Shown one piece after another: positions 1 to 60,018 of a stretch of DNA of 60,018 nucleotides. The notes beneath the pieces are model-generated. The model had not been told where the DNA came from and searched no databases. It saw only the letters and a list, made by a program, of their open reading frames with translations. This stretch comes from a virus, in the IMG/VR virus record IMGVR_UViG_3300007513_000043, positions 1-60,018 of that record; one strand, 5' to 3'. A program made the translations under genes and the position numbers. How positions within the stretch are numbered: the stretch's first letter is position 1; every line of letters starts with the position of its first letter.

Positions 1-119
1 CAGAGAGACCTTGAAAGGAGGGACGGAGAATGAGTAAATCAATCAAGAATATTAAAAACATATCTCAATTAATAGATTATATAGGAATTGAAAGGGAAAA
101 ATTCAACCCTATATCAGAC
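1..119. repeat. Terminal direct repeat, left copy
   Basis: The first 119 bases are identical to the last 119 (59900-60018). The repeat covers the end of the gene at 59606-59932 and the start of the gene at 30-215, both of which read continuously when the ends are joined. The simplest reading is a circularly closed assembly of a 59,899-bp unit; a true short terminal redundancy in the virion is the alternative. Confidence 0.97.
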
Positions 120-215
120 GATGACAGAAGTCCTCAAGTTATGGAGTGTAGAAACTTGTTGTGCGATATTGAGTCGGTTCTAATAACCTTAGCATATGGG
201 AGGGACAACGAATGA
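30..215 (+). CDS. Small early protein, unknown (61 aa)
   Basis: This 61-residue protein is not recognised. It starts at an ATG a few bases after a strong GGAGGGACGGAG ribosome binding site, and its start overlaps the stop of the upstream gene across the circle junction. It ends in an ATGA overlap with the next gene, so it belongs to a translationally coupled early operon. The composition is acidic and helical with no membrane segment or metal-binding motif. Its first 90 bases are repeated at the right end of the window, where the copy is cut off. Confidence 0.7.
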   Translation: MSKSIKNIKNISQLIDYIGIEREKFNPISDDDRSPQVMECRNLLCDIESVLITLAYGRDNE

Positions 216-373
216 GTAACATAATGGATATATGCAACACTGACGAGTTTGAATTCTTTTTAATTTGGCTTGTTGATGTGAAGGGTTTCGAAGATGCAAA
301 GTTTATGATAGATGTGGCTTGTAATCCTCACAAATATAACAAGTACTATCAAGAGTATAAGGAGACCGAATGA
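212..373 (+). CDS. Small early protein, unknown (53 aa)
   Basis: A 53-residue ORF fills the gap between two coupled genes exactly: ATG overlaps the previous stop (ATGA) and its TGA overlaps the next ATG at 370. The preceding AGGGACAACGA is a plausible ribosome binding site. It is acidic with a hydrophobic N-terminal third rich in Phe and Leu, but no clear membrane helix. No family is recognised. The case for it rests on perfect operon packing and continuous reading. Confidence 0.7.
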   Translation: MSNIMDICNTDEFEFFLIWLVDVKGFEDAKFMIDVACNPHKYNKYYQEYKETE

Positions 374-573
374 AAATCACATCACAAACTCGAGAAGACT
401 ATCAGAGATTTAAATTACATCATTCTTTGAGCATATTAAGAACAATAGATGTTGCTTTAAAGTCGAAGGTGTCTCTTGTGGCTCTTGGAAAGATATTAAG
501 AACATTAGAGCCTAAAATTGATGACGCAATAGACACTAAAAGAATATTAAATGAATGGAGGAAAGGTAAATGA
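370..573 (+). CDS. Small early protein, unknown (67 aa)
   Basis: This 67-residue, mildly basic, helix-rich protein starts after AAGGAGACCGA and is joined to both neighbours by 4-base ATGA overlaps. The central segment with repeated Leu and Ile suggests a small helical bundle. No family is recognised. It belongs to the chain of very small early genes, a usual place for host-takeover or regulatory proteins; that role is inferred only from position. Confidence 0.7.
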   Translation: MKITSQTREDYQRFKLHHSLSILRTIDVALKSKVSLVALGKILRTLEPKIDDAIDTKRILNEWRKGK

Positions 574-800
574 AATCATATAGAATACTATGGATTAAAG
601 ATGAGTATATAAAACATTCAATATATGCCCAGTTTTCATCAGAAGGTGTAGCAAAGGCATATGCAGAAGGTTGTAGAGACGGGTGGACTGAGGGGTATGA
701 AGAGAATGTTCAAGTCATACTTGCAGTTGATGAGAGAACACCCGAGAGAATAAAAGAACACTATCAAATAGAAAAGGAGAACGAAGATGAGAGCAAGTAA
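570..800 (+). CDS. Small early protein, unknown (76 aa)
   Basis: A 76-residue acidic protein with an AGGAAAGGTAA ribosome binding site and a coupled start. The pattern near residues 30-45 (an AKAYAEGCRDG-like stretch) resembles that of the protein at 8639-8887 (AEAYIVGCADV), and both have an aromatic N-terminal strand region with W. They may be distant members of one small phage family. No function is assigned. Confidence 0.7.
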   Translation: MKSYRILWIKDEYIKHSIYAQFSSEGVAKAYAEGCRDGWTEGYEENVQVILAVDERTPERIKEHYQIEKENEDESK

Positions 801-963
801 AATAAACCTAAAAGAATGTACATACGAGCAAATGGAAGATGAGTGTTTCGAGGTAATGGGAACACCATACGGACATAACATAATAAGTTGTATCTGTCAA
901 GTTGCCGAAGACAGATTTGGTAAAGAGAAGGCTGAATCACTATTTAAACGATATCAACAATAA
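787..963 (+). CDS. Small early protein, unknown (58 aa)
   Basis: A 58-residue ORF overlaps the end of the preceding gene by 14 bases. The ribosome binding site AAGGAG sits inside the upstream reading frame, so translation is probably coupled. Four cysteines (residues 11, 20, 35 and 37) are present, but the spacing does not match a standard zinc knuckle. It stops at TAA just before another GGAGAACGA ribosome binding site. No family is recognised. Confidence 0.65.
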   Translation: MRASKINLKECTYEQMEDECFEVMGTPYGHNIISCICQVAEDRFGKEKAESLFKRYQQ

Positions 964-972
964 GGAGAACGA

Positions 973-1299
973 ATGAAAAGAATAGAAGAGGCTTACATAG
1001 GATTAGAGTTAGGCACACATACGTGGAACGTAGACATAGAGAACAATGCAATGGAGGATATACTCGATGCTGGTATTGGGTGTTATCCCGAAGACATATA
1101 TGCTTTAATATATAAAGGATATAGTTGTTCGGAAGAGAAACTGAAAATGATGCTTAACGAACCCGATAATTCTAATAATATGCTATACCCACTTGATTGT
1201 TACAGAGATTTATCTTATGACGATTGGTTGGAGTATAAAAAGGAATGGGACGAGTTTGAGAAAGAGGCAGAGAAAAGAAAAAAGGAGCAATTAGGATAA
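973..1299 (+). CDS. Hypothetical early protein (108 aa)
   Basis: This 108-residue acidic protein starts at ATG after AAGGAGAACGA and ends in a TAATG overlap with the following gene. The N-terminal half is mixed alpha/beta; the last 25 residues form a charged helix rich in Glu and Lys. Nothing in it matches a family I can name. The following HTH gene suggests a regulatory neighbourhood, but no role is assigned. Confidence 0.75.
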   Translation: MKRIEEAYIGLELGTHTWNVDIENNAMEDILDAGIGCYPEDIYALIYKGYSCSEEKLKMMLNEPDNSNNMLYPLDCYRDLSYDDWLEYKKEWDEFEKEAEKRKKEQLG

Positions 1300-1544
1300 T
1301 GAACTTATTCGAACAGAACCAACACAAACCAACAACCAAAACTGGTAAGGTCTTGGCTCACTTACAAGAACACGGCAGTATAACCTCGTGGGACGCAATT
1401 CAGTTATATAGAGCAACGAGATTGTCGGCAATAATCTTTAACCTTCGTGAAGAAGGATATGATATATGGAGTGAGAATTGCAACGACAAGGAAACTAAGA
1501 CACACTGGGTTAATTATATATATAAAGGGAAGGAGAGCAAATGA
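1299..1544 (+). CDS. Winged helix-turn-helix DNA-binding protein (81 aa)
   Basis: The sequence matches the small phage winged-helix proteins that read K-x-x-KVLxHLxxHGSIT, then helices ending in TRLSAxIxxLRxxGYxI, then a beta wing. The helix-turn-helix lies at residues 15-55 and the basic/aromatic wing at 55-81. It is coupled to both neighbours by TAATG and ATGA overlaps. Members of this group are found in many phage early regions and are taken to be DNA-binding; the target here is unknown. Confidence 0.75.
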   Translation: MNLFEQNQHKPTTKTGKVLAHLQEHGSITSWDAIQLYRATRLSAIIFNLREEGYDIWSENCNDKETKTHWVNYIYKGKESK

Positions 1545-1972
1545 TAGAGTATAGAGGCGAGGTAACAATAAAAACAAATGGAACTGACGGAAGACCAACC
1601 GAGATACATCACGGCTCGGGGTACTATGACACCAAAGAGCAAGTAGAGAGGTGGTTTAAGTTAGAAAGAACGTGCTTAATGGAAGGGGACGAGGTTCTTA
1701 AAGAGAAGATAGAGACGTGTGAGATTAATATGACCGACAATGAAGACGTAGCCAAGAAAGAAGGTTATAAACCCTTTGGAGTTACAATATGGGAAGAGTG
1801 TAAATACTATAAAACCTATTGGGCAAAGGATAAGGAGGCTATGGAGACAGAGGACGCAACAGAGATTATATCTAATGACTTTTCTGACGGACACTTTGAA
1901 TGGTGTAAGGGGTCAGAAGATTGGGATATAGACGAGGTTCATCAACCAATACCAGTAAAGGACAGCAAATGA
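1541..1972 (+). CDS. Hypothetical early protein (143 aa)
   Basis: A 143-residue acidic protein starting at ATG after AAGGAGAGCAA. The N-terminal 20 residues look like two beta strands; the middle is rich in Glu, Lys and Trp. There are several Cys (around residues 45, 60, 87 and 121), but they are too far apart for an obvious zinc site. No family is recognised. It is coupled to both neighbours by ATGA overlaps. Confidence 0.75.
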   Translation: MIEYRGEVTIKTNGTDGRPTEIHHGSGYYDTKEQVERWFKLERTCLMEGDEVLKEKIETCEINMTDNEDVAKKEGYKPFGVTIWEECKYYKTYWAKDKEAMETEDATEIISNDFSDGHFEWCKGSEDWDIDEVHQPIPVKDSK

Positions 1973-2166
1973 AAAAGAAAAAAGATTGTTGTGTCCCTAA
2001 CATTCATAAAGATAGGAAAAAAAATATGACGGAGGATTATTTAGATGCCTTCGACCATATAAGGAGTTTAGCAGACCTTGAGTGGAATGGGAGTATAACA
2101 AGAGAAACATACTTTAACCGAATAGATGATATAATAACAAAAATAAGCGAAAAGGAGAACAAATAA
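1969..2166 (+). CDS. Small early protein, unknown (65 aa)
   Basis: The start chosen is the ATG at 1969, overlapping the previous stop; an upstream in-frame TTG lies inside the preceding gene and has no better ribosome binding site. The first 20 residues are very basic with a CCVPNIH motif; the rest is an acidic amphipathic helix. It ends KENK because its last codons double as the ribosome binding site of the next gene. No function is recognised. Confidence 0.7.
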   Translation: MKKKKDCCVPNIHKDRKKNMTEDYLDAFDHIRSLADLEWNGSITRETYFNRIDDIITKISEKENK

Positions 2167-2726
2167 TGCATTACGTAATCAGAGCATTGGTGTATGCTGA
2201 TACACCCGAAGAGGCTTTACAAAAAGCAAAATATGATGTGTTTGAGAAACTGGTAGACCCCGAGTACAATAGTGGTTTTGACTACTATCAAACATTTGAC
2301 AACGAAGGCTCTTGCGTTAGTGGGAGGGGTCGCTGGGGAGATTTACCAGCAGTAATGAGAGCAGATAGCAAAGAAGGAAAGATGTATATAAAAGAGGGTT
2401 GGAAATATATGTGCCGAGAACAAAAATACCATATGGACAAGATAAGAAAGTGGTTTAAGAAAGGTCGCACACTACACGACCTTCGCAGTGGAGATTACAA
2501 AAGAACAGACGGAATGATTAAATATCATTTTAATCGCATTGGTTCATATAGTGGAGACACCTACCTTCTTTATGATAATGACGGAGAGGCAATATACACC
2601 AAAAGACACCTTAAAGATGTAATGGAGAGGTGGGATTCTATATATGGAGATAAAGAGAAACACGCAAGAAACCCATATGATGCTCACGACCACATCTACG
2701 TTGTTTTAGCAGATGTTCACGGATAG
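2166..2726 (+). CDS. Hypothetical early protein (186 aa)
   Basis: A 186-residue protein starting in a TAATG overlap. The opening strand-turn-helix (YVIRALVYADTPEEALQKA) resembles the phage proteins in which a short beta strand is followed by a helix carrying an EEAL motif. The rest is rich in Tyr, Asp and Lys. The function is unknown. It is the last gene before a promoter gap, so it closes the first early segment. Confidence 0.8.
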   Translation: MHYVIRALVYADTPEEALQKAKYDVFEKLVDPEYNSGFDYYQTFDNEGSCVSGRGRWGDLPAVMRADSKEGKMYIKEGWKYMCREQKYHMDKIRKWFKKGRTLHDLRSGDYKRTDGMIKYHFNRIGSYSGDTYLLYDNDGEAIYTKRHLKDVMERWDSIYGDKEKHARNPYDAHDHIYVVLADVHG

Positions 2727-2736
2727 AAAACAATCA

Positions 2737-2766
2737 TTGACAATTACTACTAATGTTACGTATATT
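2737..2766 (+). promoter_or_regulatory. Sigma70-like promoter of the switch segment
   Basis: TTGACA (2737-2742) and TATATT (2761-2766) are separated by 18 bases, a near-consensus sigma70 promoter. It lies in a 63-base gap and reads toward the genes at 2790 and 3010. The -10 element sits inside the recurring 14-bp motif at 2755-2768, so a protein bound there would block this promoter. Confidence 0.6.
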
Positions 2767-2768
2767 AC
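2755..2768 (+). promoter_or_regulatory. Recurring GTTACGTA motif, site 1
   Basis: GTTACGTATATTAC, one of six intergenic copies with consensus K-TTACGTA-D-R-TTAC. It overlaps the -10 element of the promoter at 2737-2766 and is followed by ATATG, as also at sites 2 and 5. It reads in the direction of the downstream gene. Probably an operator. Confidence 0.6.
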
Positions 2769-2789
2769 ATATGATGTGTGGAGGTTAAT

Positions 2790-3023
2790 ATGATTATAAT
2801 GGTCAAAAAAGGGTTGTTAGGACAATACACAATCCCCTACGGAGTGTATTTCGAGAAAAATAGTGTTCTTACTATGAACGAAATACTCAACTGGGATTTG
2901 GTCGTTGAAAATATAACAAACCTTAAAATAAGAAATAAAGTAATAGCAGAAGGTGTTTTATTCGGAGACGAATACCCACCAGATACACCTATTACAGAGG
3001 GGAGACGGAATGAAGACTTGTGA
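2790..3023 (+). CDS. Hypothetical protein of the switch segment (77 aa)
   Basis: The ATG at 2790 is preceded by a perfect GGAGGT ribosome binding site; an in-frame GTG at 2778 is less likely. The 77-residue product opens with MIIMVKKGLLGQY, a beta-strand pattern with a hydrophobic start, but has no full membrane helix. It overlaps the next gene by 14 bases, whose ribosome binding site lies within this frame. It is the first gene behind the promoter carrying motif site 1. No family is recognised. Confidence 0.75.
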   Translation: MIIMVKKGLLGQYTIPYGVYFEKNSVLTMNEILNWDLVVENITNLKIRNKVIAEGVLFGDEYPPDTPITEGRRNEDL

Positions 3024-3213
3024 TATGAACGTGCGTGGTATAGATTCAAAACTATATAGAGAGTTTAAATCAAAGGTATACAGCAAGGGTTATAAAAACG
3101 TCAAGGAGTGTATGACACACCTTATGATGAAATTTGTTAATTCGAGCGAGAAGAAGAATGGTGTTGATTTCTTTGATTCAGACTTTAAGCCACACCAATC
3201 TCGCAACAATTAA
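3010..3213 (+). CDS. Ribbon-helix-helix transcriptional regulator (67 aa)
   Basis: The pattern of a beta strand (CDMNVRGID, residues 3-11), helix 1 (SKLYREFKSKVYSKG), and helix 2 (NVKECMTHLMMKFVN) is that of Arc/MetJ-type ribbon-helix-helix proteins, which bind DNA as dimers through the strand. The start is the ATG after GGGGAGACGGA. Its 3' end overlaps by 29 bases the tail of the oppositely oriented gene at 3185-3397, and copies of the recurring motif lie on both sides (2755 and 3401). It is therefore one of two good candidates for the protein that reads that motif. Confidence 0.75.
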   Translation: MKTCDMNVRGIDSKLYREFKSKVYSKGYKNVKECMTHLMMKFVNSSEKKNGVDFFDSDFKPHQSRNN

Positions 3214-3397
3214 TTAAATGAATATATTTCTCGGGGATACAATCAGAAATAAACTCAAGAGCAATGTTTGGCTCATCGCCTTCTAATAAGGTCTTATCTG
3301 AATTTGCCTTGTCAATATATTCACACAAACCAGTGCATTCTCCAGTTGCATCGTTATACCATATTTTAAGAGTGTAAACTTTTTTACCTTTCTTCAT
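3185..3397 (-). CDS. Hypothetical protein, oppositely oriented within the early block (70 aa)
   Basis: A 70-residue acidic protein is read leftward inside an otherwise rightward block. It has a beta-hairpin-like N-terminus and five Cys. The only possible start in frame is the ATG at 3397; upstream in frame there is no ATG, GTG or TTG for at least 12 codons. No Shine-Dalgarno sequence precedes it: the bases where one should lie are occupied by motif site 2 (3401-3414). It may have a leaderless message. Divergent from the Cro-like gene at 3480, it gives the segment a lysogeny-switch-like layout, but the protein does not look like a repressor. Confidence 0.6.
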   Translation of the reverse strand: MKKGKKVYTLKIWYNDATGECTGLCEYIDKANSDKTLLEGDEPNIALEFISDCIPEKYIHLINCCEIGVA

Positions 3398-3400
3398 ATG

Positions 3401-3414
3401 GTAATCTACGTAAC
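3401..3414 (-). promoter_or_regulatory. Recurring GTTACGTA motif, site 2
   Basis: On the minus strand GTTACGTAGATTAC, ending three bases before the ATG of the leftward gene at 3397. A TTGCAT hexamer precedes it by three bases plus TG, exactly as at site 5. It lies in the 82-base divergent gap between that gene and the Cro-like gene at 3480. Confidence 0.6.
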
Positions 3415-3479
3415 AGAATGCAAAAATAAAATAAATAGTTTGTAAATTAATATTTACAGATTAAATTAGAGGTATGGCA

Positions 3480-3680
3480 ATGGATTACATAAAGCAACAT
3501 ATAGATGATAATGGGATAAAGCACACTTGGGTAGCAGATAAGTTACACATAAGCAAGTCCTACCTATCTCTGATACTTTCGGGGACTCGGACGGCACCGA
3601 GTTGGTTCGAAAAAGAGGTTGTAAAGTTACTTAAAATAAACAAAGGGGAAATAAATGAGTTCAGAAAATCCGACCTATGA
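3480..3680 (+). CDS. Cro/CI-type helix-turn-helix regulator (66 aa)
   Basis: Residues 5-55 form a classic five-helix XRE fold: IKHTWVADKLHISKSYLSLILSGTR contains helix 2, the turn and the recognition helix. At 66 residues it is a Cro-sized single-domain protein. Two in-frame ATGs exist (3474 and 3480). The TAGAGGT ribosome binding site directly abuts the first and is properly spaced from the second, so 3480 is preferred. The 3' end overlaps the annealing-protein gene by 26 bases. Likely target: operators in the 3398-3473 gap, possibly the recurring motif. Confidence 0.85.
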   Translation: MDYIKQHIDDNGIKHTWVADKLHISKSYLSLILSGTRTAPSWFEKEVVKLLKINKGEINEFRKSDL

Positions 3681-4374
3681 AGGGGTGTGGGAGAGACTAT
3701 CCAATGTTGATGTTTCAGAACACATCGAAGTAATAAAAACAAATAGTTCCTTCCAACCAAAGTATCTATCTTGGGCTTGGGCTTGGGGGGTTATGATGCA
3801 ACACTATTCGGACTTTAGATTTGAGTTTACTCAATGGGAGTATCCGGAGGGTGTAATGAAGGACGTGTTGGTTCACGAAGACAAGTCTTGTATGGTAGAG
3901 GTAACTTGTAGAATAGGCTCTCTACATAGAACAATGTGGTTAGCCGTTATGAACTACAAGCACGAGAGTATACCAAATCCAAGCACAGCACAGATAAATA
4001 AGGCTAAAATGAGATGCCTCGTTAAGTGTATGGCTCTGTATGGACTGGGTCACTATATCTATGCTGGAGAAGACTTGCCCGAACAACCCAAAGAAAAACC
4101 AAAAAAGAAACCACCAGCAAAGAAACTCAAAGAGACTGCTAAAAAGAAACCAAAACCAGTGTTAAGAGCGAATCAAGAAGAGTTAAACGAGCCTATTGAT
4201 TTAAGAAACGATTATATTAAATTGATAAGTGAGGGACTTGATAGCGATGTTTTTGATGAGAACAACAAGGCAAGTATAACAAACTTTCTTGCTGGAGTAA
4301 CAGACACAACCACTGACCAAGAGTTGGAAAAGTGGGCAAACAGAATACAATCATTAATAAAGGAGAATAAATAA
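3655..4374 (+). CDS. Sak3-like single-strand annealing protein (DUF1071 family)
   Basis: Residues 5-145 match the phage annealing-protein family once called DUF1071 (Sak3). Typical features are an N-terminal YEGVWERLSNVDV, the YLSWAWAW motif at about 38-45, and INKAKMRCLVKCMALYGLG near 115-135. These proteins coat and anneal single-stranded DNA during recombination-dependent repair and replication. The C-terminal 90 residues are a Lys/Pro linker followed by a small helical domain. The ribosome binding site is AAAGGGGAA. It is the first gene of the recombination set and works with the SSB-like protein (4547), exonuclease (5990) and resolvase (6963). Confidence 0.85.
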   Translation: MSSENPTYEGVWERLSNVDVSEHIEVIKTNSSFQPKYLSWAWAWGVMMQHYSDFRFEFTQWEYPEGVMKDVLVHEDKSCMVEVTCRIGSLHRTMWLAVMNYKHESIPNPSTAQINKAKMRCLVKCMALYGLGHYIYAGEDLPEQPKEKPKKKPPAKKLKETAKKKPKPVLRANQEELNEPIDLRNDYIKLISEGLDSDVFDENNKASITNFLAGVTDTTTDQELEKWANRIQSLIKENK

Positions 4375-4547
4375 TGGGAAGAATATATTCAGAAGAAGAA
4401 AGAAAAGACATTGCAAGATATACTAAAAGGTTAAGGTGGAATCCTCACACAGAAAAGCAGTACTGGGAAATAGTAAAAGATAAGAAAGAGGTAGTAGGAA
4501 CTGCACCTTTCTCAATGTTCAAAGATTATAATAAAGGAGATGAATAA
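4374..4547 (+). CDS. Small basic protein between annealing protein and SSB (57 aa)
   Basis: A 57-residue ORF exactly bridges two recombination genes, with TAATG overlaps at both ends and AAGGAGAATAA in front. The N-terminal half is a basic helix (SEEERKDIARYTKRLRW); the rest is polar with two Trp. No family is recognised. Its position suggests a replication or recombination accessory role. Confidence 0.75.
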   Translation: MGRIYSEEERKDIARYTKRLRWNPHTEKQYWEIVKDKKEVVGTAPFSMFKDYNKGDE

Positions 4548-4930
4548 TGGCGATTCTTAAATTTAGCGAACACTCAAACCTAAAGGTTAAATTAGAGTAT
4601 GCTACTGGTAAGGAGGTGGAAAGTCAATTTAAAGATAAGGACGGAAACCCACGAAAGCAGTTTATGTGGAGATGCAATGGAGATGATATAATATATGCAA
4701 GTCCTTCTTTAAATGCTATGTTGATGCAAGAGACTAAGGGAATGGTTGCTGGTACAGAGGTGGAAATCAAAAAAGTCGATAGTGGAAACACCGACCCTAA
4801 CGGGAAAAAGATACTTATCTTTGCAGTTAACAACAGAACAATGGATATGCGTAACAAAGGGGTTGAGGCTGAAGAGGATATATCTAAAGATGAAAGTGTT
4901 GAGGTAACCGATGAAGACATACCATTTTAA
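4547..4930 (+). CDS. SSB-like single-stranded DNA-binding protein
   Basis: A 127-residue protein with a beta-rich N-terminal 95 residues and a disordered acidic tail ending DEDIPF. That ending is the hallmark of bacterial SSB C-termini, which recruit replication and repair partners. The body does not read as a canonical SSB OB fold, so the assignment rests on tail, size and context between the annealing protein and the replisome-organiser-like gene. If it carries the host-type tail, it could bring host replication proteins to phage DNA. Ribosome binding site AAAGGAGATGA; stop overlaps the next ATG (TAATG). Confidence 0.65.
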   Translation: MAILKFSEHSNLKVKLEYATGKEVESQFKDKDGNPRKQFMWRCNGDDIIYASPSLNAMLMQETKGMVAGTEVEIKKVDSGNTDPNGKKILIFAVNNRTMDMRNKGVEAEEDISKDESVEVTDEDIPF

Positions 4931-5679
4931 TGGCTAAGAGATTCACAGACAACCAAAAATGGAATAGAAACTGGTTTATGGAACTATCTAAGGACGAAAA
5001 ACTATTATGGTTATATATATTAGATAATTGCGAACCAAATGGTTTATTCGACCCTAACTGGAAACTTATAAACTTTATGTTGGAAACAAACTTTAACGAC
5101 ATTCCAAAGGCTTTAGAAAAGCAATTAGTGAGAACCAATCACTCACGCAAAATATTTGTGGAAGATTTCGTTAACTTTCAATATGGAGATTTAAAGGATA
5201 CAAGCAACCTTCATAAACGTATTCATATTGTCTTAAAGGATTTCGGTATCGATATTCCAATTGGTAAGGGTTCCGGAACCCCTAAGGCAGAGACTAAGAG
5301 TAAGAGTAAGAGTAGTATTAAAAGTAATGTAAAGAAGAAGGACGTATCATTAGAAAGTATAGACCAAAAGTTCTTGAATGATTTACAACTTGCAAACCTA
5401 TCTGTTGATGTTAAAGACCAGTTTGAAAGGTTTAAAGACCACTTGTCTGCTAATGGAAAAACATACAAGGATTATCAAGCTGGGTTTAGGAACTGGGTTA
5501 AAAGTCCTTATGTGGAAAAGACAGATAGAATAAGAAATAAGATGCACGAAGAAAAGAAAACGCAAGAGAGAAGAAGGGAACTTGAAGAGCCAGTTGAATA
5601 TGCATCTACAGAAGAGATAAAAGAGGCTTTACAAAACGTTAATCAAGTCAAGGATAAAATGAAATGGAAGACAAGTTAG
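4930..5679 (+). CDS. Replisome-organiser-like replication initiation protein
   Basis: A 249-residue protein. Residues 1-110 form a basic winged-helix-like region starting MAKRFTDNQKWNRNWFMELS with LWLYILDNCEPNGLFD, as in phage replisome organisers. A Lys/Ser linker follows at about 113-135. The C-terminal segment (FERFKDHLSANGKTYKDYQAGFRNWV) is the short helical domain common in phage DnaD-like and replication O-type proteins. With no polymerase, primase or helicase gene in the genome, such an origin-binding loader is expected to bring in the host replisome. The start overlaps the previous stop. The exact family is not certain. Confidence 0.65.
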   Translation: MAKRFTDNQKWNRNWFMELSKDEKLLWLYILDNCEPNGLFDPNWKLINFMLETNFNDIPKALEKQLVRTNHSRKIFVEDFVNFQYGDLKDTSNLHKRIHIVLKDFGIDIPIGKGSGTPKAETKSKSKSSIKSNVKKKDVSLESIDQKFLNDLQLANLSVDVKDQFERFKDHLSANGKTYKDYQAGFRNWVKSPYVEKTDRIRNKMHEEKKTQERRRELEEPVEYASTEEIKEALQNVNQVKDKMKWKTS

Positions 5680-5876
5680 ATATAACGACACTCTTGGAGT
5701 TTTTAGAGTGGTCTGGTGCCGACTTATATTTCAAGAATGTTCCTTTTTTAACAGATAGACACAATCTTACCATTAATAAGATTGATAAGGTCAAACTGAT
5801 AAAATGGGTTCAAGATTTTAATGATAAGCAAGGTCTGATATCTGAAGACGAAAGCACTGAAGACCCGATAAGGTAA
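5664..5876 (+). CDS. Hypothetical protein following the replication protein (70 aa)
   Basis: A 70-residue acidic protein overlapping the end of the replisome-organiser-like gene by 16 bases. It reads as two helices around a short hydrophobic turn and ends in an acidic tail. No family is recognised. It is the last gene before a 113-base non-coding leader, so it probably closes the replication sub-operon. Confidence 0.65.
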   Translation: MEDKLDITTLLEFLEWSGADLYFKNVPFLTDRHNLTINKIDKVKLIKWVQDFNDKQGLISEDESTEDPIR

Positions 5877-5986
5877 CTCGAAGGTAGTCGTCTTTAACCT
5901 ATAGGGGTAGAGCGCTATAAATAGCCACCTCGCTTTGGGCGAGGTATCTTCTGCGCAGAGGATATTTCGCCCTAAAATTAAGGAGA
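5877..5986 (+). ncRNA. Structured 5' leader of the exonuclease operon
   Basis: The gap holds no ORF but is dense in stems. ACCTCGC (5927-5933) pairs with GCGAGGT (5939-5945). A hairpin at 5946-5963 is built on CTGCGCAG. GGGCGA (5937-5942) can instead pair with TCGCCC (5967-5972), excluding the first stem. An AAGGAG ribosome binding site follows at 5980-5985. Earlier, GCTA/TAGC at about 5914-5925 forms a short hairpin. This is the layout of a regulatory leader; no known riboswitch class is recognised. Confidence 0.45.
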
Positions 5987-5989
5987 ATA

Positions 5990-6730
5990 ATGATTAATCC
6001 AATAGAAACATACAACGCATATCTACAAGAAATAAATGGATATGAACAAGAAAAAAGATTGAAGGATAACCCCAATAGTTATAGTGCATCTGGAGCTGGT
6101 CTTTGTCATAGAAAGCACTACTATAACATTAGAAAATATGATAAAAAAACAATATCTGATGACTCGCTAAGGATACTAAGGTTGGGGACTATAATGGGAG
6201 AGGATTTTAGGAAGGCTATTGATAATATTGTGCTTGACAATCCCAATGTATCTGTTTATCAAGAAACACTAATGTCTTCAAAGATGCTGAATATAAAAGG
6301 GCATTGTGATTTGTTGCTCGTAGAAAATGGTATAGGTAAGATGTATGACTGGAAGACGTGTAACTCATTCAAGTTCAAGCACATAGTAAATGGAAATCAC
6401 ACGTCAGAGAACTATGAACTACAAGTTGGAACATACTCTCTTATGGCTCTTGAAATGGGCTTATGTAAAGAAATAAACCATATGGCTTTACTATACTATA
6501 GCAAGAACGACAGCAAAATGAAAGAGCATATTATTTCTAGCGATGCAATAGATAGAGCGAGAGCATATTGGAGAGACGTTGACCACAATGTTCGCTTATC
6601 AAGTGAGCCAACATTAGTAGACATAGAATTTAAAGAGGGTGTTGCACCAGTGTATAAATGGGAGTGTGGAAAGTATTGTGATTACTCTCCTATTTGCCCT
6701 TCGCCACTTAATAAAGAGTTTGTAAAATAG
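5990..6730 (+). CDS. PD-(D/E)XK exonuclease with Fe-S cysteines (Cas4/RecB-like)
   Basis: A 246-residue nuclease. Asp107 (in GHCDLLL) and Asp120-Trp-Lys122 form the PD-(D/E)XK metal site. Cys39 plus the C-terminal Cys226-x3-Cys230-x5-Cys236 match the four-cysteine iron-sulphur cluster of Cas4/AddB-type exonucleases, with one residue more than usual between the first two C-terminal cysteines. It would resect DNA ends to give the single strands used by the annealing protein at 3655. Ribosome binding site AAGGAG at 5980. The leader upstream is structured, suggesting RNA-level control. Confidence 0.85.
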   Translation: MINPIETYNAYLQEINGYEQEKRLKDNPNSYSASGAGLCHRKHYYNIRKYDKKTISDDSLRILRLGTIMGEDFRKAIDNIVLDNPNVSVYQETLMSSKMLNIKGHCDLLLVENGIGKMYDWKTCNSFKFKHIVNGNHTSENYELQVGTYSLMALEMGLCKEINHMALLYYSKNDSKMKEHIISSDAIDRARAYWRDVDHNVRLSSEPTLVDIEFKEGVAPVYKWECGKYCDYSPICPSPLNKEFVK

Positions 6731-6748
6731 AATCGAGGTAATTATATT

Positions 6749-6961
6749 ATGAGACCGCTATCAACTGAATTGGGATGGATATATATATCCGGAGACGGAA
6801 AGAAATTTCTCAATGAAGAAAAAGCAAGAGAACACCAACGAAAATTAAAATTCGAAGAACTTAAAAAGCAATTAAAACTCAAGCTTAAAATGTCAAAGGT
6901 TGAGGTTTCTAAAATAGAAAAAGAATTGGAAGACGTTGGCAATAGAATTAAATCTAAATAA
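6749..6961 (+). CDS. Small coiled-coil protein (70 aa)
   Basis: Residues 1-25 form a short beta segment (GWIYISGDGKKF) and residues 26-70 a highly charged continuous helix with heptad-like Leu/Ile spacing, so it is a probable coiled coil. The ribosome binding site is GAGGTAAT. It ends one base before the RusA ATG. The function is not recognised; it may dimerise and assist the neighbouring nucleases. Confidence 0.7.
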   Translation: MRPLSTELGWIYISGDGKKFLNEEKAREHQRKLKFEELKKQLKLKLKMSKVEVSKIEKELEDVGNRIKSK

Positions 6962-6962
6962 T

Positions 6963-7439
6963 ATGTGTTATGTTAGAGTCGAGGGAACTCCCAAACCGCA
7001 AAAAAGACACCGCACATCATCGGTAAACGGGTACATTAGAAATTATGACCCCTCATCAAAGGATAAGAGTATTTTTGAAAAGAAACTTACTCGTAATAAT
7101 CCGAAGTTACTCACTGGAGCGATTTCCCTCACTCTGACATTCTTTATGCCTAGACCTAAAAATCACTACAGAACTGGAAAATATCAAAATAAGCTAAAGA
7201 AGAACTCCCCAGTTTATCATTTGAAAAAACCAGACATAGATAATTTAATTAAGTTCGTACTCGATTGTGGAAACAGCATTTTATGGAAAGATGATTCTCA
7301 GATATTCCAAATTGAGGCACTTAAAAAGTATTGTAAATATCCAAGAACAGAAATAGAATATTGGGAGATACCATATGAAAATACAAAAAAAGGACTTGAA
7401 GGCTCTATCAGTAGTCAACACAGAGATACTGACTTATAA
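6963..7439 (+). CDS. rusA: RusA-family Holliday junction resolvase
   Basis: The 158-residue sequence follows the RusA pattern: an N-terminal VEGTPKPQKRHR, KPDIDNLIKFVLD with Asp91 and Asp93, and the LWKDDSQI motif with Asp110 and Asp111; these Asp residues form the metal site. RusA cleaves four-way junctions made by replication and recombination. The start taken is the ATG at 6963, which matches the usual RusA N-terminus. An in-frame TTG at 6936 inside the previous gene has a nearby GGAAG and cannot be excluded. Confidence 0.9.
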   Translation: MCYVRVEGTPKPQKRHRTSSVNGYIRNYDPSSKDKSIFEKKLTRNNPKLLTGAISLTLTFFMPRPKNHYRTGKYQNKLKKNSPVYHLKKPDIDNLIKFVLDCGNSILWKDDSQIFQIEALKKYCKYPRTEIEYWEIPYENTKKGLEGSISSQHRDTDL

Positions 7440-8196
7440 TGAGAACTGGAAAGATAAGTATATAAATCCAGAGTTACTATCTAAGGATTGGAAACTATCA
7501 GTAGATGAGTATACAACCAATGGAGTTGGAAGGGAGATTTTTGTGTTCCCTTGTTTTTCTCAACAATATTGCAAGGAAATCATTGAGCTTGCAGAGGGAT
7601 TGGAGCAGTGGTCTTGCGCAAGGCATCAAAATTATCCAACTTATGACATAGAACTAGAGTGGGTTGGGGCGGAAAATGCTTATCTTCATTTTTTATCTGA
7701 ATATATTTATCCTCTTGCTATGTATGCCTTTGGAATGGGGGAGTGGGAAGAGGAGACGGCTACAATAGTTAGAGAATATAAAAACAATCCAGCAACACTG
7801 ATAGCAGAGACTTTTCTTGTTAAATATGATGCAAAAAAGGTATCAAAAAAAGAAAACCACGAAGAGTATGGGGACTGCAAAATGTCCTTTCTACCAACGC
7901 ATATTGATGACAGCGTTGTTAGTATGCTTATTCCCATAAATGATAATTATATGGGCGGAGGGACAAAGTTCCCAAAACAGAACGCAACATTGAGACCCCC
8001 AGCTGGTAGTTGCATTTTGTTTCCCGGGGGCATAACACATCCTCACGGAGCAAAGCTTGTGACAAAGGGTACTAGATATGTTATTGCCTCGTTTATTAAT
8101 ATTGTAAATCAAAATGGAGACGGCTTTGATTGGACTGGTAAGTTGTTAGCTAAAAACTCAAGGGAGGCTGAGACAAAAGCATATGACAGAAAGTGA
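7375..8196 (+). CDS. 2OG-Fe(II) oxygenase (early)
   Basis: A 273-residue protein with the double-stranded beta-helix signature of 2-oxoglutarate/iron oxygenases. His176-x-Asp178 (in LPTHIDD) is followed by GGGTKF, a distal His at 222 or 224 (THPHGA), and an Arg about ten residues on (GTRYVIASF) for the 2-oxoglutarate carboxylate. The GGGTKF and PHGA context is typical of prolyl-4-hydroxylase-type members. The substrate is unknown; phage members have been linked to protein or DNA-base modification. The gene overlaps rusA by 65 bases. A second, divergent oxygenase-like gene lies at 52680-53264. Confidence 0.85.
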   Translation: MKIQKKDLKALSVVNTEILTYNENWKDKYINPELLSKDWKLSVDEYTTNGVGREIFVFPCFSQQYCKEIIELAEGLEQWSCARHQNYPTYDIELEWVGAENAYLHFLSEYIYPLAMYAFGMGEWEEETATIVREYKNNPATLIAETFLVKYDAKKVSKKENHEEYGDCKMSFLPTHIDDSVVSMLIPINDNYMGGGTKFPKQNATLRPPAGSCILFPGGITHPHGAKLVTKGTRYVIASFINIVNQNGDGFDWTGKLLAKNSREAETKAYDRK

Positions 8197-8473
8197 GCAA
8201 AGGATTAGAGATTATTTTATTAAAAAATATGGAGAGCCTATGAATAGTTCTATATCTGGTTATAAAAAAAATGAAATGAAACACAGCAAATGTGAAATGT
8301 GTCACGAGGGCATTATGTACAAAGAGTCTTTTAGATATGTTCCACTATTAAAAAAATTAGTAAACTATGATGAATTATGGATATGTAAGGATTGCGCGAA
8401 AAGAGAACACGGGAGCAAAAACAAATATAAATGGAAAGACCTATATAGCAACCTCAAGAAAGGAGTTGGATAA
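8183..8473 (+). CDS. Zinc-finger protein (96 aa)
   Basis: Two CxxC pairs (CEMC near residue 37 and CKDC near 70) bracket a 30-residue beta-rich insert, the layout of a treble-clef or HNH-like zinc site. No catalytic His-Asn-His is evident, so a structural or DNA-binding zinc module is more likely than a nuclease. It overlaps the oxygenase gene by 14 bases and the next gene by TAATG. Confidence 0.75.
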   Translation: MTESEQRIRDYFIKKYGEPMNSSISGYKKNEMKHSKCEMCHEGIMYKESFRYVPLLKKLVNYDELWICKDCAKREHGSKNKYKWKDLYSNLKKGVG

Positions 8474-8649
8474 TGGGAATAAGCAATTATGGAGGAGCAT
8501 TAAAACTAAGAGACATAAACAAGCCGGTATTAACACCGCTTGAAAAATACAAACCATATTGGTGTCCTAACAGCCATAGAGAGTGGACTGAAACGTGCGC
8601 CTCTTGTCAGACACTTTATGGACAACAAAGGAGAGACTATGACGAATAA
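8473..8649 (+). CDS. Small Cys/His protein (58 aa)
   Basis: A 58-residue ORF starts in a TAATG overlap and ends overlapping the next start by 11 bases. The C-terminal half holds Cys31, His35, Cys42 and Cys45 (CPNSH...CASC), a plausible single zinc site. No family is recognised. Its frame is open throughout and fills a gap that would otherwise be 166 bases in a tightly packed operon. Confidence 0.65.
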   Translation: MGISNYGGALKLRDINKPVLTPLEKYKPYWCPNSHREWTETCASCQTLYGQQRRDYDE

Positions 8650-8887
8650 AAAGAAAAAAGAAAGAAAAATAGAATCTATTGAGCCTTATAGCGGTCAGTG
8701 GTTGGTTTCTTGGAAAGAGATGCAAAAAGACTCTGAAGACCCACTACCTATGAGACCATTTCCAGATAGAGACTTAGCTGAGGCATACATTGTTGGCTGT
8801 GCTGATGTTATCCAAATAATGAGTAAAAAGAATATCAACTTTAATAAGATTATTGAAGACTTTGAGATAACTTGTGTGGAGGCATAA
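8639..8887 (+). CDS. Hypothetical early protein (82 aa)
   Basis: The start is the ATG at 8639, six bases after AAGGAGAGA; the frame remains open upstream, but only inside the previous gene. A Lys-rich start is followed by a beta-strand segment (GQWLVSWKEM) and a helix with AEAYIVGCADV. It resembles the small protein at 570-800 in layout. The stop overlaps the next ATG. No function is recognised. Confidence 0.7.
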   Translation: MTNKKKKERKIESIEPYSGQWLVSWKEMQKDSEDPLPMRPFPDRDLAEAYIVGCADVIQIMSKKNINFNKIIEDFEITCVEA

Positions 8888-9057
8888 TGAGCGGTCAACT
8901 TAAAAGAGGCTGGGGTATAACCCAAGCAAAATATTGCCCTAAAATAAAAAAAGTATGGCAACAAAAAAGAAATGGTTCGATTGTGGTGTATATAGATATG
9001 CCGTCATATGGTCTTGAAAGAAAGGAAATGCCAATTGGACTTAAAAAAAGAAACTAA
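8887..9057 (+). CDS. Small basic protein (56 aa)
   Basis: The 56-residue product starts in a TAATG overlap after GTGGAGGCA. It is strongly basic with a central beta strand (SIVVYIDMP). The last 50 bases overlap the HNH-type gene in another frame, so one of the two boundaries may be misjudged. No family is recognised. Confidence 0.6.
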   Translation: MSGQLKRGWGITQAKYCPKIKKVWQQKRNGSIVVYIDMPSYGLERKEMPIGLKKRN

Positions 9058-9325
9058 AGAATATTTAAAATTTATTAGAAAGCACCCTTGTATGGTGTGT
9101 GGTGAGAGTAATGTCGATTGTGACCACCTCCAAATAAGGGGTATGGGCGGTAAGGGTCGGAAGGGAACGCACTCGGGAACTATAGTAGATTTCAGTTGCG
9201 TCCCTCTTTGCCGTCTTCATCATACAGAGAGACATTCTTATGGTATCCGAAGATTTAATAAAGAATATAATACAGATTTATGGAAGGAGGCATTTATGCT
9301 CTTAAGGAGTTGGTATGTCGAATGA
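9008..9325 (+). CDS. HNH-type nuclease / zinc protein (105 aa)
   Basis: The core reads HPCMVCGES..VDCDHLQIRGMGGKG...VPLCRLHHTERH. A CxxC pair is followed by a DH with trailing His and then C-x2-HH, the beta-beta-alpha-metal layout of phage HNH proteins near recombination genes (DUF968/NinG-like). The start is uncertain: ATG 9008 overlaps the previous gene by 50 bases, whereas TTG 9035 has a better spaced AAAGGAAAT. These proteins are thought to nick DNA or resolve branched structures. The last coding position before the NinB-like gene fits a recombination role. Confidence 0.75.
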   Translation: MVLKERKCQLDLKKETKEYLKFIRKHPCMVCGESNVDCDHLQIRGMGGKGRKGTHSGTIVDFSCVPLCRLHHTERHSYGIRRFNKEYNTDLWKEAFMLLRSWYVE

Positions 9326-9704
9326 AATAAAAAGCAAATCGTTTAGGGGAATTGTTAACCCCGAAACACGTGTTTTAAAAATTATAAATAAAAAAGATTT
9401 TGATAAGTTCCTCGAATCTCTTGAAGGCGAGATAGAAATACACGTCTCAGAGGTTAATTCCCGAACACACTGGCAGAATAACTATTACTGGAAAGTCGTA
9501 ATAGGCACTTTAATAGGGACAAATTCTCTTGGTGGTCACACAAAAGATGAAATGCATAAATTGCTGAAGAACCACTTTAAAGTGGAGTCAACCACAAAGC
9601 TCAATGTTTATGAATTTCAAGACTATATAGATAGAATAATAAGGTGGGCATCAATTGATTTCAGTATTATAATCCCCGAACCCGAAGACCAAGAGGACTC
9701 GTAA
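9315..9704 (+). CDS. NinB-like recombination protein (129 aa)
   Basis: The middle segment RTHWQNNYYWKVVIG...TKDEMHKLLKNHFK and the closing LNVYEFQDYIDRIIRWA...IIIPEP follow the pattern of lambda NinB/Orf-like phage proteins: a QNxYxW motif, a TxDExH helix and an IPxP end. NinB-type proteins bind single-stranded DNA in phage recombination. The match is at motif level only. It ends 12 bases before the leftward late block, making a tail-to-tail boundary. Confidence 0.6.
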   Translation: MSNEIKSKSFRGIVNPETRVLKIINKKDFDKFLESLEGEIEIHVSEVNSRTHWQNNYYWKVVIGTLIGTNSLGGHTKDEMHKLLKNHFKVESTTKLNVYEFQDYIDRIIRWASIDFSIIIPEPEDQEDS

Positions 9705-9716
9705 GTCCCCCGTAAG

Positions 9717-9866
9717 TTATTTTCTATCCTTAAGTTTTTTCGCCAATGCAATACCAGCAACACCACCAGCTGCTTTAGCTACCTTTTTTCCCACTGCTCC
9801 CCAACCTATTGCTTTAGTTAAACCTTTTCTTCCTAATCTAGTTACACCACCCAGTATTTTTAACAT
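9717..9866 (-). CDS. Small cationic glycine/alanine-rich peptide (49 aa)
   Basis: A 49-residue ORF with a strong AAGGAGATAGT ribosome binding site, the last gene of the late block. It starts MLKILGGVTRLGRKG and continues GAVGKKVAKAAGGVAGIALAKKLKDRK. It is strongly basic with alternating small hydrophobic residues, so it could form amphipathic helices. This composition is like membrane-active peptides, yet it is equally compatible with a virion-associated peptide. No family is recognised. Confidence 0.65.
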   Translation of the reverse strand: MLKILGGVTRLGRKGLTKAIGWGAVGKKVAKAAGGVAGIALAKKLKDRK

Positions 9867-9867
9867 A

Positions 9868-10290
9868 CTATCTCCTTCTTATTCTTGTTGTTGTTGTCTT
9901 TCTAACCACTTTATATTTTTTTCTATTAAGAGCGCTCTTTTTTTTCTGTAGTTTTTGTACCGACTTTGTCTTCCTATTTATTCTTCTTGAAAGTCTTTTT
10001 ACCGCTCCTTTTGTTCCAAATCTTTTGGGCTTTCTTTTCCTTACCAAGCCCTTTTTTTCTTGTCTTTTTGTTCGAGCCATAATTGTATCTGATTGATTTG
10101 CTCTTTTAGTATAACGACCAACATTCTTGCCTTTTTTTGCCCTCTCAAGCCTCGAAGATATTGTAGATATTCTTTTGGTTTTTCGGGCAATCTTTTTGTC
10201 AATTCGCTTAGCCCTCTTTGTGTCTTTTTTGTAAGACTTAACCGCTTTTTTATTAACTCTTCCCTTTGGATATGTTATTCTTGTTCCCAT
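9868..10290 (-). CDS. Very basic protein, probably DNA-associated (140 aa)
   Basis: The 140 residues are dominated by Lys and Arg with almost no acidic or aromatic residues, ending TTTTRIRRR. A similar but shorter basic protein lies at 38228-38446. Late position directly after the giant ejection protein suggests a virion protein that neutralises packaged DNA. The family is not recognised, and low complexity would make database matches unreliable. Confidence 0.7.
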   Translation of the reverse strand: MGTRITYPKGRVNKKAVKSYKKDTKRAKRIDKKIARKTKRISTISSRLERAKKGKNVGRYTKRANQSDTIMARTKRQEKKGLVRKRKPKRFGTKGAVKRLSRRINRKTKSVQKLQKKKSALNRKKYKVVRKTTTTRIRRR

Positions 10291-10299
10291 ATTTTTCCT

Positions 10300-13200
10300 T
10301 TACCAGTTTATGTTTCTTCTTTTTCGTCCCTTATTAAATCCACCTTGATGTTGTTCTGGGTTTACCCTATTTTGAGTACCCCTTTTTTCTTTCATTTTTT
10401 GTTCTCTAATCCTCTTGTTTCTAACCGCTCTGCTATCCTTTGATTTTTGGTAATCTTCAGCTTGTTCTTTCGTATGACCCGGACCTCCCATTATTTTCCT
10501 AACAAACTGCCACCAAGTCCTTTTTTCATCTGTGTCTAGCGCATAATAATCATCCCAACCAGCTTGAGTCATAAGATTTCTAATAACATTAATTTCATCG
10601 TGGTCTTTTCCAAGAAATCCCTCTGCTATATTTATAGCATAATCAAGTCCAACCATTTGTTTCCTACTTAAAGACGAAACTGTCCTTCCAGCATTCCTTA
10701 TTACTCTAATATAACCCTTGTCTCTCTCCTCTAATGTAATATCTCCGCGTTGTGCCTCCCCAGTAAGGGCGAATATATCAGTAAGTATATTACTCGCGTC
10801 TCCAGCTAAATCTATAACTTGACCCAATAAACCACCATAACTAACCGTTAAGTTGCTAACCCTATATCCCCAGCCATATTTTTTCCTATATCCAAACATA
10901 CGATTAAGAGTCTCTTCAATGAGCATCATAGCGGTTAAGCGCACTGCAACTCCCCTTAAGCCAGCAGTAAATTTATTCCAATCCCCAGAACTTTCGTCAT
11001 ATTTATGCCTTCCTCCTAAGTTTGTGGTAATAGGTAGACCGTGGTATAGGGTTTGAAAATCTTGCACAAATTGCCCTAAAAATCGCAGTGGGTAATTTTG
11101 GGCAAACATAGGTAAACGTCCTATTGGGCTATGTTCAAGTAGAGACCTTTCCATTCTTTGATATCTAAATTGTGATTTTTCCGCAGCAACATAATCGGCG
11201 ATTTGCAACGCAACATATTTCATATTTCCAGCATCTATTTCGTGTAACAATCTGTTTTGCATACTTAAATCAAGACCGTCAAAGGATATTCTGCCCCTTA
11301 TATCTGGAAAAGAAACCTCTCCAGCCTTATATGACTTTAACATAGGCAACACTCTATTGTAAGTTTCATTAAAATCTACCCACCTACTTGATAAATCGAC
11401 CAACCCATAAATTCCCTTAAACTTGTCTAGTGCTTCTTTGGCTCCGGGAATACTGTCTATCCAACCAGACGCACCAACTCTTAAATACTCGTCCATAAGA
11501 GCTGATTGACTGCTCGTATTAGACATAAAGAATTGCTGAACATCTTTATCTGCGTTAAGAAAAGTAGAGCTTTTCCTAATGTTTAAAGCTCCTCTCCCAA
11601 ATGACTCTTTTATTATATTTTGAAGAGCAGAGGGCATATCTTGTATATTCACAGAGGTTAAACCCATAAGTACTTGCATTTTATTTCTTCCCCATTTTGT
11701 AGGGTTAGATAGAGTTGCAGCCATAAGCTTTCCAACAAACTTGCTTACTCCAGATTCAAATAAATCTGATGGATTAACTGTTAAGTCATTGTGCATTACA
11801 TTATATAAATCTTCTCTCATAGCCTCTGGGATTAAGCGATGATTAACCATTTTCATAAAATCGTAAACAATATCATCTATAAATAAAATGTTACTATCAG
11901 AATTTAATTTTCTTGTAAGATTCGATAAGGCATTGCCACCCCTTTCTCGCACGGCATCTCTGTCTTGTGCTTGTAATATTCCTTTGCTTAGACCCATATG
12001 GGAATTGGAATTCATTTCTTGTTTTTTTATGTCTGCGAGTTGAGGGGTGTAATTTTCCTTTATAAATCCTTCAACACTTGTGATTGCGTTTATAAGTCCC
12101 TTAAAATCTCCACTATCATAATACTCATCTAGCATCTCTAAATCTGCTTTTTCTACTCCGGGAATGTGAGTAGCATCGCTATTTCTGTATTGCTGGTATC
12201 TGTTAATTGCAATATCTCTTTGGTAGATTGGATTTTCATATATTTCACTCAAAGCATTGTTAATCTTGTGTGCATCTTCACTTAAATCACTATATTCCAA
12301 TTCGCCATTTCTATAGTTTTGTATTTGTTGCCCCACAGCCTCGTGAACATCTCTTATGTCGTTAAAGCCTAACTCTCTTAAAACCTTATTCATAGGTTCC
12401 ATTAATTCTTCTCTATATAAGTCTCTTCTGCCCTTTGCATCTCTATAGTCAATCCAAGTCTGATAAACTGGGAGAACTGGAACCATTCTCTCATATTTAT
12501 CAAAAGCTCCCGAAGTTCTATTTATTAAATATCCCCATCTTGAAACCTTTTGCCTTAACGAAGGATTCATACCTTTCAATGGCAAGTGCTTTGGTGCTAT
12601 CTTAACATTTTTATCTAATATTTTTTGTAAATCTGGGTCTTTTACCTTATTTCTTCTAAAGTCACGAATTTTCCTTTGTTGACCAACTGTTATATGCTCT
12701 TTTAATGTCTTCTTGTCTGCTCTTCTGAAATCAAGACCTCTTTTCATTCTTTTTGCAATAACCTTATCATTTAACATATCAAAAGCTCTTTGTCTAGTCT
12801 GGAAAGACGATAAAGCCATTTGATAGTATAGCATCATAGTCTCTGCTAGTGGATTGCCTTTTTGAGCTTCAGCAAATAATTGCTTTAGATTAGTAATTTG
12901 CTTTTTAGATGCGTCCACCATAGGAACTTGTTTAAAGAAAAACTTTTGAATATCTTTTAAGTCTTGATGAGTAGCTCTAGCTTCGTGCTGAACATATTTT
13001 CCGCCACCAGCGTGTATTTTCTCTCCAAGTAAATACCTTTCTGCTATTTTTATTCTAGCAAGAGCCTTTCTATTATCAACCCTTCTTTGTTCTGGCTTAC
13101 TCCTAAGCCCTTTCATATGTTCACTAAAAGAAATTTTATTCCCCTTTGAATCTACCATCTCTATACTCAACCCTAGTTTAGGATTTTTAATATAATCGAT

Positions 13201-16200
13201 AACAGCATCTTCTGTTTTTCTATATATAGGATTCTTTCTTAAGCTTTCTCTATTCTTATTAAACCAGTTTTTCATTTGCGCCCAAACTCTTTTAAACCAA
13301 TCTTTGGTTTTTTTGCCAAAGCTTTTTGGGTCACTCTCAAATTTCTTATATTGTTCTTTAAAGTTTTTAGCTGTTATACCAATCTTTTCACCAGCCGATT
13401 TAACATATTTTGGAAGGTCATTATATACAAAATGCCCAGCATCCACAAGACCCCTTCTTAGTAATCGCATATTTTGTGGTGTAAAACCTAACATACCAGC
13501 CTCAATACTATTAAAGTCTGACGCGAGGTCTTTATTCTTAAGACCTCCCGCCGACTTATCTTTTAGGCTCTTCTCTGAGGCTAATTTTAATGGTCCTTTA
13601 CCACTTTCTAGAATAGCTTGCTTTTCATTTTTATTTAGGTCTTCGAATTTTTTTCTTTGAATAGCTTTAACGCTGCTTTTACCAGAGATTCCGGGCTGTT
13701 TTCTTCCCAAAATTCCTTCGATTCTCTTATCATTGAATCCTCGTTCTTTTGCAAGTTTGATGAATTCTTGTTTGTAGTCTGTTTCATTTATACTCTCTCC
13801 TTTTATTCCATATTTACCATATAATCTTTTTTGTGGGAACCATATTTTAGCTTGTGCATCTGCTACTGTAGGCTCTCCACTTAACTTAACAACCCTCTCC
13901 ATTATACTTCTATATCTATTTCTCTCTCCACCACCTCCCGGAGCTTCTTTAGGAGCGTTAATATGTTCATTTAAGTTTTTAGCTCTTTTATTTAAAATTG
14001 TATCCTTTTTAAAACCACCCCTTTCATAAACCCTATGAACTTCTTTTGCTATATCTATCATAGCGGCATCATCTTTTAAAACATCTCTAGTAATTCCATA
14101 TTTTTCTCTAGCAGACTTATTACTTCTTATTGCATTCTTAAAGTTTTTTAATTGTTTTGTGTAGTCTCTTCCGAAATCCTTTCCTTTCCCAGCTTCGGGC
14201 AATAAATCACCGGTAATTCTTCTCATATTTCTAATGAAATGTAAGTCCATCGTCAATGGTTTCCCGTTGCCTTGGATATTTTGGAAGAAGGCACCACCTA
14301 CTTTTGGTCCAAATATAGAGCTACCCATAACCTTTGTATCTAATGTTTCACCACTTATAGCCTTAATACCAGCATCTCTTAATTGTCTTACTGTAAATTC
14401 TGTATTTAAAAATCTGTGTAGTCTTTCCTCACCCCAAATTTCTGAAAGTTTATTATAAGTTTTAAAAGACTTTCTCATTGCTGGCATCTCCTTACCAGCT
14501 CCCATAGCTTGTTTTTCAGCTTTACTTAAGTTCTTTCCAAAGTTCTCATCGAATTTGCCATTTTTTAAATAATACTCATATTGTTGCATAGCTATTTTAC
14601 TATTAGAGGGAACTCCTTGACCATTACTTGTTATAGCAAGAACTGCATTGAAAGCAGTCTCTTTTGTAGGGTTATTTTTCATTTGTGGATAAATTTCTCT
14701 AGCTATTTTTAATGCACTTTGCATTTTTTCGCTATACCAACCATCTGCATTCCACTCTCTTTGATTCTCTCTTGCTATCTCACTTGCTATTACTTGCGCT
14801 ACAATTTCATTAGACTCTGGAGTATCTTGTCTTAAGTCTATTCCAAGCTCTTTTTGTATTTTTAAAGATTTTTGAGTAAGATATTTTGATAAGTCGGAAA
14901 CATTCTTAAACTGAGGGACTGGCTCTTTTGCATCAAAAACATCTTTTGAGGACAACTTATCAGCAATAATTTTCTTCTGCTTTGCGGGGATTGCTCCAGC
15001 TTTTTTAATAACCGGCTTAGCAAGACTTTGCATCGCTTTAATCTTTTGGGCTGGTGTTAAAGGCTTTCCTTTTGCATCTACTTCTTCTATTGAGGCACCT
15101 ATCTTAGGGTTTTTAAGATATTCCTTGATATATCCTTTAGCTTTTCCATAGAAATTTTTGAGATTGTTCCACACTTTATTAAAGAACTTTCCAGCGCTAG
15201 ATTTAGTTTCTCCAGACCAGTTGCTAAAGCGTTCTTTAAAATTATTAGCATTAACGCCAATTTTTCCACCAAGTTTTTGCAAATGTTTCGGCAAATCATT
15301 ATAAACATATCTTCCTCCTCCTATTAATACATCGGCTGCATTTTTTATATTTTGTGGTGTAATAGGACCAGAGCCAACCTCAAATCCTTTTCCAACTGCT
15401 TTCACAGCTAAATCTGTTTCGAAATCTCTTAATTGTTCCTTAGTTAATTCATCTACGCTATCAACTCCGTATTTATCGTTTAAATCTTGTTCTAGATTTT
15501 TACTTAACTTCCAATCTTTTCCATATTCTCTTTCTATAACAGCTTCATCTATTCTTTGTGATAAAGTTTTAGGAGCTTCCTTTTTAGAAACTTTCGTTTC
15601 TTCAGCTAAACCTTTAGCCATAATTCTTTCATTTTCTTTTTTAGCTATAAATTTGGCTTCAGAAAATGCTCTGTCTTTAGCATTCAAATATAAATCTTTT
15701 TCTTTTTTAGTTAAAGGTCTTACTTTACTAAAACCAACTTCCTTGCCACCTACCATCGCTACATATCCTTGTCTCTTCTCATCCCAAGTAGAACTTGTTG
15801 GTTGGTCATATTTTTGTTCTATTTCTCTTTTTTTATCTTCCAGTTCTGATAATTTATCAATTAACTTTTGAGCTTTAGGAGTTAGGTCTCCTAAGAATTC
15901 GTCTCTAATTTCATCAGTTGACATACTCTCAATAGATTCTTTTACATCTGCAATCTGTTTATCTATCGTAGATAATTCAGTAGGAGCTTTCTTTTTAACT
16001 TTCGTCTTTGGAACTGCTACAACACCAGAGGGTTGAACTTTCGGTGCTGGTTTTGGAGTTTCTTTTGGAGCTAAATCAAAATTCCCTTTGTCGTCTATTT
16101 TTGTTCCGGCAGGTAATTCAATAGTTTTGCCTCCAGAAATAATTTGTCTTGTTTTGTCTCTTAACTCTATACCAGCTTTTTCACTTTTAACTGGAATATT

Positions 16201-19200
16201 ATCAATATTCTCTCCACGTGGTCCTAATAACTTAACATTATGGTAATTATTTGAAGCAGATGGTGGCTCATATTTAACATTAAATACTTTCATTATACTC
16301 TTAGGTCTGAAACCCATACCAAATAAAAGACCATCAGCCATTGTAATTGAAAAATCTCCATTTAAAACCTCAGTCCAAAAATTTACATCTTTCCCAGCCT
16401 TAAGCATAGCATCAGCAAGTGCCCTATCGCTTCCTTGTATTTTATCATATTTATCTGGGTGAATTTTCTTAAGTATATCTTTTATGATTTCTCTTTCTTT
16501 TTTATTCCATTTAATCTTATATTTATCTTTTTTGAAGGCAAAATCTTCTATATTTTTAAAACCATTGGTTACCATACCAATTCCTTTTAAACCAGCTATG
16601 GTTGCTAACGCGTGGGCATATTCTCCATTACTAGGCATATTTAAACCCTTCCATTCCCCAGTTCTTATTAGTTCACCAAGACTGGCATCAGACATTACAA
16701 ATCCTAAAGTTTCAGTACCAAGCCCAGATGCAGATGCTCCAACTCCTTCAAATAGTTTATATCCCGCACTACTCATATTCATTCCAGTTTTTTGACCTAA
16801 GTATGCAACAGCAGTGCCAAACAATCTACTACCAAAGGCACCAGCCGCTGGTAGTAATGAGCCTACTGCTGCTCCAGAACCATAAGCTTTTAATGCTTCT
16901 CCAAATTTAACATTATACACTCCGTCTTCAGCCATTTGATTCGCCAAACTATGAACACCAAAAAAAACACCTAATTGATTAGCCGATATTGCAACTTTAG
17001 TACCTTGTTTAGATAATGTTTTGCTTAATTCTATAGCGGCAGCTTTAGTTGCTTTATTTATACCGCCTTGTATTCCCTTTCCAGCAATAGATGATGCTGA
17101 AGTATAAGGTACTCTACCACCGGTCATTCTCGATATAAACGCTGCTGCGCTTTCTTTTGTCTTAACAAGCCATTCCGCTGTTTTAACAACAAGTGGTCTA
17201 GGTAAGATTTTACCAGCATCAATAGCCTTACTTAAATTAAAGCCTTTCTTTGATAAATCTAGACCTTTAGGAACCTTACTTACAGCTCTAGTTATACCGT
17301 TATTCATCAATCCAAGTGGACCTCTTAAAGCATACATATCAGCAACTATTCCTAATGTTGCCCCAATACCTCTATGCCAATCAGTAACTCCTTCCCCGGG
17401 ATTAACATCCCATATACTCATAGCTCCAGCTGACCTATCCCATTCCCCAGTTTTTTCATTGTATTTACCAGTCAGACTATTTTGATGGTCGTAAAATGCC
17501 CATTTAACTTGATTATTTGAATGATTATGATTGTTGGTAAATATACTTGAAAGCATTTTTCCAATACCAAACTGCTCTTGACTCCAGTATCCAGCATCAA
17601 GATGACCTATTACTTCTGGAATAGCATCAACCCACGATATTCCACTTTTATTCCTATCTATTGTCTCCCCTTTTGAATTAATATTATCCATTCTCATACT
17701 AGAACGAGGAATATTATAACCATCTCTTTCAAGCAAAGACCTTGCCTCTAAAGTGGAAATTTCTCCATTAGCCCTTTTCTGATTTAAAGCCTTTATAAAT
17801 TCCATATTAAATTCATCGTGATAAGATTGAAGTCTTAATTTTCCTCTTTTCCTTTCAACGTCATCACCGGGGTCAAAAAGATTACCTATACCATTAACCG
17901 TTCTTTCAATAAACGATGTCTCCATTGCCTCATCAATAGCAAGACTTGTTTCTAGCATCTTATCTGGCGAATCAACATTTACTTTAGGGTATGCACTTAA
18001 TAAATTTTCATTATAAGCTATAAGCTCTTCTACTGATGAAGTATCTTTTGGAGACATAGGACCACTAGTAGGAATGAATCTATCTGTACCGGGAACTTGA
18101 ACTAAACTTGAGGCAGAACTTATTCTAAATCTATCATCTGTATTTGTTATCCAAGGGTCTGGCTCAAAGCCCTCTTTATTAGTTAAATTTATACCATATT
18201 TATGAGAATTAATAGCTCCGGGTAGCCAGCTATACTTATTCCTTAAAGAATAGTCTGAATCATACATAGAATGTATATCAAAAGATTGGAGCTTTTTTTC
18301 TATTTCTTCATCATTGAAACCGCCAAAGTTTTTCAATTGCGCTTTATAGTCTTCCCTAGCTTCTCCGCTTATAATTTGTTCTGGACTATATACTCTTTCA
18401 ATTCCAGTCGTATAAATATCATCCCTTCCTCCAGTTCTTCTTGCATCTCTTGATATTTCATCATCCTTGGCAAAACTTAGATATCCAGCCCCAGTACCAA
18501 CTGACTCCCCATAATCACTTTCGACAAAACCAGCTTCAGATAATTTCTTTCTATTAACAACAGCCCATTGGTCTGATGTATAATTATTTACTGGGTTAAC
18601 TAAAACACCATTTTCATCTCTCTTAGCATCAATTCTTGCTTCCATTTCCGTAATTTTATGGTTTGGCAACTTTTTAAGCCACGCATCATTATGAATGATA
18701 TTAGTAGAACCATCGGGCATAGTCATCTCTACATAGTCTGGTGTTTCATAATCTTTATTCCATAAGTTCGTAAATGTAGATATATTGCCTTGACCTGCCT
18801 CTGCGCTAACTTGCTCCCAACTTAGCGTGTTTCTAAAATCATCACTATCCATATCCCCTACTTGATTGACATACCATTTAAGTTCTTGAGTCTCTGGGTC
18901 ATATCCAAAATCTCTAACAGTATCAAATTCATCAAAGTATTTTGGGTCTTTTATTTCTGGATTCCAATCACCTATACTTTCATTATATACTTTCTGAACA
19001 TCTTCGAATGGGAGGGTTCCATTTAATATACCATTTCTTGTAGTCTCTTCTAAATGGTCAGCTCTTGCACTATTAACATACTCTTTAAATAGCTTTACAT
19101 TCTTTTCATCTCTAGCTTTAGTGAATTGTTGGCTTAAGGGTTGCTTATCTTCTTGTTCGAATCGATTTATTTCGTCTTGAATAGCCCTATCCGACTCGGC

Positions 19201-19347
19201 TTTTTGACGCATCTTTTCCGCTCTTGCCTTATTTAGAACTTTTTGAGCAATACTCGTTTCTTCTAGCTTAGCTTCTTGTTCTCTTCTTTGCTTTTCTTTT
19301 TGATGCTCGAGTTTTGCTGCTTCTTGATACTCTTGTAGTAAACTCAT
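10300..19347 (-). CDS. Giant polyvalent ejection protein (3,015 aa)
   Basis: This one protein takes 15% of the genome. Residues 1-90 are a charged coiled coil. Residues about 590-920 hold several Gly/Ala-rich hydrophobic stretches. About 945-1000 reads like a J-domain core (LKKIHPDKYDKIQGSDRALADAM). Two copies of a roughly 110-residue module occur at about 1326-1440 and 1953-2078 (TPQN...VYNDLPK...GxxxNFKE...YIKNPKxGxSIE). Residues 1540-1850 contain an AVLAITSNGQ segment seen in phage polyvalent proteins. The C-terminal third (RFLGQFVQDFQ onward) resembles the LPD38-type domain. Such proteins are carried in the capsid and injected with the DNA. No RNA polymerase motif was found. Confidence 0.8.
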   Translation of the reverse strand: MSLLQEYQEAAKLEHQKEKQRREQEAKLEETSIAQKVLNKARAEKMRQKAESDRAIQDEINRFEQEDKQPLSQQFTKARDEKNVKLFKEYVNSARADHLEETTRNGILNGTLPFEDVQKVYNESIGDWNPEIKDPKYFDEFDTVRDFGYDPETQELKWYVNQVGDMDSDDFRNTLSWEQVSAEAGQGNISTFTNLWNKDYETPDYVEMTMPDGSTNIIHNDAWLKKLPNHKITEMEARIDAKRDENGVLVNPVNNYTSDQWAVVNRKKLSEAGFVESDYGESVGTGAGYLSFAKDDEISRDARRTGGRDDIYTTGIERVYSPEQIISGEAREDYKAQLKNFGGFNDEEIEKKLQSFDIHSMYDSDYSLRNKYSWLPGAINSHKYGINLTNKEGFEPDPWITNTDDRFRISSASSLVQVPGTDRFIPTSGPMSPKDTSSVEELIAYNENLLSAYPKVNVDSPDKMLETSLAIDEAMETSFIERTVNGIGNLFDPGDDVERKRGKLRLQSYHDEFNMEFIKALNQKRANGEISTLEARSLLERDGYNIPRSSMRMDNINSKGETIDRNKSGISWVDAIPEVIGHLDAGYWSQEQFGIGKMLSSIFTNNHNHSNNQVKWAFYDHQNSLTGKYNEKTGEWDRSAGAMSIWDVNPGEGVTDWHRGIGATLGIVADMYALRGPLGLMNNGITRAVSKVPKGLDLSKKGFNLSKAIDAGKILPRPLVVKTAEWLVKTKESAAAFISRMTGGRVPYTSASSIAGKGIQGGINKATKAAAIELSKTLSKQGTKVAISANQLGVFFGVHSLANQMAEDGVYNVKFGEALKAYGSGAAVGSLLPAAGAFGSRLFGTAVAYLGQKTGMNMSSAGYKLFEGVGASASGLGTETLGFVMSDASLGELIRTGEWKGLNMPSNGEYAHALATIAGLKGIGMVTNGFKNIEDFAFKKDKYKIKWNKKEREIIKDILKKIHPDKYDKIQGSDRALADAMLKAGKDVNFWTEVLNGDFSITMADGLLFGMGFRPKSIMKVFNVKYEPPSASNNYHNVKLLGPRGENIDNIPVKSEKAGIELRDKTRQIISGGKTIELPAGTKIDDKGNFDLAPKETPKPAPKVQPSGVVAVPKTKVKKKAPTELSTIDKQIADVKESIESMSTDEIRDEFLGDLTPKAQKLIDKLSELEDKKREIEQKYDQPTSSTWDEKRQGYVAMVGGKEVGFSKVRPLTKKEKDLYLNAKDRAFSEAKFIAKKENERIMAKGLAEETKVSKKEAPKTLSQRIDEAVIEREYGKDWKLSKNLEQDLNDKYGVDSVDELTKEQLRDFETDLAVKAVGKGFEVGSGPITPQNIKNAADVLIGGGRYVYNDLPKHLQKLGGKIGVNANNFKERFSNWSGETKSSAGKFFNKVWNNLKNFYGKAKGYIKEYLKNPKIGASIEEVDAKGKPLTPAQKIKAMQSLAKPVIKKAGAIPAKQKKIIADKLSSKDVFDAKEPVPQFKNVSDLSKYLTQKSLKIQKELGIDLRQDTPESNEIVAQVIASEIARENQREWNADGWYSEKMQSALKIAREIYPQMKNNPTKETAFNAVLAITSNGQGVPSNSKIAMQQYEYYLKNGKFDENFGKNLSKAEKQAMGAGKEMPAMRKSFKTYNKLSEIWGEERLHRFLNTEFTVRQLRDAGIKAISGETLDTKVMGSSIFGPKVGGAFFQNIQGNGKPLTMDLHFIRNMRRITGDLLPEAGKGKDFGRDYTKQLKNFKNAIRSNKSAREKYGITRDVLKDDAAMIDIAKEVHRVYERGGFKKDTILNKRAKNLNEHINAPKEAPGGGGERNRYRSIMERVVKLSGEPTVADAQAKIWFPQKRLYGKYGIKGESINETDYKQEFIKLAKERGFNDKRIEGILGRKQPGISGKSSVKAIQRKKFEDLNKNEKQAILESGKGPLKLASEKSLKDKSAGGLKNKDLASDFNSIEAGMLGFTPQNMRLLRRGLVDAGHFVYNDLPKYVKSAGEKIGITAKNFKEQYKKFESDPKSFGKKTKDWFKRVWAQMKNWFNKNRESLRKNPIYRKTEDAVIDYIKNPKLGLSIEMVDSKGNKISFSEHMKGLRSKPEQRRVDNRKALARIKIAERYLLGEKIHAGGGKYVQHEARATHQDLKDIQKFFFKQVPMVDASKKQITNLKQLFAEAQKGNPLAETMMLYYQMALSSFQTRQRAFDMLNDKVIAKRMKRGLDFRRADKKTLKEHITVGQQRKIRDFRRNKVKDPDLQKILDKNVKIAPKHLPLKGMNPSLRQKVSRWGYLINRTSGAFDKYERMVPVLPVYQTWIDYRDAKGRRDLYREELMEPMNKVLRELGFNDIRDVHEAVGQQIQNYRNGELEYSDLSEDAHKINNALSEIYENPIYQRDIAINRYQQYRNSDATHIPGVEKADLEMLDEYYDSGDFKGLINAITSVEGFIKENYTPQLADIKKQEMNSNSHMGLSKGILQAQDRDAVRERGGNALSNLTRKLNSDSNILFIDDIVYDFMKMVNHRLIPEAMREDLYNVMHNDLTVNPSDLFESGVSKFVGKLMAATLSNPTKWGRNKMQVLMGLTSVNIQDMPSALQNIIKESFGRGALNIRKSSTFLNADKDVQQFFMSNTSSQSALMDEYLRVGASGWIDSIPGAKEALDKFKGIYGLVDLSSRWVDFNETYNRVLPMLKSYKAGEVSFPDIRGRISFDGLDLSMQNRLLHEIDAGNMKYVALQIADYVAAEKSQFRYQRMERSLLEHSPIGRLPMFAQNYPLRFLGQFVQDFQTLYHGLPITTNLGGRHKYDESSGDWNKFTAGLRGVAVRLTAMMLIEETLNRMFGYRKKYGWGYRVSNLTVSYGGLLGQVIDLAGDASNILTDIFALTGEAQRGDITLEERDKGYIRVIRNAGRTVSSLSRKQMVGLDYAINIAEGFLGKDHDEINVIRNLMTQAGWDDYYALDTDEKRTWWQFVRKIMGGPGHTKEQAEDYQKSKDSRAVRNKRIREQKMKEKRGTQNRVNPEQHQGGFNKGRKRRNINW

Positions 19348-19355
19348 ATATTATC

Positions 19356-21086
19356 CTAATTGACAGTAAAGTAATAATATTGTTTTGATTTTATAAATTT
19401 ATCGTCATCTCCAAATTCCCAACTTGGATGGTCTGGTGAATCCTCGTAAATCTGGATTTGTTTTCTGTGGAAATCTGCCAAACCACTACCTTCTACTTCG
19501 CTAGTCCAGCCTTTTACTCTTTTTCCCTTGCCGCCTAGAATTGGGTCAGTTTCCCCTTTTGCGTGTTGGATTTCAACGTGTGGTCTTTTCTTTCCTTCAA
19601 AATGCTCTGGATATGCTGACCACATTATTTCAATAAACTCATTAAACCTATTTGCATTTTCCTTACTAATAGTTGATTTACCATCCCACATATCTTCTAT
19701 AAACTGCATAGACCACTCAAATTCTTTTTTAAGTTTAAATGCCCATTTTTGCCCTTCAGCCCCTTCAAACCAAGCGGTATGAGCTTTAATATCAGCTGCT
19801 TTAGATATATCATCAATTTCACCATCCCCATCAAAGTCTCCACCCATTTTTAAATCTTGCCAAACGGGAACTCTTTGCTCTTTTCTGAATCTTTCATAGA
19901 AATCTTTAGTAAATCCTATATCAGCAAAAGACACAGCTTCTACGTCTTCTGGAACTCTGCCGTCCGGTAACTCTTCGCCTTTTGTGAAAACTAGCATTTC
20001 TTCGTCAAAATTAGCATCATCAATATCATATAAATAATGAGTATACCCCCAAGCATTTGCTGTGTCAAGTATCTCATTGTTTTTCTTATTCATTGCTTTT
20101 CTAATATCTGTTGGTACCCATTTATCAATATCCATACCAGACTGTATTGGATTCTCCACCCAATGTTCATTTGGTAGCCCATTTTTTGGTCCCGTTCCAT
20201 ATTCATCGTCATAATCTCGCATTTGGGCTTTAGTACTATGCCAATAGTCCATATCATTACTTAGATTAGTATCAAAGTATAGTTTTTTATCGTTAATATC
20301 ATCAAATTTCTTGCCGTACATTTTGCCCCTAGAGGCAAGATATGCTTCTATTTCATCGTTCTTAACAGTATTACCACTATCAACCATTCTTCCAACATCT
20401 TCTATAATATCTAACTCTGATTTCATTCTTGTTGTTGCATTAAACTTATTCCAGAAACCTTCTTCAATACCTCTTGGGTCCCATTCTATACCCAATTCCT
20501 TATTCTCTTGTTCCCATAATTTCATTGTGCCTTTAAGTGCAGCTTCTAATTCTAGTTCAGAAACGCCTCCTATATCATCGACATCCCAATTAGTGACCTT
20601 TTTACCATCATCGTCAAGATAATAACCTCCGATATTCCTCTCTCTTTTAAATAGTTGCTCACCTATTCTAGTGTTATTAAGTATATGATTAGTTTCTTTT
20701 AATGCTTCTATATCTCTATAAACTGCTCCAGAAATATCTGTTGCTAAATTATTTAAATGCTCTAAATTAGAATGGTCATTATCAGTTATTATTTTAGTAA
20801 TATTAATTGGATTAGATTCATTTTCTGGTTTTCTATTAAGGAGAAGTCTACCCTCAACTTTACCTACGTTCTCCCAAGCTGTGTTAAGTTTTTCTTGATT
20901 GTCATCATATATAGTTTTTAAGTCTTCGAATTTATCTTGTGCCGCTTCCAATTTATTTGCTTCATCAGTTGCTTTTTTCTCTATAGCAGCATCATATCGC
21001 GCCTCTTCATAATAAGAAGGGTCATTAAGACCTTTTAAATTGTTTATACTTCTTGCTACTCCAGACCAATCTATCCCTCTAGCCAT
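19356..21086 (-). CDS. Internal virion protein with EF-hand-like loop (576 aa)
   Basis: A 576-residue acidic, helix-rich protein, coupled within the ejection cassette. At about residues 413-424 it has a near-perfect calcium-binding loop, DFDGDGEIDD, with Asp at positions 1, 3, 5 and 9. The N-terminal 60 residues are coiled-coil-like. Start at ATG after ATGGAGTAATTACA. No named family; the internal-protein role is inferred from neighbours. Confidence 0.7.
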   Translation of the reverse strand: MARGIDWSGVARSINNLKGLNDPSYYEEARYDAAIEKKATDEANKLEAAQDKFEDLKTIYDDNQEKLNTAWENVGKVEGRLLLNRKPENESNPINITKIITDNDHSNLEHLNNLATDISGAVYRDIEALKETNHILNNTRIGEQLFKRERNIGGYYLDDDGKKVTNWDVDDIGGVSELELEAALKGTMKLWEQENKELGIEWDPRGIEEGFWNKFNATTRMKSELDIIEDVGRMVDSGNTVKNDEIEAYLASRGKMYGKKFDDINDKKLYFDTNLSNDMDYWHSTKAQMRDYDDEYGTGPKNGLPNEHWVENPIQSGMDIDKWVPTDIRKAMNKKNNEILDTANAWGYTHYLYDIDDANFDEEMLVFTKGEELPDGRVPEDVEAVSFADIGFTKDFYERFRKEQRVPVWQDLKMGGDFDGDGEIDDISKAADIKAHTAWFEGAEGQKWAFKLKKEFEWSMQFIEDMWDGKSTISKENANRFNEFIEIMWSAYPEHFEGKKRPHVEIQHAKGETDPILGGKGKRVKGWTSEVEGSGLADFHRKQIQIYEDSPDHPSWEFGDDDKFIKSKQYYYFTVN

Positions 21087-21110
21087 TGTAATTACTCCAT
21101 TCTCATCTAA

Positions 21111-21983
21111 TTAAAAATCGTCTATATGTGTAAATGTATCAGTATCCACCGATAAGCCACCCATAGTTCCTTCTATACCATATTTCGTATCCATCGCATC
21201 CATAGTAGAATGAGGCTCTGTACCATCCTTTTCAAGTGGTGGTTTATATTTACTACTAGCGTGTTGGAAAGATGATTGAGTAGAAGAAATAACACCAAGA
21301 GCTTCCATTCTTAATCTGTCTAATCCAGTTAATTTATCATTTTGCAGTTTACTTACCTCATTTGCTAACTGTCTATCTAACGCAGCAGTATTTTGCGTAA
21401 AAGATTGAGCAGCCGTATCTTTAGATTGCTGCATTGCCATTCTTCCACCTTCTACATCGTGCTGTCTTGTAATATCTTTTGATGCTATTGCTTGCTGCGA
21501 TGCTTCTAAGGTTTGTTTTAGTCCTAAATTTACTTTTGCCATAGTACTCTTAGCTTTACCAGCTAACATTTTTCTAGCTCTACCACCAGTACCAGCAATA
21601 CCTCCCATACCTTGTTGTGTCATCATTGAAAATATATCGCCAGCTCCAGCAGCTCTTGCCTCTTGCGCATCTGCCATAGCTGCTTCTCTGGCATCTTCCA
21701 TTTGTTCTTGTGTATTGCTGATAAAATCTTGATAAGAACGCATACCTTGACCTTCTGATAATCTCTGCTTATCATCAGATTGTTGTTGAGTAAGTCTTAA
21801 ATTTTCATCTGCATCTTTCTTTTGAGACGCTATATCTTGGGTTACCCTCTTAATTTGTTGGTCTGAATAACTCCTTGAAGGGTCAGCCATTTTATCATAT
21901 TGGCTGTATAAGGCTAGCATAGACCTATCAGCAGTATCTTTAAGCTTAGCATCAAACTTTTTCATTTTCTTTTTTTGACCCAT
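21111..21983 (-). CDS. Internal virion protein, Gln/Ala-rich (290 aa)
   Basis: Composition (Gln, Ala, Met, Ser; almost all helical) and position in the cassette match the small ejection proteins of podoviruses. Residues 30-130 form a long charged helix; 110-155 are Gly/Ala-rich (GAGDIFSMMTQQGMGGIAGTGG) and could insert in a membrane during DNA delivery. The last 50 residues are a flexible acidic tail. No enzymatic motif was seen. Confidence 0.65.
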   Translation of the reverse strand: MGQKKKMKKFDAKLKDTADRSMLALYSQYDKMADPSRSYSDQQIKRVTQDIASQKKDADENLRLTQQQSDDKQRLSEGQGMRSYQDFISNTQEQMEDAREAAMADAQEARAAGAGDIFSMMTQQGMGGIAGTGGRARKMLAGKAKSTMAKVNLGLKQTLEASQQAIASKDITRQHDVEGGRMAMQQSKDTAAQSFTQNTAALDRQLANEVSKLQNDKLTGLDRLRMEALGVISSTQSSFQHASSKYKPPLEKDGTEPHSTMDAMDTKYGIEGTMGGLSVDTDTFTHIDDF

Positions 21984-21984
21984 T

Positions 21985-22365
21985 TTATATCCTTTTCTCC
22001 ATAAGGTAACAATTTAATTTAAATCCATAATTTTTTATCCAAAAATCGGGATGTATTTCTGTTTCCATCCTTATAGTATTTACCCCATTAACTCTTAAAA
22101 AATCCATAAATGCATCCCAAGCATCTTTAGCTGACCAAACAGAATCGTCAGCCCTATAATAAACATATACATAACATATAGACTTTTGAATTTCAAATAT
22201 TAGGAACCCAAACTTAAATGTGATGCAATGCATATTTTCATCTTTAAGCAAAGACTCTATAGACACAGAAGATTTAACTTTATTTTGATAATCCTCAATA
22301 TGCTCAACTGTCAAGCAATCTCTTGGATTTTCCATAAATTCTATGAATTTTTCAGTTAATTGCAT
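21985..22365 (-). CDS. GNAT-fold-like protein in the ejection cassette (126 aa)
   Basis: The start is the ATG at 22365 in a TAATG overlap with the upstream gene; in-frame codons further upstream lie inside that gene. The C-terminal half (AWDAFMDFLRVNGVNTIRMETEIHPDFWIKNYGFKL) has the strand-helix-strand and F-x-x-x-x-GF ending of small N-acetyltransferases. The acetyl-CoA loop is not clear, so it may be a degenerate structural version. GNAT-like genes are often found beside podovirus internal proteins. Confidence 0.5.
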   Translation of the reverse strand: MQLTEKFIEFMENPRDCLTVEHIEDYQNKVKSSVSIESLLKDENMHCITFKFGFLIFEIQKSICYVYVYYRADDSVWSAKDAWDAFMDFLRVNGVNTIRMETEIHPDFWIKNYGFKLNCYLMEKRI

Positions 22366-23399
22366 TAAAACAAATCTGCTAAGCTCATAGACAAAATAGT
22401 TAAACCAGCTATAGCCCAACCAACTGGACCTAATGCAGCAGAACCAGACGCTATAGCACTAGCCGTAGTTCCGAATGTTCCGGCGCTACCAGCTGCACCA
22501 GCTATAGTAACTCCGGCAGATAATCCGCTAGAAGCAGTACTAGCTACTTGCGAAACAACATCTGCATCACTTTGTCCTTTTCCTCCAACATTTTCATATA
22601 AATCAACAGCTCCTTGAACACTACCAATCACACTAGAACCAAGTCCAAGATTCTGACTTACGTTTCCCAGTTTACCGGAAGTAGTTGCCCAATTCCCAGC
22701 TTTAGCTGCATTACCAGCTTTTGAAAGTAACTTACTACCGTGTTCTAATCCTTTTGATAAAGCTCCAGTAACATTAGTACCTACATTTAATGCATACGAG
22801 ATATCTTCAACACCTTCAATTTCACTTTCCCCGTCTGATAAATGTTTGCTAACTCCATAAAATTCTAAAGCCCCACTTGAATCTAATCCTTTTCTTCCTT
22901 TATGCAATGCTTTCGAGACCGACTTACGAGCTGTTACCCTATCAGATTTTCCAGCTCGCCACTTATCTCGCCCCTCTCTCCACTTTTTTGCAAATTTGCT
23001 CTTAGCAAGTTTACCTTTGCCGATTCTTCCACCTCTGGGTTTGCCACCTTTTCCAGTTCCAGCTCCTACAATCTTTCCTATTTCTCCGGATGCGCTGAGT
23101 CCAGTATTAACCGGGTCTCCTTCTTCATTATTAGTGCCACCTCTTACACCAAAAGCATCTCCAACATCAATAACTTCTTCTGTGTTATCTTTTGACTCAT
23201 CTTTAGATATATCTAATGCTTTAACTGGAGACTCGCCTTGACTATCAAGATTTTTAACATAATCTATTAATTCTTGAGAAACACTGCCTCCTTCATCTAC
23301 ATTTGGAGGAATTTCCTTAAGAATATGAATTCTAGCTCTTTTTATATCAAGAGGTGAAAACTTAGGTTTATTGTTTGGATTATTATTAGCTGCATCCAT
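22365..23399 (-). CDS. Ejection protein with hydrophobic C-terminus (344 aa)
   Basis: Residues 1-110 are acidic and disordered, 110-170 are strongly basic (GGKPRGGRIGKGK and beyond), and 225-344 are rich in Gly, Ala and Ser, ending in hydrophobic helices (LGPVGWAIAGLTILSMSLADLF). This layout is typical of podovirus internal proteins that enter the cell envelope. Stop and start overlap neighbours on both sides, so the cassette is translationally coupled. Confidence 0.65.
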   Translation of the reverse strand: MDAANNNPNNKPKFSPLDIKRARIHILKEIPPNVDEGGSVSQELIDYVKNLDSQGESPVKALDISKDESKDNTEEVIDVGDAFGVRGGTNNEEGDPVNTGLSASGEIGKIVGAGTGKGGKPRGGRIGKGKLAKSKFAKKWREGRDKWRAGKSDRVTARKSVSKALHKGRKGLDSSGALEFYGVSKHLSDGESEIEGVEDISYALNVGTNVTGALSKGLEHGSKLLSKAGNAAKAGNWATTSGKLGNVSQNLGLGSSVIGSVQGAVDLYENVGGKGQSDADVVSQVASTASSGLSAGVTIAGAAGSAGTFGTTASAIASGSAALGPVGWAIAGLTILSMSLADLF

Positions 23400-24391
23400 T
23401 ATGATAATAAAGTTGTTTGAGTTTTTGTTAGCCCTAAATTTCTTTTCTTCTTATCTTTTTCAAGTAAATCTTTAAAACTATTATTGATAGCCATTTTAGC
23501 ACCAGATTTGTCACTATCCGACAATCCAGTAAAAATTTCTTCTTTATTCTTACCTTTATTTTTTTCGTCTTCTAGCTTTCGTCTTTGTTCATCTTGCCAC
23601 TCTTTAAGCTTTCTATCTGACTCCTTTTTCCTTAATCCGTATTTATAATCACCACTAGTAGCTAATAAAGAATGTGGACCAGCAACTGCTCCGTAGGTAA
23701 TTTTGTCTTGTGTAAGACCCATTTCTCTATCTCTTCTGGTCTCAGAAGTTTTTCTAGATTTATCTAAGATTTCCTCAGAAACAGCGCCTTGTTCATATTC
23801 TGCATCAAGTCTTTCGCTTTCACCCGCTTCACTTACAGCGCCTTGCTCATATTCAAAATCTAAGGTTGATTGTGGAACAGATATTTTATTACCCATAGAA
23901 TCTTCATCTACATATGCACTTGAAGGATATGGGTCTTCAGTTTGTACATCACTTTTTATATTCTCTAGTTGCTTAATAGCTGGTTGATTATTAGCTCTTA
24001 CTTCATCTAAACTTAAATATGAGTCATCTCCGCTTTCATTTTCTAATGCTTTTATCTTAGGCGATACTCCAAACACTTTCTGAAGTACCTTTTCCTTGAA
24101 TTTGCCAAGCTTTGACGATGGCTCATCTACATCCCAGTCTTTACCCTTAGAATCGGGAGCGGAAATATCAACTCCGTGCTTTATTTCCGTGTTCCTAATT
24201 TGCTTTTCTCTACGATTCGTAAGTAAATCTGCTGTAGTAAAATAAGCATCAGAGGCTGTAGTTAAACCGTCAATGATTGCTTGTTTCTTTTCTTGTTGTG
24301 TTTCGAACTTAGCTTTCATTGCCTCTAATTGCAATTTAAGCTCTTCAAGGTAATAACCGTGAACATATTCGTGAGTCATTGGAGCACTCAT
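23399..24391 (-). CDS. Virion-associated coiled-coil protein (330 aa)
   Basis: The N-terminal 60 residues form a coiled coil (EELKLQLEAMKAKFETQQEK). A short internal direct repeat, YEQGAVSE, occurs twice near residues 190-205. The C-terminal 70 residues are charged. HEYVH at residues 7-11 recalls a zinc protease motif by chance order but lacks HExxH spacing. First large gene of the ejection cassette in transcription order. Confidence 0.6.
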   Translation of the reverse strand: MSAPMTHEYVHGYYLEELKLQLEAMKAKFETQQEKKQAIIDGLTTASDAYFTTADLLTNRREKQIRNTEIKHGVDISAPDSKGKDWDVDEPSSKLGKFKEKVLQKVFGVSPKIKALENESGDDSYLSLDEVRANNQPAIKQLENIKSDVQTEDPYPSSAYVDEDSMGNKISVPQSTLDFEYEQGAVSEAGESERLDAEYEQGAVSEEILDKSRKTSETRRDREMGLTQDKITYGAVAGPHSLLATSGDYKYGLRKKESDRKLKEWQDEQRRKLEDEKNKGKNKEEIFTGLSDSDKSGAKMAINNSFKDLLEKDKKKRNLGLTKTQTTLLS

Positions 24392-24400
24392 ATAAATCTC

Positions 24401-24550
24401 CTATTTTTTCTTAGGCGATGGTTTGCTTTCTTCTTTTGCTTCTAAAGATTGTGCAAATTCAATAGCGCCAAGAACACGTTGATAAGTTTGTTCTAATGCT
24501 ACTTTTTGTTTTTCTAAAGCTTCAATTTTTGCTTTTAAATCTTCTGCCAT
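24401..24550 (-). CDS. Small coiled-coil protein (49 aa)
   Basis: Residues 1-38 form a Lys/Glu-rich coiled coil (KAKIEALEKQKVALEQTYQRVLGAIEFAQSL with heptad Leu/Ile); the tail is KPSPKKK. Start ATG after ATGGAGATTAAA. It leads the ejection cassette and lies directly downstream of motif site 3. Confidence 0.7.
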   Translation of the reverse strand: MAEDLKAKIEALEKQKVALEQTYQRVLGAIEFAQSLEAKEESKPSPKKK

Positions 24551-24589
24551 TTTTAATCTCCATTTTTATTTGTTTGATATGTAACATAA

Positions 24590-24603
24590 TTTACGTATAT
24601 TAC
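24590..24603 (+). promoter_or_regulatory. Recurring GTTACGTA motif, site 3
   Basis: TTTACGTATATTAC in the 75-base gap ahead of the ejection cassette (next leftward start 24550). It is read opposite to the genes. A nearby GTAACAT (24581-24587) adds a half-site. An AAAAAGCTTTTT palindrome at about 24613-24624 lies between the motif and the stop of the preceding gene and could be a weak terminator. Confidence 0.5.
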
Positions 24604-24625
24604 CAGTTAAATAAAAAGCTTTTTT

Positions 24626-24856
24626 TTATAAAGCTGGCGTATACGGCGCTGGCTGCGTTCCAGTTGTCCTACATTTCGTATTATGATACCAGTTATTACT
24701 AATATCTTGAACCCATTCATCTACATCACTAGGATTGGATAGCCTAGTGGTCATAATAAACTTTCTACAACCAACTGTTGAGCATTTAGTAGCATCAGGG
24801 TGATTATAGTTTATTGATATTATATCTGTGCTAGTTAATGTTGAATTGTAAGGCAT
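24626..24856 (-). CDS. Small Cys-containing late protein (76 aa)
   Basis: A 76-residue protein following the giant fibre gene by 4 bases. It holds CSTVGC and a third Cys near residue 62. The sequence STDIISINYNHPDATKCSTVGC followed by KFIMTTRL is beta-rich. Being adjacent to the fibre suggests a tail accessory or chaperone, but no family is recognised. Confidence 0.65.
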   Translation of the reverse strand: MPYNSTLTSTDIISINYNHPDATKCSTVGCRKFIMTTRLSNPSDVDEWVQDISNNWYHNTKCRTTGTQPAPYTPAL

Positions 24857-24860
24857 TTCA

Positions 24861-27800
24861 TTATCCTCCGTTATTTACTGTTATGTCAGCATATGCTGTA
24901 TAAATTTGGTCAGTCATCATAGTTCTTTGGTCAGTTGTTTGATAAATCCCCGCATCACTTGAGCCATCATAAACTACATCATAAGTATGAGCTCGTGTTC
25001 CGTGCCAAGTGTTTCCATCCGCCATTACTGGTTCGTCCGGATATCGATTATTTGTACTGCTATACGGATGGTAATTTTCAGTAGTATGAATTATCCTCCA
25101 TTTTATAGAATTATTTGGCAATGTCTTTAGATACTCAGCAAAGTTATAGCACTTACTCGTGGTATCAGTATCCCACAATGGACCTAAAGTAGCTTGGAAG
25201 AACCACATAGATTCTCGGTCAGAGCTACCAGTAGCATTCCCAAAACCGTGGTTAGTCCTAATAAGGTCATATGGAGTCGAAGAAAGTGCTAGATTAACTT
25301 CGTGCTCATATGCATAGTCCCAAACAGCTTGTCCAGTTGTGTGCCATATTCTTAAAAATCTATCGCCTTCCAAATGACCAACTGCACCACCAGAGCCCGG
25401 TATTATTTCTAATCTCATCTGGCAAATCCTCCAACTTTGTTCTGGATGGTCTATTTTAATTCTAAAATCTATCTTAGCACCAATTCTTACATCGTTTATA
25501 GTATGCCAACCCCACTCATTGTCATTTATACCGAATTCAAACTCTTCTTTTTGATGCATAAGAGGAACATATTCACCATTCCAATCTTGTATTTGAGGTG
25601 TTACATTTGCTAGCTTATCTGCCCTCAGCACTCCATTTACAAATAAATTCGAACCATCATATGCAATACCACTTCCAGTTTCACCAGTAGAATTTACTGT
25701 TCCAACAGCAAATGAGTCTTTATCTATATACACACCAGCAGTTGTATTTGTTGCTGAATCTTTGCTGGCAGTTTGTATTTTAGCACCAGTTCCCAATGTT
25801 AAAACATCGCTTATTGTCGCTGCATTTGCGAATATAGATGTAGTATCTATATGGTTAGCGCTTATTTGCCCAGTTTGTATCATATCTCCATCTATAATTG
25901 TTTGACCATATTCCTCTGTTTCAATCTTTATCCAATCTACTAGAAAATCTGGCTGGTCATCTGGGTTATTTACATCTGCTCCTCCGTCTGCTCTAAATGC
26001 TATCCCAAAATAACCAACATCATCGTGGAATTTGCCGGGGAGAGTAGCATCATTGCATATACCATCTGCAACATCATTTTCAACACTTGTTTTTCCTCTC
26101 ATATAATAAGTAATGATTTGCCAATTTTCATCAACATTAACACCAGATGCTCCAGTACCAGCCCAAGTAGGATAACTATCTGATGCCACTATTGCTCCAC
26201 TTGAATCATCCCAGTTGGCATAAGCGCTGTTTAGATAATGGTAACCCATAAAGCCAAATCTAATATTCTGGTCAGATGTAGCAGTTCCTCCGTCTACTAC
26301 TTTATATGCTTTTACTCTCATAGAGACTTTATATAAAATAAGAGGGTCAATTTTCACTCTTTGATTTCTCCAAGCATAATTGGTACCAATAGCAGTATTT
26401 TGTGCACTAGAACCACTTGTATCAAACAGTGCGTTATATGGTTGAGATGCACCATCCCACGTTTTACCAAATCTTAATGCCATACCGTTTTGAGCTTGAG
26501 CATCTGCTTTAAATATCGGAGTCACAACACCGGCAGTAGCAGAGTAATATTCAGATATAACTGTAGCTAGAGAGGAGTTGGAAAGTGATAAATTTAATGC
26601 CCCCGATGTAGCCATAGACCATTTTGTATGCCAAGGGTCTTCCCAATTAGATACATTAGTAAATACAGTACTACCATTTATTTCTATATGGTCACCACTT
26701 ATGGTTACTCCAGATGAAGCTACGTTTATAGCAGATATTATAGAATCATTATCGGTTAATACTTGACCACTTGTTAATGTTATTGTATCGGCGGCAATAG
26801 CTAAACTAGAAGAATGATTAGAGTTACTACTTGAGCCGACATCGTAAGTTTGCTCAAAAGCAAATTTACTAGTCCCACTATGACCTAACTTAAATATCAT
26901 TGTGCCTTCATCAGATAGGTTTTCTGTTATTTCCCACTTGTTGGTCCCGTCTATTGATATTCCGCATTTATAAGTACCTAAATTACCAATTTGCATAGCA
27001 TTTTCCATAAATCTTATAGATGAAGATGACCCAGAAAGAGTCATACTATCCAACACAATCTCACCCCTAAAAAAAGCATTCCCATCACTTTTTATAGAAA
27101 AATTCTTAGATGCTATCTCTCCGGAGTTTAAATCAAATCTTGTTCCTAAAGTAATATAATTAGTATCTACTACTGTCTCATCTATATTATTAGATTTAAT
27201 TATTCCGGTTGAAATATTATTTCCAGATATCTCTGTTCCGTAGGATGTTAATCCTCCAAATAATACTCCGTGAGTTTTGTTAAATGAAAATGAGACAAAT
27301 GCTGCTGGAAGATTGGTATTTGGAGAGGTTTCATTTGGTTCTATATATCTATTGTGTTGTTCGTGACCATTACCTTCTCCCAACCCATATTGACCTACTA
27401 AAACATATGCAGTTTTTATATGGTCACCACTAGCAACTAATCCGGTATGAGCATACGGATTTGTAGCACCATACAATCTCATTGCAGCAACCAATCCCTC
27501 TGAGTCACTATCATCACTGCTTGCATCGACAAGAAGTTCTTGCCCAGTTAACATTATTACTAAATCTGTAGATACAATATTTGACCCATCTTCTAATTGA
27601 GTTTGTAAATTTAATATATCTGCAAGATTTTCCCTTCTTGTAAGTCCGTGAATAACATCATAAGTATCAAATAATTCTAAATGCCTAACATTTAAATCTT
27701 TATTAAGAACAAATAATAATAATCCGTGTGACTGAGAAGTTAATGGGTCTAGATTATCTAGGGTATTATATAGATAATTATCTAGATATGTTGTTTGTCC

Positions 27801-30800
27801 TATTGCTATCATTGTTTTGTTGTTCATTCCAGTACCACCGGGGGTAGAATAATTATGAGTTCCAATAGCGATACCGTTAACTATATCTATACCCTCTTCT
27901 GCATCGCCTAAATGAACATCTCCACGTATTTGTAAGCTTGGGTTAGTAGTAATACCATCACCGGGTTCCCATTTTAAACCAGCGCCATCTGTTCCAGATA
28001 TTGGATTACCATATAATTCAAGCTTACCAGTGCTATCCATATATGTTCGCCACGTCAACTCTCCAGAATTATCGTCATATGTCGAGTATCCAAAGTGCGG
28101 ATTATCAGATTGATTAATAAAATAAAATCCATCTTGTGTTGGAGTAGTATTTGTAAAAGACATCATAGTTGAAGCAGCATCTGCAGTTCCAACTGGCGAA
28201 TTATTCATTAAAGTAACATCAAAGTCAAGACTATCTGATGCATAAAAAGTGTATCGTGTATCCCTATCTGGCTCAACAGCTATTTTTCTATCTCCCATAG
28301 CAATAAAACTACCGGGGGCAGATGCAAATGTTCCTATTTGTGCCCATTCATTACCATTATCACCATAGTCATTCGCCATTACAAATACTGTCAATTCGAA
28401 TGGCACATTCGCAATATCATCAAAATCTGTTGAGTCTAATTCAAGAGTTACATATTCTTTGCCGTGATTTGGCACAGATAAATTATTTCTAGAATGTAGC
28501 AATATACCATTTGTACCTATATAAGCGTGTGAAACAGTGTTGGATAATGAGACAAAAGACTCTCCATCTTCTGGAAATGGAACCGGATAAATATTGAAAT
28601 TATTCTCATTTGCACTATGACCACCAGCACCATCTCCGCCGTATAAGTTTACAGCGGTGATACTAGAATCAAAGCTAACTACATTAACTGCATCATCTAA
28701 TTTTTTAACCCAGCACCATACAGAAAATACAGTGGTACCACAATATGCTTCATCGGCATCTACTGCTAAAGTTATTTTACTGTTAGGTTTATCGATACTT
28801 ACTTGTACTTTTACTCCTTGAGTTTCTGTGACAGCAACTTCGCCACCCCAATTATTAACATTCCAAACAGCTTGTCCTCCTTGTACACCATCAGCACCGG
28901 TATGTCCAGATAATAATGCTCCTTGTGTCCATCCAGTATCTTCTGACCAAGCTGGGCTATCGTGATTTGAATTAACCCAAGTTGCTACACTATAAAATGT
29001 AAATTCTCCAATTGCCGGAGTTGTTGCTTGAAGACTCCATCCAGTTGGAGTATTATTCATAACTCCAGAACTATTTACCGTAGCTCCCGCACCGGGAGTT
29101 CCAGCTCCATTAGCAGCAGATGTATTAGCATTCTTATATATAGTGAATGTTTTATATTCATTGCCGTCATCCCCATCGCTTCCCGGGGGACCTTGCGGAC
29201 CAACGAATTGTCCAGAATTCTCCCAAGAATCACCATCCCAAACAAATAAATGCCCAACATCTCCATTGTCTGCTAATTCTACTATATAAGCATCACCAGC
29301 TGTATTATTACTACTTGGCAAAGATGCTTCATCCGCAACAGTTCCTTGTATTTGAACCCCAACTCCGTCTGAACCATTTTGACCAGAGAATTGCACAATA
29401 ACTCCAGATGGATTTATATTAGTAGTGCCAGATGAATCTACCGTATATTCAGCAGATGTTACATAAATTTGTTGACTTGCACTTGGAGCAGATGCTGAAA
29501 AAGCCCAAGATAAATCTATAGTTGGTGTTGCATATGTTCCACTGAATGTTGGAACCGTTGGACCAGCTCCATATTCTGCTGCTGTTAAATTTTTATAGGC
29601 ATATACAGTTTTTAATCCGGGAGCTCCATCGCCACCATCTTGAAATATAATTTGAGGAGTTGACCAATCCCAATCAACGTCAGCAACTGTAATATCTGTA
29701 GTTCGGGCAACTCCACTAACTACATAACAAGGGTCACCATTAGTTGTTGGAATAGTATCAGTCCAACTATTATCTAAGTCAGTCAATTGACCAGTTTCGA
29801 AATTATAGTTTTGGGTTGTCGGTCTATCACCATCAACAAGAGCAACAGAACTCCTTCTATAAGCATTTACAAGCACAATGGTTTCACCATCTGTCCCAGC
29901 AGTACCAGTTTCTCCATCTAAAGACGCTATAGGATAAAATTGACCATCAACATTACTAGTACCTTGTTCTCCGTATGTATCTCCCACATCTTCAATAAGA
30001 AATGAAAAAATATCTCCGTGGTTATGACCACCAGCTCCTTGTTCTAAATTATAAGAACTATTAATTTTAAATCTATATGTTTCCCCAGTTCCTCCGTGAG
30101 TATAAGCCAAAACTGTCCCTATAGCACATTCGGTAGTGAAAAAATTATAATGGTCATATCCACTTTTATCAAATCTACTTATTATAATCTGATTTATATT
30201 CGCGTGCCAAGCAGTTATCCATTCGCCATAACTTGTACCGGTTACATAAGGATTTTGATTACTTAGTACATCTCGTTTAAAACCTATTTGACCATCTCCA
30301 GCACTACCTAAATCAAAATAGACTATATCATCGTGTTCGTATGTCCAACTCGCAGATAGTCCCTCAATTCCACTAAATTGCGCCGGAGTACTCCAAGCTC
30401 CAAATAATGTATAAGCATTAGTTCCTATATTACCTACAGTATTTTCTTGTACATAAACAGCTTGTGATATATATGTAAGCTGACCATCTCCCGGACTTGT
30501 AGGTATAGAACTCCACGTTTGTGGAACACCAGTCATTACTCCCTCGTTATTTATTGTAACAAGATTTGAATTTACATCGGCTGGTATAGATGCTGAATTT
30601 TTATATAAATAGTACACAGAGTAAACATTGCCCGGTTCACCTTCTGCTCCGGGAGTTCCGGGGTCACCTTGTGGTCCCGGGGGTCCAGTTATATTTCCAG
30701 CATTACCCCAGCTATTCCCATCCCAAATCCATAAGTCTCCAGTGTCTTGAACAATAAATGCATCTCCAATATCTCCACTATATGGTCCATTGGGATATCC

Positions 30801-33800
30801 TTCTAACTCTGTTGCAGTTGACGGCGATGGTCCTAAAATATTAACCGATGTTCCATCAGTTCCTTGGACACCACTCCATTGAGCAAATTCTGTTGGCTGA
30901 GTAATAGTTGTTGCTCCAGCACTATCTTGATTATATGTTGCAATTGCTGCATATATATTGTGGTCAACAACTAAGGTCGGTATTGTTAAACTCCAACCAG
31001 TAGGCGCAGCTGGAGATGCATAACTAGCAGAAAAATCATTTGGAACATCTTCACCGCTAGCTGCTGCTGATGTCATAAGTTTATATGCATAAACTAATTT
31101 AGGTCCGGGTAATCCATCTCCACCATCTTGCGTTAAAATACTTGGTGCTTCCCAAGTTAAAGATGTATCTGGAACAGTAATATCTGTTGTTGATGCTGGT
31201 GATGTTGTTACATAACAAGGGTTTCCATCTGCCGCTGGAATCGTAGTTGACCAATTCCCAATATTACTAATAGTATTGGTGCTAAAATTAAATTCTGAAG
31301 TATTCAAATCTGTTGTTACTGGTGCTGCGCTTCCTCTTTGATATAAAAATAACAATGCAATACTTGTTCCGGGGTCTCCATCACCTCCAACACCACCAGT
31401 AGCTCCTTGTGCTCCTTGCTCGGCATATTGAGTATTTACATTACAATCATTTCCAACACTAAGATTTCCACTACCAGCAATAAAATCAACACTATCAAAT
31501 GTCAATCTACCGTCATATTGAGAGTTATAATTCGGATTGGCATCTAGAATTTCAAATCTTACAAAAGTATTACTACCTTCTTTGCTTATTTGAAATACTT
31601 GTCCTTCCGGCATTGACTCAAGATAATTCCTTATATCAACACCATTTTTATCTTTAATATTTATAAGAAAACTAGCATTGTCACCGGGCGAATTATTAGC
31701 TAAGTTAGAAACATCCCAACTTGTATTTCCTTGACCAAATGTAAATTCACCACCATCTAAATTTGTCAAACCACTCTCTGTATAATCAAATGGAAAATTA
31801 ATACCAATAGCATCAGTGCCATCTGCCCCATCTGATGCGCTAAATTCAATAGGGGCAGTACCAGTACCTCCAGTGCTACCTACTTCATATAAAAATTGAG
31901 AAACCCAGATAATGTCGCCAGCACTTGTAGATACATTACCTAAATCATCATTCCAGCCGCCAGCACTACTAACATCAGGACTTGAGTAAGACCCAACAAA
32001 CGAAGGTGTGCTTGGCTGTGTTTCTGGTGGACTACCATTGTATGCATAATAAATAAATGGACCAGAATCACCAGTCCCACCAGTTCCTCCATCTGCTCCA
32101 GTAGCTCCAGTATATCCAGATAATTGAGAAGGGTATGTCCAATCTTCATCTATTGAAAAATTCCCAGCGCCTTCTGTCTGCTTCCAAGTAGATGTACTAA
32201 AAAATGTAAAATCACCAGCGGCTGGTGTTGCTGGTGTTAAACTCCAACCATTAGGAGCTGGGTTCATATCGCCATTTGAATCTACATTTACTGCTGCGTT
32301 ACTTGGTGTGCCGTTGGTAGCACCCACAGTAGCTGCATTTTTATATACTGTGAAAGATTTATATATATCAGCTGATGTACCAGTGCCCCCAGTATCTCCT
32401 TGTGCTGCTAATAAATCCCAATAAGTTGTTTGTGTCTCCGGGTTTTTATTTGTATTTGCTGGGGAATCTTTTATTGATACATATGAATTACTATTGTAAA
32501 ATACCGCATCATTAATTGAATATGTAGTTGCGGGATTCCAAGTTCCAAGCCAATCAACTGGAGAATTACCAGAAGACATAATTAAATCACCTCTTAATGT
32601 AACTGTGCCCTCAGAACCATCATAATGCAAATAAGAACCATTGCCAACTTCTGTTCCAACCAAGAAATCGAAATTGCCACCTCCATCTGAACCCATTCTT
32701 ATACCAACACCAGAGCCGGTTAATGTATCAAAGTCCGTGAATGTTCCGATATTTATAATTTGATTTTGTGCCTCTATGGATATATTGCTATTAGATATTT
32801 CATTAGATGATATTGCCCAACCATTTGTTGAATCACCTATATATCCTTCTTCTGCGTGTATTTTTCCTTTTAAATAAACATCTTCTGCCCACAAACCATA
32901 TGTATTAGCGGGTATACTTACACCAGCATAACTAATACCTTCAAGATTTCCGAGTCTTGCTTTTAACTTATTATTACTAGTCCAGTCTCCGATTGTATCA
33001 ACATCATTCCAAATATCTAAGAATGGAGCGCCACTATCTACTGAAGATAAATATAATCCCCCTCGTCTTGCAGCATCCCCAGTACTACCAATTCTTACAG
33101 CAGTTCTATTAACTAAGCTAAATGACCAAGTTCCAGTTATATCTGTTCCAGTGTTATCATAAACAGTTGCTTTAAATTGATTCGCATCTGCTACATCATC
33201 GTCTGTTACTATTAAATAATATTTATTATCTGTTCCATCGAAATCTTTCCATTCAAGAAGTAATATATCATCATCAGAAAATGGATGTGCATCTGTTGCA
33301 TCATCTGATGTTATTGTAAATATTCCAAAATTATTATTTCCATCTTGAGCTTGTACTGCTATTTTTGCTGCATCTGATACTATTAAACTACCATTAGTTG
33401 CTCTTATTTGATTTATAAGTAATTCGTGAACATTCATTGCCCCACGTACCATTAAATCTTCAATCTCTAATCTATATTTATCGCTACCTAAGTTAGTAAC
33501 TTCCCATCCAGACCCACCAGTAAAACCAGATGTAAATGTAACACTTCCAAGTGGAAGGTTGTCTAAAGTTTGAGCCCCAGCAACAGAACCAAATGTAATC
33601 TTTCCAGCAGAATTATAAAAGAATGCAGTTGTACCTCCACCGCTAGTACTTTTTAATTCAACCGTAGGAACACTTGCTTCAATTGACAGTTTACCATTTC
33701 CGGCATTTGTACCTATCCCTACTGCATTAAACTCTACATTATCACTTGTGCTTAAATTTTGCCCAGTATTATATTCAAGATGCGCATCTTTGATTGAATT

Positions 33801-34679
33801 AGCGCCTACTTTAAACTTGTATGCAGCATTTCCTTGTGCTGAACCACCTACGTACTCTATTGAACCATCATCTGCATCACTACCAGTAACTAATGGATAA
33901 ACCTCATTATTGGTTGCACCACCATCTGTACTGATTGTATCAACTACTATTGCTCCGCCACCAATATATACACCAGAACTATTTATAGACGGGGTTCCAT
34001 CTACATTGAATCCCCCAGCAGCATCTACAGTACTCGTAAAGTCTAATTGATAACCACTCACAACGCCGGTATCTGATATACTAAAATCAGTATTAAGCGC
34101 AGTTCCAACATCAAATATTCCACTTATATTACCACTAGCTATCCAGAAACCAGCTTTTTTCACTCCTCCAGTGAATTCTCTGTTGCTTGTATATAAGACT
34201 GGGGTAGCCAAATTAGTATCAGTTATTTGCAAGGTATATGCAGTTGGTGCTCCACCAGAATCTCTTCCAGTAATATTTAGAGTTCCAGTTAATTCATCTT
34301 GACCAGTATTTTTAAGATAATCTGGATGTGCTTGAGACGTAGCATTTGGGTGCGCTGCTAATGTAGCTGATGATATGGATGTTGAATCAGAACCAATAAA
34401 TTGGTCATTTACTCGTAAATTAGTAACTACTAAAGAATCGAATGTTCCAGTTGTAACTGAAGGTGTAGCGCCAGCTGCCCCGGCTAAAGTTGTTTCCTCT
34501 GTGGTAGTAACAGTAACAGCCTCTGGAGCTCCAAAACTTACAGCGTGCCATTTATTCTTTATTCTAACAAATTGTTTTAATTTGCCTTTATGAAATCCAA
34601 ATCTTATTTCGCCTTCGTAGCCTTCAGAGCTACTTGGTAAACCATCTCTTATTATGGGTTTTTTTAAAAATTGACTCAT
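24861..34679 (-). CDS. Giant tail fibre with collagen-like and repeated modules (3,272 aa)
   Basis: At 9.8 kb this is the largest gene. The N-terminal 60 residues (FLKKPIIRDGLPSSSEGYEGEIRFGFHKGKLKQFVRIKNKWHA, shown broken here as an attachment domain) likely anchor it to the tail. Residues about 750-1950 contain many collagen-like Gly-x-y runs (for example GPPGPQGDPG near 30.66 kb and GPQGPPGSDG near 29.18 kb). These separate repeated modules of about 100 residues such as VYAYK...WSLTIPT and VWDGDSWENSG. The rest is beta-rich with a carbohydrate-binding-like C-terminal part. Start overlaps the previous stop (TAATG). Likely the receptor-binding organelle. Confidence 0.8.
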   Translation of the reverse strand: MSQFLKKPIIRDGLPSSSEGYEGEIRFGFHKGKLKQFVRIKNKWHAVSFGAPEAVTVTTTEETTLAGAAGATPSVTTGTFDSLVVTNLRVNDQFIGSDSTSISSATLAAHPNATSQAHPDYLKNTGQDELTGTLNITGRDSGGAPTAYTLQITDTNLATPVLYTSNREFTGGVKKAGFWIASGNISGIFDVGTALNTDFSISDTGVVSGYQLDFTSTVDAAGGFNVDGTPSINSSGVYIGGGAIVVDTISTDGGATNNEVYPLVTGSDADDGSIEYVGGSAQGNAAYKFKVGANSIKDAHLEYNTGQNLSTSDNVEFNAVGIGTNAGNGKLSIEASVPTVELKSTSGGGTTAFFYNSAGKITFGSVAGAQTLDNLPLGSVTFTSGFTGGSGWEVTNLGSDKYRLEIEDLMVRGAMNVHELLINQIRATNGSLIVSDAAKIAVQAQDGNNNFGIFTITSDDATDAHPFSDDDILLLEWKDFDGTDNKYYLIVTDDDVADANQFKATVYDNTGTDITGTWSFSLVNRTAVRIGSTGDAARRGGLYLSSVDSGAPFLDIWNDVDTIGDWTSNNKLKARLGNLEGISYAGVSIPANTYGLWAEDVYLKGKIHAEEGYIGDSTNGWAISSNEISNSNISIEAQNQIINIGTFTDFDTLTGSGVGIRMGSDGGGNFDFLVGTEVGNGSYLHYDGSEGTVTLRGDLIMSSGNSPVDWLGTWNPATTYSINDAVFYNSNSYVSIKDSPANTNKNPETQTTYWDLLAAQGDTGGTGTSADIYKSFTVYKNAATVGATNGTPSNAAVNVDSNGDMNPAPNGWSLTPATPAAGDFTFFSTSTWKQTEGAGNFSIDEDWTYPSQLSGYTGATGADGGTGGTGDSGPFIYYAYNGSPPETQPSTPSFVGSYSSPDVSSAGGWNDDLGNVSTSAGDIIWVSQFLYEVGSTGGTGTAPIEFSASDGADGTDAIGINFPFDYTESGLTNLDGGEFTFGQGNTSWDVSNLANNSPGDNASFLINIKDKNGVDIRNYLESMPEGQVFQISKEGSNTFVRFEILDANPNYNSQYDGRLTFDSVDFIAGSGNLSVGNDCNVNTQYAEQGAQGATGGVGGDGDPGTSIALLFLYQRGSAAPVTTDLNTSEFNFSTNTISNIGNWSTTIPAADGNPCYVTTSPASTTDITVPDTSLTWEAPSILTQDGGDGLPGPKLVYAYKLMTSAAASGEDVPNDFSASYASPAAPTGWSLTIPTLVVDHNIYAAIATYNQDSAGATTITQPTEFAQWSGVQGTDGTSVNILGPSPSTATELEGYPNGPYSGDIGDAFIVQDTGDLWIWDGNSWGNAGNITGPPGPQGDPGTPGAEGEPGNVYSVYYLYKNSASIPADVNSNLVTINNEGVMTGVPQTWSSIPTSPGDGQLTYISQAVYVQENTVGNIGTNAYTLFGAWSTPAQFSGIEGLSASWTYEHDDIVYFDLGSAGDGQIGFKRDVLSNQNPYVTGTSYGEWITAWHANINQIIISRFDKSGYDHYNFFTTECAIGTVLAYTHGGTGETYRFKINSSYNLEQGAGGHNHGDIFSFLIEDVGDTYGEQGTSNVDGQFYPIASLDGETGTAGTDGETIVLVNAYRRSSVALVDGDRPTTQNYNFETGQLTDLDNSWTDTIPTTNGDPCYVVSGVARTTDITVADVDWDWSTPQIIFQDGGDGAPGLKTVYAYKNLTAAEYGAGPTVPTFSGTYATPTIDLSWAFSASAPSASQQIYVTSAEYTVDSSGTTNINPSGVIVQFSGQNGSDGVGVQIQGTVADEASLPSSNNTAGDAYIVELADNGDVGHLFVWDGDSWENSGQFVGPQGPPGSDGDDGNEYKTFTIYKNANTSAANGAGTPGAGATVNSSGVMNNTPTGWSLQATTPAIGEFTFYSVATWVNSNHDSPAWSEDTGWTQGALLSGHTGADGVQGGQAVWNVNNWGGEVAVTETQGVKVQVSIDKPNSKITLAVDADEAYCGTTVFSVWCWVKKLDDAVNVVSFDSSITAVNLYGGDGAGGHSANENNFNIYPVPFPEDGESFVSLSNTVSHAYIGTNGILLHSRNNLSVPNHGKEYVTLELDSTDFDDIANVPFELTVFVMANDYGDNGNEWAQIGTFASAPGSFIAMGDRKIAVEPDRDTRYTFYASDSLDFDVTLMNNSPVGTADAASTMMSFTNTTPTQDGFYFINQSDNPHFGYSTYDDNSGELTWRTYMDSTGKLELYGNPISGTDGAGLKWEPGDGITTNPSLQIRGDVHLGDAEEGIDIVNGIAIGTHNYSTPGGTGMNNKTMIAIGQTTYLDNYLYNTLDNLDPLTSQSHGLLLFVLNKDLNVRHLELFDTYDVIHGLTRRENLADILNLQTQLEDGSNIVSTDLVIMLTGQELLVDASSDDSDSEGLVAAMRLYGATNPYAHTGLVASGDHIKTAYVLVGQYGLGEGNGHEQHNRYIEPNETSPNTNLPAAFVSFSFNKTHGVLFGGLTSYGTEISGNNISTGIIKSNNIDETVVDTNYITLGTRFDLNSGEIASKNFSIKSDGNAFFRGEIVLDSMTLSGSSSSIRFMENAMQIGNLGTYKCGISIDGTNKWEITENLSDEGTMIFKLGHSGTSKFAFEQTYDVGSSSNSNHSSSLAIAADTITLTSGQVLTDNDSIISAINVASSGVTISGDHIEINGSTVFTNVSNWEDPWHTKWSMATSGALNLSLSNSSLATVISEYYSATAGVVTPIFKADAQAQNGMALRFGKTWDGASQPYNALFDTSGSSAQNTAIGTNYAWRNQRVKIDPLILYKVSMRVKAYKVVDGGTATSDQNIRFGFMGYHYLNSAYANWDDSSGAIVASDSYPTWAGTGASGVNVDENWQIITYYMRGKTSVENDVADGICNDATLPGKFHDDVGYFGIAFRADGGADVNNPDDQPDFLVDWIKIETEEYGQTIIDGDMIQTGQISANHIDTTSIFANAATISDVLTLGTGAKIQTASKDSATNTTAGVYIDKDSFAVGTVNSTGETGSGIAYDGSNLFVNGVLRADKLANVTPQIQDWNGEYVPLMHQKEEFEFGINDNEWGWHTINDVRIGAKIDFRIKIDHPEQSWRICQMRLEIIPGSGGAVGHLEGDRFLRIWHTTGQAVWDYAYEHEVNLALSSTPYDLIRTNHGFGNATGSSDRESMWFFQATLGPLWDTDTTSKCYNFAEYLKTLPNNSIKWRIIHTTENYHPYSSTNNRYPDEPVMADGNTWHGTRAHTYDVVYDGSSDAGIYQTTDQRTMMTDQIYTAYADITVNNGG

Positions 34680-37600
34680 TATCTAACACTTTTTTCTCTA
34701 TAAATAATAACTAAATCATTTACCTCAAATCCAGAATCTACAACAGTAGAAGCAATTTGTTGTAATTGTAACTCAATAGTTTTACAAGATATCCTAGGTG
34801 TTGGAATTAATTCTATAGTATTCCATTCTCCACTTGTGTTTGCTAAAGTACCAGTTAAAGTTGTAGAAGAAACACCAGTTCCGTCATTATGATAGGCAAC
34901 CATTTCAACTCCAGCAGCATCATCTGATGTTTTATAAGTTATATATACTTTATAGACAAATTTTACTGTTGAGGGATTGCCGAAATCAAATTCCTTAGAT
35001 TTCCAAGTCAAAGGAGAGGCATTAGTCAAATCATCGCTTAGCACTTCATCCCATTTTTTAAAATCAACTTGATTAGCAGTTGTTGCATTTGTAGATGCAG
35101 TTACTAAAGAATTCGAATATACAAAAAATTTAGATTTAAAGTCGTCAGAAATTCTATCAACACCAGTCCCTTTCATCCAAGAACGAGCAACCATATCATA
35201 TACAAGGAAATTAGATGTACTTCCATTAGTAAAGAATAAAACTTTATATTCCGGATGAAAACCAGCAACTATATCATTATCTTCTGTATATAAAGATTTC
35301 CATTCATCTTCAATCACACTTGTAGATAACTCAGATACAATTTCTCCATTATATAAGAAGGCACCATAAGCATTTCCAAAAGCTACTCCAAAGTCAGTAG
35401 TTGCTACTGAATGAATACTAGGCACTCCCCTATGTCTATGTGTTGCTCTTATAAATTCTGGTTCTGTAGTTACATCTATGATATACAGAGTATTCTTCTT
35501 AAACTGCAATAATTGCCCGCCAAATGTTTCTAAAACAACTATCTCATCTCCATCGTCAACGGTAACATCAAGTATATCGTAATCAGTAAAATTATCAAAT
35601 TGATTTGGTAAAGATTTAACTATCCTATCTGGAAATGATTGTTCTGTAGATTGTCCAGTTTCTTTCATATACACATTACCAGCATATACTCTTCTATTTA
35701 ATATAGTTGCTGTTTTGAATCTTAAACCAGTATGCCAAGTATCTGGAAACATACCAGTCCTATTTTGGAAATTGGTATCAAATATCTTTCCAAACCATCC
35801 ACTTGTTGTTGTGAATTGAGTTGAATCTACATTCCATCCTTCATATGTCCCATCTTCATTTTCAAATCCATTTTCTAAATCATAAGAACACACATAACTA
35901 AAATCTTCACTTTCTGGAATAGACCCAGCATCATCTGAATATTTATTTGTATACACATTTATTTTAGTTACTCTATTTCCACCTCTATTCCAATCAAATA
36001 TTTGTTTTCTTCCACTAACAATTGATTTTGGCTCTACACTACAAGTTAATCTAAATCCTAATTTTTCATCATCTTTTTGTATTTCTCCGGGAGGGTCAAA
36101 TTCAACACTATTACCAATATCAGCATCTGATGGATTCCAGAAACCACCATAATTCGTGCACTCACTTTCTAAAGTTAACTCTGCTGATATATTAGCTGAA
36201 GCTGTTGCACTCGAACCACCACCACCAGTAAAACTCACATCTGGAGTTGTTAAATATCCACTTCCATAATTATCCATTAAAATTTCAGTTACAGAATTTC
36301 CAGTTAATACCGCAGTAGCAGTTGCTGTATCTGAACCGGAATCTGGGGAATCTACAACGACAGTAGGTGCACTAGTGTATCCAGTACCCCCAGTTACTAC
36401 ATTAATACTTTTAACAACGTGAGAATACGTAGCTGTATTATTACTTGCTATTTGACAAACACCATTGTCTATCCATCCAGTTACTCCAGTTAGAGTTACT
36501 CCTTCTACTCTGAATCCATCGGTATTAGTCCAACCACTCGTCAAGGAAGAATCACACGTAAATGTATCATCATCGTTAGCTGTTATAGCAGCATATTGAG
36601 AGGTCGCTGTGTTTTTTGCTATCATACCAACCATACCATTACTACCTAGATTTGCGAATTGCCCAGTTGTATTAGACGTACATACAAATCCACCAGTAGC
36701 GTTTGTATCAGTTACTGTATTTGTTCCAGTGAATAGGTTGTTATTACCAGCCAAGCCAGTAGCGAATCCCGTATAAGACAAGACTTGTGTTTTCCCTAGA
36801 TTATCAACAACTTTAATGCTACCACCTTCATCCCAATTAAGCTTAGTGGCATCTGGTATATAACTACTTGTAGAATCTTGGTCATTAACTTTATGTGATA
36901 AGTGTATATTATCATCTTGATATTCTGCTTTTTTAGTTAGCTTTACAATATACCCTAATTCATCTTCAGTAGGCGCGGCAGCTAAAGTTTTAATATTAGC
37001 TAAAGTAATTGTCCCTATTTCTTTTGGTGTTGATTCTTGTGAATTATCATAGGTTAAAGTCGCATATAACTTTCTTCCTTGCATTAATAAAGTTCCATCT
37101 CCCTTATTTCTAGCAAGATTTAAGGTAAACCCAATTTGACCGGGACTAAGTGATTTTGATGTTGTATCACTTGCTATATGAAACTCTTGATTTAAACTTC
37201 CAGTATTTGTACTTCCAACAGTTGGTGATAAAGGGAAACATCTTGATGGATGACAATGCCAATTATTCACTACTACATTAGAATTGAAAAAATCTTTTTT
37301 AATGTGGGATAACAGCATTGTAGATGCTTTTTGGTCATCTAATAATTTCCATTCTCCCGCAGCTAAATCAGTAGCAAAAGTAGATGTAGATGTGTTGGCA
37401 ACAATACATATATACTCCTTACTTGATTCAACAACAACATCATTTACAATATAAGCGGTTGTACCAGCCCACGCACCTTTATGCACCATATTAGCCGGTC
37501 CTTCAGATGTTGTATTACCAAAATTAGGGTCACATATTCTAAGTCCTCCATCTGCAAAATAATAAGCGGCATCGTGCTTATCTCCAGATGTCATACTAGA

Positions 37601-38029
37601 TGCTAATTTTCCATATATTCCTTGTACAGCTCCAGCGCCCCAAGATACATTAGCAGTAGAATCATATGGTTGTAGATATTGCCATTTTTTATTAACAGTA
37701 TCGTGAACCCATAATTTACCAGTAGTTTTATCTACAAAAGCTATATAGGTTTCAGATGCTAAAGAATTATCCTTTTTGATATCAGTGGCAAATACTTTGA
37801 AAATTTGACCATTAGTGAAGTTTACATAAGTACTACCGCTCTCTATAGTATTAGACATAACTTGTATATCGGTATTATCAATAAACTTGCCTAATTGCTG
37901 TAATTTACCTACATACCTTAAGGATACATTTAAAGCTACTTGACATTGCTTTTCTTGTAAATCACGGGGGTCAGTAAAAGTAACCAAACCCCCACTGAAA
38001 TCTGGAATTATTAAAGGGGTTTTAGCCAT
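34679..38029 (-). CDS. Tail nozzle-like structural protein (1,116 aa)
   Basis: The N-terminus (IPDFSGGLVTFTDPRDLQEKQCQVALNVSLRY) matches the start of podovirus tail tubular/nozzle-type proteins, in which NV...GKLQQLGKF follows. A segment at about 540-615 (GGTGYTSAPTVVV, then GSGYLTTPDVSF, each followed by ATA-rich strands) is an inserted beta repeat also found in the protein at 46296-47246. It overlaps the fibre gene by TAATG, consistent with direct contact. The exact tail role is inferred. Confidence 0.65.
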   Translation of the reverse strand: MAKTPLIIPDFSGGLVTFTDPRDLQEKQCQVALNVSLRYVGKLQQLGKFIDNTDIQVMSNTIESGSTYVNFTNGQIFKVFATDIKKDNSLASETYIAFVDKTTGKLWVHDTVNKKWQYLQPYDSTANVSWGAGAVQGIYGKLASSMTSGDKHDAAYYFADGGLRICDPNFGNTTSEGPANMVHKGAWAGTTAYIVNDVVVESSKEYICIVANTSTSTFATDLAAGEWKLLDDQKASTMLLSHIKKDFFNSNVVVNNWHCHPSRCFPLSPTVGSTNTGSLNQEFHIASDTTSKSLSPGQIGFTLNLARNKGDGTLLMQGRKLYATLTYDNSQESTPKEIGTITLANIKTLAAAPTEDELGYIVKLTKKAEYQDDNIHLSHKVNDQDSTSSYIPDATKLNWDEGGSIKVVDNLGKTQVLSYTGFATGLAGNNNLFTGTNTVTDTNATGGFVCTSNTTGQFANLGSNGMVGMIAKNTATSQYAAITANDDDTFTCDSSLTSGWTNTDGFRVEGVTLTGVTGWIDNGVCQIASNNTATYSHVVKSINVVTGGTGYTSAPTVVVDSPDSGSDTATATAVLTGNSVTEILMDNYGSGYLTTPDVSFTGGGGSSATASANISAELTLESECTNYGGFWNPSDADIGNSVEFDPPGEIQKDDEKLGFRLTCSVEPKSIVSGRKQIFDWNRGGNRVTKINVYTNKYSDDAGSIPESEDFSYVCSYDLENGFENEDGTYEGWNVDSTQFTTTSGWFGKIFDTNFQNRTGMFPDTWHTGLRFKTATILNRRVYAGNVYMKETGQSTEQSFPDRIVKSLPNQFDNFTDYDILDVTVDDGDEIVVLETFGGQLLQFKKNTLYIIDVTTEPEFIRATHRHRGVPSIHSVATTDFGVAFGNAYGAFLYNGEIVSELSTSVIEDEWKSLYTEDNDIVAGFHPEYKVLFFTNGSTSNFLVYDMVARSWMKGTGVDRISDDFKSKFFVYSNSLVTASTNATTANQVDFKKWDEVLSDDLTNASPLTWKSKEFDFGNPSTVKFVYKVYITYKTSDDAAGVEMVAYHNDGTGVSSTTLTGTLANTSGEWNTIELIPTPRISCKTIELQLQQIASTVVDSGFEVNDLVIIYREKSVR

Positions 38030-38032
38030 TTA

Positions 38033-38218
38033 TTAATCCTCTAAGATTTTTTCTTTTATAACTTCTTCAACAGAATCATATATTGCTGTTAATATTTTCT
38101 CTTCCGTTTTTTCTGATATAATAGGAATATCTATATTTTCATTTAACGCACCAATAATTTTAGATTTCATCTCATCATTAAATATATATCCTACTACCAT
38201 TTCTTTAATCCCAGCCAT
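38033..38218 (-). CDS. Small acidic late protein (61 aa)
   Basis: A 61-residue, all-helical, acidic protein with an AAGGAGATAAT ribosome binding site. Pattern: GIKEMVVGYIFNDEMKSKIIGALNENIDIPIISEKTEEKI in two amphipathic helices. Similar small proteins accompany lysis or tail genes in marine-type phages. No family named. Confidence 0.65.
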   Translation of the reverse strand: MAGIKEMVVGYIFNDEMKSKIIGALNENIDIPIISEKTEEKILTAIYDSVEEVIKEKILED

Positions 38219-38227
38219 ATTATCTCC

Positions 38228-38446
38228 TTATTTCTTTTTTTTCTGTTTTCTGATTCTTCTATTGATACGCTTTTGTAAAAGTTTAGTACCTTTTCCGGAA
38301 GCTTTTCTAACATTACGTTTTCTAGCCATTTTATCAATCTTTTTTTGTGCTTTGCCTTCTTTACCTTTTTTGTAATAAGGACTTTTCTTTACTTTGCTCT
38401 TATAAGCTTTTAACTTAGTTCTACGTTTCTTCAGCTTTGATGCCAT
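38228..38446 (-). CDS. Very basic small protein (72 aa)
   Basis: Lys and Arg make up about half of the 72 residues (SKLKKRRTKLKAYKSKVKK at the start, RINRRIRKQKKKK at the end). It parallels the larger basic protein at 9868-10290. It is probably a virion component that binds DNA; the role is inferred from composition. Coupled to the previous gene by overlap. Confidence 0.65.
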   Translation of the reverse strand: MASKLKKRRTKLKAYKSKVKKSPYYKKGKEGKAQKKIDKMARKRNVRKASGKGTKLLQKRINRRIRKQKKKK

Positions 38447-38643
38447 TACTTATCTCCTTTTTTGATTACTTTCTTTGCTTTACATCCACAATCCATACAT
38501 ATCCAATCTGCTCTAGGATGTGATTCTTTTTCTAACGCTATAATTCTTTTTTCGTGATTACTAGCAATCCTCTTATCTGAAGTTTTTTCCAATCTCTTCA
38601 TAATCTGCTTAAATAATATCTTTACTACCATTGCTTGTACCAT
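38446..38643 (-). CDS. Small protein with zinc-ribbon-like tail (65 aa)
   Basis: Residues 1-40 form a basic amphipathic helix and residues 41-65 hold CMDCGC, giving three Cys in a CxxCxC cluster after DWI. Only one knuckle is present, so zinc binding would need dimerisation. TAATG overlaps link it to both neighbours. The function is unknown. Confidence 0.65.
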   Translation of the reverse strand: MVQAMVVKILFKQIMKRLEKTSDKRIASNHEKRIIALEKESHPRADWICMDCGCKAKKVIKKGDK

Positions 38644-39005
38644 TATTTATCCTCACAATCATCCCATTTTTTCAAGTCAAGCATCGGTAAAGGCTTTTCT
38701 ATCATATGGTCTTTTAGTTTGTCATTTTGTATTGCTACTTTATTTCCACCTTTGATATAAGGTTTCCCTTTTGCGCATCCAACCTCATATACAAATAATA
38801 TCGTTTTCCATATTCCTACTCTTACTACTCTTGCTGGTCTACCATCGAAAATAATTACATCATCAGTATTTAAATCATCACCAGCGAATACTTTTATAGC
38901 ATCAATAGTCGACTCTATAGTCTTTCTTCCAATTAGAAAAAGAAATCCAGCAATGAGCATCCATCCATACTGACCTAACAATGCCTCTATAGTTTCTTTT
39001 TCCAT
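38643..39005 (-). CDS. MscS-like mini membrane protein (120 aa)
   Basis: A single membrane helix (WMLIAGFLFLIGRKTIESTIDAI, residues about 15-37) is followed by a domain reading LNTDDVIIFDGRPARVVRVGIWKTILFVYEV...GGNKVAIQNDKLKDHMIEKP. This matches the order of the MscS beta domain: GDxVxIxGxxGxVxxI..T, then a V-x-IPN-like VAIQN followed by a Leu. It has only the pore-helix and beta-domain equivalents of a channel of normal length about 280. Gene position is within the lysis cluster (holin and endolysin upstream). The MscS relation is from motif order. Confidence 0.55.
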   Translation of the reverse strand: MEKETIEALLGQYGWMLIAGFLFLIGRKTIESTIDAIKVFAGDDLNTDDVIIFDGRPARVVRVGIWKTILFVYEVGCAKGKPYIKGGNKVAIQNDKLKDHMIEKPLPMLDLKKWDDCEDK

Positions 39006-39014
39006 AAATCTCCA

Positions 39015-39812
39015 TTATTTATTTCCGTCTATGTAATTGCCCCAAACAGTAGTTCTCCCCCTAACTATTTCAACTACCTCAACCTTAAAATCTCCATTTT
39101 CAAAAAAATCTACTATAGCAAATGCGTGATTCCAATTATGCAAATTTCCTCGTAAAAATCTATTTTTAGATGAACTTATATCCTTTAAGCATCCCATACT
39201 CCAAGCACTTTGCGTACCCCCTAATCCAGTCTCAGTAAATCTTTGCAAATCGTGAGTATGTCCATACATAATGTTTTCTTTATATGCTGCTAAATGCTTT
39301 TTAGCGTGATGAATAGGAACATAATCACCGTGTGTAAAATTCAATTTTCCTATTTTTAGTTTTTTGTCTGATATATATTCCCAGTATTCATATCCGCGTT
39401 CCTTTAGCTTTAAAGCATTTTCTGTCATATACTTTGGTAAATATGGGTGTTTACTCACAAACTCATCCAACCAAACCTCGTGATTCCCTTGTAAAAAATA
39501 TCTTTCATTACAATCAATTTTATTCAAAGAACCATCTATAATATCCATTCCTTTATTTACAGCCTTTACCTCTTTGTCAAGCATAGGTATTAAGACCTCT
39601 AAAGGTGGTTTTTCTCTATTTTTCCAATAGTGTCTACTGAAAAGCTCCCATTCGCCAGTATCACCTAAATCTATATATATATCTGGCTTAATTATCTCTA
39701 TTGCCTTACATACAACATTTATAGCAGCTTTATCTGCTATCGGGAAATGTTTATCGGGCGTTACTATCGCCCTTTTTACTGCTTGCTTTTTCTTCATATA
39801 GTAGTTTTTCAT
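39015..39812 (-). CDS. Calcineurin-like metallophosphoesterase (265 aa)
   Basis: All motifs of the family are present in order: TPDKHFPIAD (an Asp-x-His), DLGDTGEW, GNHE, THGDY and GHTHD. They bind two metal ions. The family cleaves phosphodiesters or phosphomonoesters. The 5' end overlaps the holin gene by 62 bases; the start at 39812 has an AAAGGTTTGA ribosome binding site. In a lysis cluster it could act on envelope phosphates or nucleotides; the substrate is unknown. Confidence 0.85.
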   Translation of the reverse strand: MKNYYMKKKQAVKRAIVTPDKHFPIADKAAINVVCKAIEIIKPDIYIDLGDTGEWELFSRHYWKNREKPPLEVLIPMLDKEVKAVNKGMDIIDGSLNKIDCNERYFLQGNHEVWLDEFVSKHPYLPKYMTENALKLKERGYEYWEYISDKKLKIGKLNFTHGDYVPIHHAKKHLAAYKENIMYGHTHDLQRFTETGLGGTQSAWSMGCLKDISSSKNRFLRGNLHNWNHAFAIVDFFENGDFKVEVVEIVRGRTTVWGNYIDGNK

Positions 39813-39957
39813 TCAAACCTTTATATACTAAATAAAATACTGTAGCTATTCCAACTGCAATACGCACAGTTACTGGAACCCATTCCAGCCAAGTTACATA
39901 CAAACCACCAGAACCTACACTTAACGTCTTTAGCGTATCTGCAATTGTTTCTTTCAT
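39751..39957 (-). CDS. Holin (T7-like, one membrane helix)
   Basis: A 68-residue protein with one long hydrophobic segment (WVPVTVRIAVGIATVFYLVYKGL, about residues 26-48), preceded by a short amphipathic segment and followed by a charged tail ending KKGDSNAR. Topology and the WVPVTVR...YLVYK arrangement resemble small T7-type holins. Start in a TAATG overlap right after the endolysin gene, with an AAGGATAAAT ribosome binding site. Confidence 0.75.
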   Translation of the reverse strand: MKETIADTLKTLSVGSGGLYVTWLEWVPVTVRIAVGIATVFYLVYKGLNEKLLYEEKASSKKGDSNAR

Positions 39958-40352
39958 TATTTATCCTTTATTTCAAAATGTGGGAAATCATCAAATTTAT
40001 TATCATCTACTTCAAAGTTCATATTCCAATCTCCTCCCCAACGAAGAGTAATACCCATCCTACTAGCCACCCCAATGACAAACCCAGCAAAAAGGTGGAA
40101 ACGCTCTCTATCCTTCCAGTCAATAGGGTAAGGAACGACATCAGCAGCGTTACTAGGGAGAGAATTATGCCTACCTTTTGGGTAAGCAACTTTAGTTTTT
40201 CCCTCTTTAAGCAATCTATTTTGCCTCTTCTCACTTCTGTGTCCTTCCAACACTGAACAATCAACAGTCTTAATTACTTCATTAAATACGTCTTGTAATC
40301 TTTTATCACAAGTAGCAAGACGTTCTCTACTTTTTTTCCCGAATTTAGCCAT
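39957..40352 (-). CDS. M15-family L-alanyl-D-glutamate/D-Ala peptidase endolysin
   Basis: The 131-residue sequence has the M15 zinc peptidase signature: ...GRHNSLPSNAADVVPY with His62 and Asp71, and DDFPHFE with distal His125; the Glu after is the usual partner. EGHRSEKRQNRLLKEG and KVAYPKGRHN are typical of phage M15C endolysins that cut cell-wall peptides. No signal peptide is seen, so it needs the holin at 39751. A second open frame lies inside this gene (see findings). Confidence 0.9.
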   Translation of the reverse strand: MAKFGKKSRERLATCDKRLQDVFNEVIKTVDCSVLEGHRSEKRQNRLLKEGKTKVAYPKGRHNSLPSNAADVVPYPIDWKDRERFHLFAGFVIGVASRMGITLRWGGDWNMNFEVDDNKFDDFPHFEIKDK

Positions 40353-40361
40353 ATAATCTCC

Positions 40362-41696
40362 CTATGTATAACTCCCGGTCATTACAATTGAATAGTTTGC
40401 ATCTGGTTTAGCAGTAGCAGTTGCTTTAGTTCTAACAAATGCAGCAAATCCATCACCAGCATTAAACGAGTGTCCTAAATCTATATAATTAACTTGATTA
40501 AATTTATATTGTGAAACCGGACCATTATTATCTTTAATAACAAGTGCTCCAGACAAATAATATAAGCTACCAAATGTATCGGTATCTGCATCGTATTTAG
40601 TTACTAAAACATCCATACTAGTTATATCATTATCTTCAGTCGCATACGAATAATAAAGTCCCTCAATAGTACCAGCTTTTGGCGCAACAAAAAATAAGCA
40701 TCTTGCTAATTCGTGAGTCCTTAAGTCATAATTACTATTATCTGGGTCAAAATTAGAATTTAAAGCATCTATAATAGGTGTATCTACTGTATTTCTAACT
40801 GGATACCAAACATCTTTTGCATTATTAGCATATCTGAAATTCTGTGATATTGAAAAACCTCCAAATTTCTTCCAATCAAAAACATTCATATTTGCAGCAG
40901 ATAGTAAACTTCTTCCATTTGAACTGCAATCAATTTCTTCTACATCTCCATTCCCAGCTGTAGACCTACCTAATATTTTATCTGTATCTATATTTTGCAT
41001 CTTAGCAAATGATACTTTATCATTTTGTATATCAAACTGTACACCATTACCTACACTAGTATTAGATGCGGATATATCCCCATCAGAAACAGATAATGTG
41101 TAATTTCGCCACTTTGAATTAGTGCTATCCCAAAAAAGCATTTGGTTGTCTTGTTCAGTGCCTATGAGCGTATCTGTAGCTCCAGCTATGCTATTTGCAA
41201 CTCCAGATGTATTTACAAAATCCTTAACTGCCTTAACAGTAGGGACTGCAATTGTATCATTATCATTGCCACTAAAATCAGCAGTAGGAACAACATCTCC
41301 TTCATTTAGGATTTTCCACCAATCAGCACCATTTGATATATGTAATTGATAAGGAGAACTAAGACCATTTCCTTGGTCCGCAGTTATTGAAGCTAAAGCT
41401 CCACTACTTTTAACTAATGAGCTTGAATTTGCGTGCGGATGTAAATTAAGTCTTCCATCAGCCATTATAGATAACCCAGCAAGAGAGGAAGTACTATGTC
41501 TAAATTCCAATGCATCCACAGAGGATGCATATCCTATAGTAAAATCACTATCATATCCAAATGTAAATCTTTTATCGTCCCCTAAATGGAATCTATTATC
41601 TTGGACACCAAGACTATTAGAAGAACCAACAAAATCAGCTCTCTTACTCCATTCTGTTTTATTATCAATAGTTTGATTTGCCCAATTTTCTGACAT
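40362..41696 (-). CDS. Tail-fibre-like protein (444 aa)
   Basis: Beta-rich, Ser/Asn/Asp-rich 444 residues. The N-terminal half repeats patterns found in phage fibres (GDDKRFTFGYDSDFTIGYAS, then LNLHPHANSSSLVKS). The middle has IAVPTVKAVKDFVNTSG, which is a common fibre motif, and KMQNIDTDKILGRSTAGNGDVEEI at about 235-260. The C-terminal 150 residues form a separate globular domain that may bind receptor. Linked to the endolysin gene by a 9-base gap. Confidence 0.65.
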   Translation of the reverse strand: MSENWANQTIDNKTEWSKRADFVGSSNSLGVQDNRFHLGDDKRFTFGYDSDFTIGYASSVDALEFRHSTSSLAGLSIMADGRLNLHPHANSSSLVKSSGALASITADQGNGLSSPYQLHISNGADWWKILNEGDVVPTADFSGNDNDTIAVPTVKAVKDFVNTSGVANSIAGATDTLIGTEQDNQMLFWDSTNSKWRNYTLSVSDGDISASNTSVGNGVQFDIQNDKVSFAKMQNIDTDKILGRSTAGNGDVEEIDCSSNGRSLLSAANMNVFDWKKFGGFSISQNFRYANNAKDVWYPVRNTVDTPIIDALNSNFDPDNSNYDLRTHELARCLFFVAPKAGTIEGLYYSYATEDNDITSMDVLVTKYDADTDTFGSLYYLSGALVIKDNNGPVSQYKFNQVNYIDLGHSFNAGDGFAAFVRTKATATAKPDANYSIVMTGSYT

Positions 41697-41698
41697 TA

Positions 41699-42145
41699 TT
41701 ACCTCATATATGGATTACCAGAAATAATTCTAGCTCCACCTACTTTCCTACTATTATATCTAGATACTTTATCTCTAAATCTTTGCATAAAATATTCTCT
41801 TTTAGAATGGTCTTTTGGGTCCTCGACTAATTGAGCTTTAATGTAGTCTACTACAGCCATAGCCAATACATCATTTACCGGGATACTATCCTTTTCAGAT
41901 AAAATCTCGTTTAAATCTGGAATAGCAGTCATCTGTAACATTAAAGCATCAGAATATCCAGTTTTACCAGTATTTGCTCCATCTAAAGAATCTTGCCCAC
42001 TGCTTGGCGCTTGATAATCGGGCTCACATCCAGTAGGGTCTGATATTGCTGTTCTAATCCATTCTATTAAAACTAATTTTCTACCTCTAATAAAGTAGTT
42101 AAATCTTTCACTCATACATCTTTTATCATCAGTTCCAGAGCTCAT
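41699..42145 (-). CDS. Structural protein, connector-like (148 aa)
   Basis: A 148-residue protein with an internal start option (ATG at residue 11). The C-terminal half (MTAIPDLNEILSEKDSIPVNDVLAMAVVDYIKAQLVEDPKD) resembles the helices of small podovirus connector proteins, and the size fits. No motif is decisive. Stop and start overlap neighbours (TAATG). Confidence 0.55.
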   Translation of the reverse strand: MSSGTDDKRCMSERFNYFIRGRKLVLIEWIRTAISDPTGCEPDYQAPSSGQDSLDGANTGKTGYSDALMLQMTAIPDLNEILSEKDSIPVNDVLAMAVVDYIKAQLVEDPKDHSKREYFMQRFRDKVSRYNSRKVGGARIISGNPYMR

Positions 42146-42330
42146 TAAGTTCCTCCCCAGCTACCACCGCCGTGTCCACTATTAGATTTACTCGGAGTTC
42201 CACTTACTTGAACCCCATAGCCAACACCACTAGGAGACATTTTAGATTTCTTTTTCTTTTTCTTAGGATTATCCATTGTTCTTGGTTTTTTAGTATTTTC
42301 ATACTTATCACCTAATTTTGTTTCTTTCAT
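42145..42330 (-). CDS. Low-complexity basic protein (61-65 aa)
   Basis: The start could be ATG 42342 or 42330. The second has a GAAGGATAAG ribosome binding site and avoids overlapping the previous gene, so it is chosen. The product is Lys-rich (NPKKKKKKSKM) and then Gly/Ser-rich (GHGGGSWGGT at the end), suggesting an unstructured virion peptide. No family. Confidence 0.6.
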   Translation of the reverse strand: MKETKLGDKYENTKKPRTMDNPKKKKKKSKMSPSGVGYGVQVSGTPSKSNSGHGGGSWGGT

Positions 42331-42331
42331 C

Positions 42332-42535
42332 TTATCCTTCATTGCTTATATCTGTACTTACATTATTACTTACTACAAATGGTTCTTGGTCAAAATCTTC
42401 TTTAACTTTTTTAAAGTTTAAGTTTGAAGTTTTTATTTCCCAGTTCTCCTTCTTTCCCATTCTAGTTGGATTTTCCTTCTTATTGTTTTTATCACCTATA
42501 TTACTTATTTTAAATAAATCAACACTTTGTCCCAT
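42332..42535 (-). CDS. Small hypothetical late protein (67 aa)
   Basis: A 67-residue polar protein with a near-perfect AAGGAGGTATA ribosome binding site and a TAATG overlap with the upstream gene. It begins MGQSVDLFKISNIGDKNNKKEN and is likely disordered. Function not recognised. It sits in a run of small connector-region genes. Confidence 0.65.
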   Translation of the reverse strand: MGQSVDLFKISNIGDKNNKKENPTRMGKKENWEIKTSNLNFKKVKEDFDQEPFVVSNNVSTDISNEG

Positions 42536-42801
42536 TATACCTCCTTAATACCATCCATAGGAACGATTCTTTGGATTGGTTCATATTTTCCAGTACTTGA
42601 ATTTTTAATTTTTACAGCATCTAATTTTACCATATTACTCGGCAAGTCGTAACTGGATTGAGAGTTAATAATATCAGATGTATACTGAACAACATTCTCA
42701 TTAGTTAATTGCTCCATTTCTATAAGAGCATCCTTTAATAATATTTTAACATAATTAAATCTTGTTTCACCTACTAATTCCATCAATTCTTTAATAGTCA
42801 T
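42535..42801 (-). CDS. Structural protein, connector-like fragment (88 aa)
   Basis: The sequence MTIKELMELVGETRFNYVKILLKDALIEMEQLTNENVVQYTSDIINSQSSYDLPSNMVKLDAVKIKN (given here only for its helix then SSYDLPSNMVKL pattern) resembles the start of head-tail connector proteins, in which a Tyr-x-Leu-Pro motif precedes a beta region. It is shorter than usual. Coupled to both neighbours. Confidence 0.55.
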   Translation of the reverse strand: MTIKELMELVGETRFNYVKILLKDALIEMEQLTNENVVQYTSDIINSQSSYDLPSNMVKLDAVKIKNSSTGKYEPIQRIVPMDGIKEV

Positions 42802-42809
42802 TTGAACCT

Positions 42810-43265
42810 CTATTTAAATATTGCGTATTCTACTGCTACATCGTCAGTTCCTACATCATCTAAAGTAAACATATTTGTTTCTTGGGCTGGACTTGGGAAA
42901 AATATTCCTTCACCTATTCCTAATATGCAAATTACCTTAGTATTTACTATCACCTCGACTTTTGAATCTGCGTTTGCTTTCACTGTTTGGTCTGCGAATG
43001 TTACTCCAGAGTTTTTAATCCATACTCCGTTGCAAGATGCTGGTGTAGTAATTGTACCACCATTTGCTGTTATCATAGTATTAACTCCAGCAACCCATTC
43101 TGCACTATCACTGCCAGTCCAAGCTACTGATGAATTACCACCGCCTAATGATTTTTGAAAATTGAATGATATAGCATCAACTTGAACTGGTCCTCCAGCT
43201 GCACCATCAGTAGTTTGCTCTATCGGTGTGACGCTAACTTTATAATCTAGTCTTGCCGTTGCCAT
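42810..43265 (-). CDS. Beta-rich structural protein (151 aa)
   Basis: A 151-residue protein with alternating hydrophobic residues across its length (SKVEVIVNTKVICILGIGEGIFF near the C-terminus), consistent with a small beta-sandwich. Gly/Ser-rich turns (GGGNSSVAWTGSDSAEW) are like those of decoration or tail-tip proteins. The start overlaps the previous stop (TAATG). No family recognised. Confidence 0.6.
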   Translation of the reverse strand: MATARLDYKVSVTPIEQTTDGAAGGPVQVDAISFNFQKSLGGGNSSVAWTGSDSAEWVAGVNTMITANGGTITTPASCNGVWIKNSGVTFADQTVKANADSKVEVIVNTKVICILGIGEGIFFPSPAQETNMFTLDDVGTDDVAVEYAIFK

Positions 43266-45625
43266 TATTGCTCCTTATCGTTTGGTATTAAAAACGTATT
43301 ATCATATTCAGCTTTTAATACTTGGTATTGGTTTATGTAAAAATTAAATTCTTTTTCGTCTTTTGTTAAATCTGCTTGAAATGCTTGTGATGCATTTTGA
43401 GATTCAGCTGTATATAACTGTAAATCATAATTTGATTTAGCTATTGCTGATTGATTCTTTTCAGTTATTCTTGAAACATCAGCATTTAATTTATTTATGT
43501 CTGCCCCATATTCTTCTACTGCTTTCTTTAAGTCTGAGTCATATCTTCCAATTTCAGTTTGGACTTTAGCTTGATATTTAGCTAAATCACTCCCATCCTC
43601 TGCTTGATATGTCTGTAGTTCTTGTTGAATCTCTGCTTGCCAAATTGCAGTAGCTGCCCCGATTCTGTTTTGTTCTTGCTGAACTTCTTGACTATGTTTC
43701 TGTAATGCCAATGAATTCTCAGAATTCCATTTTTGTAATTCATCATTTCTTCTAGTTGTATACTCTGTCATTGCTTTCTGAACTGTATTACTAGTCCACT
43801 CTGTGATTTGATTAGCAGTTTTTGACTTATAAGATTCAAGTTCTGCTTGATATTTAGCTAAAATAGATTGATATTGACTTGTTTCTGTAGAAACTTTATT
43901 AGATGCATCACTTTGAGCTTTCTGAATCTCTGATTGATAAATACTTACATCCTTATTAAATCTATTTAACTCATTTTGAATTTCTTGCTGATAATTTTGC
44001 AATGAATTAGTACATTCAGCTTGCCAAGAAGAAAATTTATGTTCTATTTCAGTTTTGCCCCATTTAGCTAATATATTATTAGTATCTATTTGGTATGTTT
44101 GAACTTCAGCTTGATACTTTGATAATTGTGCTTGATATTCTTGATTGTCTGAATCTAGCAATTTATTTGCATTATGCATTGCTTGTTCTATTTTACTTTT
44201 ATATTCATTCATATCAGCATTAAATGTATTTAATTGCTCTTGAGATTTAGATTGTACTTCTTGTAGTTTTGTTTGAATTTTTTGTATTTGAGCTGCTGCC
44301 AACTCTGAATCTTCTTCTGTCTCAATAAATGTTGATACTTGGTCAAAATCTAATGCCCCAGAAACAGCCGGTATATATACTGGTACATTACTATCAGCAG
44401 CAGATATTGATGCATCAGTAAAACTCGGTCCAGCTGGCGGCACTGGGACTATTGGTAAATTTAATTCTAATAAAGATGGAAATGCTGGCAATACCATAAC
44501 TGGCTTATTATATACTGGTTCCAATGTTCTTGCTAGAGTATAATCACTACTTATATCAGTATAATCTGGACTTACTGGCGGAACCGGCAAATCGTCTAAT
44601 ACTACACTATTAATAGATATAGTTTCCAACGGAAATTCAAAAAATGTAATTGGTGGAGCGAGAATAGTATCAACAGATGGAACCGAACTAGTTATACTAG
44701 CATAATTTATATCTTCATTATCTGGAGCAACTGGAGCAACAAATGCTGGCGGAGCATTAAAATTACTTACAGTAACAGAACTTTCCTCTAATATAGGAGC
44801 AACGGGTATTGCTGGAAGACTTAGAACGGGGAGATTATTGTACATATCAGATATTCTTCTTTGCAATACCTGTAACGCTCCATAAATAACCAAGGTTCCT
44901 ATATATGAATTCGGGAAATTTGCTATAGTATCATCAGTGTTTGCATCAAAATCAGTTATTAATGGAATATAAACAAAAGAACATACAGCATAAGGATTAG
45001 TTACATAAGTATTTGTTGTTGAAACAGCATCATTATAATCCTTTTCAATTGCAATTTGATTGGAGGCTACGTGAATAACCTTATGTACTCCTATATAATA
45101 TTTGTCAGTTGAAGATATTGTTGATTCATCAGTTCTAGTTATACTTATAAAGTCTCCGGCAGAAACACCAGCTAATGTATCACTAAGTGTTATATAAGTA
45201 TTATCATCTGAGTTATTGTATTGAGAGTATGCAGATACTGTTTCAGAATCAGATACTCCGGGAGTTGGCAAAACGTGAACTTTCTTATTATTTACATAAA
45301 ATACCGGGAACTCTCCAGTTGCATAATTAATGCTGCTAGAATCTGCTGCTTGATACCTTTTACTTATAGGTATTTGTTTACATCCTTTAAATAGCCCAGT
45401 AGATGATATCATATGAACATCTTGTATAGACGAAGTCTCTACCGCAAGTCCATCAGAAGGAACACTAAGTGTTTTTGTAAACAGCCATAAATCATCTGGA
45501 GAAAAAGATTTAACTTTTTTTACTATATCACTTATGCCATTTATTAACAACTTCTCAAGTTCAGATGATGTCAATCCAGCCGGTAAAGAGCCGGTATAGT
45601 TAGTTATTTGGCTCTCAATAGACAT
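43265..45625 (-). CDS. Connector-domain plus long coiled-coil structural protein (786 aa)
   Basis: Three parts are visible. Residues 1-255 look like a gp4-type head-tail connector (LINGISDIVKKVKSFSPDDLWLFTKTL and then a FVYIPLITDFD segment). Residues about 260-420 are Pro-rich (LPAIPVAPILEE, VPPVSPDY, LPIVPVPPAGP). Residues 430-786 are a Gln-rich coiled coil with repeats of the type YQAEVQ/YQSEIQ/YQAELE every 18-25 residues. A fusion of a connector domain with a long rod is inferred; it may be a neck whisker or long fibre. Confidence 0.6.
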   Translation of the reverse strand: MSIESQITNYTGSLPAGLTSSELEKLLINGISDIVKKVKSFSPDDLWLFTKTLSVPSDGLAVETSSIQDVHMISSTGLFKGCKQIPISKRYQAADSSSINYATGEFPVFYVNNKKVHVLPTPGVSDSETVSAYSQYNNSDDNTYITLSDTLAGVSAGDFISITRTDESTISSTDKYYIGVHKVIHVASNQIAIEKDYNDAVSTTNTYVTNPYAVCSFVYIPLITDFDANTDDTIANFPNSYIGTLVIYGALQVLQRRISDMYNNLPVLSLPAIPVAPILEESSVTVSNFNAPPAFVAPVAPDNEDINYASITSSVPSVDTILAPPITFFEFPLETISINSVVLDDLPVPPVSPDYTDISSDYTLARTLEPVYNKPVMVLPAFPSLLELNLPIVPVPPAGPSFTDASISAADSNVPVYIPAVSGALDFDQVSTFIETEEDSELAAAQIQKIQTKLQEVQSKSQEQLNTFNADMNEYKSKIEQAMHNANKLLDSDNQEYQAQLSKYQAEVQTYQIDTNNILAKWGKTEIEHKFSSWQAECTNSLQNYQQEIQNELNRFNKDVSIYQSEIQKAQSDASNKVSTETSQYQSILAKYQAELESYKSKTANQITEWTSNTVQKAMTEYTTRRNDELQKWNSENSLALQKHSQEVQQEQNRIGAATAIWQAEIQQELQTYQAEDGSDLAKYQAKVQTEIGRYDSDLKKAVEEYGADINKLNADVSRITEKNQSAIAKSNYDLQLYTAESQNASQAFQADLTKDEKEFNFYINQYQVLKAEYDNTFLIPNDKEQ

Positions 45626-45629
45626 TTAT

Positions 45630-45887
45630 CTACTTTTTCTTAGGCTTAGAAGGAACGCTAGGTTGCCCGGGGTTTCCTTTTTTTGGTGGTTTAGCACCAC
45701 CAGATTGAGAAGGTGGACTAATCATTTGTCCGGGACCTTCTGGATTCCTTGACCTTACTGGTCTGAAATATCTACTCCATCCAGTATCCATACTAGTAGA
45801 GTGCCCGCCTCTTCCATAGACTTTAGCATCTTTATAGAATGGGTCTCTTTTTCCAGAACCTTTTTTTACTTTTTTCTTCTTAGACAT
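45630..45887 (-). CDS. Proline/lysine-rich small virion protein (85 aa)
   Basis: Very basic at both ends (SKKKKVKKGSGKRD and PSKPKKK) with a Pro/Gly-rich centre; surely disordered. It opens with a strong AAGGAGACATA ribosome binding site. The pattern is that of small unstructured phage structural peptides. No family. Confidence 0.65.
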   Translation of the reverse strand: MSKKKKVKKGSGKRDPFYKDAKVYGRGGHSTSMDTGWSRYFRPVRSRNPEGPGQMISPPSQSGGAKPPKKGNPGQPSVPSKPKKK

Positions 45888-45896
45888 TATGTCTCC

Positions 45897-46286
45897 TTAT
45901 CCTTTGTATATTATTAAAGAGCAATTGGTATTAGTAGATACTTCTACTTTTTTAAAAGCTCCGAAAATTGATTGCCCAGATTGTAATTTTACTGTGATAG
46001 CTGACCCGGGATTATCTGCTTTACTTTGGTCTATTAAATTTGTATCTAATGGGGTTAATTTTAATTCGCATAAAGTATTACCAGCCGCTGAATCTGTAGT
46101 TGCGTAACATTTTACTCCACACCAATATTGAACATCTGAATAATAGAAATTAGGTGTTGATGTTGTTCCATCGCTTGCGTGAAATATATCACTAGCTGCT
46201 GGATTCGTCCATATCCAACCAGATTGTCCTAATCCAACATTAGATATTTCTGCTCCACTATATTGTTGTTTTCCTTTATGTTTCAT
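45897..46286 (-). CDS. Decoration-type protein, short paralogue (129 aa)
   Basis: A 129-residue beta-rich protein. It shares its N-terminus (HKG...YSGAE..NVGLGQSGW) and its C-terminal half (LTPLDTNLIDQS.AD.PGS.I..KLQ.GQ.IFGAFKK) with the next gene, so the two are paralogues. Between capsid and connector genes, it is best seen as a head or neck decoration protein. ATG after AAGGAGAGTTA. Confidence 0.7.
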   Translation of the reverse strand: MKHKGKQQYSGAEISNVGLGQSGWIWTNPAASDIFHASDGTTSTPNFYYSDVQYWCGVKCYATTDSAAGNTLCELKLTPLDTNLIDQSKADNPGSAITVKLQSGQSIFGAFKKVEVSTNTNCSLIIYKG

Positions 46287-46295
46287 TAACTCTCC

Positions 46296-47246
46296 TTAAC
46301 CTTTATATAAAGCCATTGTGCAAGCAACTGCACTGACTACTTTAATTTTTTTGAATGCGCCAAAAATAGTTTGACCGCCTTGTAATTTTAATGGTATATC
46401 ACTTCCCGGAGCATCTGCCGAGCTCTGGTCTATCAAATTCGTGTCTAATGGTGTAATCTCTACGGACAATAACGGGGCATTACCAGTTGTTGCTGTTCCA
46501 TCTACAGTTGGAAAGCATTTTATCCCAGAAAAGAAATCTATATCATCATAGTAAAGATTTGGCTCACTAGATTTAGCTGCGGTTGCGTGCTTATCTGCTC
46601 TTCTTGTATAAACATCAACTGGTACCTCAGCTGTATATGCGTGTGCTATTGAAAATCTATCTTTTGTAACATTCGCTACAGTATGTGTTTCTCCAGAAAA
46701 TGGTATCTCTGTTAATGATGCTGTCGCTGTAGCTGTATCTCCTCCACCAGCCGTAGTAAATGTTAAAGTTGGTGCTGACGAATATCCACTTCCTTGATTT
46801 GTTAAAACGAACCCAGTAAGCTTTATGTTAGGAGTAGTACCAGATATATTACAATTTGCTGTAGCTACGACCCCACCACCTCCGGGTGAAGAAAATAGCA
46901 CTGCTAATCCACCAGCAACTTCTGCCGAGGTATATGCCCCCGGATTAGTTATGGTAAATCCGTTTGCTTTTACAACTTTATTTACATCTCCATCATCATA
47001 GCCAACGCTATTATTTATTAATATCTTATCACCAGCTACAAAACCGTGGTCTGGAGCTGTAACATATGTATCACTAGTATTGCCAGCTGGACCATCTGCA
47101 AATCCCGTAATTTTAACATTATCAAAAGATGAATTACTATAGAATATATTATTTGCGACTGGAGTTGTGTGAACCCAACCACCTTGACCTAAATTTATAT
47201 TTCCAGCTTCTGCGCCAGAATAATGCCTTATACCTTTATGAACCAT
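46296..47246 (-). CDS. Decoration-type protein, long paralogue with inserted domain (316 aa)
   Basis: Start at ATG 47246, which matches the paralogue's N-terminus (M-HKG-Y-SGAE) and has an AAAAGGAAAGT ribosome binding site; the frame is open further up to 47291, inside a hairpin. Residues about 35-215 are an insertion absent from the short paralogue. It contains GFVLTNQGSGYSSAPTLTF and ATATASL, like the repeats in the tail protein at 34679-38029. The last 95 residues return to the shared domain. Likely head or neck surface protein. Confidence 0.75.
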   Translation of the reverse strand: MVHKGIRHYSGAEAGNINLGQGGWVHTTPVANNIFYSNSSFDNVKITGFADGPAGNTSDTYVTAPDHGFVAGDKILINNSVGYDDGDVNKVVKANGFTITNPGAYTSAEVAGGLAVLFSSPGGGGVVATANCNISGTTPNIKLTGFVLTNQGSGYSSAPTLTFTTAGGGDTATATASLTEIPFSGETHTVANVTKDRFSIAHAYTAEVPVDVYTRRADKHATAAKSSEPNLYYDDIDFFSGIKCFPTVDGTATTGNAPLLSVEITPLDTNLIDQSSADAPGSDIPLKLQGGQTIFGAFKKIKVVSAVACTMALYKG

Positions 47247-47273
47247 ATACTTTCCTTTTTGTGAGGCTGCGCC

Positions 47274-47303
47274 CGCGTAGAGAACATACACGAAGTCTAC
47301 GCG
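47274..47303 (-). other. GC-rich hairpin in the 85-base gap
   Basis: CGCGTAGA (47274-47281) and TCTACGCG (47296-47303) form an 8-bp stem with a 14-base loop in an otherwise AT-rich genome. No run of T follows on the minus strand, so it is not a classic intrinsic terminator. It sits between the decoration-like and head-fibre-like genes and could be a processing site or a termination/anti-termination signal. The flanking TACGCGAGCGCG recurs at 53407. Confidence 0.5.
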
Positions 47304-47331
47304 AGCGCGCTATTTAGTTTATACTAACTAC

Positions 47332-47766
47332 CTATGCGTGAGTGCAAGTTTTATCTAGCTCAAGCCATTTATCTTGCATTGCAACCAATACTAGATATTC
47401 ATCATCAGCATCGAACGTATAAGTTCCAGCACCAGTTAATGTATTAGCACTATCTAGTGTGAACTTATTGGTTCCGCTTAATGTTGCAGCTGCTTGAATT
47501 ACTTTCACATTTCCACTTTCAGCAGCAGTTGGTGCCGCTAGAGTTATTGCTTTAGCACCACTAGGAGCATTATCTAATAAAGATAATTTTGCTGTCGTAG
47601 AAAGAGCACCACCGGTTGCCGGTATTGACTCTTGTTGAACAGCAGATTCATCTAAATTATTAAGTTCTGCTACACTAACGGTAGTTGCTGATAACTCTGC
47701 TAGTTTCTGTGCTTTAGCATCTGTTATTTCCGCGTTAGGATTGTTAGCTACCCAGTATTTAGCCAT
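47332..47766 (-). CDS. Head-fibre/decoration protein (144 aa)
   Basis: Residues 1-50 (NPNAEITDAKAQKLAELSATTVSVAELNNLDESAVQ) match the N-terminal part of phage head fibre proteins: a capsid-binding helix and a TVSVAELNNLD motif. The rest is a beta-rich knob (AKAITLAAPTAAESGNVKVIQ, TLTGAGTYTFDADDEYLVLVAMQDKWLELD). It lies immediately after the major capsid gene in transcription order. Confidence 0.65.
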   Translation of the reverse strand: MAKYWVANNPNAEITDAKAQKLAELSATTVSVAELNNLDESAVQQESIPATGGALSTTAKLSLLDNAPSGAKAITLAAPTAAESGNVKVIQAAATLSGTNKFTLDSANTLTGAGTYTFDADDEYLVLVAMQDKWLELDKTCTHA

Positions 47767-47769
47767 AGT

Positions 47770-49431
47770 TTAACTCGCTTTCCAGATAGCGTGACATTCG
47801 GGCATTGTATACTCGAATCCACCCTCGGTTAGTATCATATCAACTCTTTTGTCTGTACCAGTATTTTCTAGAGTTTGTACACCAACGTAAATTGATGTAT
47901 CTCTATTAACACCATTACCAACTAAAGGTCTCCAAGCTACATAGTTCATATTAACACCCAGTATTTTAACCCCACTACCATCTAGATGTATATTTCTAGC
48001 AACATTAATGTCACCATATACAGTTGAGATTGTAGTAAAGTCGATACCAAACGATTTTCTTTTTCCAGTTACAGCAAAATCGTTACGGAAATTAGTTGAT
48101 ATCTCTAAATTATTTGAGAAATATCCACCAAGTTTATGTAACCAATTATATGTCGCTGTATCACAGAAAAACATCATTGTTTTAGAGTTGTTGTATCTAG
48201 GGTCAATTAACATACTAAGGTCTTCAAGAAAACTATCTTGAGTCTTAGATGCAGTATCAAGATTAAATAAGTTACCATTGTTTAAAACGTAATCAACAGC
48301 ACCTTGGGTATAGTAAGTGTTGCTAACATTAGCTCTCTTACCAAATAAAGCAGTTTGCTCTATTTCCCATTTATGCTCAATTAACTTATCTCTCCATAAT
48401 CTTGCCCACTCATTTGGCTCATATTTAAGAGCAGTTGCTCTTGCAGTATTAGTCATACCAAACTCAGTTCTGAATATTTGAGTGTACCCAAATCCAGTGC
48501 TGTATGGTTGGTCAGACCAGTTTTCTTCAATCAGAGTTGACCCTTCGCCGTATGCAGTACCAACAACATATGAACGCATTAATTCAAGTTCATTAGATAT
48601 TGATTTGCTTTGGTCTGAGTTAGGTGAAACATCAGTGATTAAAGTTGGTGAGCTATTATAAGTTGTTAAGAATCTATTTGCAGCAGAAACATCTTTAACT
48701 ACTGAAACAGTCAACTGAACAACTTCATACCATTTAGTTGGGTCATAATTAGCTTCAATTGTTGATACACCAGCTCCAGTTGTAGTACCTTCAGATACTG
48801 CTAGAAAAGCTCCAACAACTGAATCAGTTTCGTCACCACCACCAGATGTACCCGGGTCTATTGTATGACATAACCAGCCTTTAATTTGACTAGATACTTT
48901 GTAGAGTGCATAATCTTGCATTCCACCACCAGCAGAATCTGAATAGTTGACTTTGATTATTTGATTTTTAAGGTAAAATTCTGGTCTTGTACCAGCATCA
49001 CCTAATGCATAACCAGTTTGCCCGATTACACTTTGTAGATTACCTTGTGATTTATAATCTGTTGCCATATATAATACAGTTTCAGATGCATCTAAATCAG
49101 CATCGAACCCACTGAATCCAGCAGCAGCAGAACCAATACCGGCTATTGCACCGGCTTCTGCTGAACCAGCTCCAATACAATATCCATATCTCTTCATCCA
49201 AGATTGTCTTTTTTCAGTGAATTTGAAATTTGGGTCGTCTGTTGGTTTTTTACCTATTTTAGAAACAATTCTAAAAAAGGGTGTTTGGTCTATAGATAAT
49301 TCCGTGAATTGCTCCGCGAAATTATACTTTCTACGCATCTCACCAGTATCAAGACCGCCTGCGCTATGTCCATCTATACCAGTAACATTTCCTAAAACTC
49401 TAGGATTGCTATAATTGTCTAAACTAGCCAT
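47770..49431 (-). CDS. Major capsid protein (553 aa)
   Basis: Position (scaffold, then this, then decoration genes), size and a long beta/alpha composition identify the major head protein. It starts SLDNYSNPRVLGNVTGIDGH. A segment around residues 315-350 (TNTARATALKYEPNEWARLWRDKLIEHKWEIEQTALFG) is like the spine helix region of SU10-type capsid proteins. About 90 extra residues near the N-terminus suggest an insertion. The HK97 fold is inferred, not seen. Preceded by AAGGAGTAGACA. Confidence 0.8.
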   Translation of the reverse strand: MASLDNYSNPRVLGNVTGIDGHSAGGLDTGEMRRKYNFAEQFTELSIDQTPFFRIVSKIGKKPTDDPNFKFTEKRQSWMKRYGYCIGAGSAEAGAIAGIGSAAAGFSGFDADLDASETVLYMATDYKSQGNLQSVIGQTGYALGDAGTRPEFYLKNQIIKVNYSDSAGGGMQDYALYKVSSQIKGWLCHTIDPGTSGGGDETDSVVGAFLAVSEGTTTGAGVSTIEANYDPTKWYEVVQLTVSVVKDVSAANRFLTTYNSSPTLITDVSPNSDQSKSISNELELMRSYVVGTAYGEGSTLIEENWSDQPYSTGFGYTQIFRTEFGMTNTARATALKYEPNEWARLWRDKLIEHKWEIEQTALFGKRANVSNTYYTQGAVDYVLNNGNLFNLDTASKTQDSFLEDLSMLIDPRYNNSKTMMFFCDTATYNWLHKLGGYFSNNLEISTNFRNDFAVTGKRKSFGIDFTTISTVYGDINVARNIHLDGSGVKILGVNMNYVAWRPLVGNGVNRDTSIYVGVQTLENTGTDKRVDMILTEGGFEYTMPECHAIWKAS

Positions 49432-49488
49432 TGTCTACTCCTTTATTATTTTAAAATTAATTGTTCGAAAAGAGTAAACTTAAAATTC

Positions 49489-50370
49489 TTAGTCTACCGA
49501 ATCGAACAAGCTACCTTTGTCAGAATTTTTAATCGCATTAAAAACTCTATCATCTTCGGTGATGTCCGATACATCTGCACTGCCAGTTCCACCAGCTGTT
49601 TGAGGAACAGAACGAACATTTTTCATTTGTTCAACTCTTCCACTTTTTACAGATTTTGATATATTCCCTTTTACTCTATCTTTATTGAGTAAAAAATGTA
49701 TATCATCATAGCCAATTTTATAATCAGTTGCTTTTTTCATCATATCCTCAAATTCCTTTTCAGATACATTGTTTTTTTTCATCCAAGCTTCTGCTTCTTG
49801 TTTGACCTTAGCTTTATTATCTCTATCAGATAAAGTATTAGCTACTTTAGATTCAGTGTGTTTCAATCTATCTTCCACAACTCTATCTACTGCTCTATCA
49901 AAAACTTGAGCAGAAGGAGATTTTGGATTGCTAAAAGCTTCATCTGGGTCAAAGACAAAATCATCTGGAATTCCAATTTCTTCTTTTAAACTTCTTTCCT
50001 TTGGACCATTTTCCAGATAATCTTTTACAGTATCGACTAATTGAGGGTCTTTCTTCATAACATTAATTATAGCATCATAAGGTTCATTTTGCTTATTTGC
50101 TTCTGCTAATTTTTGTGCTTCCCTCGATGAATCGCTGTAACGCTTTTTGTACGGGTTATCATCACTCTCGTAATCAACTCCATTAGATTTAGAGACCGCT
50201 TTTGACGGCGGCGTTGCTTGTTCTTTTGCGGTTGCATTACCTTCATCACTAGTTTCATCAAAGATTCCACTATTGACTTGTCTTTCTAAATCATCAAAAA
50301 AACTATTAGAGTCAGCGTTCATAACATCATCTTGAACATTTGCTGAGTTACCTTCATTAGTTTGTGACAT
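49489..50370 (-). CDS. Scaffolding protein (293 aa)
   Basis: A 293-residue acidic, helix-rich and largely disordered protein between portal and capsid genes, as scaffolds always are. Residues about 5-45 are acidic; 60-100 hold Lys/Asp-rich linkers; 130-240 are helical (ERSLKEEIGIPDDFVFDPDEAF and later EKEFEDMMKKATDYKIGYDDIHFLL). The C-terminal 50 residues include a basic patch (KGNISKSVKSGRVEQMKNVR), typical of the coat-binding end. Upstream sits motif site 4. Confidence 0.8.
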   Translation of the reverse strand: MSQTNEGNSANVQDDVMNADSNSFFDDLERQVNSGIFDETSDEGNATAKEQATPPSKAVSKSNGVDYESDDNPYKKRYSDSSREAQKLAEANKQNEPYDAIINVMKKDPQLVDTVKDYLENGPKERSLKEEIGIPDDFVFDPDEAFSNPKSPSAQVFDRAVDRVVEDRLKHTESKVANTLSDRDNKAKVKQEAEAWMKKNNVSEKEFEDMMKKATDYKIGYDDIHFLLNKDRVKGNISKSVKSGRVEQMKNVRSVPQTAGGTGSADVSDITEDDRVFNAIKNSDKGSLFDSVD

Positions 50371-50390
50371 TAGTATATTCCTTGTATTAA

Positions 50391-50404
50391 GTTACGTAAG
50401 TTAC
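50391..50404 (+). promoter_or_regulatory. Recurring GTTACGTA motif, site 4
   Basis: GTTACGTAAGTTAC, identical to site 6. It overlaps the stop codon of the portal gene (50401-50403) and lies about 20 bases upstream of the scaffold start (50370). It is read opposite to the genes. Confidence 0.55.
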
Positions 50405-52683
50405 GACTGTTCATTTTTAGATGCAACATCTTTTTCATTATTATTTGCACCATTTTGAACCATATTTCCTAATTTTTTCTCATAATCCTTCTTAACTAGA
50501 TTCATTTCTCTATTATGCAAGTCTTGATTTGCCTTGTTTACTGCTGCATCTCCCTTGATTTTAGCTCCAGTATCAACGATTTTCTTACGCATATCGTGTT
50601 CAGCTTGTCTCACTTTGTCTTTAATACCAGCTTGTATTAATTGACGTTCAAGAGTTTCGATAGTTCCCTCCTTGTCTTGCATTTGTTTTTGTAATTGTTC
50701 TATTTGCCCTTGTTGTTGTGCGTATAAACTTTTTCTTTCAGCTATTTTTTCTTTATTCTTCACATCAGTTTCTGCTAAAACAGCCATATCATCAACAACT
50801 CCTAATTGCATTAATTCTTTCAATTCTCCTAGATATGCCCATCTATTAACTGGTAATGTATGACCAGACACAACTCTTATGTCAAATTTTGCTGCTGCAT
50901 AATCTTTAAACTTACCAATAGCTTCCCCTAAATCATTATACATAGGAACATTTATAGATACTTCTCTATCTTCAGCTATAGCACTGGGTTGAACAATTCT
51001 AAATGTTTTTTCAGCTTTATAAACAAATTGGGCATAATCTCTTACCAGTAAGCCTAATTGTTTTAATGATGCCTTGACAGAACCATCCATCCAAGCCTTA
51101 ACTCTCCTAGTTCCATATTCGTCATTAGCAAGTAATCCTTTATATGTATCTGGTTGATTTCCAGTATCTCCTTGCTGAGATGAATACATTCCAGCTAGAT
51201 ACTCCATATCGCCTTTTCCTTCTTCTACGATACTTGCAAAAGCAGTTGACAGTGGAGCGGGTTGTACCTCTTTTGGAATCTCATAACCATTATTAATAGG
51301 TAGCAATGCTCCGGGTGCAGCTGAATACTTCTCCCAATAATCCGTATCAATACTTCCATCTACGTATACCCACCTTAGAGAAGAACCCAATGATGCATTA
51401 TGTATCATAAGCTGATGAGCTTTATTAAGCTCTTTTTGCTTTCCAATTAAGGGAGCAACAGCTGACATAGGATAAGGTGTTCCAGTATAATTGTAGTGCA
51501 CTGGTATTATAGGATAATCAGTTCCCGGTAATATAGATTCAACTAATAGTTGGTCACCCACCACCACTGACAATCTAACTTTAGTTTCATAAAATTTGAT
51601 AGCCTCAATTAAATTATTCTTCAATTCACCTTCCATAAGAGCATCGAACTCTTTTTCAGTGATTGATACATTCTCTATTTTGCTAACTTCTTCCATAGCC
51701 ACTTGTAATCGAGCTGATTTCTCTTGTTCAATCTTTGCCTCAATTTCTCCTCTTGCTTTCTCAAGTTCCCAATCGCCTCTTTCTGGTAACATTTGACCAG
51801 ATTCAACAGCTTGTGCTATAGCTTGTTCTTGCTCTTTAACTCCTACTTGAGCCTCTTTAACCATTCCATACATTTCTTGTTCTATACGTTTGTTTATTTC
51901 ATTAACTTGTTTTTCTGAAGGTTCTATCCTATAATAGACATTCATATAAGGAACTTTAATTTTTTCATACATCTCGTAATAATCAACTAATAAATCATCT
52001 TCTCCTAGAATAGTAAAATTTTCTGATATATCTTTGTATTGGAAATCATTCATATCTGCTTTTTGACTCCAACTTTTATGATTAGGATATTGCGAATGCG
52101 CTTTTTTAATCTTAGACTTAAACTCTGGATATAATTGTTCTAAATATGCTCTTGGACATACTTTATGCAACATCATAAAAGCAGCATCCCTTAATAAAGA
52201 ATCTCTAGATTGCGGGTCTACATAAACATCAAAAGGTTCTAAATTTCTTATTTTAACCTCTCCCATACCCCTATCTTCATTTGGGTCTACATAAACTTGG
52301 AAATAACCAATAGATTTAGTACAAGCATCTTTTATTACTTGATTAAATAATTGTTTACCATTACTTATATACCATATATAATCAGCAACATCACCGTGTA
52401 CTGCTGCTACATCTGCATCAGAACCTTCAGCTCCTACCGCTTGCCATCTAGGGTCGTTAAATGTAGCATAGAAAGTCAACATCTCTACTATTGGAATAAT
52501 CCTATTAATAGTAAAGGTAGGCATTCCTTGTTCCTCTAATCCTTTTTTCTCTTTAGCTGATAATTGATTATCTAAAAAGAAATCGTGACCTTCTTGATTA
52601 ACTTGTTCCCAAGCTTGTCTGTTCTGCCCATTAAGTTTCAGAAACAATTCGTGAATCTGCTGTGCTTTATCTGTTTTTTTCAT
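50401..52683 (-). CDS. Portal protein, P22-like long form (760 aa)
   Basis: The N-terminal 250 residues match long podovirus portals: ...GMPTFTINRIIPIVEMLTFYATFNDPRWQAVGAEG, DYIWYISNGKQLFNQVIKDACTKSIGYFQVYVDP, and VKIRNLEPFDVYVDPQSRD. Residues about 255-360 are an acidic coiled coil insertion. The last 120 are a Gln/Lys-rich helix barrel (LYAQQQGQIEQLQKQMQDKEGTIETL then a basic tail). Twelve copies form the DNA channel. The start overlaps the previous stop by four bases (ATGA). Confidence 0.9.
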   Translation of the reverse strand: MKKTDKAQQIHELFLKLNGQNRQAWEQVNQEGHDFFLDNQLSAKEKKGLEEQGMPTFTINRIIPIVEMLTFYATFNDPRWQAVGAEGSDADVAAVHGDVADYIWYISNGKQLFNQVIKDACTKSIGYFQVYVDPNEDRGMGEVKIRNLEPFDVYVDPQSRDSLLRDAAFMMLHKVCPRAYLEQLYPEFKSKIKKAHSQYPNHKSWSQKADMNDFQYKDISENFTILGEDDLLVDYYEMYEKIKVPYMNVYYRIEPSEKQVNEINKRIEQEMYGMVKEAQVGVKEQEQAIAQAVESGQMLPERGDWELEKARGEIEAKIEQEKSARLQVAMEEVSKIENVSITEKEFDALMEGELKNNLIEAIKFYETKVRLSVVVGDQLLVESILPGTDYPIIPVHYNYTGTPYPMSAVAPLIGKQKELNKAHQLMIHNASLGSSLRWVYVDGSIDTDYWEKYSAAPGALLPINNGYEIPKEVQPAPLSTAFASIVEEGKGDMEYLAGMYSSQQGDTGNQPDTYKGLLANDEYGTRRVKAWMDGSVKASLKQLGLLVRDYAQFVYKAEKTFRIVQPSAIAEDREVSINVPMYNDLGEAIGKFKDYAAAKFDIRVVSGHTLPVNRWAYLGELKELMQLGVVDDMAVLAETDVKNKEKIAERKSLYAQQQGQIEQLQKQMQDKEGTIETLERQLIQAGIKDKVRQAEHDMRKKIVDTGAKIKGDAAVNKANQDLHNREMNLVKKDYEKKLGNMVQNGANNNEKDVASKNEQS

Positions 52684-53264
52684 AATCTCTCTATCTCTTT
52701 ATCCCATATATCAATTGCTATGGAATATCTCGTACCTTTTTTAATGTTTGTTACCCTATGTAAATAAGATGAATCAAAAATAACCAACCTATTATATTTA
52801 GGTTTTATCCTTTCGTACTCCCTTTCAAACTTTAGAAAAGAACCATCTTTATATATATTTTTTTCTTGCACAGAACTTATCTCAAGATATCCACCCTCAA
52901 CATAACTATCTATAGGATAGTAGGTTATTGAACACATAGGATGTAAGAATTCATCTGTCCTATGTTTGTGAACTTCATCTTTATTTGTGTGCCATTCTAA
53001 ATCAGAGCCGGGTTTATGTTTATGTGTCCAATATTCAATGGTTTTAATCTTATCACTAATATCTTTAATTGGACTATTTAATATTATATAAGATATTAAC
53101 TCTTCTTGAATATTTTTTGAAGGACTTTTCCAATCCCACGAATTAATAGTCGATAACTCATCTTCGATTGAATCGCCACCATAATCATATGTATTTTTAA
53201 AGAATTCATTTTTATCTTTTACTAAATGATTTTCATTCAGTATAAAATTATCTATAATTAACAT
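52680..53264 (-). CDS. 2OG-Fe(II) oxygenase-like protein (late)
   Basis: A 194-residue protein with the oxygenase order: EWHTNKDE with His92, then GGYLEI at 124-129, a distal His169 (SSYLHRV) and Arg179 (KGTRYSIAI). The residue expected to be Asp/Glu two after the first His is Asn94, so metal binding may rely on Asp96 or be altered. Between terminase and portal genes, with motif site 5 in front. It may modify virion or host proteins. Sequence differs strongly from the early oxygenase at 7375. Confidence 0.75.
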   Translation of the reverse strand: MLIIDNFILNENHLVKDKNEFFKNTYDYGGDSIEDELSTINSWDWKSPSKNIQEELISYIILNSPIKDISDKIKTIEYWTHKHKPGSDLEWHTNKDEVHKHRTDEFLHPMCSITYYPIDSYVEGGYLEISSVQEKNIYKDGSFLKFEREYERIKPKYNRLVIFDSSYLHRVTNIKKGTRYSIAIDIWDKEIERL

Positions 53265-53294
53265 TTCAATAAGCTTGTGATTAACATCACATAT

Positions 53295-53308
53295 GTAATT
53301 TACGTAAC
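53295..53308 (-). promoter_or_regulatory. Recurring GTTACGTA motif, site 5
   Basis: On the minus strand GTTACGTAAATTAC, two bases after the terminase stop codon and about 30 upstream of the oxygenase start at 53264. TTGCAT (minus strand, 53312-53317) precedes and TATGTG follows at an 18-base distance, a -35/-10 pair with the motif as spacer. Confidence 0.6.
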
Positions 53309-53309
53309 A

Positions 53310-54896
53310 TTATGCAACTATCCAAGACTTTGGTTTAGGTTTTCTTTTTCTATATATACCTTTAGACCCTTCAATCCCAGTTGGTGTAGTTATATACTTA
53401 CACGCGTACGCGAGCGCGTCTATAGTATCATCGTGTCCCATCCTTGGTCCAAAAGTTAATATTTCGTGCTGTAAATCGTACATCTGCTTTCTTATATGAA
53501 CACTACCTATAATAATTCTTTGTGCTAGAACCTCTTGTATTCTATCTCTTTTAGATAATCTGGTCCCGGGTTTTTCCTCTTTAAATTGTACTCCAAACTC
53601 ATTTCTTCTCCTCATCTCTGATATTAAAGACTGGAATACTGGTCTAGACATCGTAGTATCTTCTATGCAAAACAATTTCGGTTGATACATACTGTGATAG
53701 TCAAATATATAATCTACGATACCTTTTTTATTTTCTCCCGGAATACCTAATACCGCTAAACCACGTTTGCGCATATAATCTAATACATATATATTATTAT
53801 CCATATCGACAGCTATTATTACTATCACACTAAAGTCAGCATCTCGCCTATCGCTATCTGTAGCTGGGTCAACACCGCAATATATATTGACTGGCTTATG
53901 CTCCCCCTCAATATTTAAAAAACCTATTCCCTTATCTTTATCTAGTTTAAAGGTCCCATCGTGGTATTTTATATGACGTATAGTAAATATAGCGTCTTCC
54001 GCAGATTGTACCTCCATATGGTATTCTTGCCAGTATTTAGCTGGTTGCCCAGAATCAGCATAGAACTTCTTCTTCTCTTCTAGCTTTTTAATTCCAAACC
54101 AACTATCCCATAATGCTGTACCACCATCTTGTATAGCTTTGTATAGTACTACTTTCCAGCTAAAATCCGTTTTTTCACTTTCCGCCCTAGATGCGTTAAT
54201 GATGAGGTTATTGATAAAAGAATCGTAATGAACTGGAGTACCATTAATACGGAGACGACCGTCATAAGGCTCCAAAGCTGGATGAACAACAGCAGTAACC
54301 ATATTGGAATTTTTTTGCCGTGCTTCCGGAGTAATGGTATTATTTTCGTCCTCAAAGTCATCCAACACAATAAGGTCGTATCTTTTATGCAATTTAGCAC
54401 CACCTCTAATACCCGAGATGTTTGATTTCGAAATGAGCTTACATCCATTTTTCAACTCTATATCTGTTTCTGTCCATTTTAGTCCTTTCTGATTCCCAAA
54501 GTAATATAGGAACCTATCATTAAATTCTAAGTGATACTTAACGTAATCCATATTTCCAGTTGAAAGTTTCTGTGTGGCTGAGACCCAGCCGTAGAATAGT
54601 GGTCCATCTGCAAAACAAAACTTATGTAATACATCGCACTTAGTAAGGACTGTCTTCCCGTGACCTCTCGGCATAATGATAGCAAGATTTCTATGTTTCC
54701 AGATTCCAGATTTATCCTTCTCTGCCATAATATCTGCTATCTCGTAATGAAAAAAGGGGGTTTCACTACGCATAAAGTCATCGGGAAGAAACAGTTTTCC
54801 AAATGCTATTAAATCATTTTTCGCTAATAATAAGGCTTCTTCCGCTTTGCTTACATCTTGTGTATTGTAATTCAGCTTGTACTTTTGTTTTGCCAT
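53310..54896 (-). CDS. terL: Terminase large subunit (528 aa)
   Basis: Walker A PRGHGKT at 76-82, Walker B LIVLDDFED at 175-183, the SGIRGG loop at 161-166, and a C-terminal RNase H-like nuclease with YCGVDPATDSDRRDADFSVIVI, IEDTT and GHDDTIDALAYA. It drives DNA packaging and cuts concatemers; its fold and size are standard. The gene follows the small subunit after 47 bases and precedes the oxygenase. Near its 3' end it carries a TACGCGAGCGCG block also found at 47298. Confidence 0.95.
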   Translation of the reverse strand: MAKQKYKLNYNTQDVSKAEEALLLAKNDLIAFGKLFLPDDFMRSETPFFHYEIADIMAEKDKSGIWKHRNLAIIMPRGHGKTVLTKCDVLHKFCFADGPLFYGWVSATQKLSTGNMDYVKYHLEFNDRFLYYFGNQKGLKWTETDIELKNGCKLISKSNISGIRGGAKLHKRYDLIVLDDFEDENNTITPEARQKNSNMVTAVVHPALEPYDGRLRINGTPVHYDSFINNLIINASRAESEKTDFSWKVVLYKAIQDGGTALWDSWFGIKKLEEKKKFYADSGQPAKYWQEYHMEVQSAEDAIFTIRHIKYHDGTFKLDKDKGIGFLNIEGEHKPVNIYCGVDPATDSDRRDADFSVIVIIAVDMDNNIYVLDYMRKRGLAVLGIPGENKKGIVDYIFDYHSMYQPKLFCIEDTTMSRPVFQSLISEMRRRNEFGVQFKEEKPGTRLSKRDRIQEVLAQRIIIGSVHIRKQMYDLQHEILTFGPRMGHDDTIDALAYACKYITTPTGIEGSKGIYRKRKPKPKSWIVA

Positions 54897-54943
54897 AGTA
54901 TCCTATTAGTTTTGAAAATTTTGGTATAGGCGTTGTGTTAGTA

Positions 54944-55642
54944 CTATTTTTCTTGTACATCACCAGCCTCTATCTGTTTGCGCTCTGCTGATTCCAAGTG
55001 CTTAACATCAAATCCTTGAAAGACTCCAGCAATCTCGGTTATCTTCTGCTGCTTAATAACCCCAAACGCATCCCATAGCATATTTAATGCCTTTAACCTA
55101 TCTGAGTCGTTCTTTCCACCATCTACGACATCTTTGGCTGCGCCTATTAAATAATCTAGGTCTACACCTCTATTCTTAAATACATCATCTAATTTCTCAT
55201 TCATAATCTTTTGCACCCTTTCACTCTTTATAAGCAATGCTGCCTTTTCTTTGGCATTCTTTTCACTTGTTGTATTAAATACCTCTGCATATGTAAGTAC
55301 CGCATCCCCACCATTCCGTACGCGCTTTGCAAAAACAACCTCTCTCCTTGTAGCTTTAGTACGGTTCTTAAGCCGGGTATACCAGTTCTGTCCACTCATT
55401 GTATAAATGTCCTTTTTACGAACTGAGTCCATTCGCGTATCATCTGTATACGAATAGGTCCCGGTACACGTACCAACACTAAAGTTATCTTTGCGGAGTA
55501 TCTGTACAACGTGTTCATCATCCGTAGCCACCCAATCTCCAATTTCCGCATTCTTCCAGTCTTTCCTATATTCTATGTGCCGAGGTACCTCCGCGAGTTC
55601 GTATACAACGTGAAACTTATTCTTTACTTTATGCTTCTTCAT
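54944..55642 (-). CDS. terS: Terminase small subunit (232 aa)
   Basis: Residues about 105-200 have the Terminase_2-like pattern: AYAEVFNT..SEKNAKEKAALLIKSERVQKIMNEKLDDVFKNRGVDLDYLIGAAKDVVDGG...RLKALNMLWDAFGV, split as HTH-like N-part and oligomer helix. Residues 1-100 form an extra beta-rich N-terminal domain (GDWVATDDEHVVQILRKD) uncommon in small terminases, possibly for DNA recognition. First gene of the late block, with motif site 6 three bases upstream of its ATG. Packaging recognition sequence probably lies in the adjacent gap. Confidence 0.75.
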   Translation of the reverse strand: MKKHKVKNKFHVVYELAEVPRHIEYRKDWKNAEIGDWVATDDEHVVQILRKDNFSVGTCTGTYSYTDDTRMDSVRKKDIYTMSGQNWYTRLKNRTKATRREVVFAKRVRNGGDAVLTYAEVFNTTSEKNAKEKAALLIKSERVQKIMNEKLDDVFKNRGVDLDYLIGAAKDVVDGGKNDSDRLKALNMLWDAFGVIKQQKITEIAGVFQGFDVKHLESAERKQIEAGDVQEK

Positions 55643-55645
55643 AAG

Positions 55646-55659
55646 GTTACGTAAGTTAC
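55646..55659 (+). promoter_or_regulatory. Recurring GTTACGTA motif, site 6
   Basis: GTTACGTAAGTTAC, identical to site 4, located three bases upstream of the terminase small subunit ATG (55642). On the minus strand an AT-rich TATATT (55668-55673) lies just upstream with a weak TTTAAA 16 bases further, so the motif would fall at or just past the transcription start: a typical operator position. Confidence 0.55.
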
Positions 55660-55833
55660 CTTTGAAAAATATAATTTACAAGTGCAATCTTTAAAAATTG
55701 GGACAAAATGTTATGCACTCCCTATATAAAATGGGGGCGTGGGTAAAAGGGTTTTTCGTTTTTCGAACGCGTTAACTTTGATTTTTTTCGTTTTTTCTCT
55801 TACGCGATGTCAACTGCTCTGCCGTGCAACCAC

Positions 55834-56160
55834 AACGCGTACCAACGCAGTGAGCCACCAATCTGTGTCCAACGCGTACCTATGTGCCTCGCTTACTCTT
55901 CGGCACACCCCCCACCACCCCTCACGCACACCTATGCATTCCTACACATACTCATCTATGCCGTTATTATAGCCCAATTCACTTACTCTGTACCTTACAC
56001 GTACCACACTGCCTAATGCGTACTACACTGCCCACACTGACCCCTATGCGTAGTGGTTCTGTGTCTATGTGTGCATCTGTATAATTTGCCCTCGATGTGC
56101 TGGTATGCGTTGGCTATCTACCTATGCGTACACACACACCCAACTACGCGTGTGCGTACC
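55834..56160 (+). repeat. Iteron-like GCGTAC / CCTATGCGTA repeats
   Basis: Copies seen: AACGCGTACC at 55834 and 55871; CACGTACCACACTGCC (55998-56013) followed by TGCGTACTACACTGCC (56017-56032); CCTATGCGTA at 56043-56052 and 56121-56130; TATGCGT at 56104; TACGCGTGTGCGTACC at 56145-56160; partial CCTATGCATT at 55931. Copies are spaced irregularly by 18-150 bases. Their density within one intergenic region suggests binding sites for an initiator such as the protein at 4930-5679, or for the small terminase. Confidence 0.55.
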
Positions 56161-56263
56161 ACCACTGACCCATACACCACACTATGCTGTCGGTATAGGT
56201 TGTGTAAGTAATCCCATTGCCGTCAGTAATGTATCGTTTGATGTATGTTTGCCCTCGACCCCG

Positions 56264-56282
56264 AAGGGAATTAACCCTTTTT
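56264..56282 (+). terminator. Weak terminator-like hairpin
   Basis: AAGGG (56264-56268) pairs with CCCTT (56275-56279) across AATTAA and is followed by a short T run to 56282. A 5-bp stem is short for an intrinsic terminator, so this is tentative. It would insulate the early promoter from read-through. Confidence 0.35.
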
Positions 56283-56339
56283 AATGATTATTTAAGCATA
56301 TTTGAATGTTACACTTGTAACGGCAGTGAAAGATTTTAC

Positions 56340-56369
56340 TTGCATTGTAAACAAAAGTTTTCATATATT
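56340..56369 (+). promoter_or_regulatory. Candidate early promoter
   Basis: TTGCAT (56340-56345) and TATATT (56364-56369) are 18 bases apart, ahead of the structured leader and the first early gene at 56593. The TATATT and the 18-base spacer match the promoter at 2737-2766, and TTGCAT recurs at the same distance at motif sites 2 and 5. Confidence 0.5.
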
Positions 56370-56402
56370 AGGTCAACGTTAAAATTTGAATTTGAATTTG
56401 TT

Positions 56403-56585
56403 TTTTGAAATATTTGATAGACCGAGTGACTGACGGGTGTTGGTGTAGCCGAAGATTAGATTCTGACGCGTTTACCACTCTTAGTAAACGGCTCGAAGAG
56501 GTTTGGCGACCTCGTTGCTATTCGAAGGGGAATAGAGGAACATAGGGTGGTTCGAAGCCACCTCCCTTCGCTAACATAAAGGAGA
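56403..56585 (+). ncRNA. Hairpin-rich early leader with tRNA-like 3' part
   Basis: Four hairpins follow each other: CGTTTAC/GTAAACG (56469-56475/56484-56490), GAGGT/ACCTC (56498-56502/56509-56513), CTATTC/GAATAG (56518-56523/56530-56535), and GGTGG/CCACC (56546-56550/56558-56562) with a TTCGAAG loop. TCGAAG recurs at 56493, 56522 and 56552, and once in the other leader (5878). Alternatively GAAGGGG (56524-56530) pairs with TCCCTTC (56563-56569), enclosing the last hairpin. The AAAGGAG ribosome binding site follows at 56578. Confidence 0.45.
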
Positions 56586-56592
56586 TAAGACG

Positions 56593-56760
56593 ATGAATGA
56601 ACAAGAGATTATCAACAATATAGACGATGCAGTATGGCATCTCATCGAGGTAATAGACAAGAGCAAAACTGGAATATTAGGCAAGATACAGAAGGGTATT
56701 TTGAAGGCTTGTATAACTGCACTAAACCAAGTATCAAGAGAGATTGGAGGAGAAGAATGA
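56593..56760 (+). CDS. First early protein, unknown (55 aa)
   Basis: A 55-residue ORF directly after the structured leader, with AAAGGAGATAAGACG as ribosome binding site. It is an amphipathic helical protein (acidic start, then KSKTGILGKIQKGILKACITALNQV). It ends in an ATGA overlap. First gene of the early transcript, a common place for fast-acting host-takeover proteins; this is only positional inference. Confidence 0.7.
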   Translation: MNEQEIINNIDDAVWHLIEVIDKSKTGILGKIQKGILKACITALNQVSREIGGEE

Positions 56761-56990
56761 GTTTATGCTATTCGACCGACCCAATAGGTATGGCTAAAAT
56801 CAAGGACGCACGTCCCAAGTACCACCTATCAAAAGAACAGAAGATGAATAGGGCTATTGAAGGGGTACGTAGGACATCCACTAAGTATTCATCAAGAGTT
56901 CAAGAACAGATAAGCAAGAGTACTGGACTCAAAATAAGAGAAGGATTAATCAAGAAAATTAAATTAAATAACTCACGAAGGGAGAAATAA
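56757..56990 (+). CDS. Small basic early protein (77 aa)
   Basis: Start at ATG 56757, overlapping the previous stop, with GGAGGAGAAGA in front. An upstream extension of the frame lies within the previous gene. The 77 residues are strongly basic (KIKDARPKYHLSKEQKMNRAIEGVRRTSTKYSS) and may bind nucleic acid. No family is recognised. Confidence 0.7.
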   Translation: MSLCYSTDPIGMAKIKDARPKYHLSKEQKMNRAIEGVRRTSTKYSSRVQEQISKSTGLKIREGLIKKIKLNNSRREK

Positions 56991-56992
56991 CA

Positions 56993-57346
56993 ATGAAGAT
57001 AGTTAATGAAATCAATGTTCAAGGAGATAGTCAAGAGAGTATCAATGCTTATATTCTAAGCACGTTACCGAGAGGCAAAGAACGTGAAGAGATGAAAAGA
57101 GAGATTCAAGAGCAAGAGATATTCGATAAATTCGGTATGAGAGTTAAGTTACCAAACAAACGCGTAGAAGGACAAAGGAAGAGAAGAGCGAGAGAGTACG
57201 AGGCTAAACGTCAACAAAGAATAAACCAATCACTTGCGAAGAGATTAGCGAAGGCTTGGAATGTCTATTGTTTCGACAAGCACGAAGAGGGACATAGTAC
57301 TGGGCAAACGAGAAGATTTATCAACTTAAACCAAGAGGAGAAATAA
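56993..57346 (+). CDS. Hypothetical basic early protein (117 aa)
   Basis: The N-terminus (MKIVNEINVQGDSQESINAYILSTLP) is a beta strand and helix; from residue 60 on it is Arg/Lys-rich (EGQRKRRAREYEAKRQQRINQ). The tail includes CFDKHEEGHSTGQTRRFI, where HEEGH resembles a zincin motif but has no supporting context in such a short basic protein. Ribosome binding site AAGGGAGAAATAACA. Confidence 0.7.
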   Translation: MKIVNEINVQGDSQESINAYILSTLPRGKEREEMKREIQEQEIFDKFGMRVKLPNKRVEGQRKRRAREYEAKRQQRINQSLAKRLAKAWNVYCFDKHEEGHSTGQTRRFINLNQEEK

Positions 57347-57350
57347 GACG

Positions 57351-58346
57351 ATGAAAAAGAAATATAAATCAAAGAGCAGAACACAAATAGAGAATGAGAT
57401 ATTAAAACCAATACTTGCAGTTTGTGACAATGTCGCAGAAGAGGGAAAGTTAATTTGGACGTTGCCCTTTATGAAACACAAAGGGAATGCAAGTGCATAT
57501 AATTATTCTCAGAAGACGTTCTACAAGGGAATATCTAACCAATTACATCTTGGTTGTAGAATGATGTTAGAAGGGTGGGAGCATAATGCGTGGCTTACGT
57601 ATAACGGAGCGAAGGCTCTTGGAGGATATGTGCCTCACGAGGCTAAGGGGAAGGGAGCAGTTGTTCACTTTAATAAGTTTGTGAAGAGAGATGAGTTGGA
57701 TAGGGACGGGTGTGTAGTTGTTGACTCGGAGGGTAACCCGAAGGTAAAAATAATACCTTTCTTGAAGAGTTTCTCAGTATTCAATGTTGCTCAATGTAAA
57801 GATATACCAATGCCCGAAAAGAAGAAAGAAGAGAAATTCAAACCATTGAAGGCATTAAAGAGGGCAGAGGCTATCCAAAAAGCATATGAATTACAAGAGA
57901 AGAATCTCAAAGTTACTATTAGCGACAAAGTAGTACCACGTTATGATGTGACAAAAGACGAGGTTCAGTGTTCTTCAATGCGTAATCACGTAGAGGTGGC
58001 TAAGAAGAATGGTCAGAGTGTTAATGACGGCAAACAACATTATTATAGTTCTCTCTTTCACGAAGACGGACACTCTGCTGGTCATAAAAAGCGACTGAAT
58101 TTGCTTGAGGATAACTTTAGATTTGGAGACCACGCATACTCAAAAGAAGAGTTACGTGCAGAGATGACATCAGCAATACTATGCTTGGAAGCTGGTCTTA
58201 ATTCAGAGGTTGTCTTCAATAATACGAAGGCTTATTGTCAAGGTTGGGCGAAGAGATTAAAGAATGACCCCAAGTGGCTTATGTGGGCATCATCTAAATC
58301 ACTTCAAACAGCTAATTACATCTTAGGTAAACACAATGAGAAATAG
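57351..58346 (+). CDS. ardC: ArdC-family antirestriction protein (331 aa)
   Basis: Both ArdC domains are visible. The N-terminal single-stranded-DNA-binding domain (residues about 35-150) has GNASAYNYSQKTFYKGISNQLHLG, WLTYNGAKALGGYV and a GKGAVVHFNKF stretch. The C-terminal zincin domain (about 215-331) has His237-Glu-x-Gly-His241 and Glu271 (EELRAE), completing a metal site, followed by AYCQGWAKRLKNDPKW. ArdC proteins protect incoming DNA from restriction. Early placement fits. The usual VxKGEKGxxV signature is degenerate (EAKGKGAVV). Confidence 0.8.
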   Translation: MKKKYKSKSRTQIENEILKPILAVCDNVAEEGKLIWTLPFMKHKGNASAYNYSQKTFYKGISNQLHLGCRMMLEGWEHNAWLTYNGAKALGGYVPHEAKGKGAVVHFNKFVKRDELDRDGCVVVDSEGNPKVKIIPFLKSFSVFNVAQCKDIPMPEKKKEEKFKPLKALKRAEAIQKAYELQEKNLKVTISDKVVPRYDVTKDEVQCSSMRNHVEVAKKNGQSVNDGKQHYYSSLFHEDGHSAGHKKRLNLLEDNFRFGDHAYSKEELRAEMTSAILCLEAGLNSEVVFNNTKAYCQGWAKRLKNDPKWLMWASSKSLQTANYILGKHNEK

Positions 58347-58497
58347 AGAATACGAATTCATAGCCTCAGCACTTATGCTGGGGTTATGGTCTACATTAAT
58401 GTTTAACCATATGTTGAGAGGGCTATTGTGGACACCTCTCTTATTTCTCGAGATACTTTTAATAATATTAACATTCATAACTTGGAGGAGAATATGA
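58336..58497 (+). CDS. Small two-helix membrane protein (53 aa)
   Basis: A 53-residue ORF overlaps the ArdC gene by 11 bases and the deformylase gene by four (ATGA). Residues 9-27 (IASALMLGLWSTLMFNHML) and 31-49 (LWTPLLFLEILLIILTFI) are hydrophobic, predicting a helical hairpin. Charged ends (MRNREYE and WRRI). Function unknown: a small inner-membrane peptide expressed early. Confidence 0.7.
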   Translation: MRNREYEFIASALMLGLWSTLMFNHMLRGLLWTPLLFLEILLIILTFITWRRI

Positions 58498-58964
58498 GTT
58501 TCATACATCACGACCGAAAGAAAATAGAGAAGAAATGTAAAGTAATATATCACACTGAGGGTATGCAAATAGCACTCAAACTATTACAGACGTGTATGCT
58601 TCCTAAGTATCAGAATGCTATTGGTCTTGCCCACAATCAAATCGGAGGGGACAAGCAAGTATTTGTTGCTAAACTATCGACAGATACTAATACAAGTAAA
58701 TGGAGAAATTTCATTAATGCGAAGATAACTGATATGTCTCCTAATACGAAGATGTCTGAGGAGGCTTGTATGACGTTCCCTAACAAACCTAACAAAGTAG
58801 AGAGACACGAGTGGGTTGAGGTAGAGCATCAAATAAAGGCTCGTAATGACTCTACTGGAAATATGTTTATTAAAGAGAAATTCTACGGCTTTGATGCAAT
58901 CATAGTCCAGCACGAGATTGACCACTTAAACGGATATCATATCCACAACCAAGAGGAGAAATAA
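58494..58964 (+). CDS. def: Peptide deformylase (156 aa)
   Basis: All three motifs are present: GLAHNQIG (44-51; usual GLAAxQxG), EEAC with Cys92 as a metal ligand, and QHEIDH with His140, Glu141 and His144. The enzyme removes formyl groups from new proteins. The start is the ATG at 58494, coupled to the previous stop; an upstream open stretch lies in the other gene. His at the second position of motif I is unusual. At 156 residues it lacks the C-terminal helix of bacterial enzymes, as usual for phage versions. Confidence 0.9.
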   Translation: MSFIHHDRKKIEKKCKVIYHTEGMQIALKLLQTCMLPKYQNAIGLAHNQIGGDKQVFVAKLSTDTNTSKWRNFINAKITDMSPNTKMSEEACMTFPNKPNKVERHEWVEVEHQIKARNDSTGNMFIKEKFYGFDAIIVQHEIDHLNGYHIHNQEEK

Positions 58965-58966
58965 CA

Positions 58967-59239
58967 ATGGAATCAAAACAAATAAAAAGAGAGTTATGCT
59001 CTATTATGAGCAAGGTATGGATAGCGACTGGTATTAAAGATAGATACGAACCTTGTGATTGTATCTGTGACAAGAAGGGAAACACAGATGATTATATTCG
59101 TGTAGATGACGAAATAATAGAGTTTATAAAAGAGGCAGTAGAAGATAAAATATCAGACTTAGAGAGTGAGGCACAAGCAACACTCAACAGAATAAAGAGA
59201 GCAAATGAAGAAGATAAGGAGGAAAACAATGAAAAGTAA
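58967..59239 (+). CDS. Hypothetical acidic early protein (90 aa)
   Basis: A 90-residue acidic protein with an AGAGGAGAAATAACA ribosome binding site. It contains CDCICDKKG near residues 30-38 (three Cys in a CxCxxxC-like array) and an acidic helical C-terminus ending EENNEK. No family is recognised. It is coupled to the following gene by an 11-base overlap. Confidence 0.7.
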   Translation: MESKQIKRELCSIMSKVWIATGIKDRYEPCDCICDKKGNTDDYIRVDDEIIEFIKEAVEDKISDLESEAQATLNRIKRANEEDKEENNEK

Positions 59240-59603
59240 ATTGCAATTAGAGGCGAGGGAAAGAATGGATAATGAATGGTTTACGATAAATGTACAGAGA
59301 CACCATATTATAGAAGGAATAAAAAATGATTGTATGGATTGCCCTATAGCATTAGCCCTAAGAGAAGAGATGTGTGGTAAGCATCTTGTAGCACAAGTTA
59401 TGGGAGCAGAAGAGGTTACACTAAGGACTAAAATGGATACTGATATTGTGTGGTCAGACATAAATATACACGAGGAAGACAAGCACTTATTAGATGACTT
59501 TATTAGTGACTTTGACAAAGGCTTATTAGACCACCATAGTGTCGACATAAACACAAGACTTTTTAGTTTTAGATGTCAATTAAAAGAAAAGGAAGGAGTG
59601 TAG
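59229..59603 (+). CDS. Conserved phage hypothetical with CxxCPIALAL motif (124 aa)
   Basis: The start is ATG 59229 after AAGGAGGAAAACA; in-frame codons upstream lie in the previous gene. Residues 25-45 (HHIIEGIKNDCMDCPIALALRE) show the I-x-G-x4-C-x2-CP-ALAL signature of small phage proteins of unknown role. The rest is acidic with a WSDINIHEEDKHLLDDFISDFDKG segment. Early operon member. Confidence 0.7.
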   Translation: MKSKLQLEARERMDNEWFTINVQRHHIIEGIKNDCMDCPIALALREEMCGKHLVAQVMGAEEVTLRTKMDTDIVWSDINIHEEDKHLLDDFISDFDKGLLDHHSVDINTRLFSFRCQLKEKEGV

Positions 59604-59605
59604 TA

Positions 59606-59932
59606 ATGAAATCAATAAAACAAGCTGGTAATAAAATAAGAGCAGTAAAGAGAATGCAGTCAGTGTATGACGTGACTGATAGAGTTAAGTATTTATTAAA
59701 TCATATGGAGGGATTATGTCAACCCGAATACGAAGAGATGTGTGATGCGTTGGATTGGGTTACTGAATGCCTTCTTAAAGAAAAAGTGAAAGCAGACGGA
59801 TTGAGAGACGAGATGATAAACTATGGACACGATGAAGATGTCTCTCACATCTGTAACGACACCTTCGTTAAAGAGTTATCACTTGCAGAATATCAAAAAC
59901 AGAGAGACCTTGAAAGGAGGGACGGAGAATGA
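59606..59932 (+). CDS. Hypothetical early protein at the circle junction (108 aa)
   Basis: The ATG at 59606 has a strong GGAAGGAGTG ribosome binding site; the longer open frame upstream is a shadow of the previous gene. Largely helical, basic start and acidic centre (HMEGLCQPEYEEMCDALDWVTECLL). Its stop overlaps the start of the gene at 59929, which continues as 30-215 across the junction. Confidence 0.7.
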   Translation: MKSIKQAGNKIRAVKRMQSVYDVTDRVKYLLNHMEGLCQPEYEEMCDALDWVTECLLKEKVKADGLRDEMINYGHDEDVSHICNDTFVKELSLAEYQKQRDLERRDGE

Positions 59933-60018
59933 GTAAATCAATCAAGAATATTAAAAACATATCTCAATTAATAGATTATATAGGAATTGAAAGGGAAAAA
60001 TTCAACCCTATATCAGAC
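59900..60018. repeat. Terminal direct repeat, right copy
   Basis: Identical to bases 1-119. It includes the first 90 bases of the gene annotated at 30-215, so a cut-off second copy of that gene starts at 59929; it is a window-edge effect and not a separate gene. Confidence 0.97.

Follow-up and report, generated by a model that had tools for sequence, protein, structure and literature searches.

For uncultivated marine phages, knowledge of regulation almost never goes past gene lists, and the present genome raises the question of which regulator, if any single one, is served by a short motif that recurs in the gaps between its genes. The window analysed here, a stretch of 60,018 nucleotides, coincides with the whole IMG/VR record IMGVR_UViG_3300007513_000043, and its two ends, as read from the sequence, repeat one another. 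A first-pass annotation had listed six copies of a 14-bp motif, KTTACGTADRTTAC, as a phage-wide operator set and had named two small neighbouring proteins, one RHH-like and one Cro-like, as candidate regulators. From comparative genomics alone we obtain operators of two types, each with a likely regulator and with counterparts at matching places in relatives. On balance, we consider it probable that a regulator encoded by the phage, most likely the 67-aa RHH-like protein, uses the sites as operators, and that the Cro-like protein acts on a separate element.

Recurrent sites in the intergenic gaps of the window

All six copies were found at the annotated positions and strands (Table 1, operators 1 to 6), whereas dinucleotide shuffles gave an expectation of 0.00 exact matches. 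With a position weight matrix built from the six sites, their own scores were 17.7-20.7 bits against 13.2 bits for the next-best place in the 60 kb, and this genome-wide scan, one of the two refuting tests that the annotation had named, found no equal-scoring copy within genes. Near matches to the 14-mer with three mismatches numbered 36 vs 19 expected and are mostly chance. A mechanical gene call leaves only about 4% of the window non-coding. The annotated intergenic position of the six copies held, with five of them in non-coding DNA and the remaining one (operator 4) sharing 4 bases with the portal stop codon; the non-coding status of the site at 24590 was taken from gene annotation. The set was also incomplete: a seventh intergenic copy, GTTACACTTGTAAC, had been missed (operator 7), and the site at 24590, though present as a 14-mer, has a third box in register and is extended in Table 1 as operator 3.

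Table 1 Operators, second palindromes and regulator genes in the window
Feature	Position	Strand	Remarks
Sigma-70-like promoter	2737..2766	+	11/12 matches, by consensus only; overlapped by operator 1
Operator 1, GTTAC-GTAT-ATTAC	2755..2768	+	Covers -10 of TTGACA-18-TATATT promoter ahead of RHH operon
Small RHH-like protein, 67 aa	3010..3213	+	Favoured GTWAC-box binder (predicted)
Conserved 70-aa gene between RHH and Cro genes	3185..3397	-	Homologues in G001, G021 and G002
Operator 2, GTTAC-GTAG-ATTAC	3401..3414	-	Divergent gap between minus-strand gene and cro
Second palindrome TGTAAATTAATATTTACA (TGTAAAN6TTTACA)	3441..3458	.	Upstream of cro; 12/12 matches
Cro-like XRE/HTH protein, 68 aa	3474..3680	+	Likely TGTAAAN6TTTACA binder (predicted)
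Operator 3, triple GTAAC-ATAA-TTTAC-GTAT-ATTAC	24581..24603	+	9-bp register; ahead of ejection cassette
Operator 4, GTTAC-GTAA-GTTAC	50391..50404	+	Overlaps portal stop, ahead of scaffold-like gene
Operator 5, GTTAC-GTAA-ATTAC	53295..53308	-	At TerL stop; same in L026
Operator 6, GTTAC-GTAA-GTTAC	55646..55659	+	4 bp upstream of TerS start
Second palindrome TGAAAAATATAATTTACA, one mismatch	55663..55680	.	Adjoins operator 6; 11/12 matches
Operator 7, GTTAC-ACTT-GTAAC	56308..56321	.	Early side of early/late divergent region
Second palindrome TGTAAACAAAAGTTTTCA, one mismatch	56346..56363	.	Near operator 7; 11/12 matches

The candidate operator is a pair of GTWAC boxes with 9-bp spacing

We counted the spacings between GTWAC boxes, without choosing sites, in the window and its clade relatives G001, G002, G004, L015, L016, L018 and L026. 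Pairs at 9 bp numbered 17, vs 0.45 in shuffles and a mean of 1.05 at other spacings, and seven control relatives together contained 1. The spacing peak in the non-coding DNA of 80 TerL loci was likewise 9 bp (10 pairs). The boxes of a pair may face either way (5 inverted, 5 direct and 2 everted pairs), which is expected if a symmetric dimer binds each box. From these sequence patterns, the putative operator is described as two quasi-palindromic GTWAC boxes with centres 9 bp apart and a free 4-bp spacer, KTTACGTADRTTAC being its local form. The annotated operator set stands in this sense, with the 14-mer only a special case of GTWAC-N4-GTWAC; its preference for a near-symmetric protein site over a promoter element is likewise supported, the symmetric unit being the 5-bp box and not only the 14-mer.

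Symmetrised information content is high in the boxes and, for sites other than those of the window and L026, about 0.1 to 0.4 in the spacer; since the sites were picked by pattern, weight can be given to the spacer value alone. Triple boxes in 9-bp register occur in intergenic regions of the window, G001, G002 and G004; by count alone such triples are not enriched over control genomes, and it is their intergenic placement alone that stands out. Box pairs that fall inside genes, as in G013 and G018 among others, were put down to chance. A variant triple in G021 (GTACT-ATTT-GTATT-ATTT-GTATC at 3486, about -760 of TerS) fits a shifted box; it was found by eye as a single case and was left out of the evidence.

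Box pairs keep their positions within one phage clade

Many relatives were gathered by TerL in IMG/VR, and 80 of them were scanned for the exact 14-mer (locus labels correspond to genomes as L007 = G001, L009/L010 = G002/G003 and L011 = G004). The exact motif was present only in L026 (90% TerL identity), after the TerL stop, and at the portal stop this relative has a variant that differs by one base. In L026 the counterpart of operator 5 lies directly before the portal gene and the oxygenase gene is absent, which shows that this site is not specific to the late oxygenase named in the annotation. A CRP-like TGTGATN4ATCACA adjoins operator 5 in both the window and L026. An IMG/VR scan for TGTTACGTAWATTACA returned 13 stretches, of which one is L026 and the rest are single matches. 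The exact 14-mer is missing from more distant relatives because they keep the boxes and the 9-bp spacing while the spacer changes (relaxed GTWAC-N4-RTWAC), and in this relaxed form the element is kept in relatives at matching places, in agreement with the conservation by which the annotation had proposed to judge its motif.

Upstream of TerS, pairs at -425 to -749 were found in seven lineages (the window, L007, L009/L010, L011, L015, L016 and L018/L019), often two at a time, and none were found at those positions in the remaining TerL relatives; in TerL identity (71-77%), the relatives that carry them rank among those nearest to the window. G002 also carries GTAACAGATGTAAT at -50 of TerS. Four lineages have a pair at the portal stop (the window, L026, G001 and G002/G003, with spacers TTAC, TTAC, TTAA and TTTA). 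Ahead of the RHH operon the pair is found in two lineages, as GTTACGTATATTAC in the window and GTTACATATATTAC in G001, and G002 has a degenerate triple there. Upstream of cro, a pair is shared by the window and G002, whose copy, GTAACAAATATAAC, is placed just upstream. A copy at 8766 in G001 was considered as the counterpart of operator 3 and rejected as coding. GTWAC pairs are confined to this one phage clade, where they lie almost solely in the intergenic DNA that opens early and late gene blocks; about 45 relatives sampled from similar marine settings had none.

The RHH-like gene, the minus-strand gene and the Cro-like gene form a cassette that the window shares with G001, G002 and G021, the three other relatives with the early module available. 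G006, G013 and G018 have neither the cassette nor intergenic GTWAC pairs.

Two small regulators beside the operators

The RHH-like protein has homologues in G001, G002 and G021. Its AlphaFold2 model has an extended N-terminus followed by helices at residues 13-25 and 31-50, with core pLDDT over 90; this strand-helix-helix order in a short protein is a trait of the RHH superfamily, with the N-terminal strand barely formed in the monomer model. RHH dimers insert a two-stranded sheet into DNA. No Pfam profile matched the protein, and the G002 homologue was hit over the RHH domain by four NikR models at E 0.003-0.09, below the cut-off. Foldseek matched the monomer model to no solved RHH structure, a search that is weak here because RHH is a dimer fold. 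By sequence the RHH assignment is thus weak, with no family model above threshold. The protein had no match in phage, plasmid and GTDB genome collections, and searches of viral contigs with Cro or RHH alone gave few or no new relatives.

The protein at 3474-3680 is securely an XRE/HTH protein of the Cro-like type. It matched phrog_1468 (E 5e-8), and its AlphaFold2 model (pLDDT 88) has a five-helix HTH fold with XRE-type relatives, Foldseek giving SinR, C.Esp1396I and 434 Cro at probabilities of 0.97-1.00 (best E 0.02). A second palindrome, TGTAAAN6TTTACA, occurs in the window in three copies (at most one mismatch), which adjoin operators 2, 6 and 7, each 17 to 40 bp start-to-start from the GTWAC operator. 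G001 and G021 each have an exact copy ahead of cro, and G021 has a further one, with one mismatch, at -52 of TerS. TGTAAAN6TTTACA is the consensus of the TyrR box, which is defined by at least 10 of 12 matches (PMC4374768), and all three copies reach that value (Table 1). By this identity a host regulator, TyrR, may bind the palindrome; however, the palindrome segregates together with the recognition helix of Cro, which favours Cro over TyrR.

The main reason for assigning the GTWAC pairs to RHH and TGTAAAN6TTTACA to Cro is their segregation in G021 and G002, an argument that covers four genomes. In G021, the Cro protein is 49% identical to that of the window and the RHH protein has diverged (34%); no GTWAC pair was found in this genome, and TGTAAAN6TTTACA is retained at cro and TerS. 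In G002, the GTWAC pairs are kept together with an RHH protein of 49% identity, the Cro recognition helix reads YMSRMLS for YLSLILS, and no TGTAAAN6TTTACA was found. The RHH protein is most likely the binder of the GTWAC pairs, and the Cro-like protein likely binds TGTAAAN6TTTACA. Both regulators named by the first-pass annotation are supported as candidates by the cassette conserved in three relatives; for the GTWAC sites, RHH fits better, and Cro has its own likely element.

Alternative explanations of the GTWAC sites

The Cro-like protein might itself bind these operators as a dimer, as a 434-like set of 14-bp sites, with RHH doing something else. Its fold is secure, operator 2 is just upstream of cro, and a total length of 14 bp suits the two-fold Cro dimer site of 434-type operators. 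We regard this as unlikely, since the Cro of G021 is the closest to that of the window yet comes without a GTWAC pair, G002 keeps its pairs despite a changed recognition helix, the boxes take every orientation and also form triples with 9-bp spacing, and TGTAAAN6TTTACA tracks Cro better. Still less probable is a host transcription factor exploited by the phage. Such a factor is suggested by the TyrR-box consensus nearby (PMC4374768) and by the CRP-like sequence next to operator 5, but the restriction of the pairs to one clade and their absence from similar marine-sample relatives speak against it, as does their placement around the phage's own regulator cassette; no host motif of such form was identified.

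That the motif is a -10 promoter element, read by host sigma-70 or by an RNA polymerase that the phage has modified, seems very improbable. Operator 1 does cover the -10 of a TTGACA-18-TATATT promoter, and the arrangement is alike in G001; however, the sites face either way with respect to the gene that follows, those other than operator 1 lack -10 and -35 elements in the same register, and among relatives the spacers vary freely while both boxes are kept. A role in RNA, as a gene-junction hairpin for mRNA processing or translation control, was rejected and is the least credible of these readings. Several copies lie at gene junctions or just before start codons, and the transcript with the copy at 55646 gave a better fold than shuffled sequence (z -3.1), but the six transcripts have no common fold (z +1.6 to -3.1), and most copies in the window are GTTAC twice in the same direction, for which a perfect stem is impossible.

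A proposed two-regulator network and its relation to known systems

In the preferred reading, with the RHH-like protein on the GTWAC pairs, one RHH dimer would occupy each box and adjacent dimers would cooperate, as adjacent dimers do in other RHH repressors. With the RHH gene directly behind operator 1, bound RHH would cover the -10 and shut the promoter of its own operon. Through operators 2, 6 and 7 it would act at cro and at the early/late divergent promoters. At the late-operon junctions (operators 3, 4 and 5), where the late strand has no clear sigma-70 promoter, it would serve as a promoter block or as a road-block to elongation. The Cro-like protein on TGTAAAN6TTTACA beside operators 2, 6 and 7 would complete a two-regulator switch. 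The sites with their spacing, placement, conservation and co-segregation with the RHH gene are observations; binding by RHH, repression as the sign of regulation and the timing are predictions of this model, in which the regulator could coordinate early/late switching and tune late-gene dosage, as the first-pass annotation had suggested. We only tentatively propose its most specific form, a network built on an RHH repressor (not a lambda-type one) whose two-box operators lie at early promoters as well as in the late structural operon (portal stop, TerL stop, ejection cassette), where it would act as a symmetric, stoperator-like road-block, with the Cro-like protein on a second operator type.

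The arrangement resembles that of RHH repressors (omega/ParB of pSM19035, RelB, CopG, AmrZ and Arc) in its short repeated boxes, with one dimer each as proposed here and direct or inverted order tolerated. The omega RHH protein occupies a pair of repeats, whether direct or inverted, as a dimer of dimers (PMC9499535), and AmrZ half sites are separated by a 5-bp linker (PMC3325190). The small regulator is also encoded beside its candidate operator, with an autoregulation that is known for those repressors and proposed here. Unlike in the known cases, the GTWAC box and its 9-bp period are clade-specific, the sites are spread along a phage genome, and the protein has no above-threshold match to an RHH family model.

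Like the early region of the window, lambdoid cI/Cro early regions are divergent, encode a small HTH protein of the Cro type and have palindromic operators in clusters; they differ in that the second regulator here is RHH-like and the operators reach into the late operon. Among the proteins scanned, neither a CI-like repressor nor an integrase was found. In Cluster A mycobacteriophages (L5, Bxb1), the stoperators of one regulator are found genome-wide in promoters and short intergenic gaps, as asymmetric 13-mers, more than 20 per genome, monomer-bound and oriented with transcription (PMC9283540, PMC6550527). The sites described here likewise lie in promoters and short intergenic gaps; unlike L5-type stoperators, they number seven, are quasi-symmetric and occur in both orientations. 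The system behaves like an operator network of small size, in which some sites may be stoperator-like, and does not belong to the stoperator family. Operators within a late structural operon, if true, would be unusual outside the mycobacteriophage stoperators.

Other elements and genes of the window

The close relative L026 lacks the 2OG-Fe(II) oxygenase-like gene, which therefore appears to have been inserted behind an operator that predates it. At the position of the CRP-like palindrome adjoining operator 5, a putative regulator site at the TerL stop, L026 carries TGTGATATAAATCACA, which differs from the window copy in its centre. Neither giant gene matched Pfam at E 0.001. The conserved non-coding element upstream of the small terminase gene (TerS) has counterparts of similar sequence in four related genomes (G001, G002, G004 and G021) and is a candidate packaging or origin element. 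The three copies of the second palindrome, TGTAAAN6TTTACA, match 11-12 of the 12 positions of the TyrR-box consensus, and their predicted reader could be a host aromatic amino acid regulator or the Cro-like protein of the phage.

Features of the window
Feature	Position	Details
TGTAAAN6TTTACA	3441-3458; 55663-55680; 56346-56363	
Giant gene	10300-19347	3015 aa
Giant gene	24861-34679	3272 aa
2OG-Fe(II) oxygenase-like gene	52680-53264	between TerL and portal
CRP-like palindrome	53276-53291	TGTGATTAACATCACA
Conserved non-coding element	about 55685-55715	late strand CATTTTGTCCCAATTTTTAAAGATTG
Early gene	57351-58346	matches anti-restriction protein
Early gene	58428-58964	matches peptide deformylase
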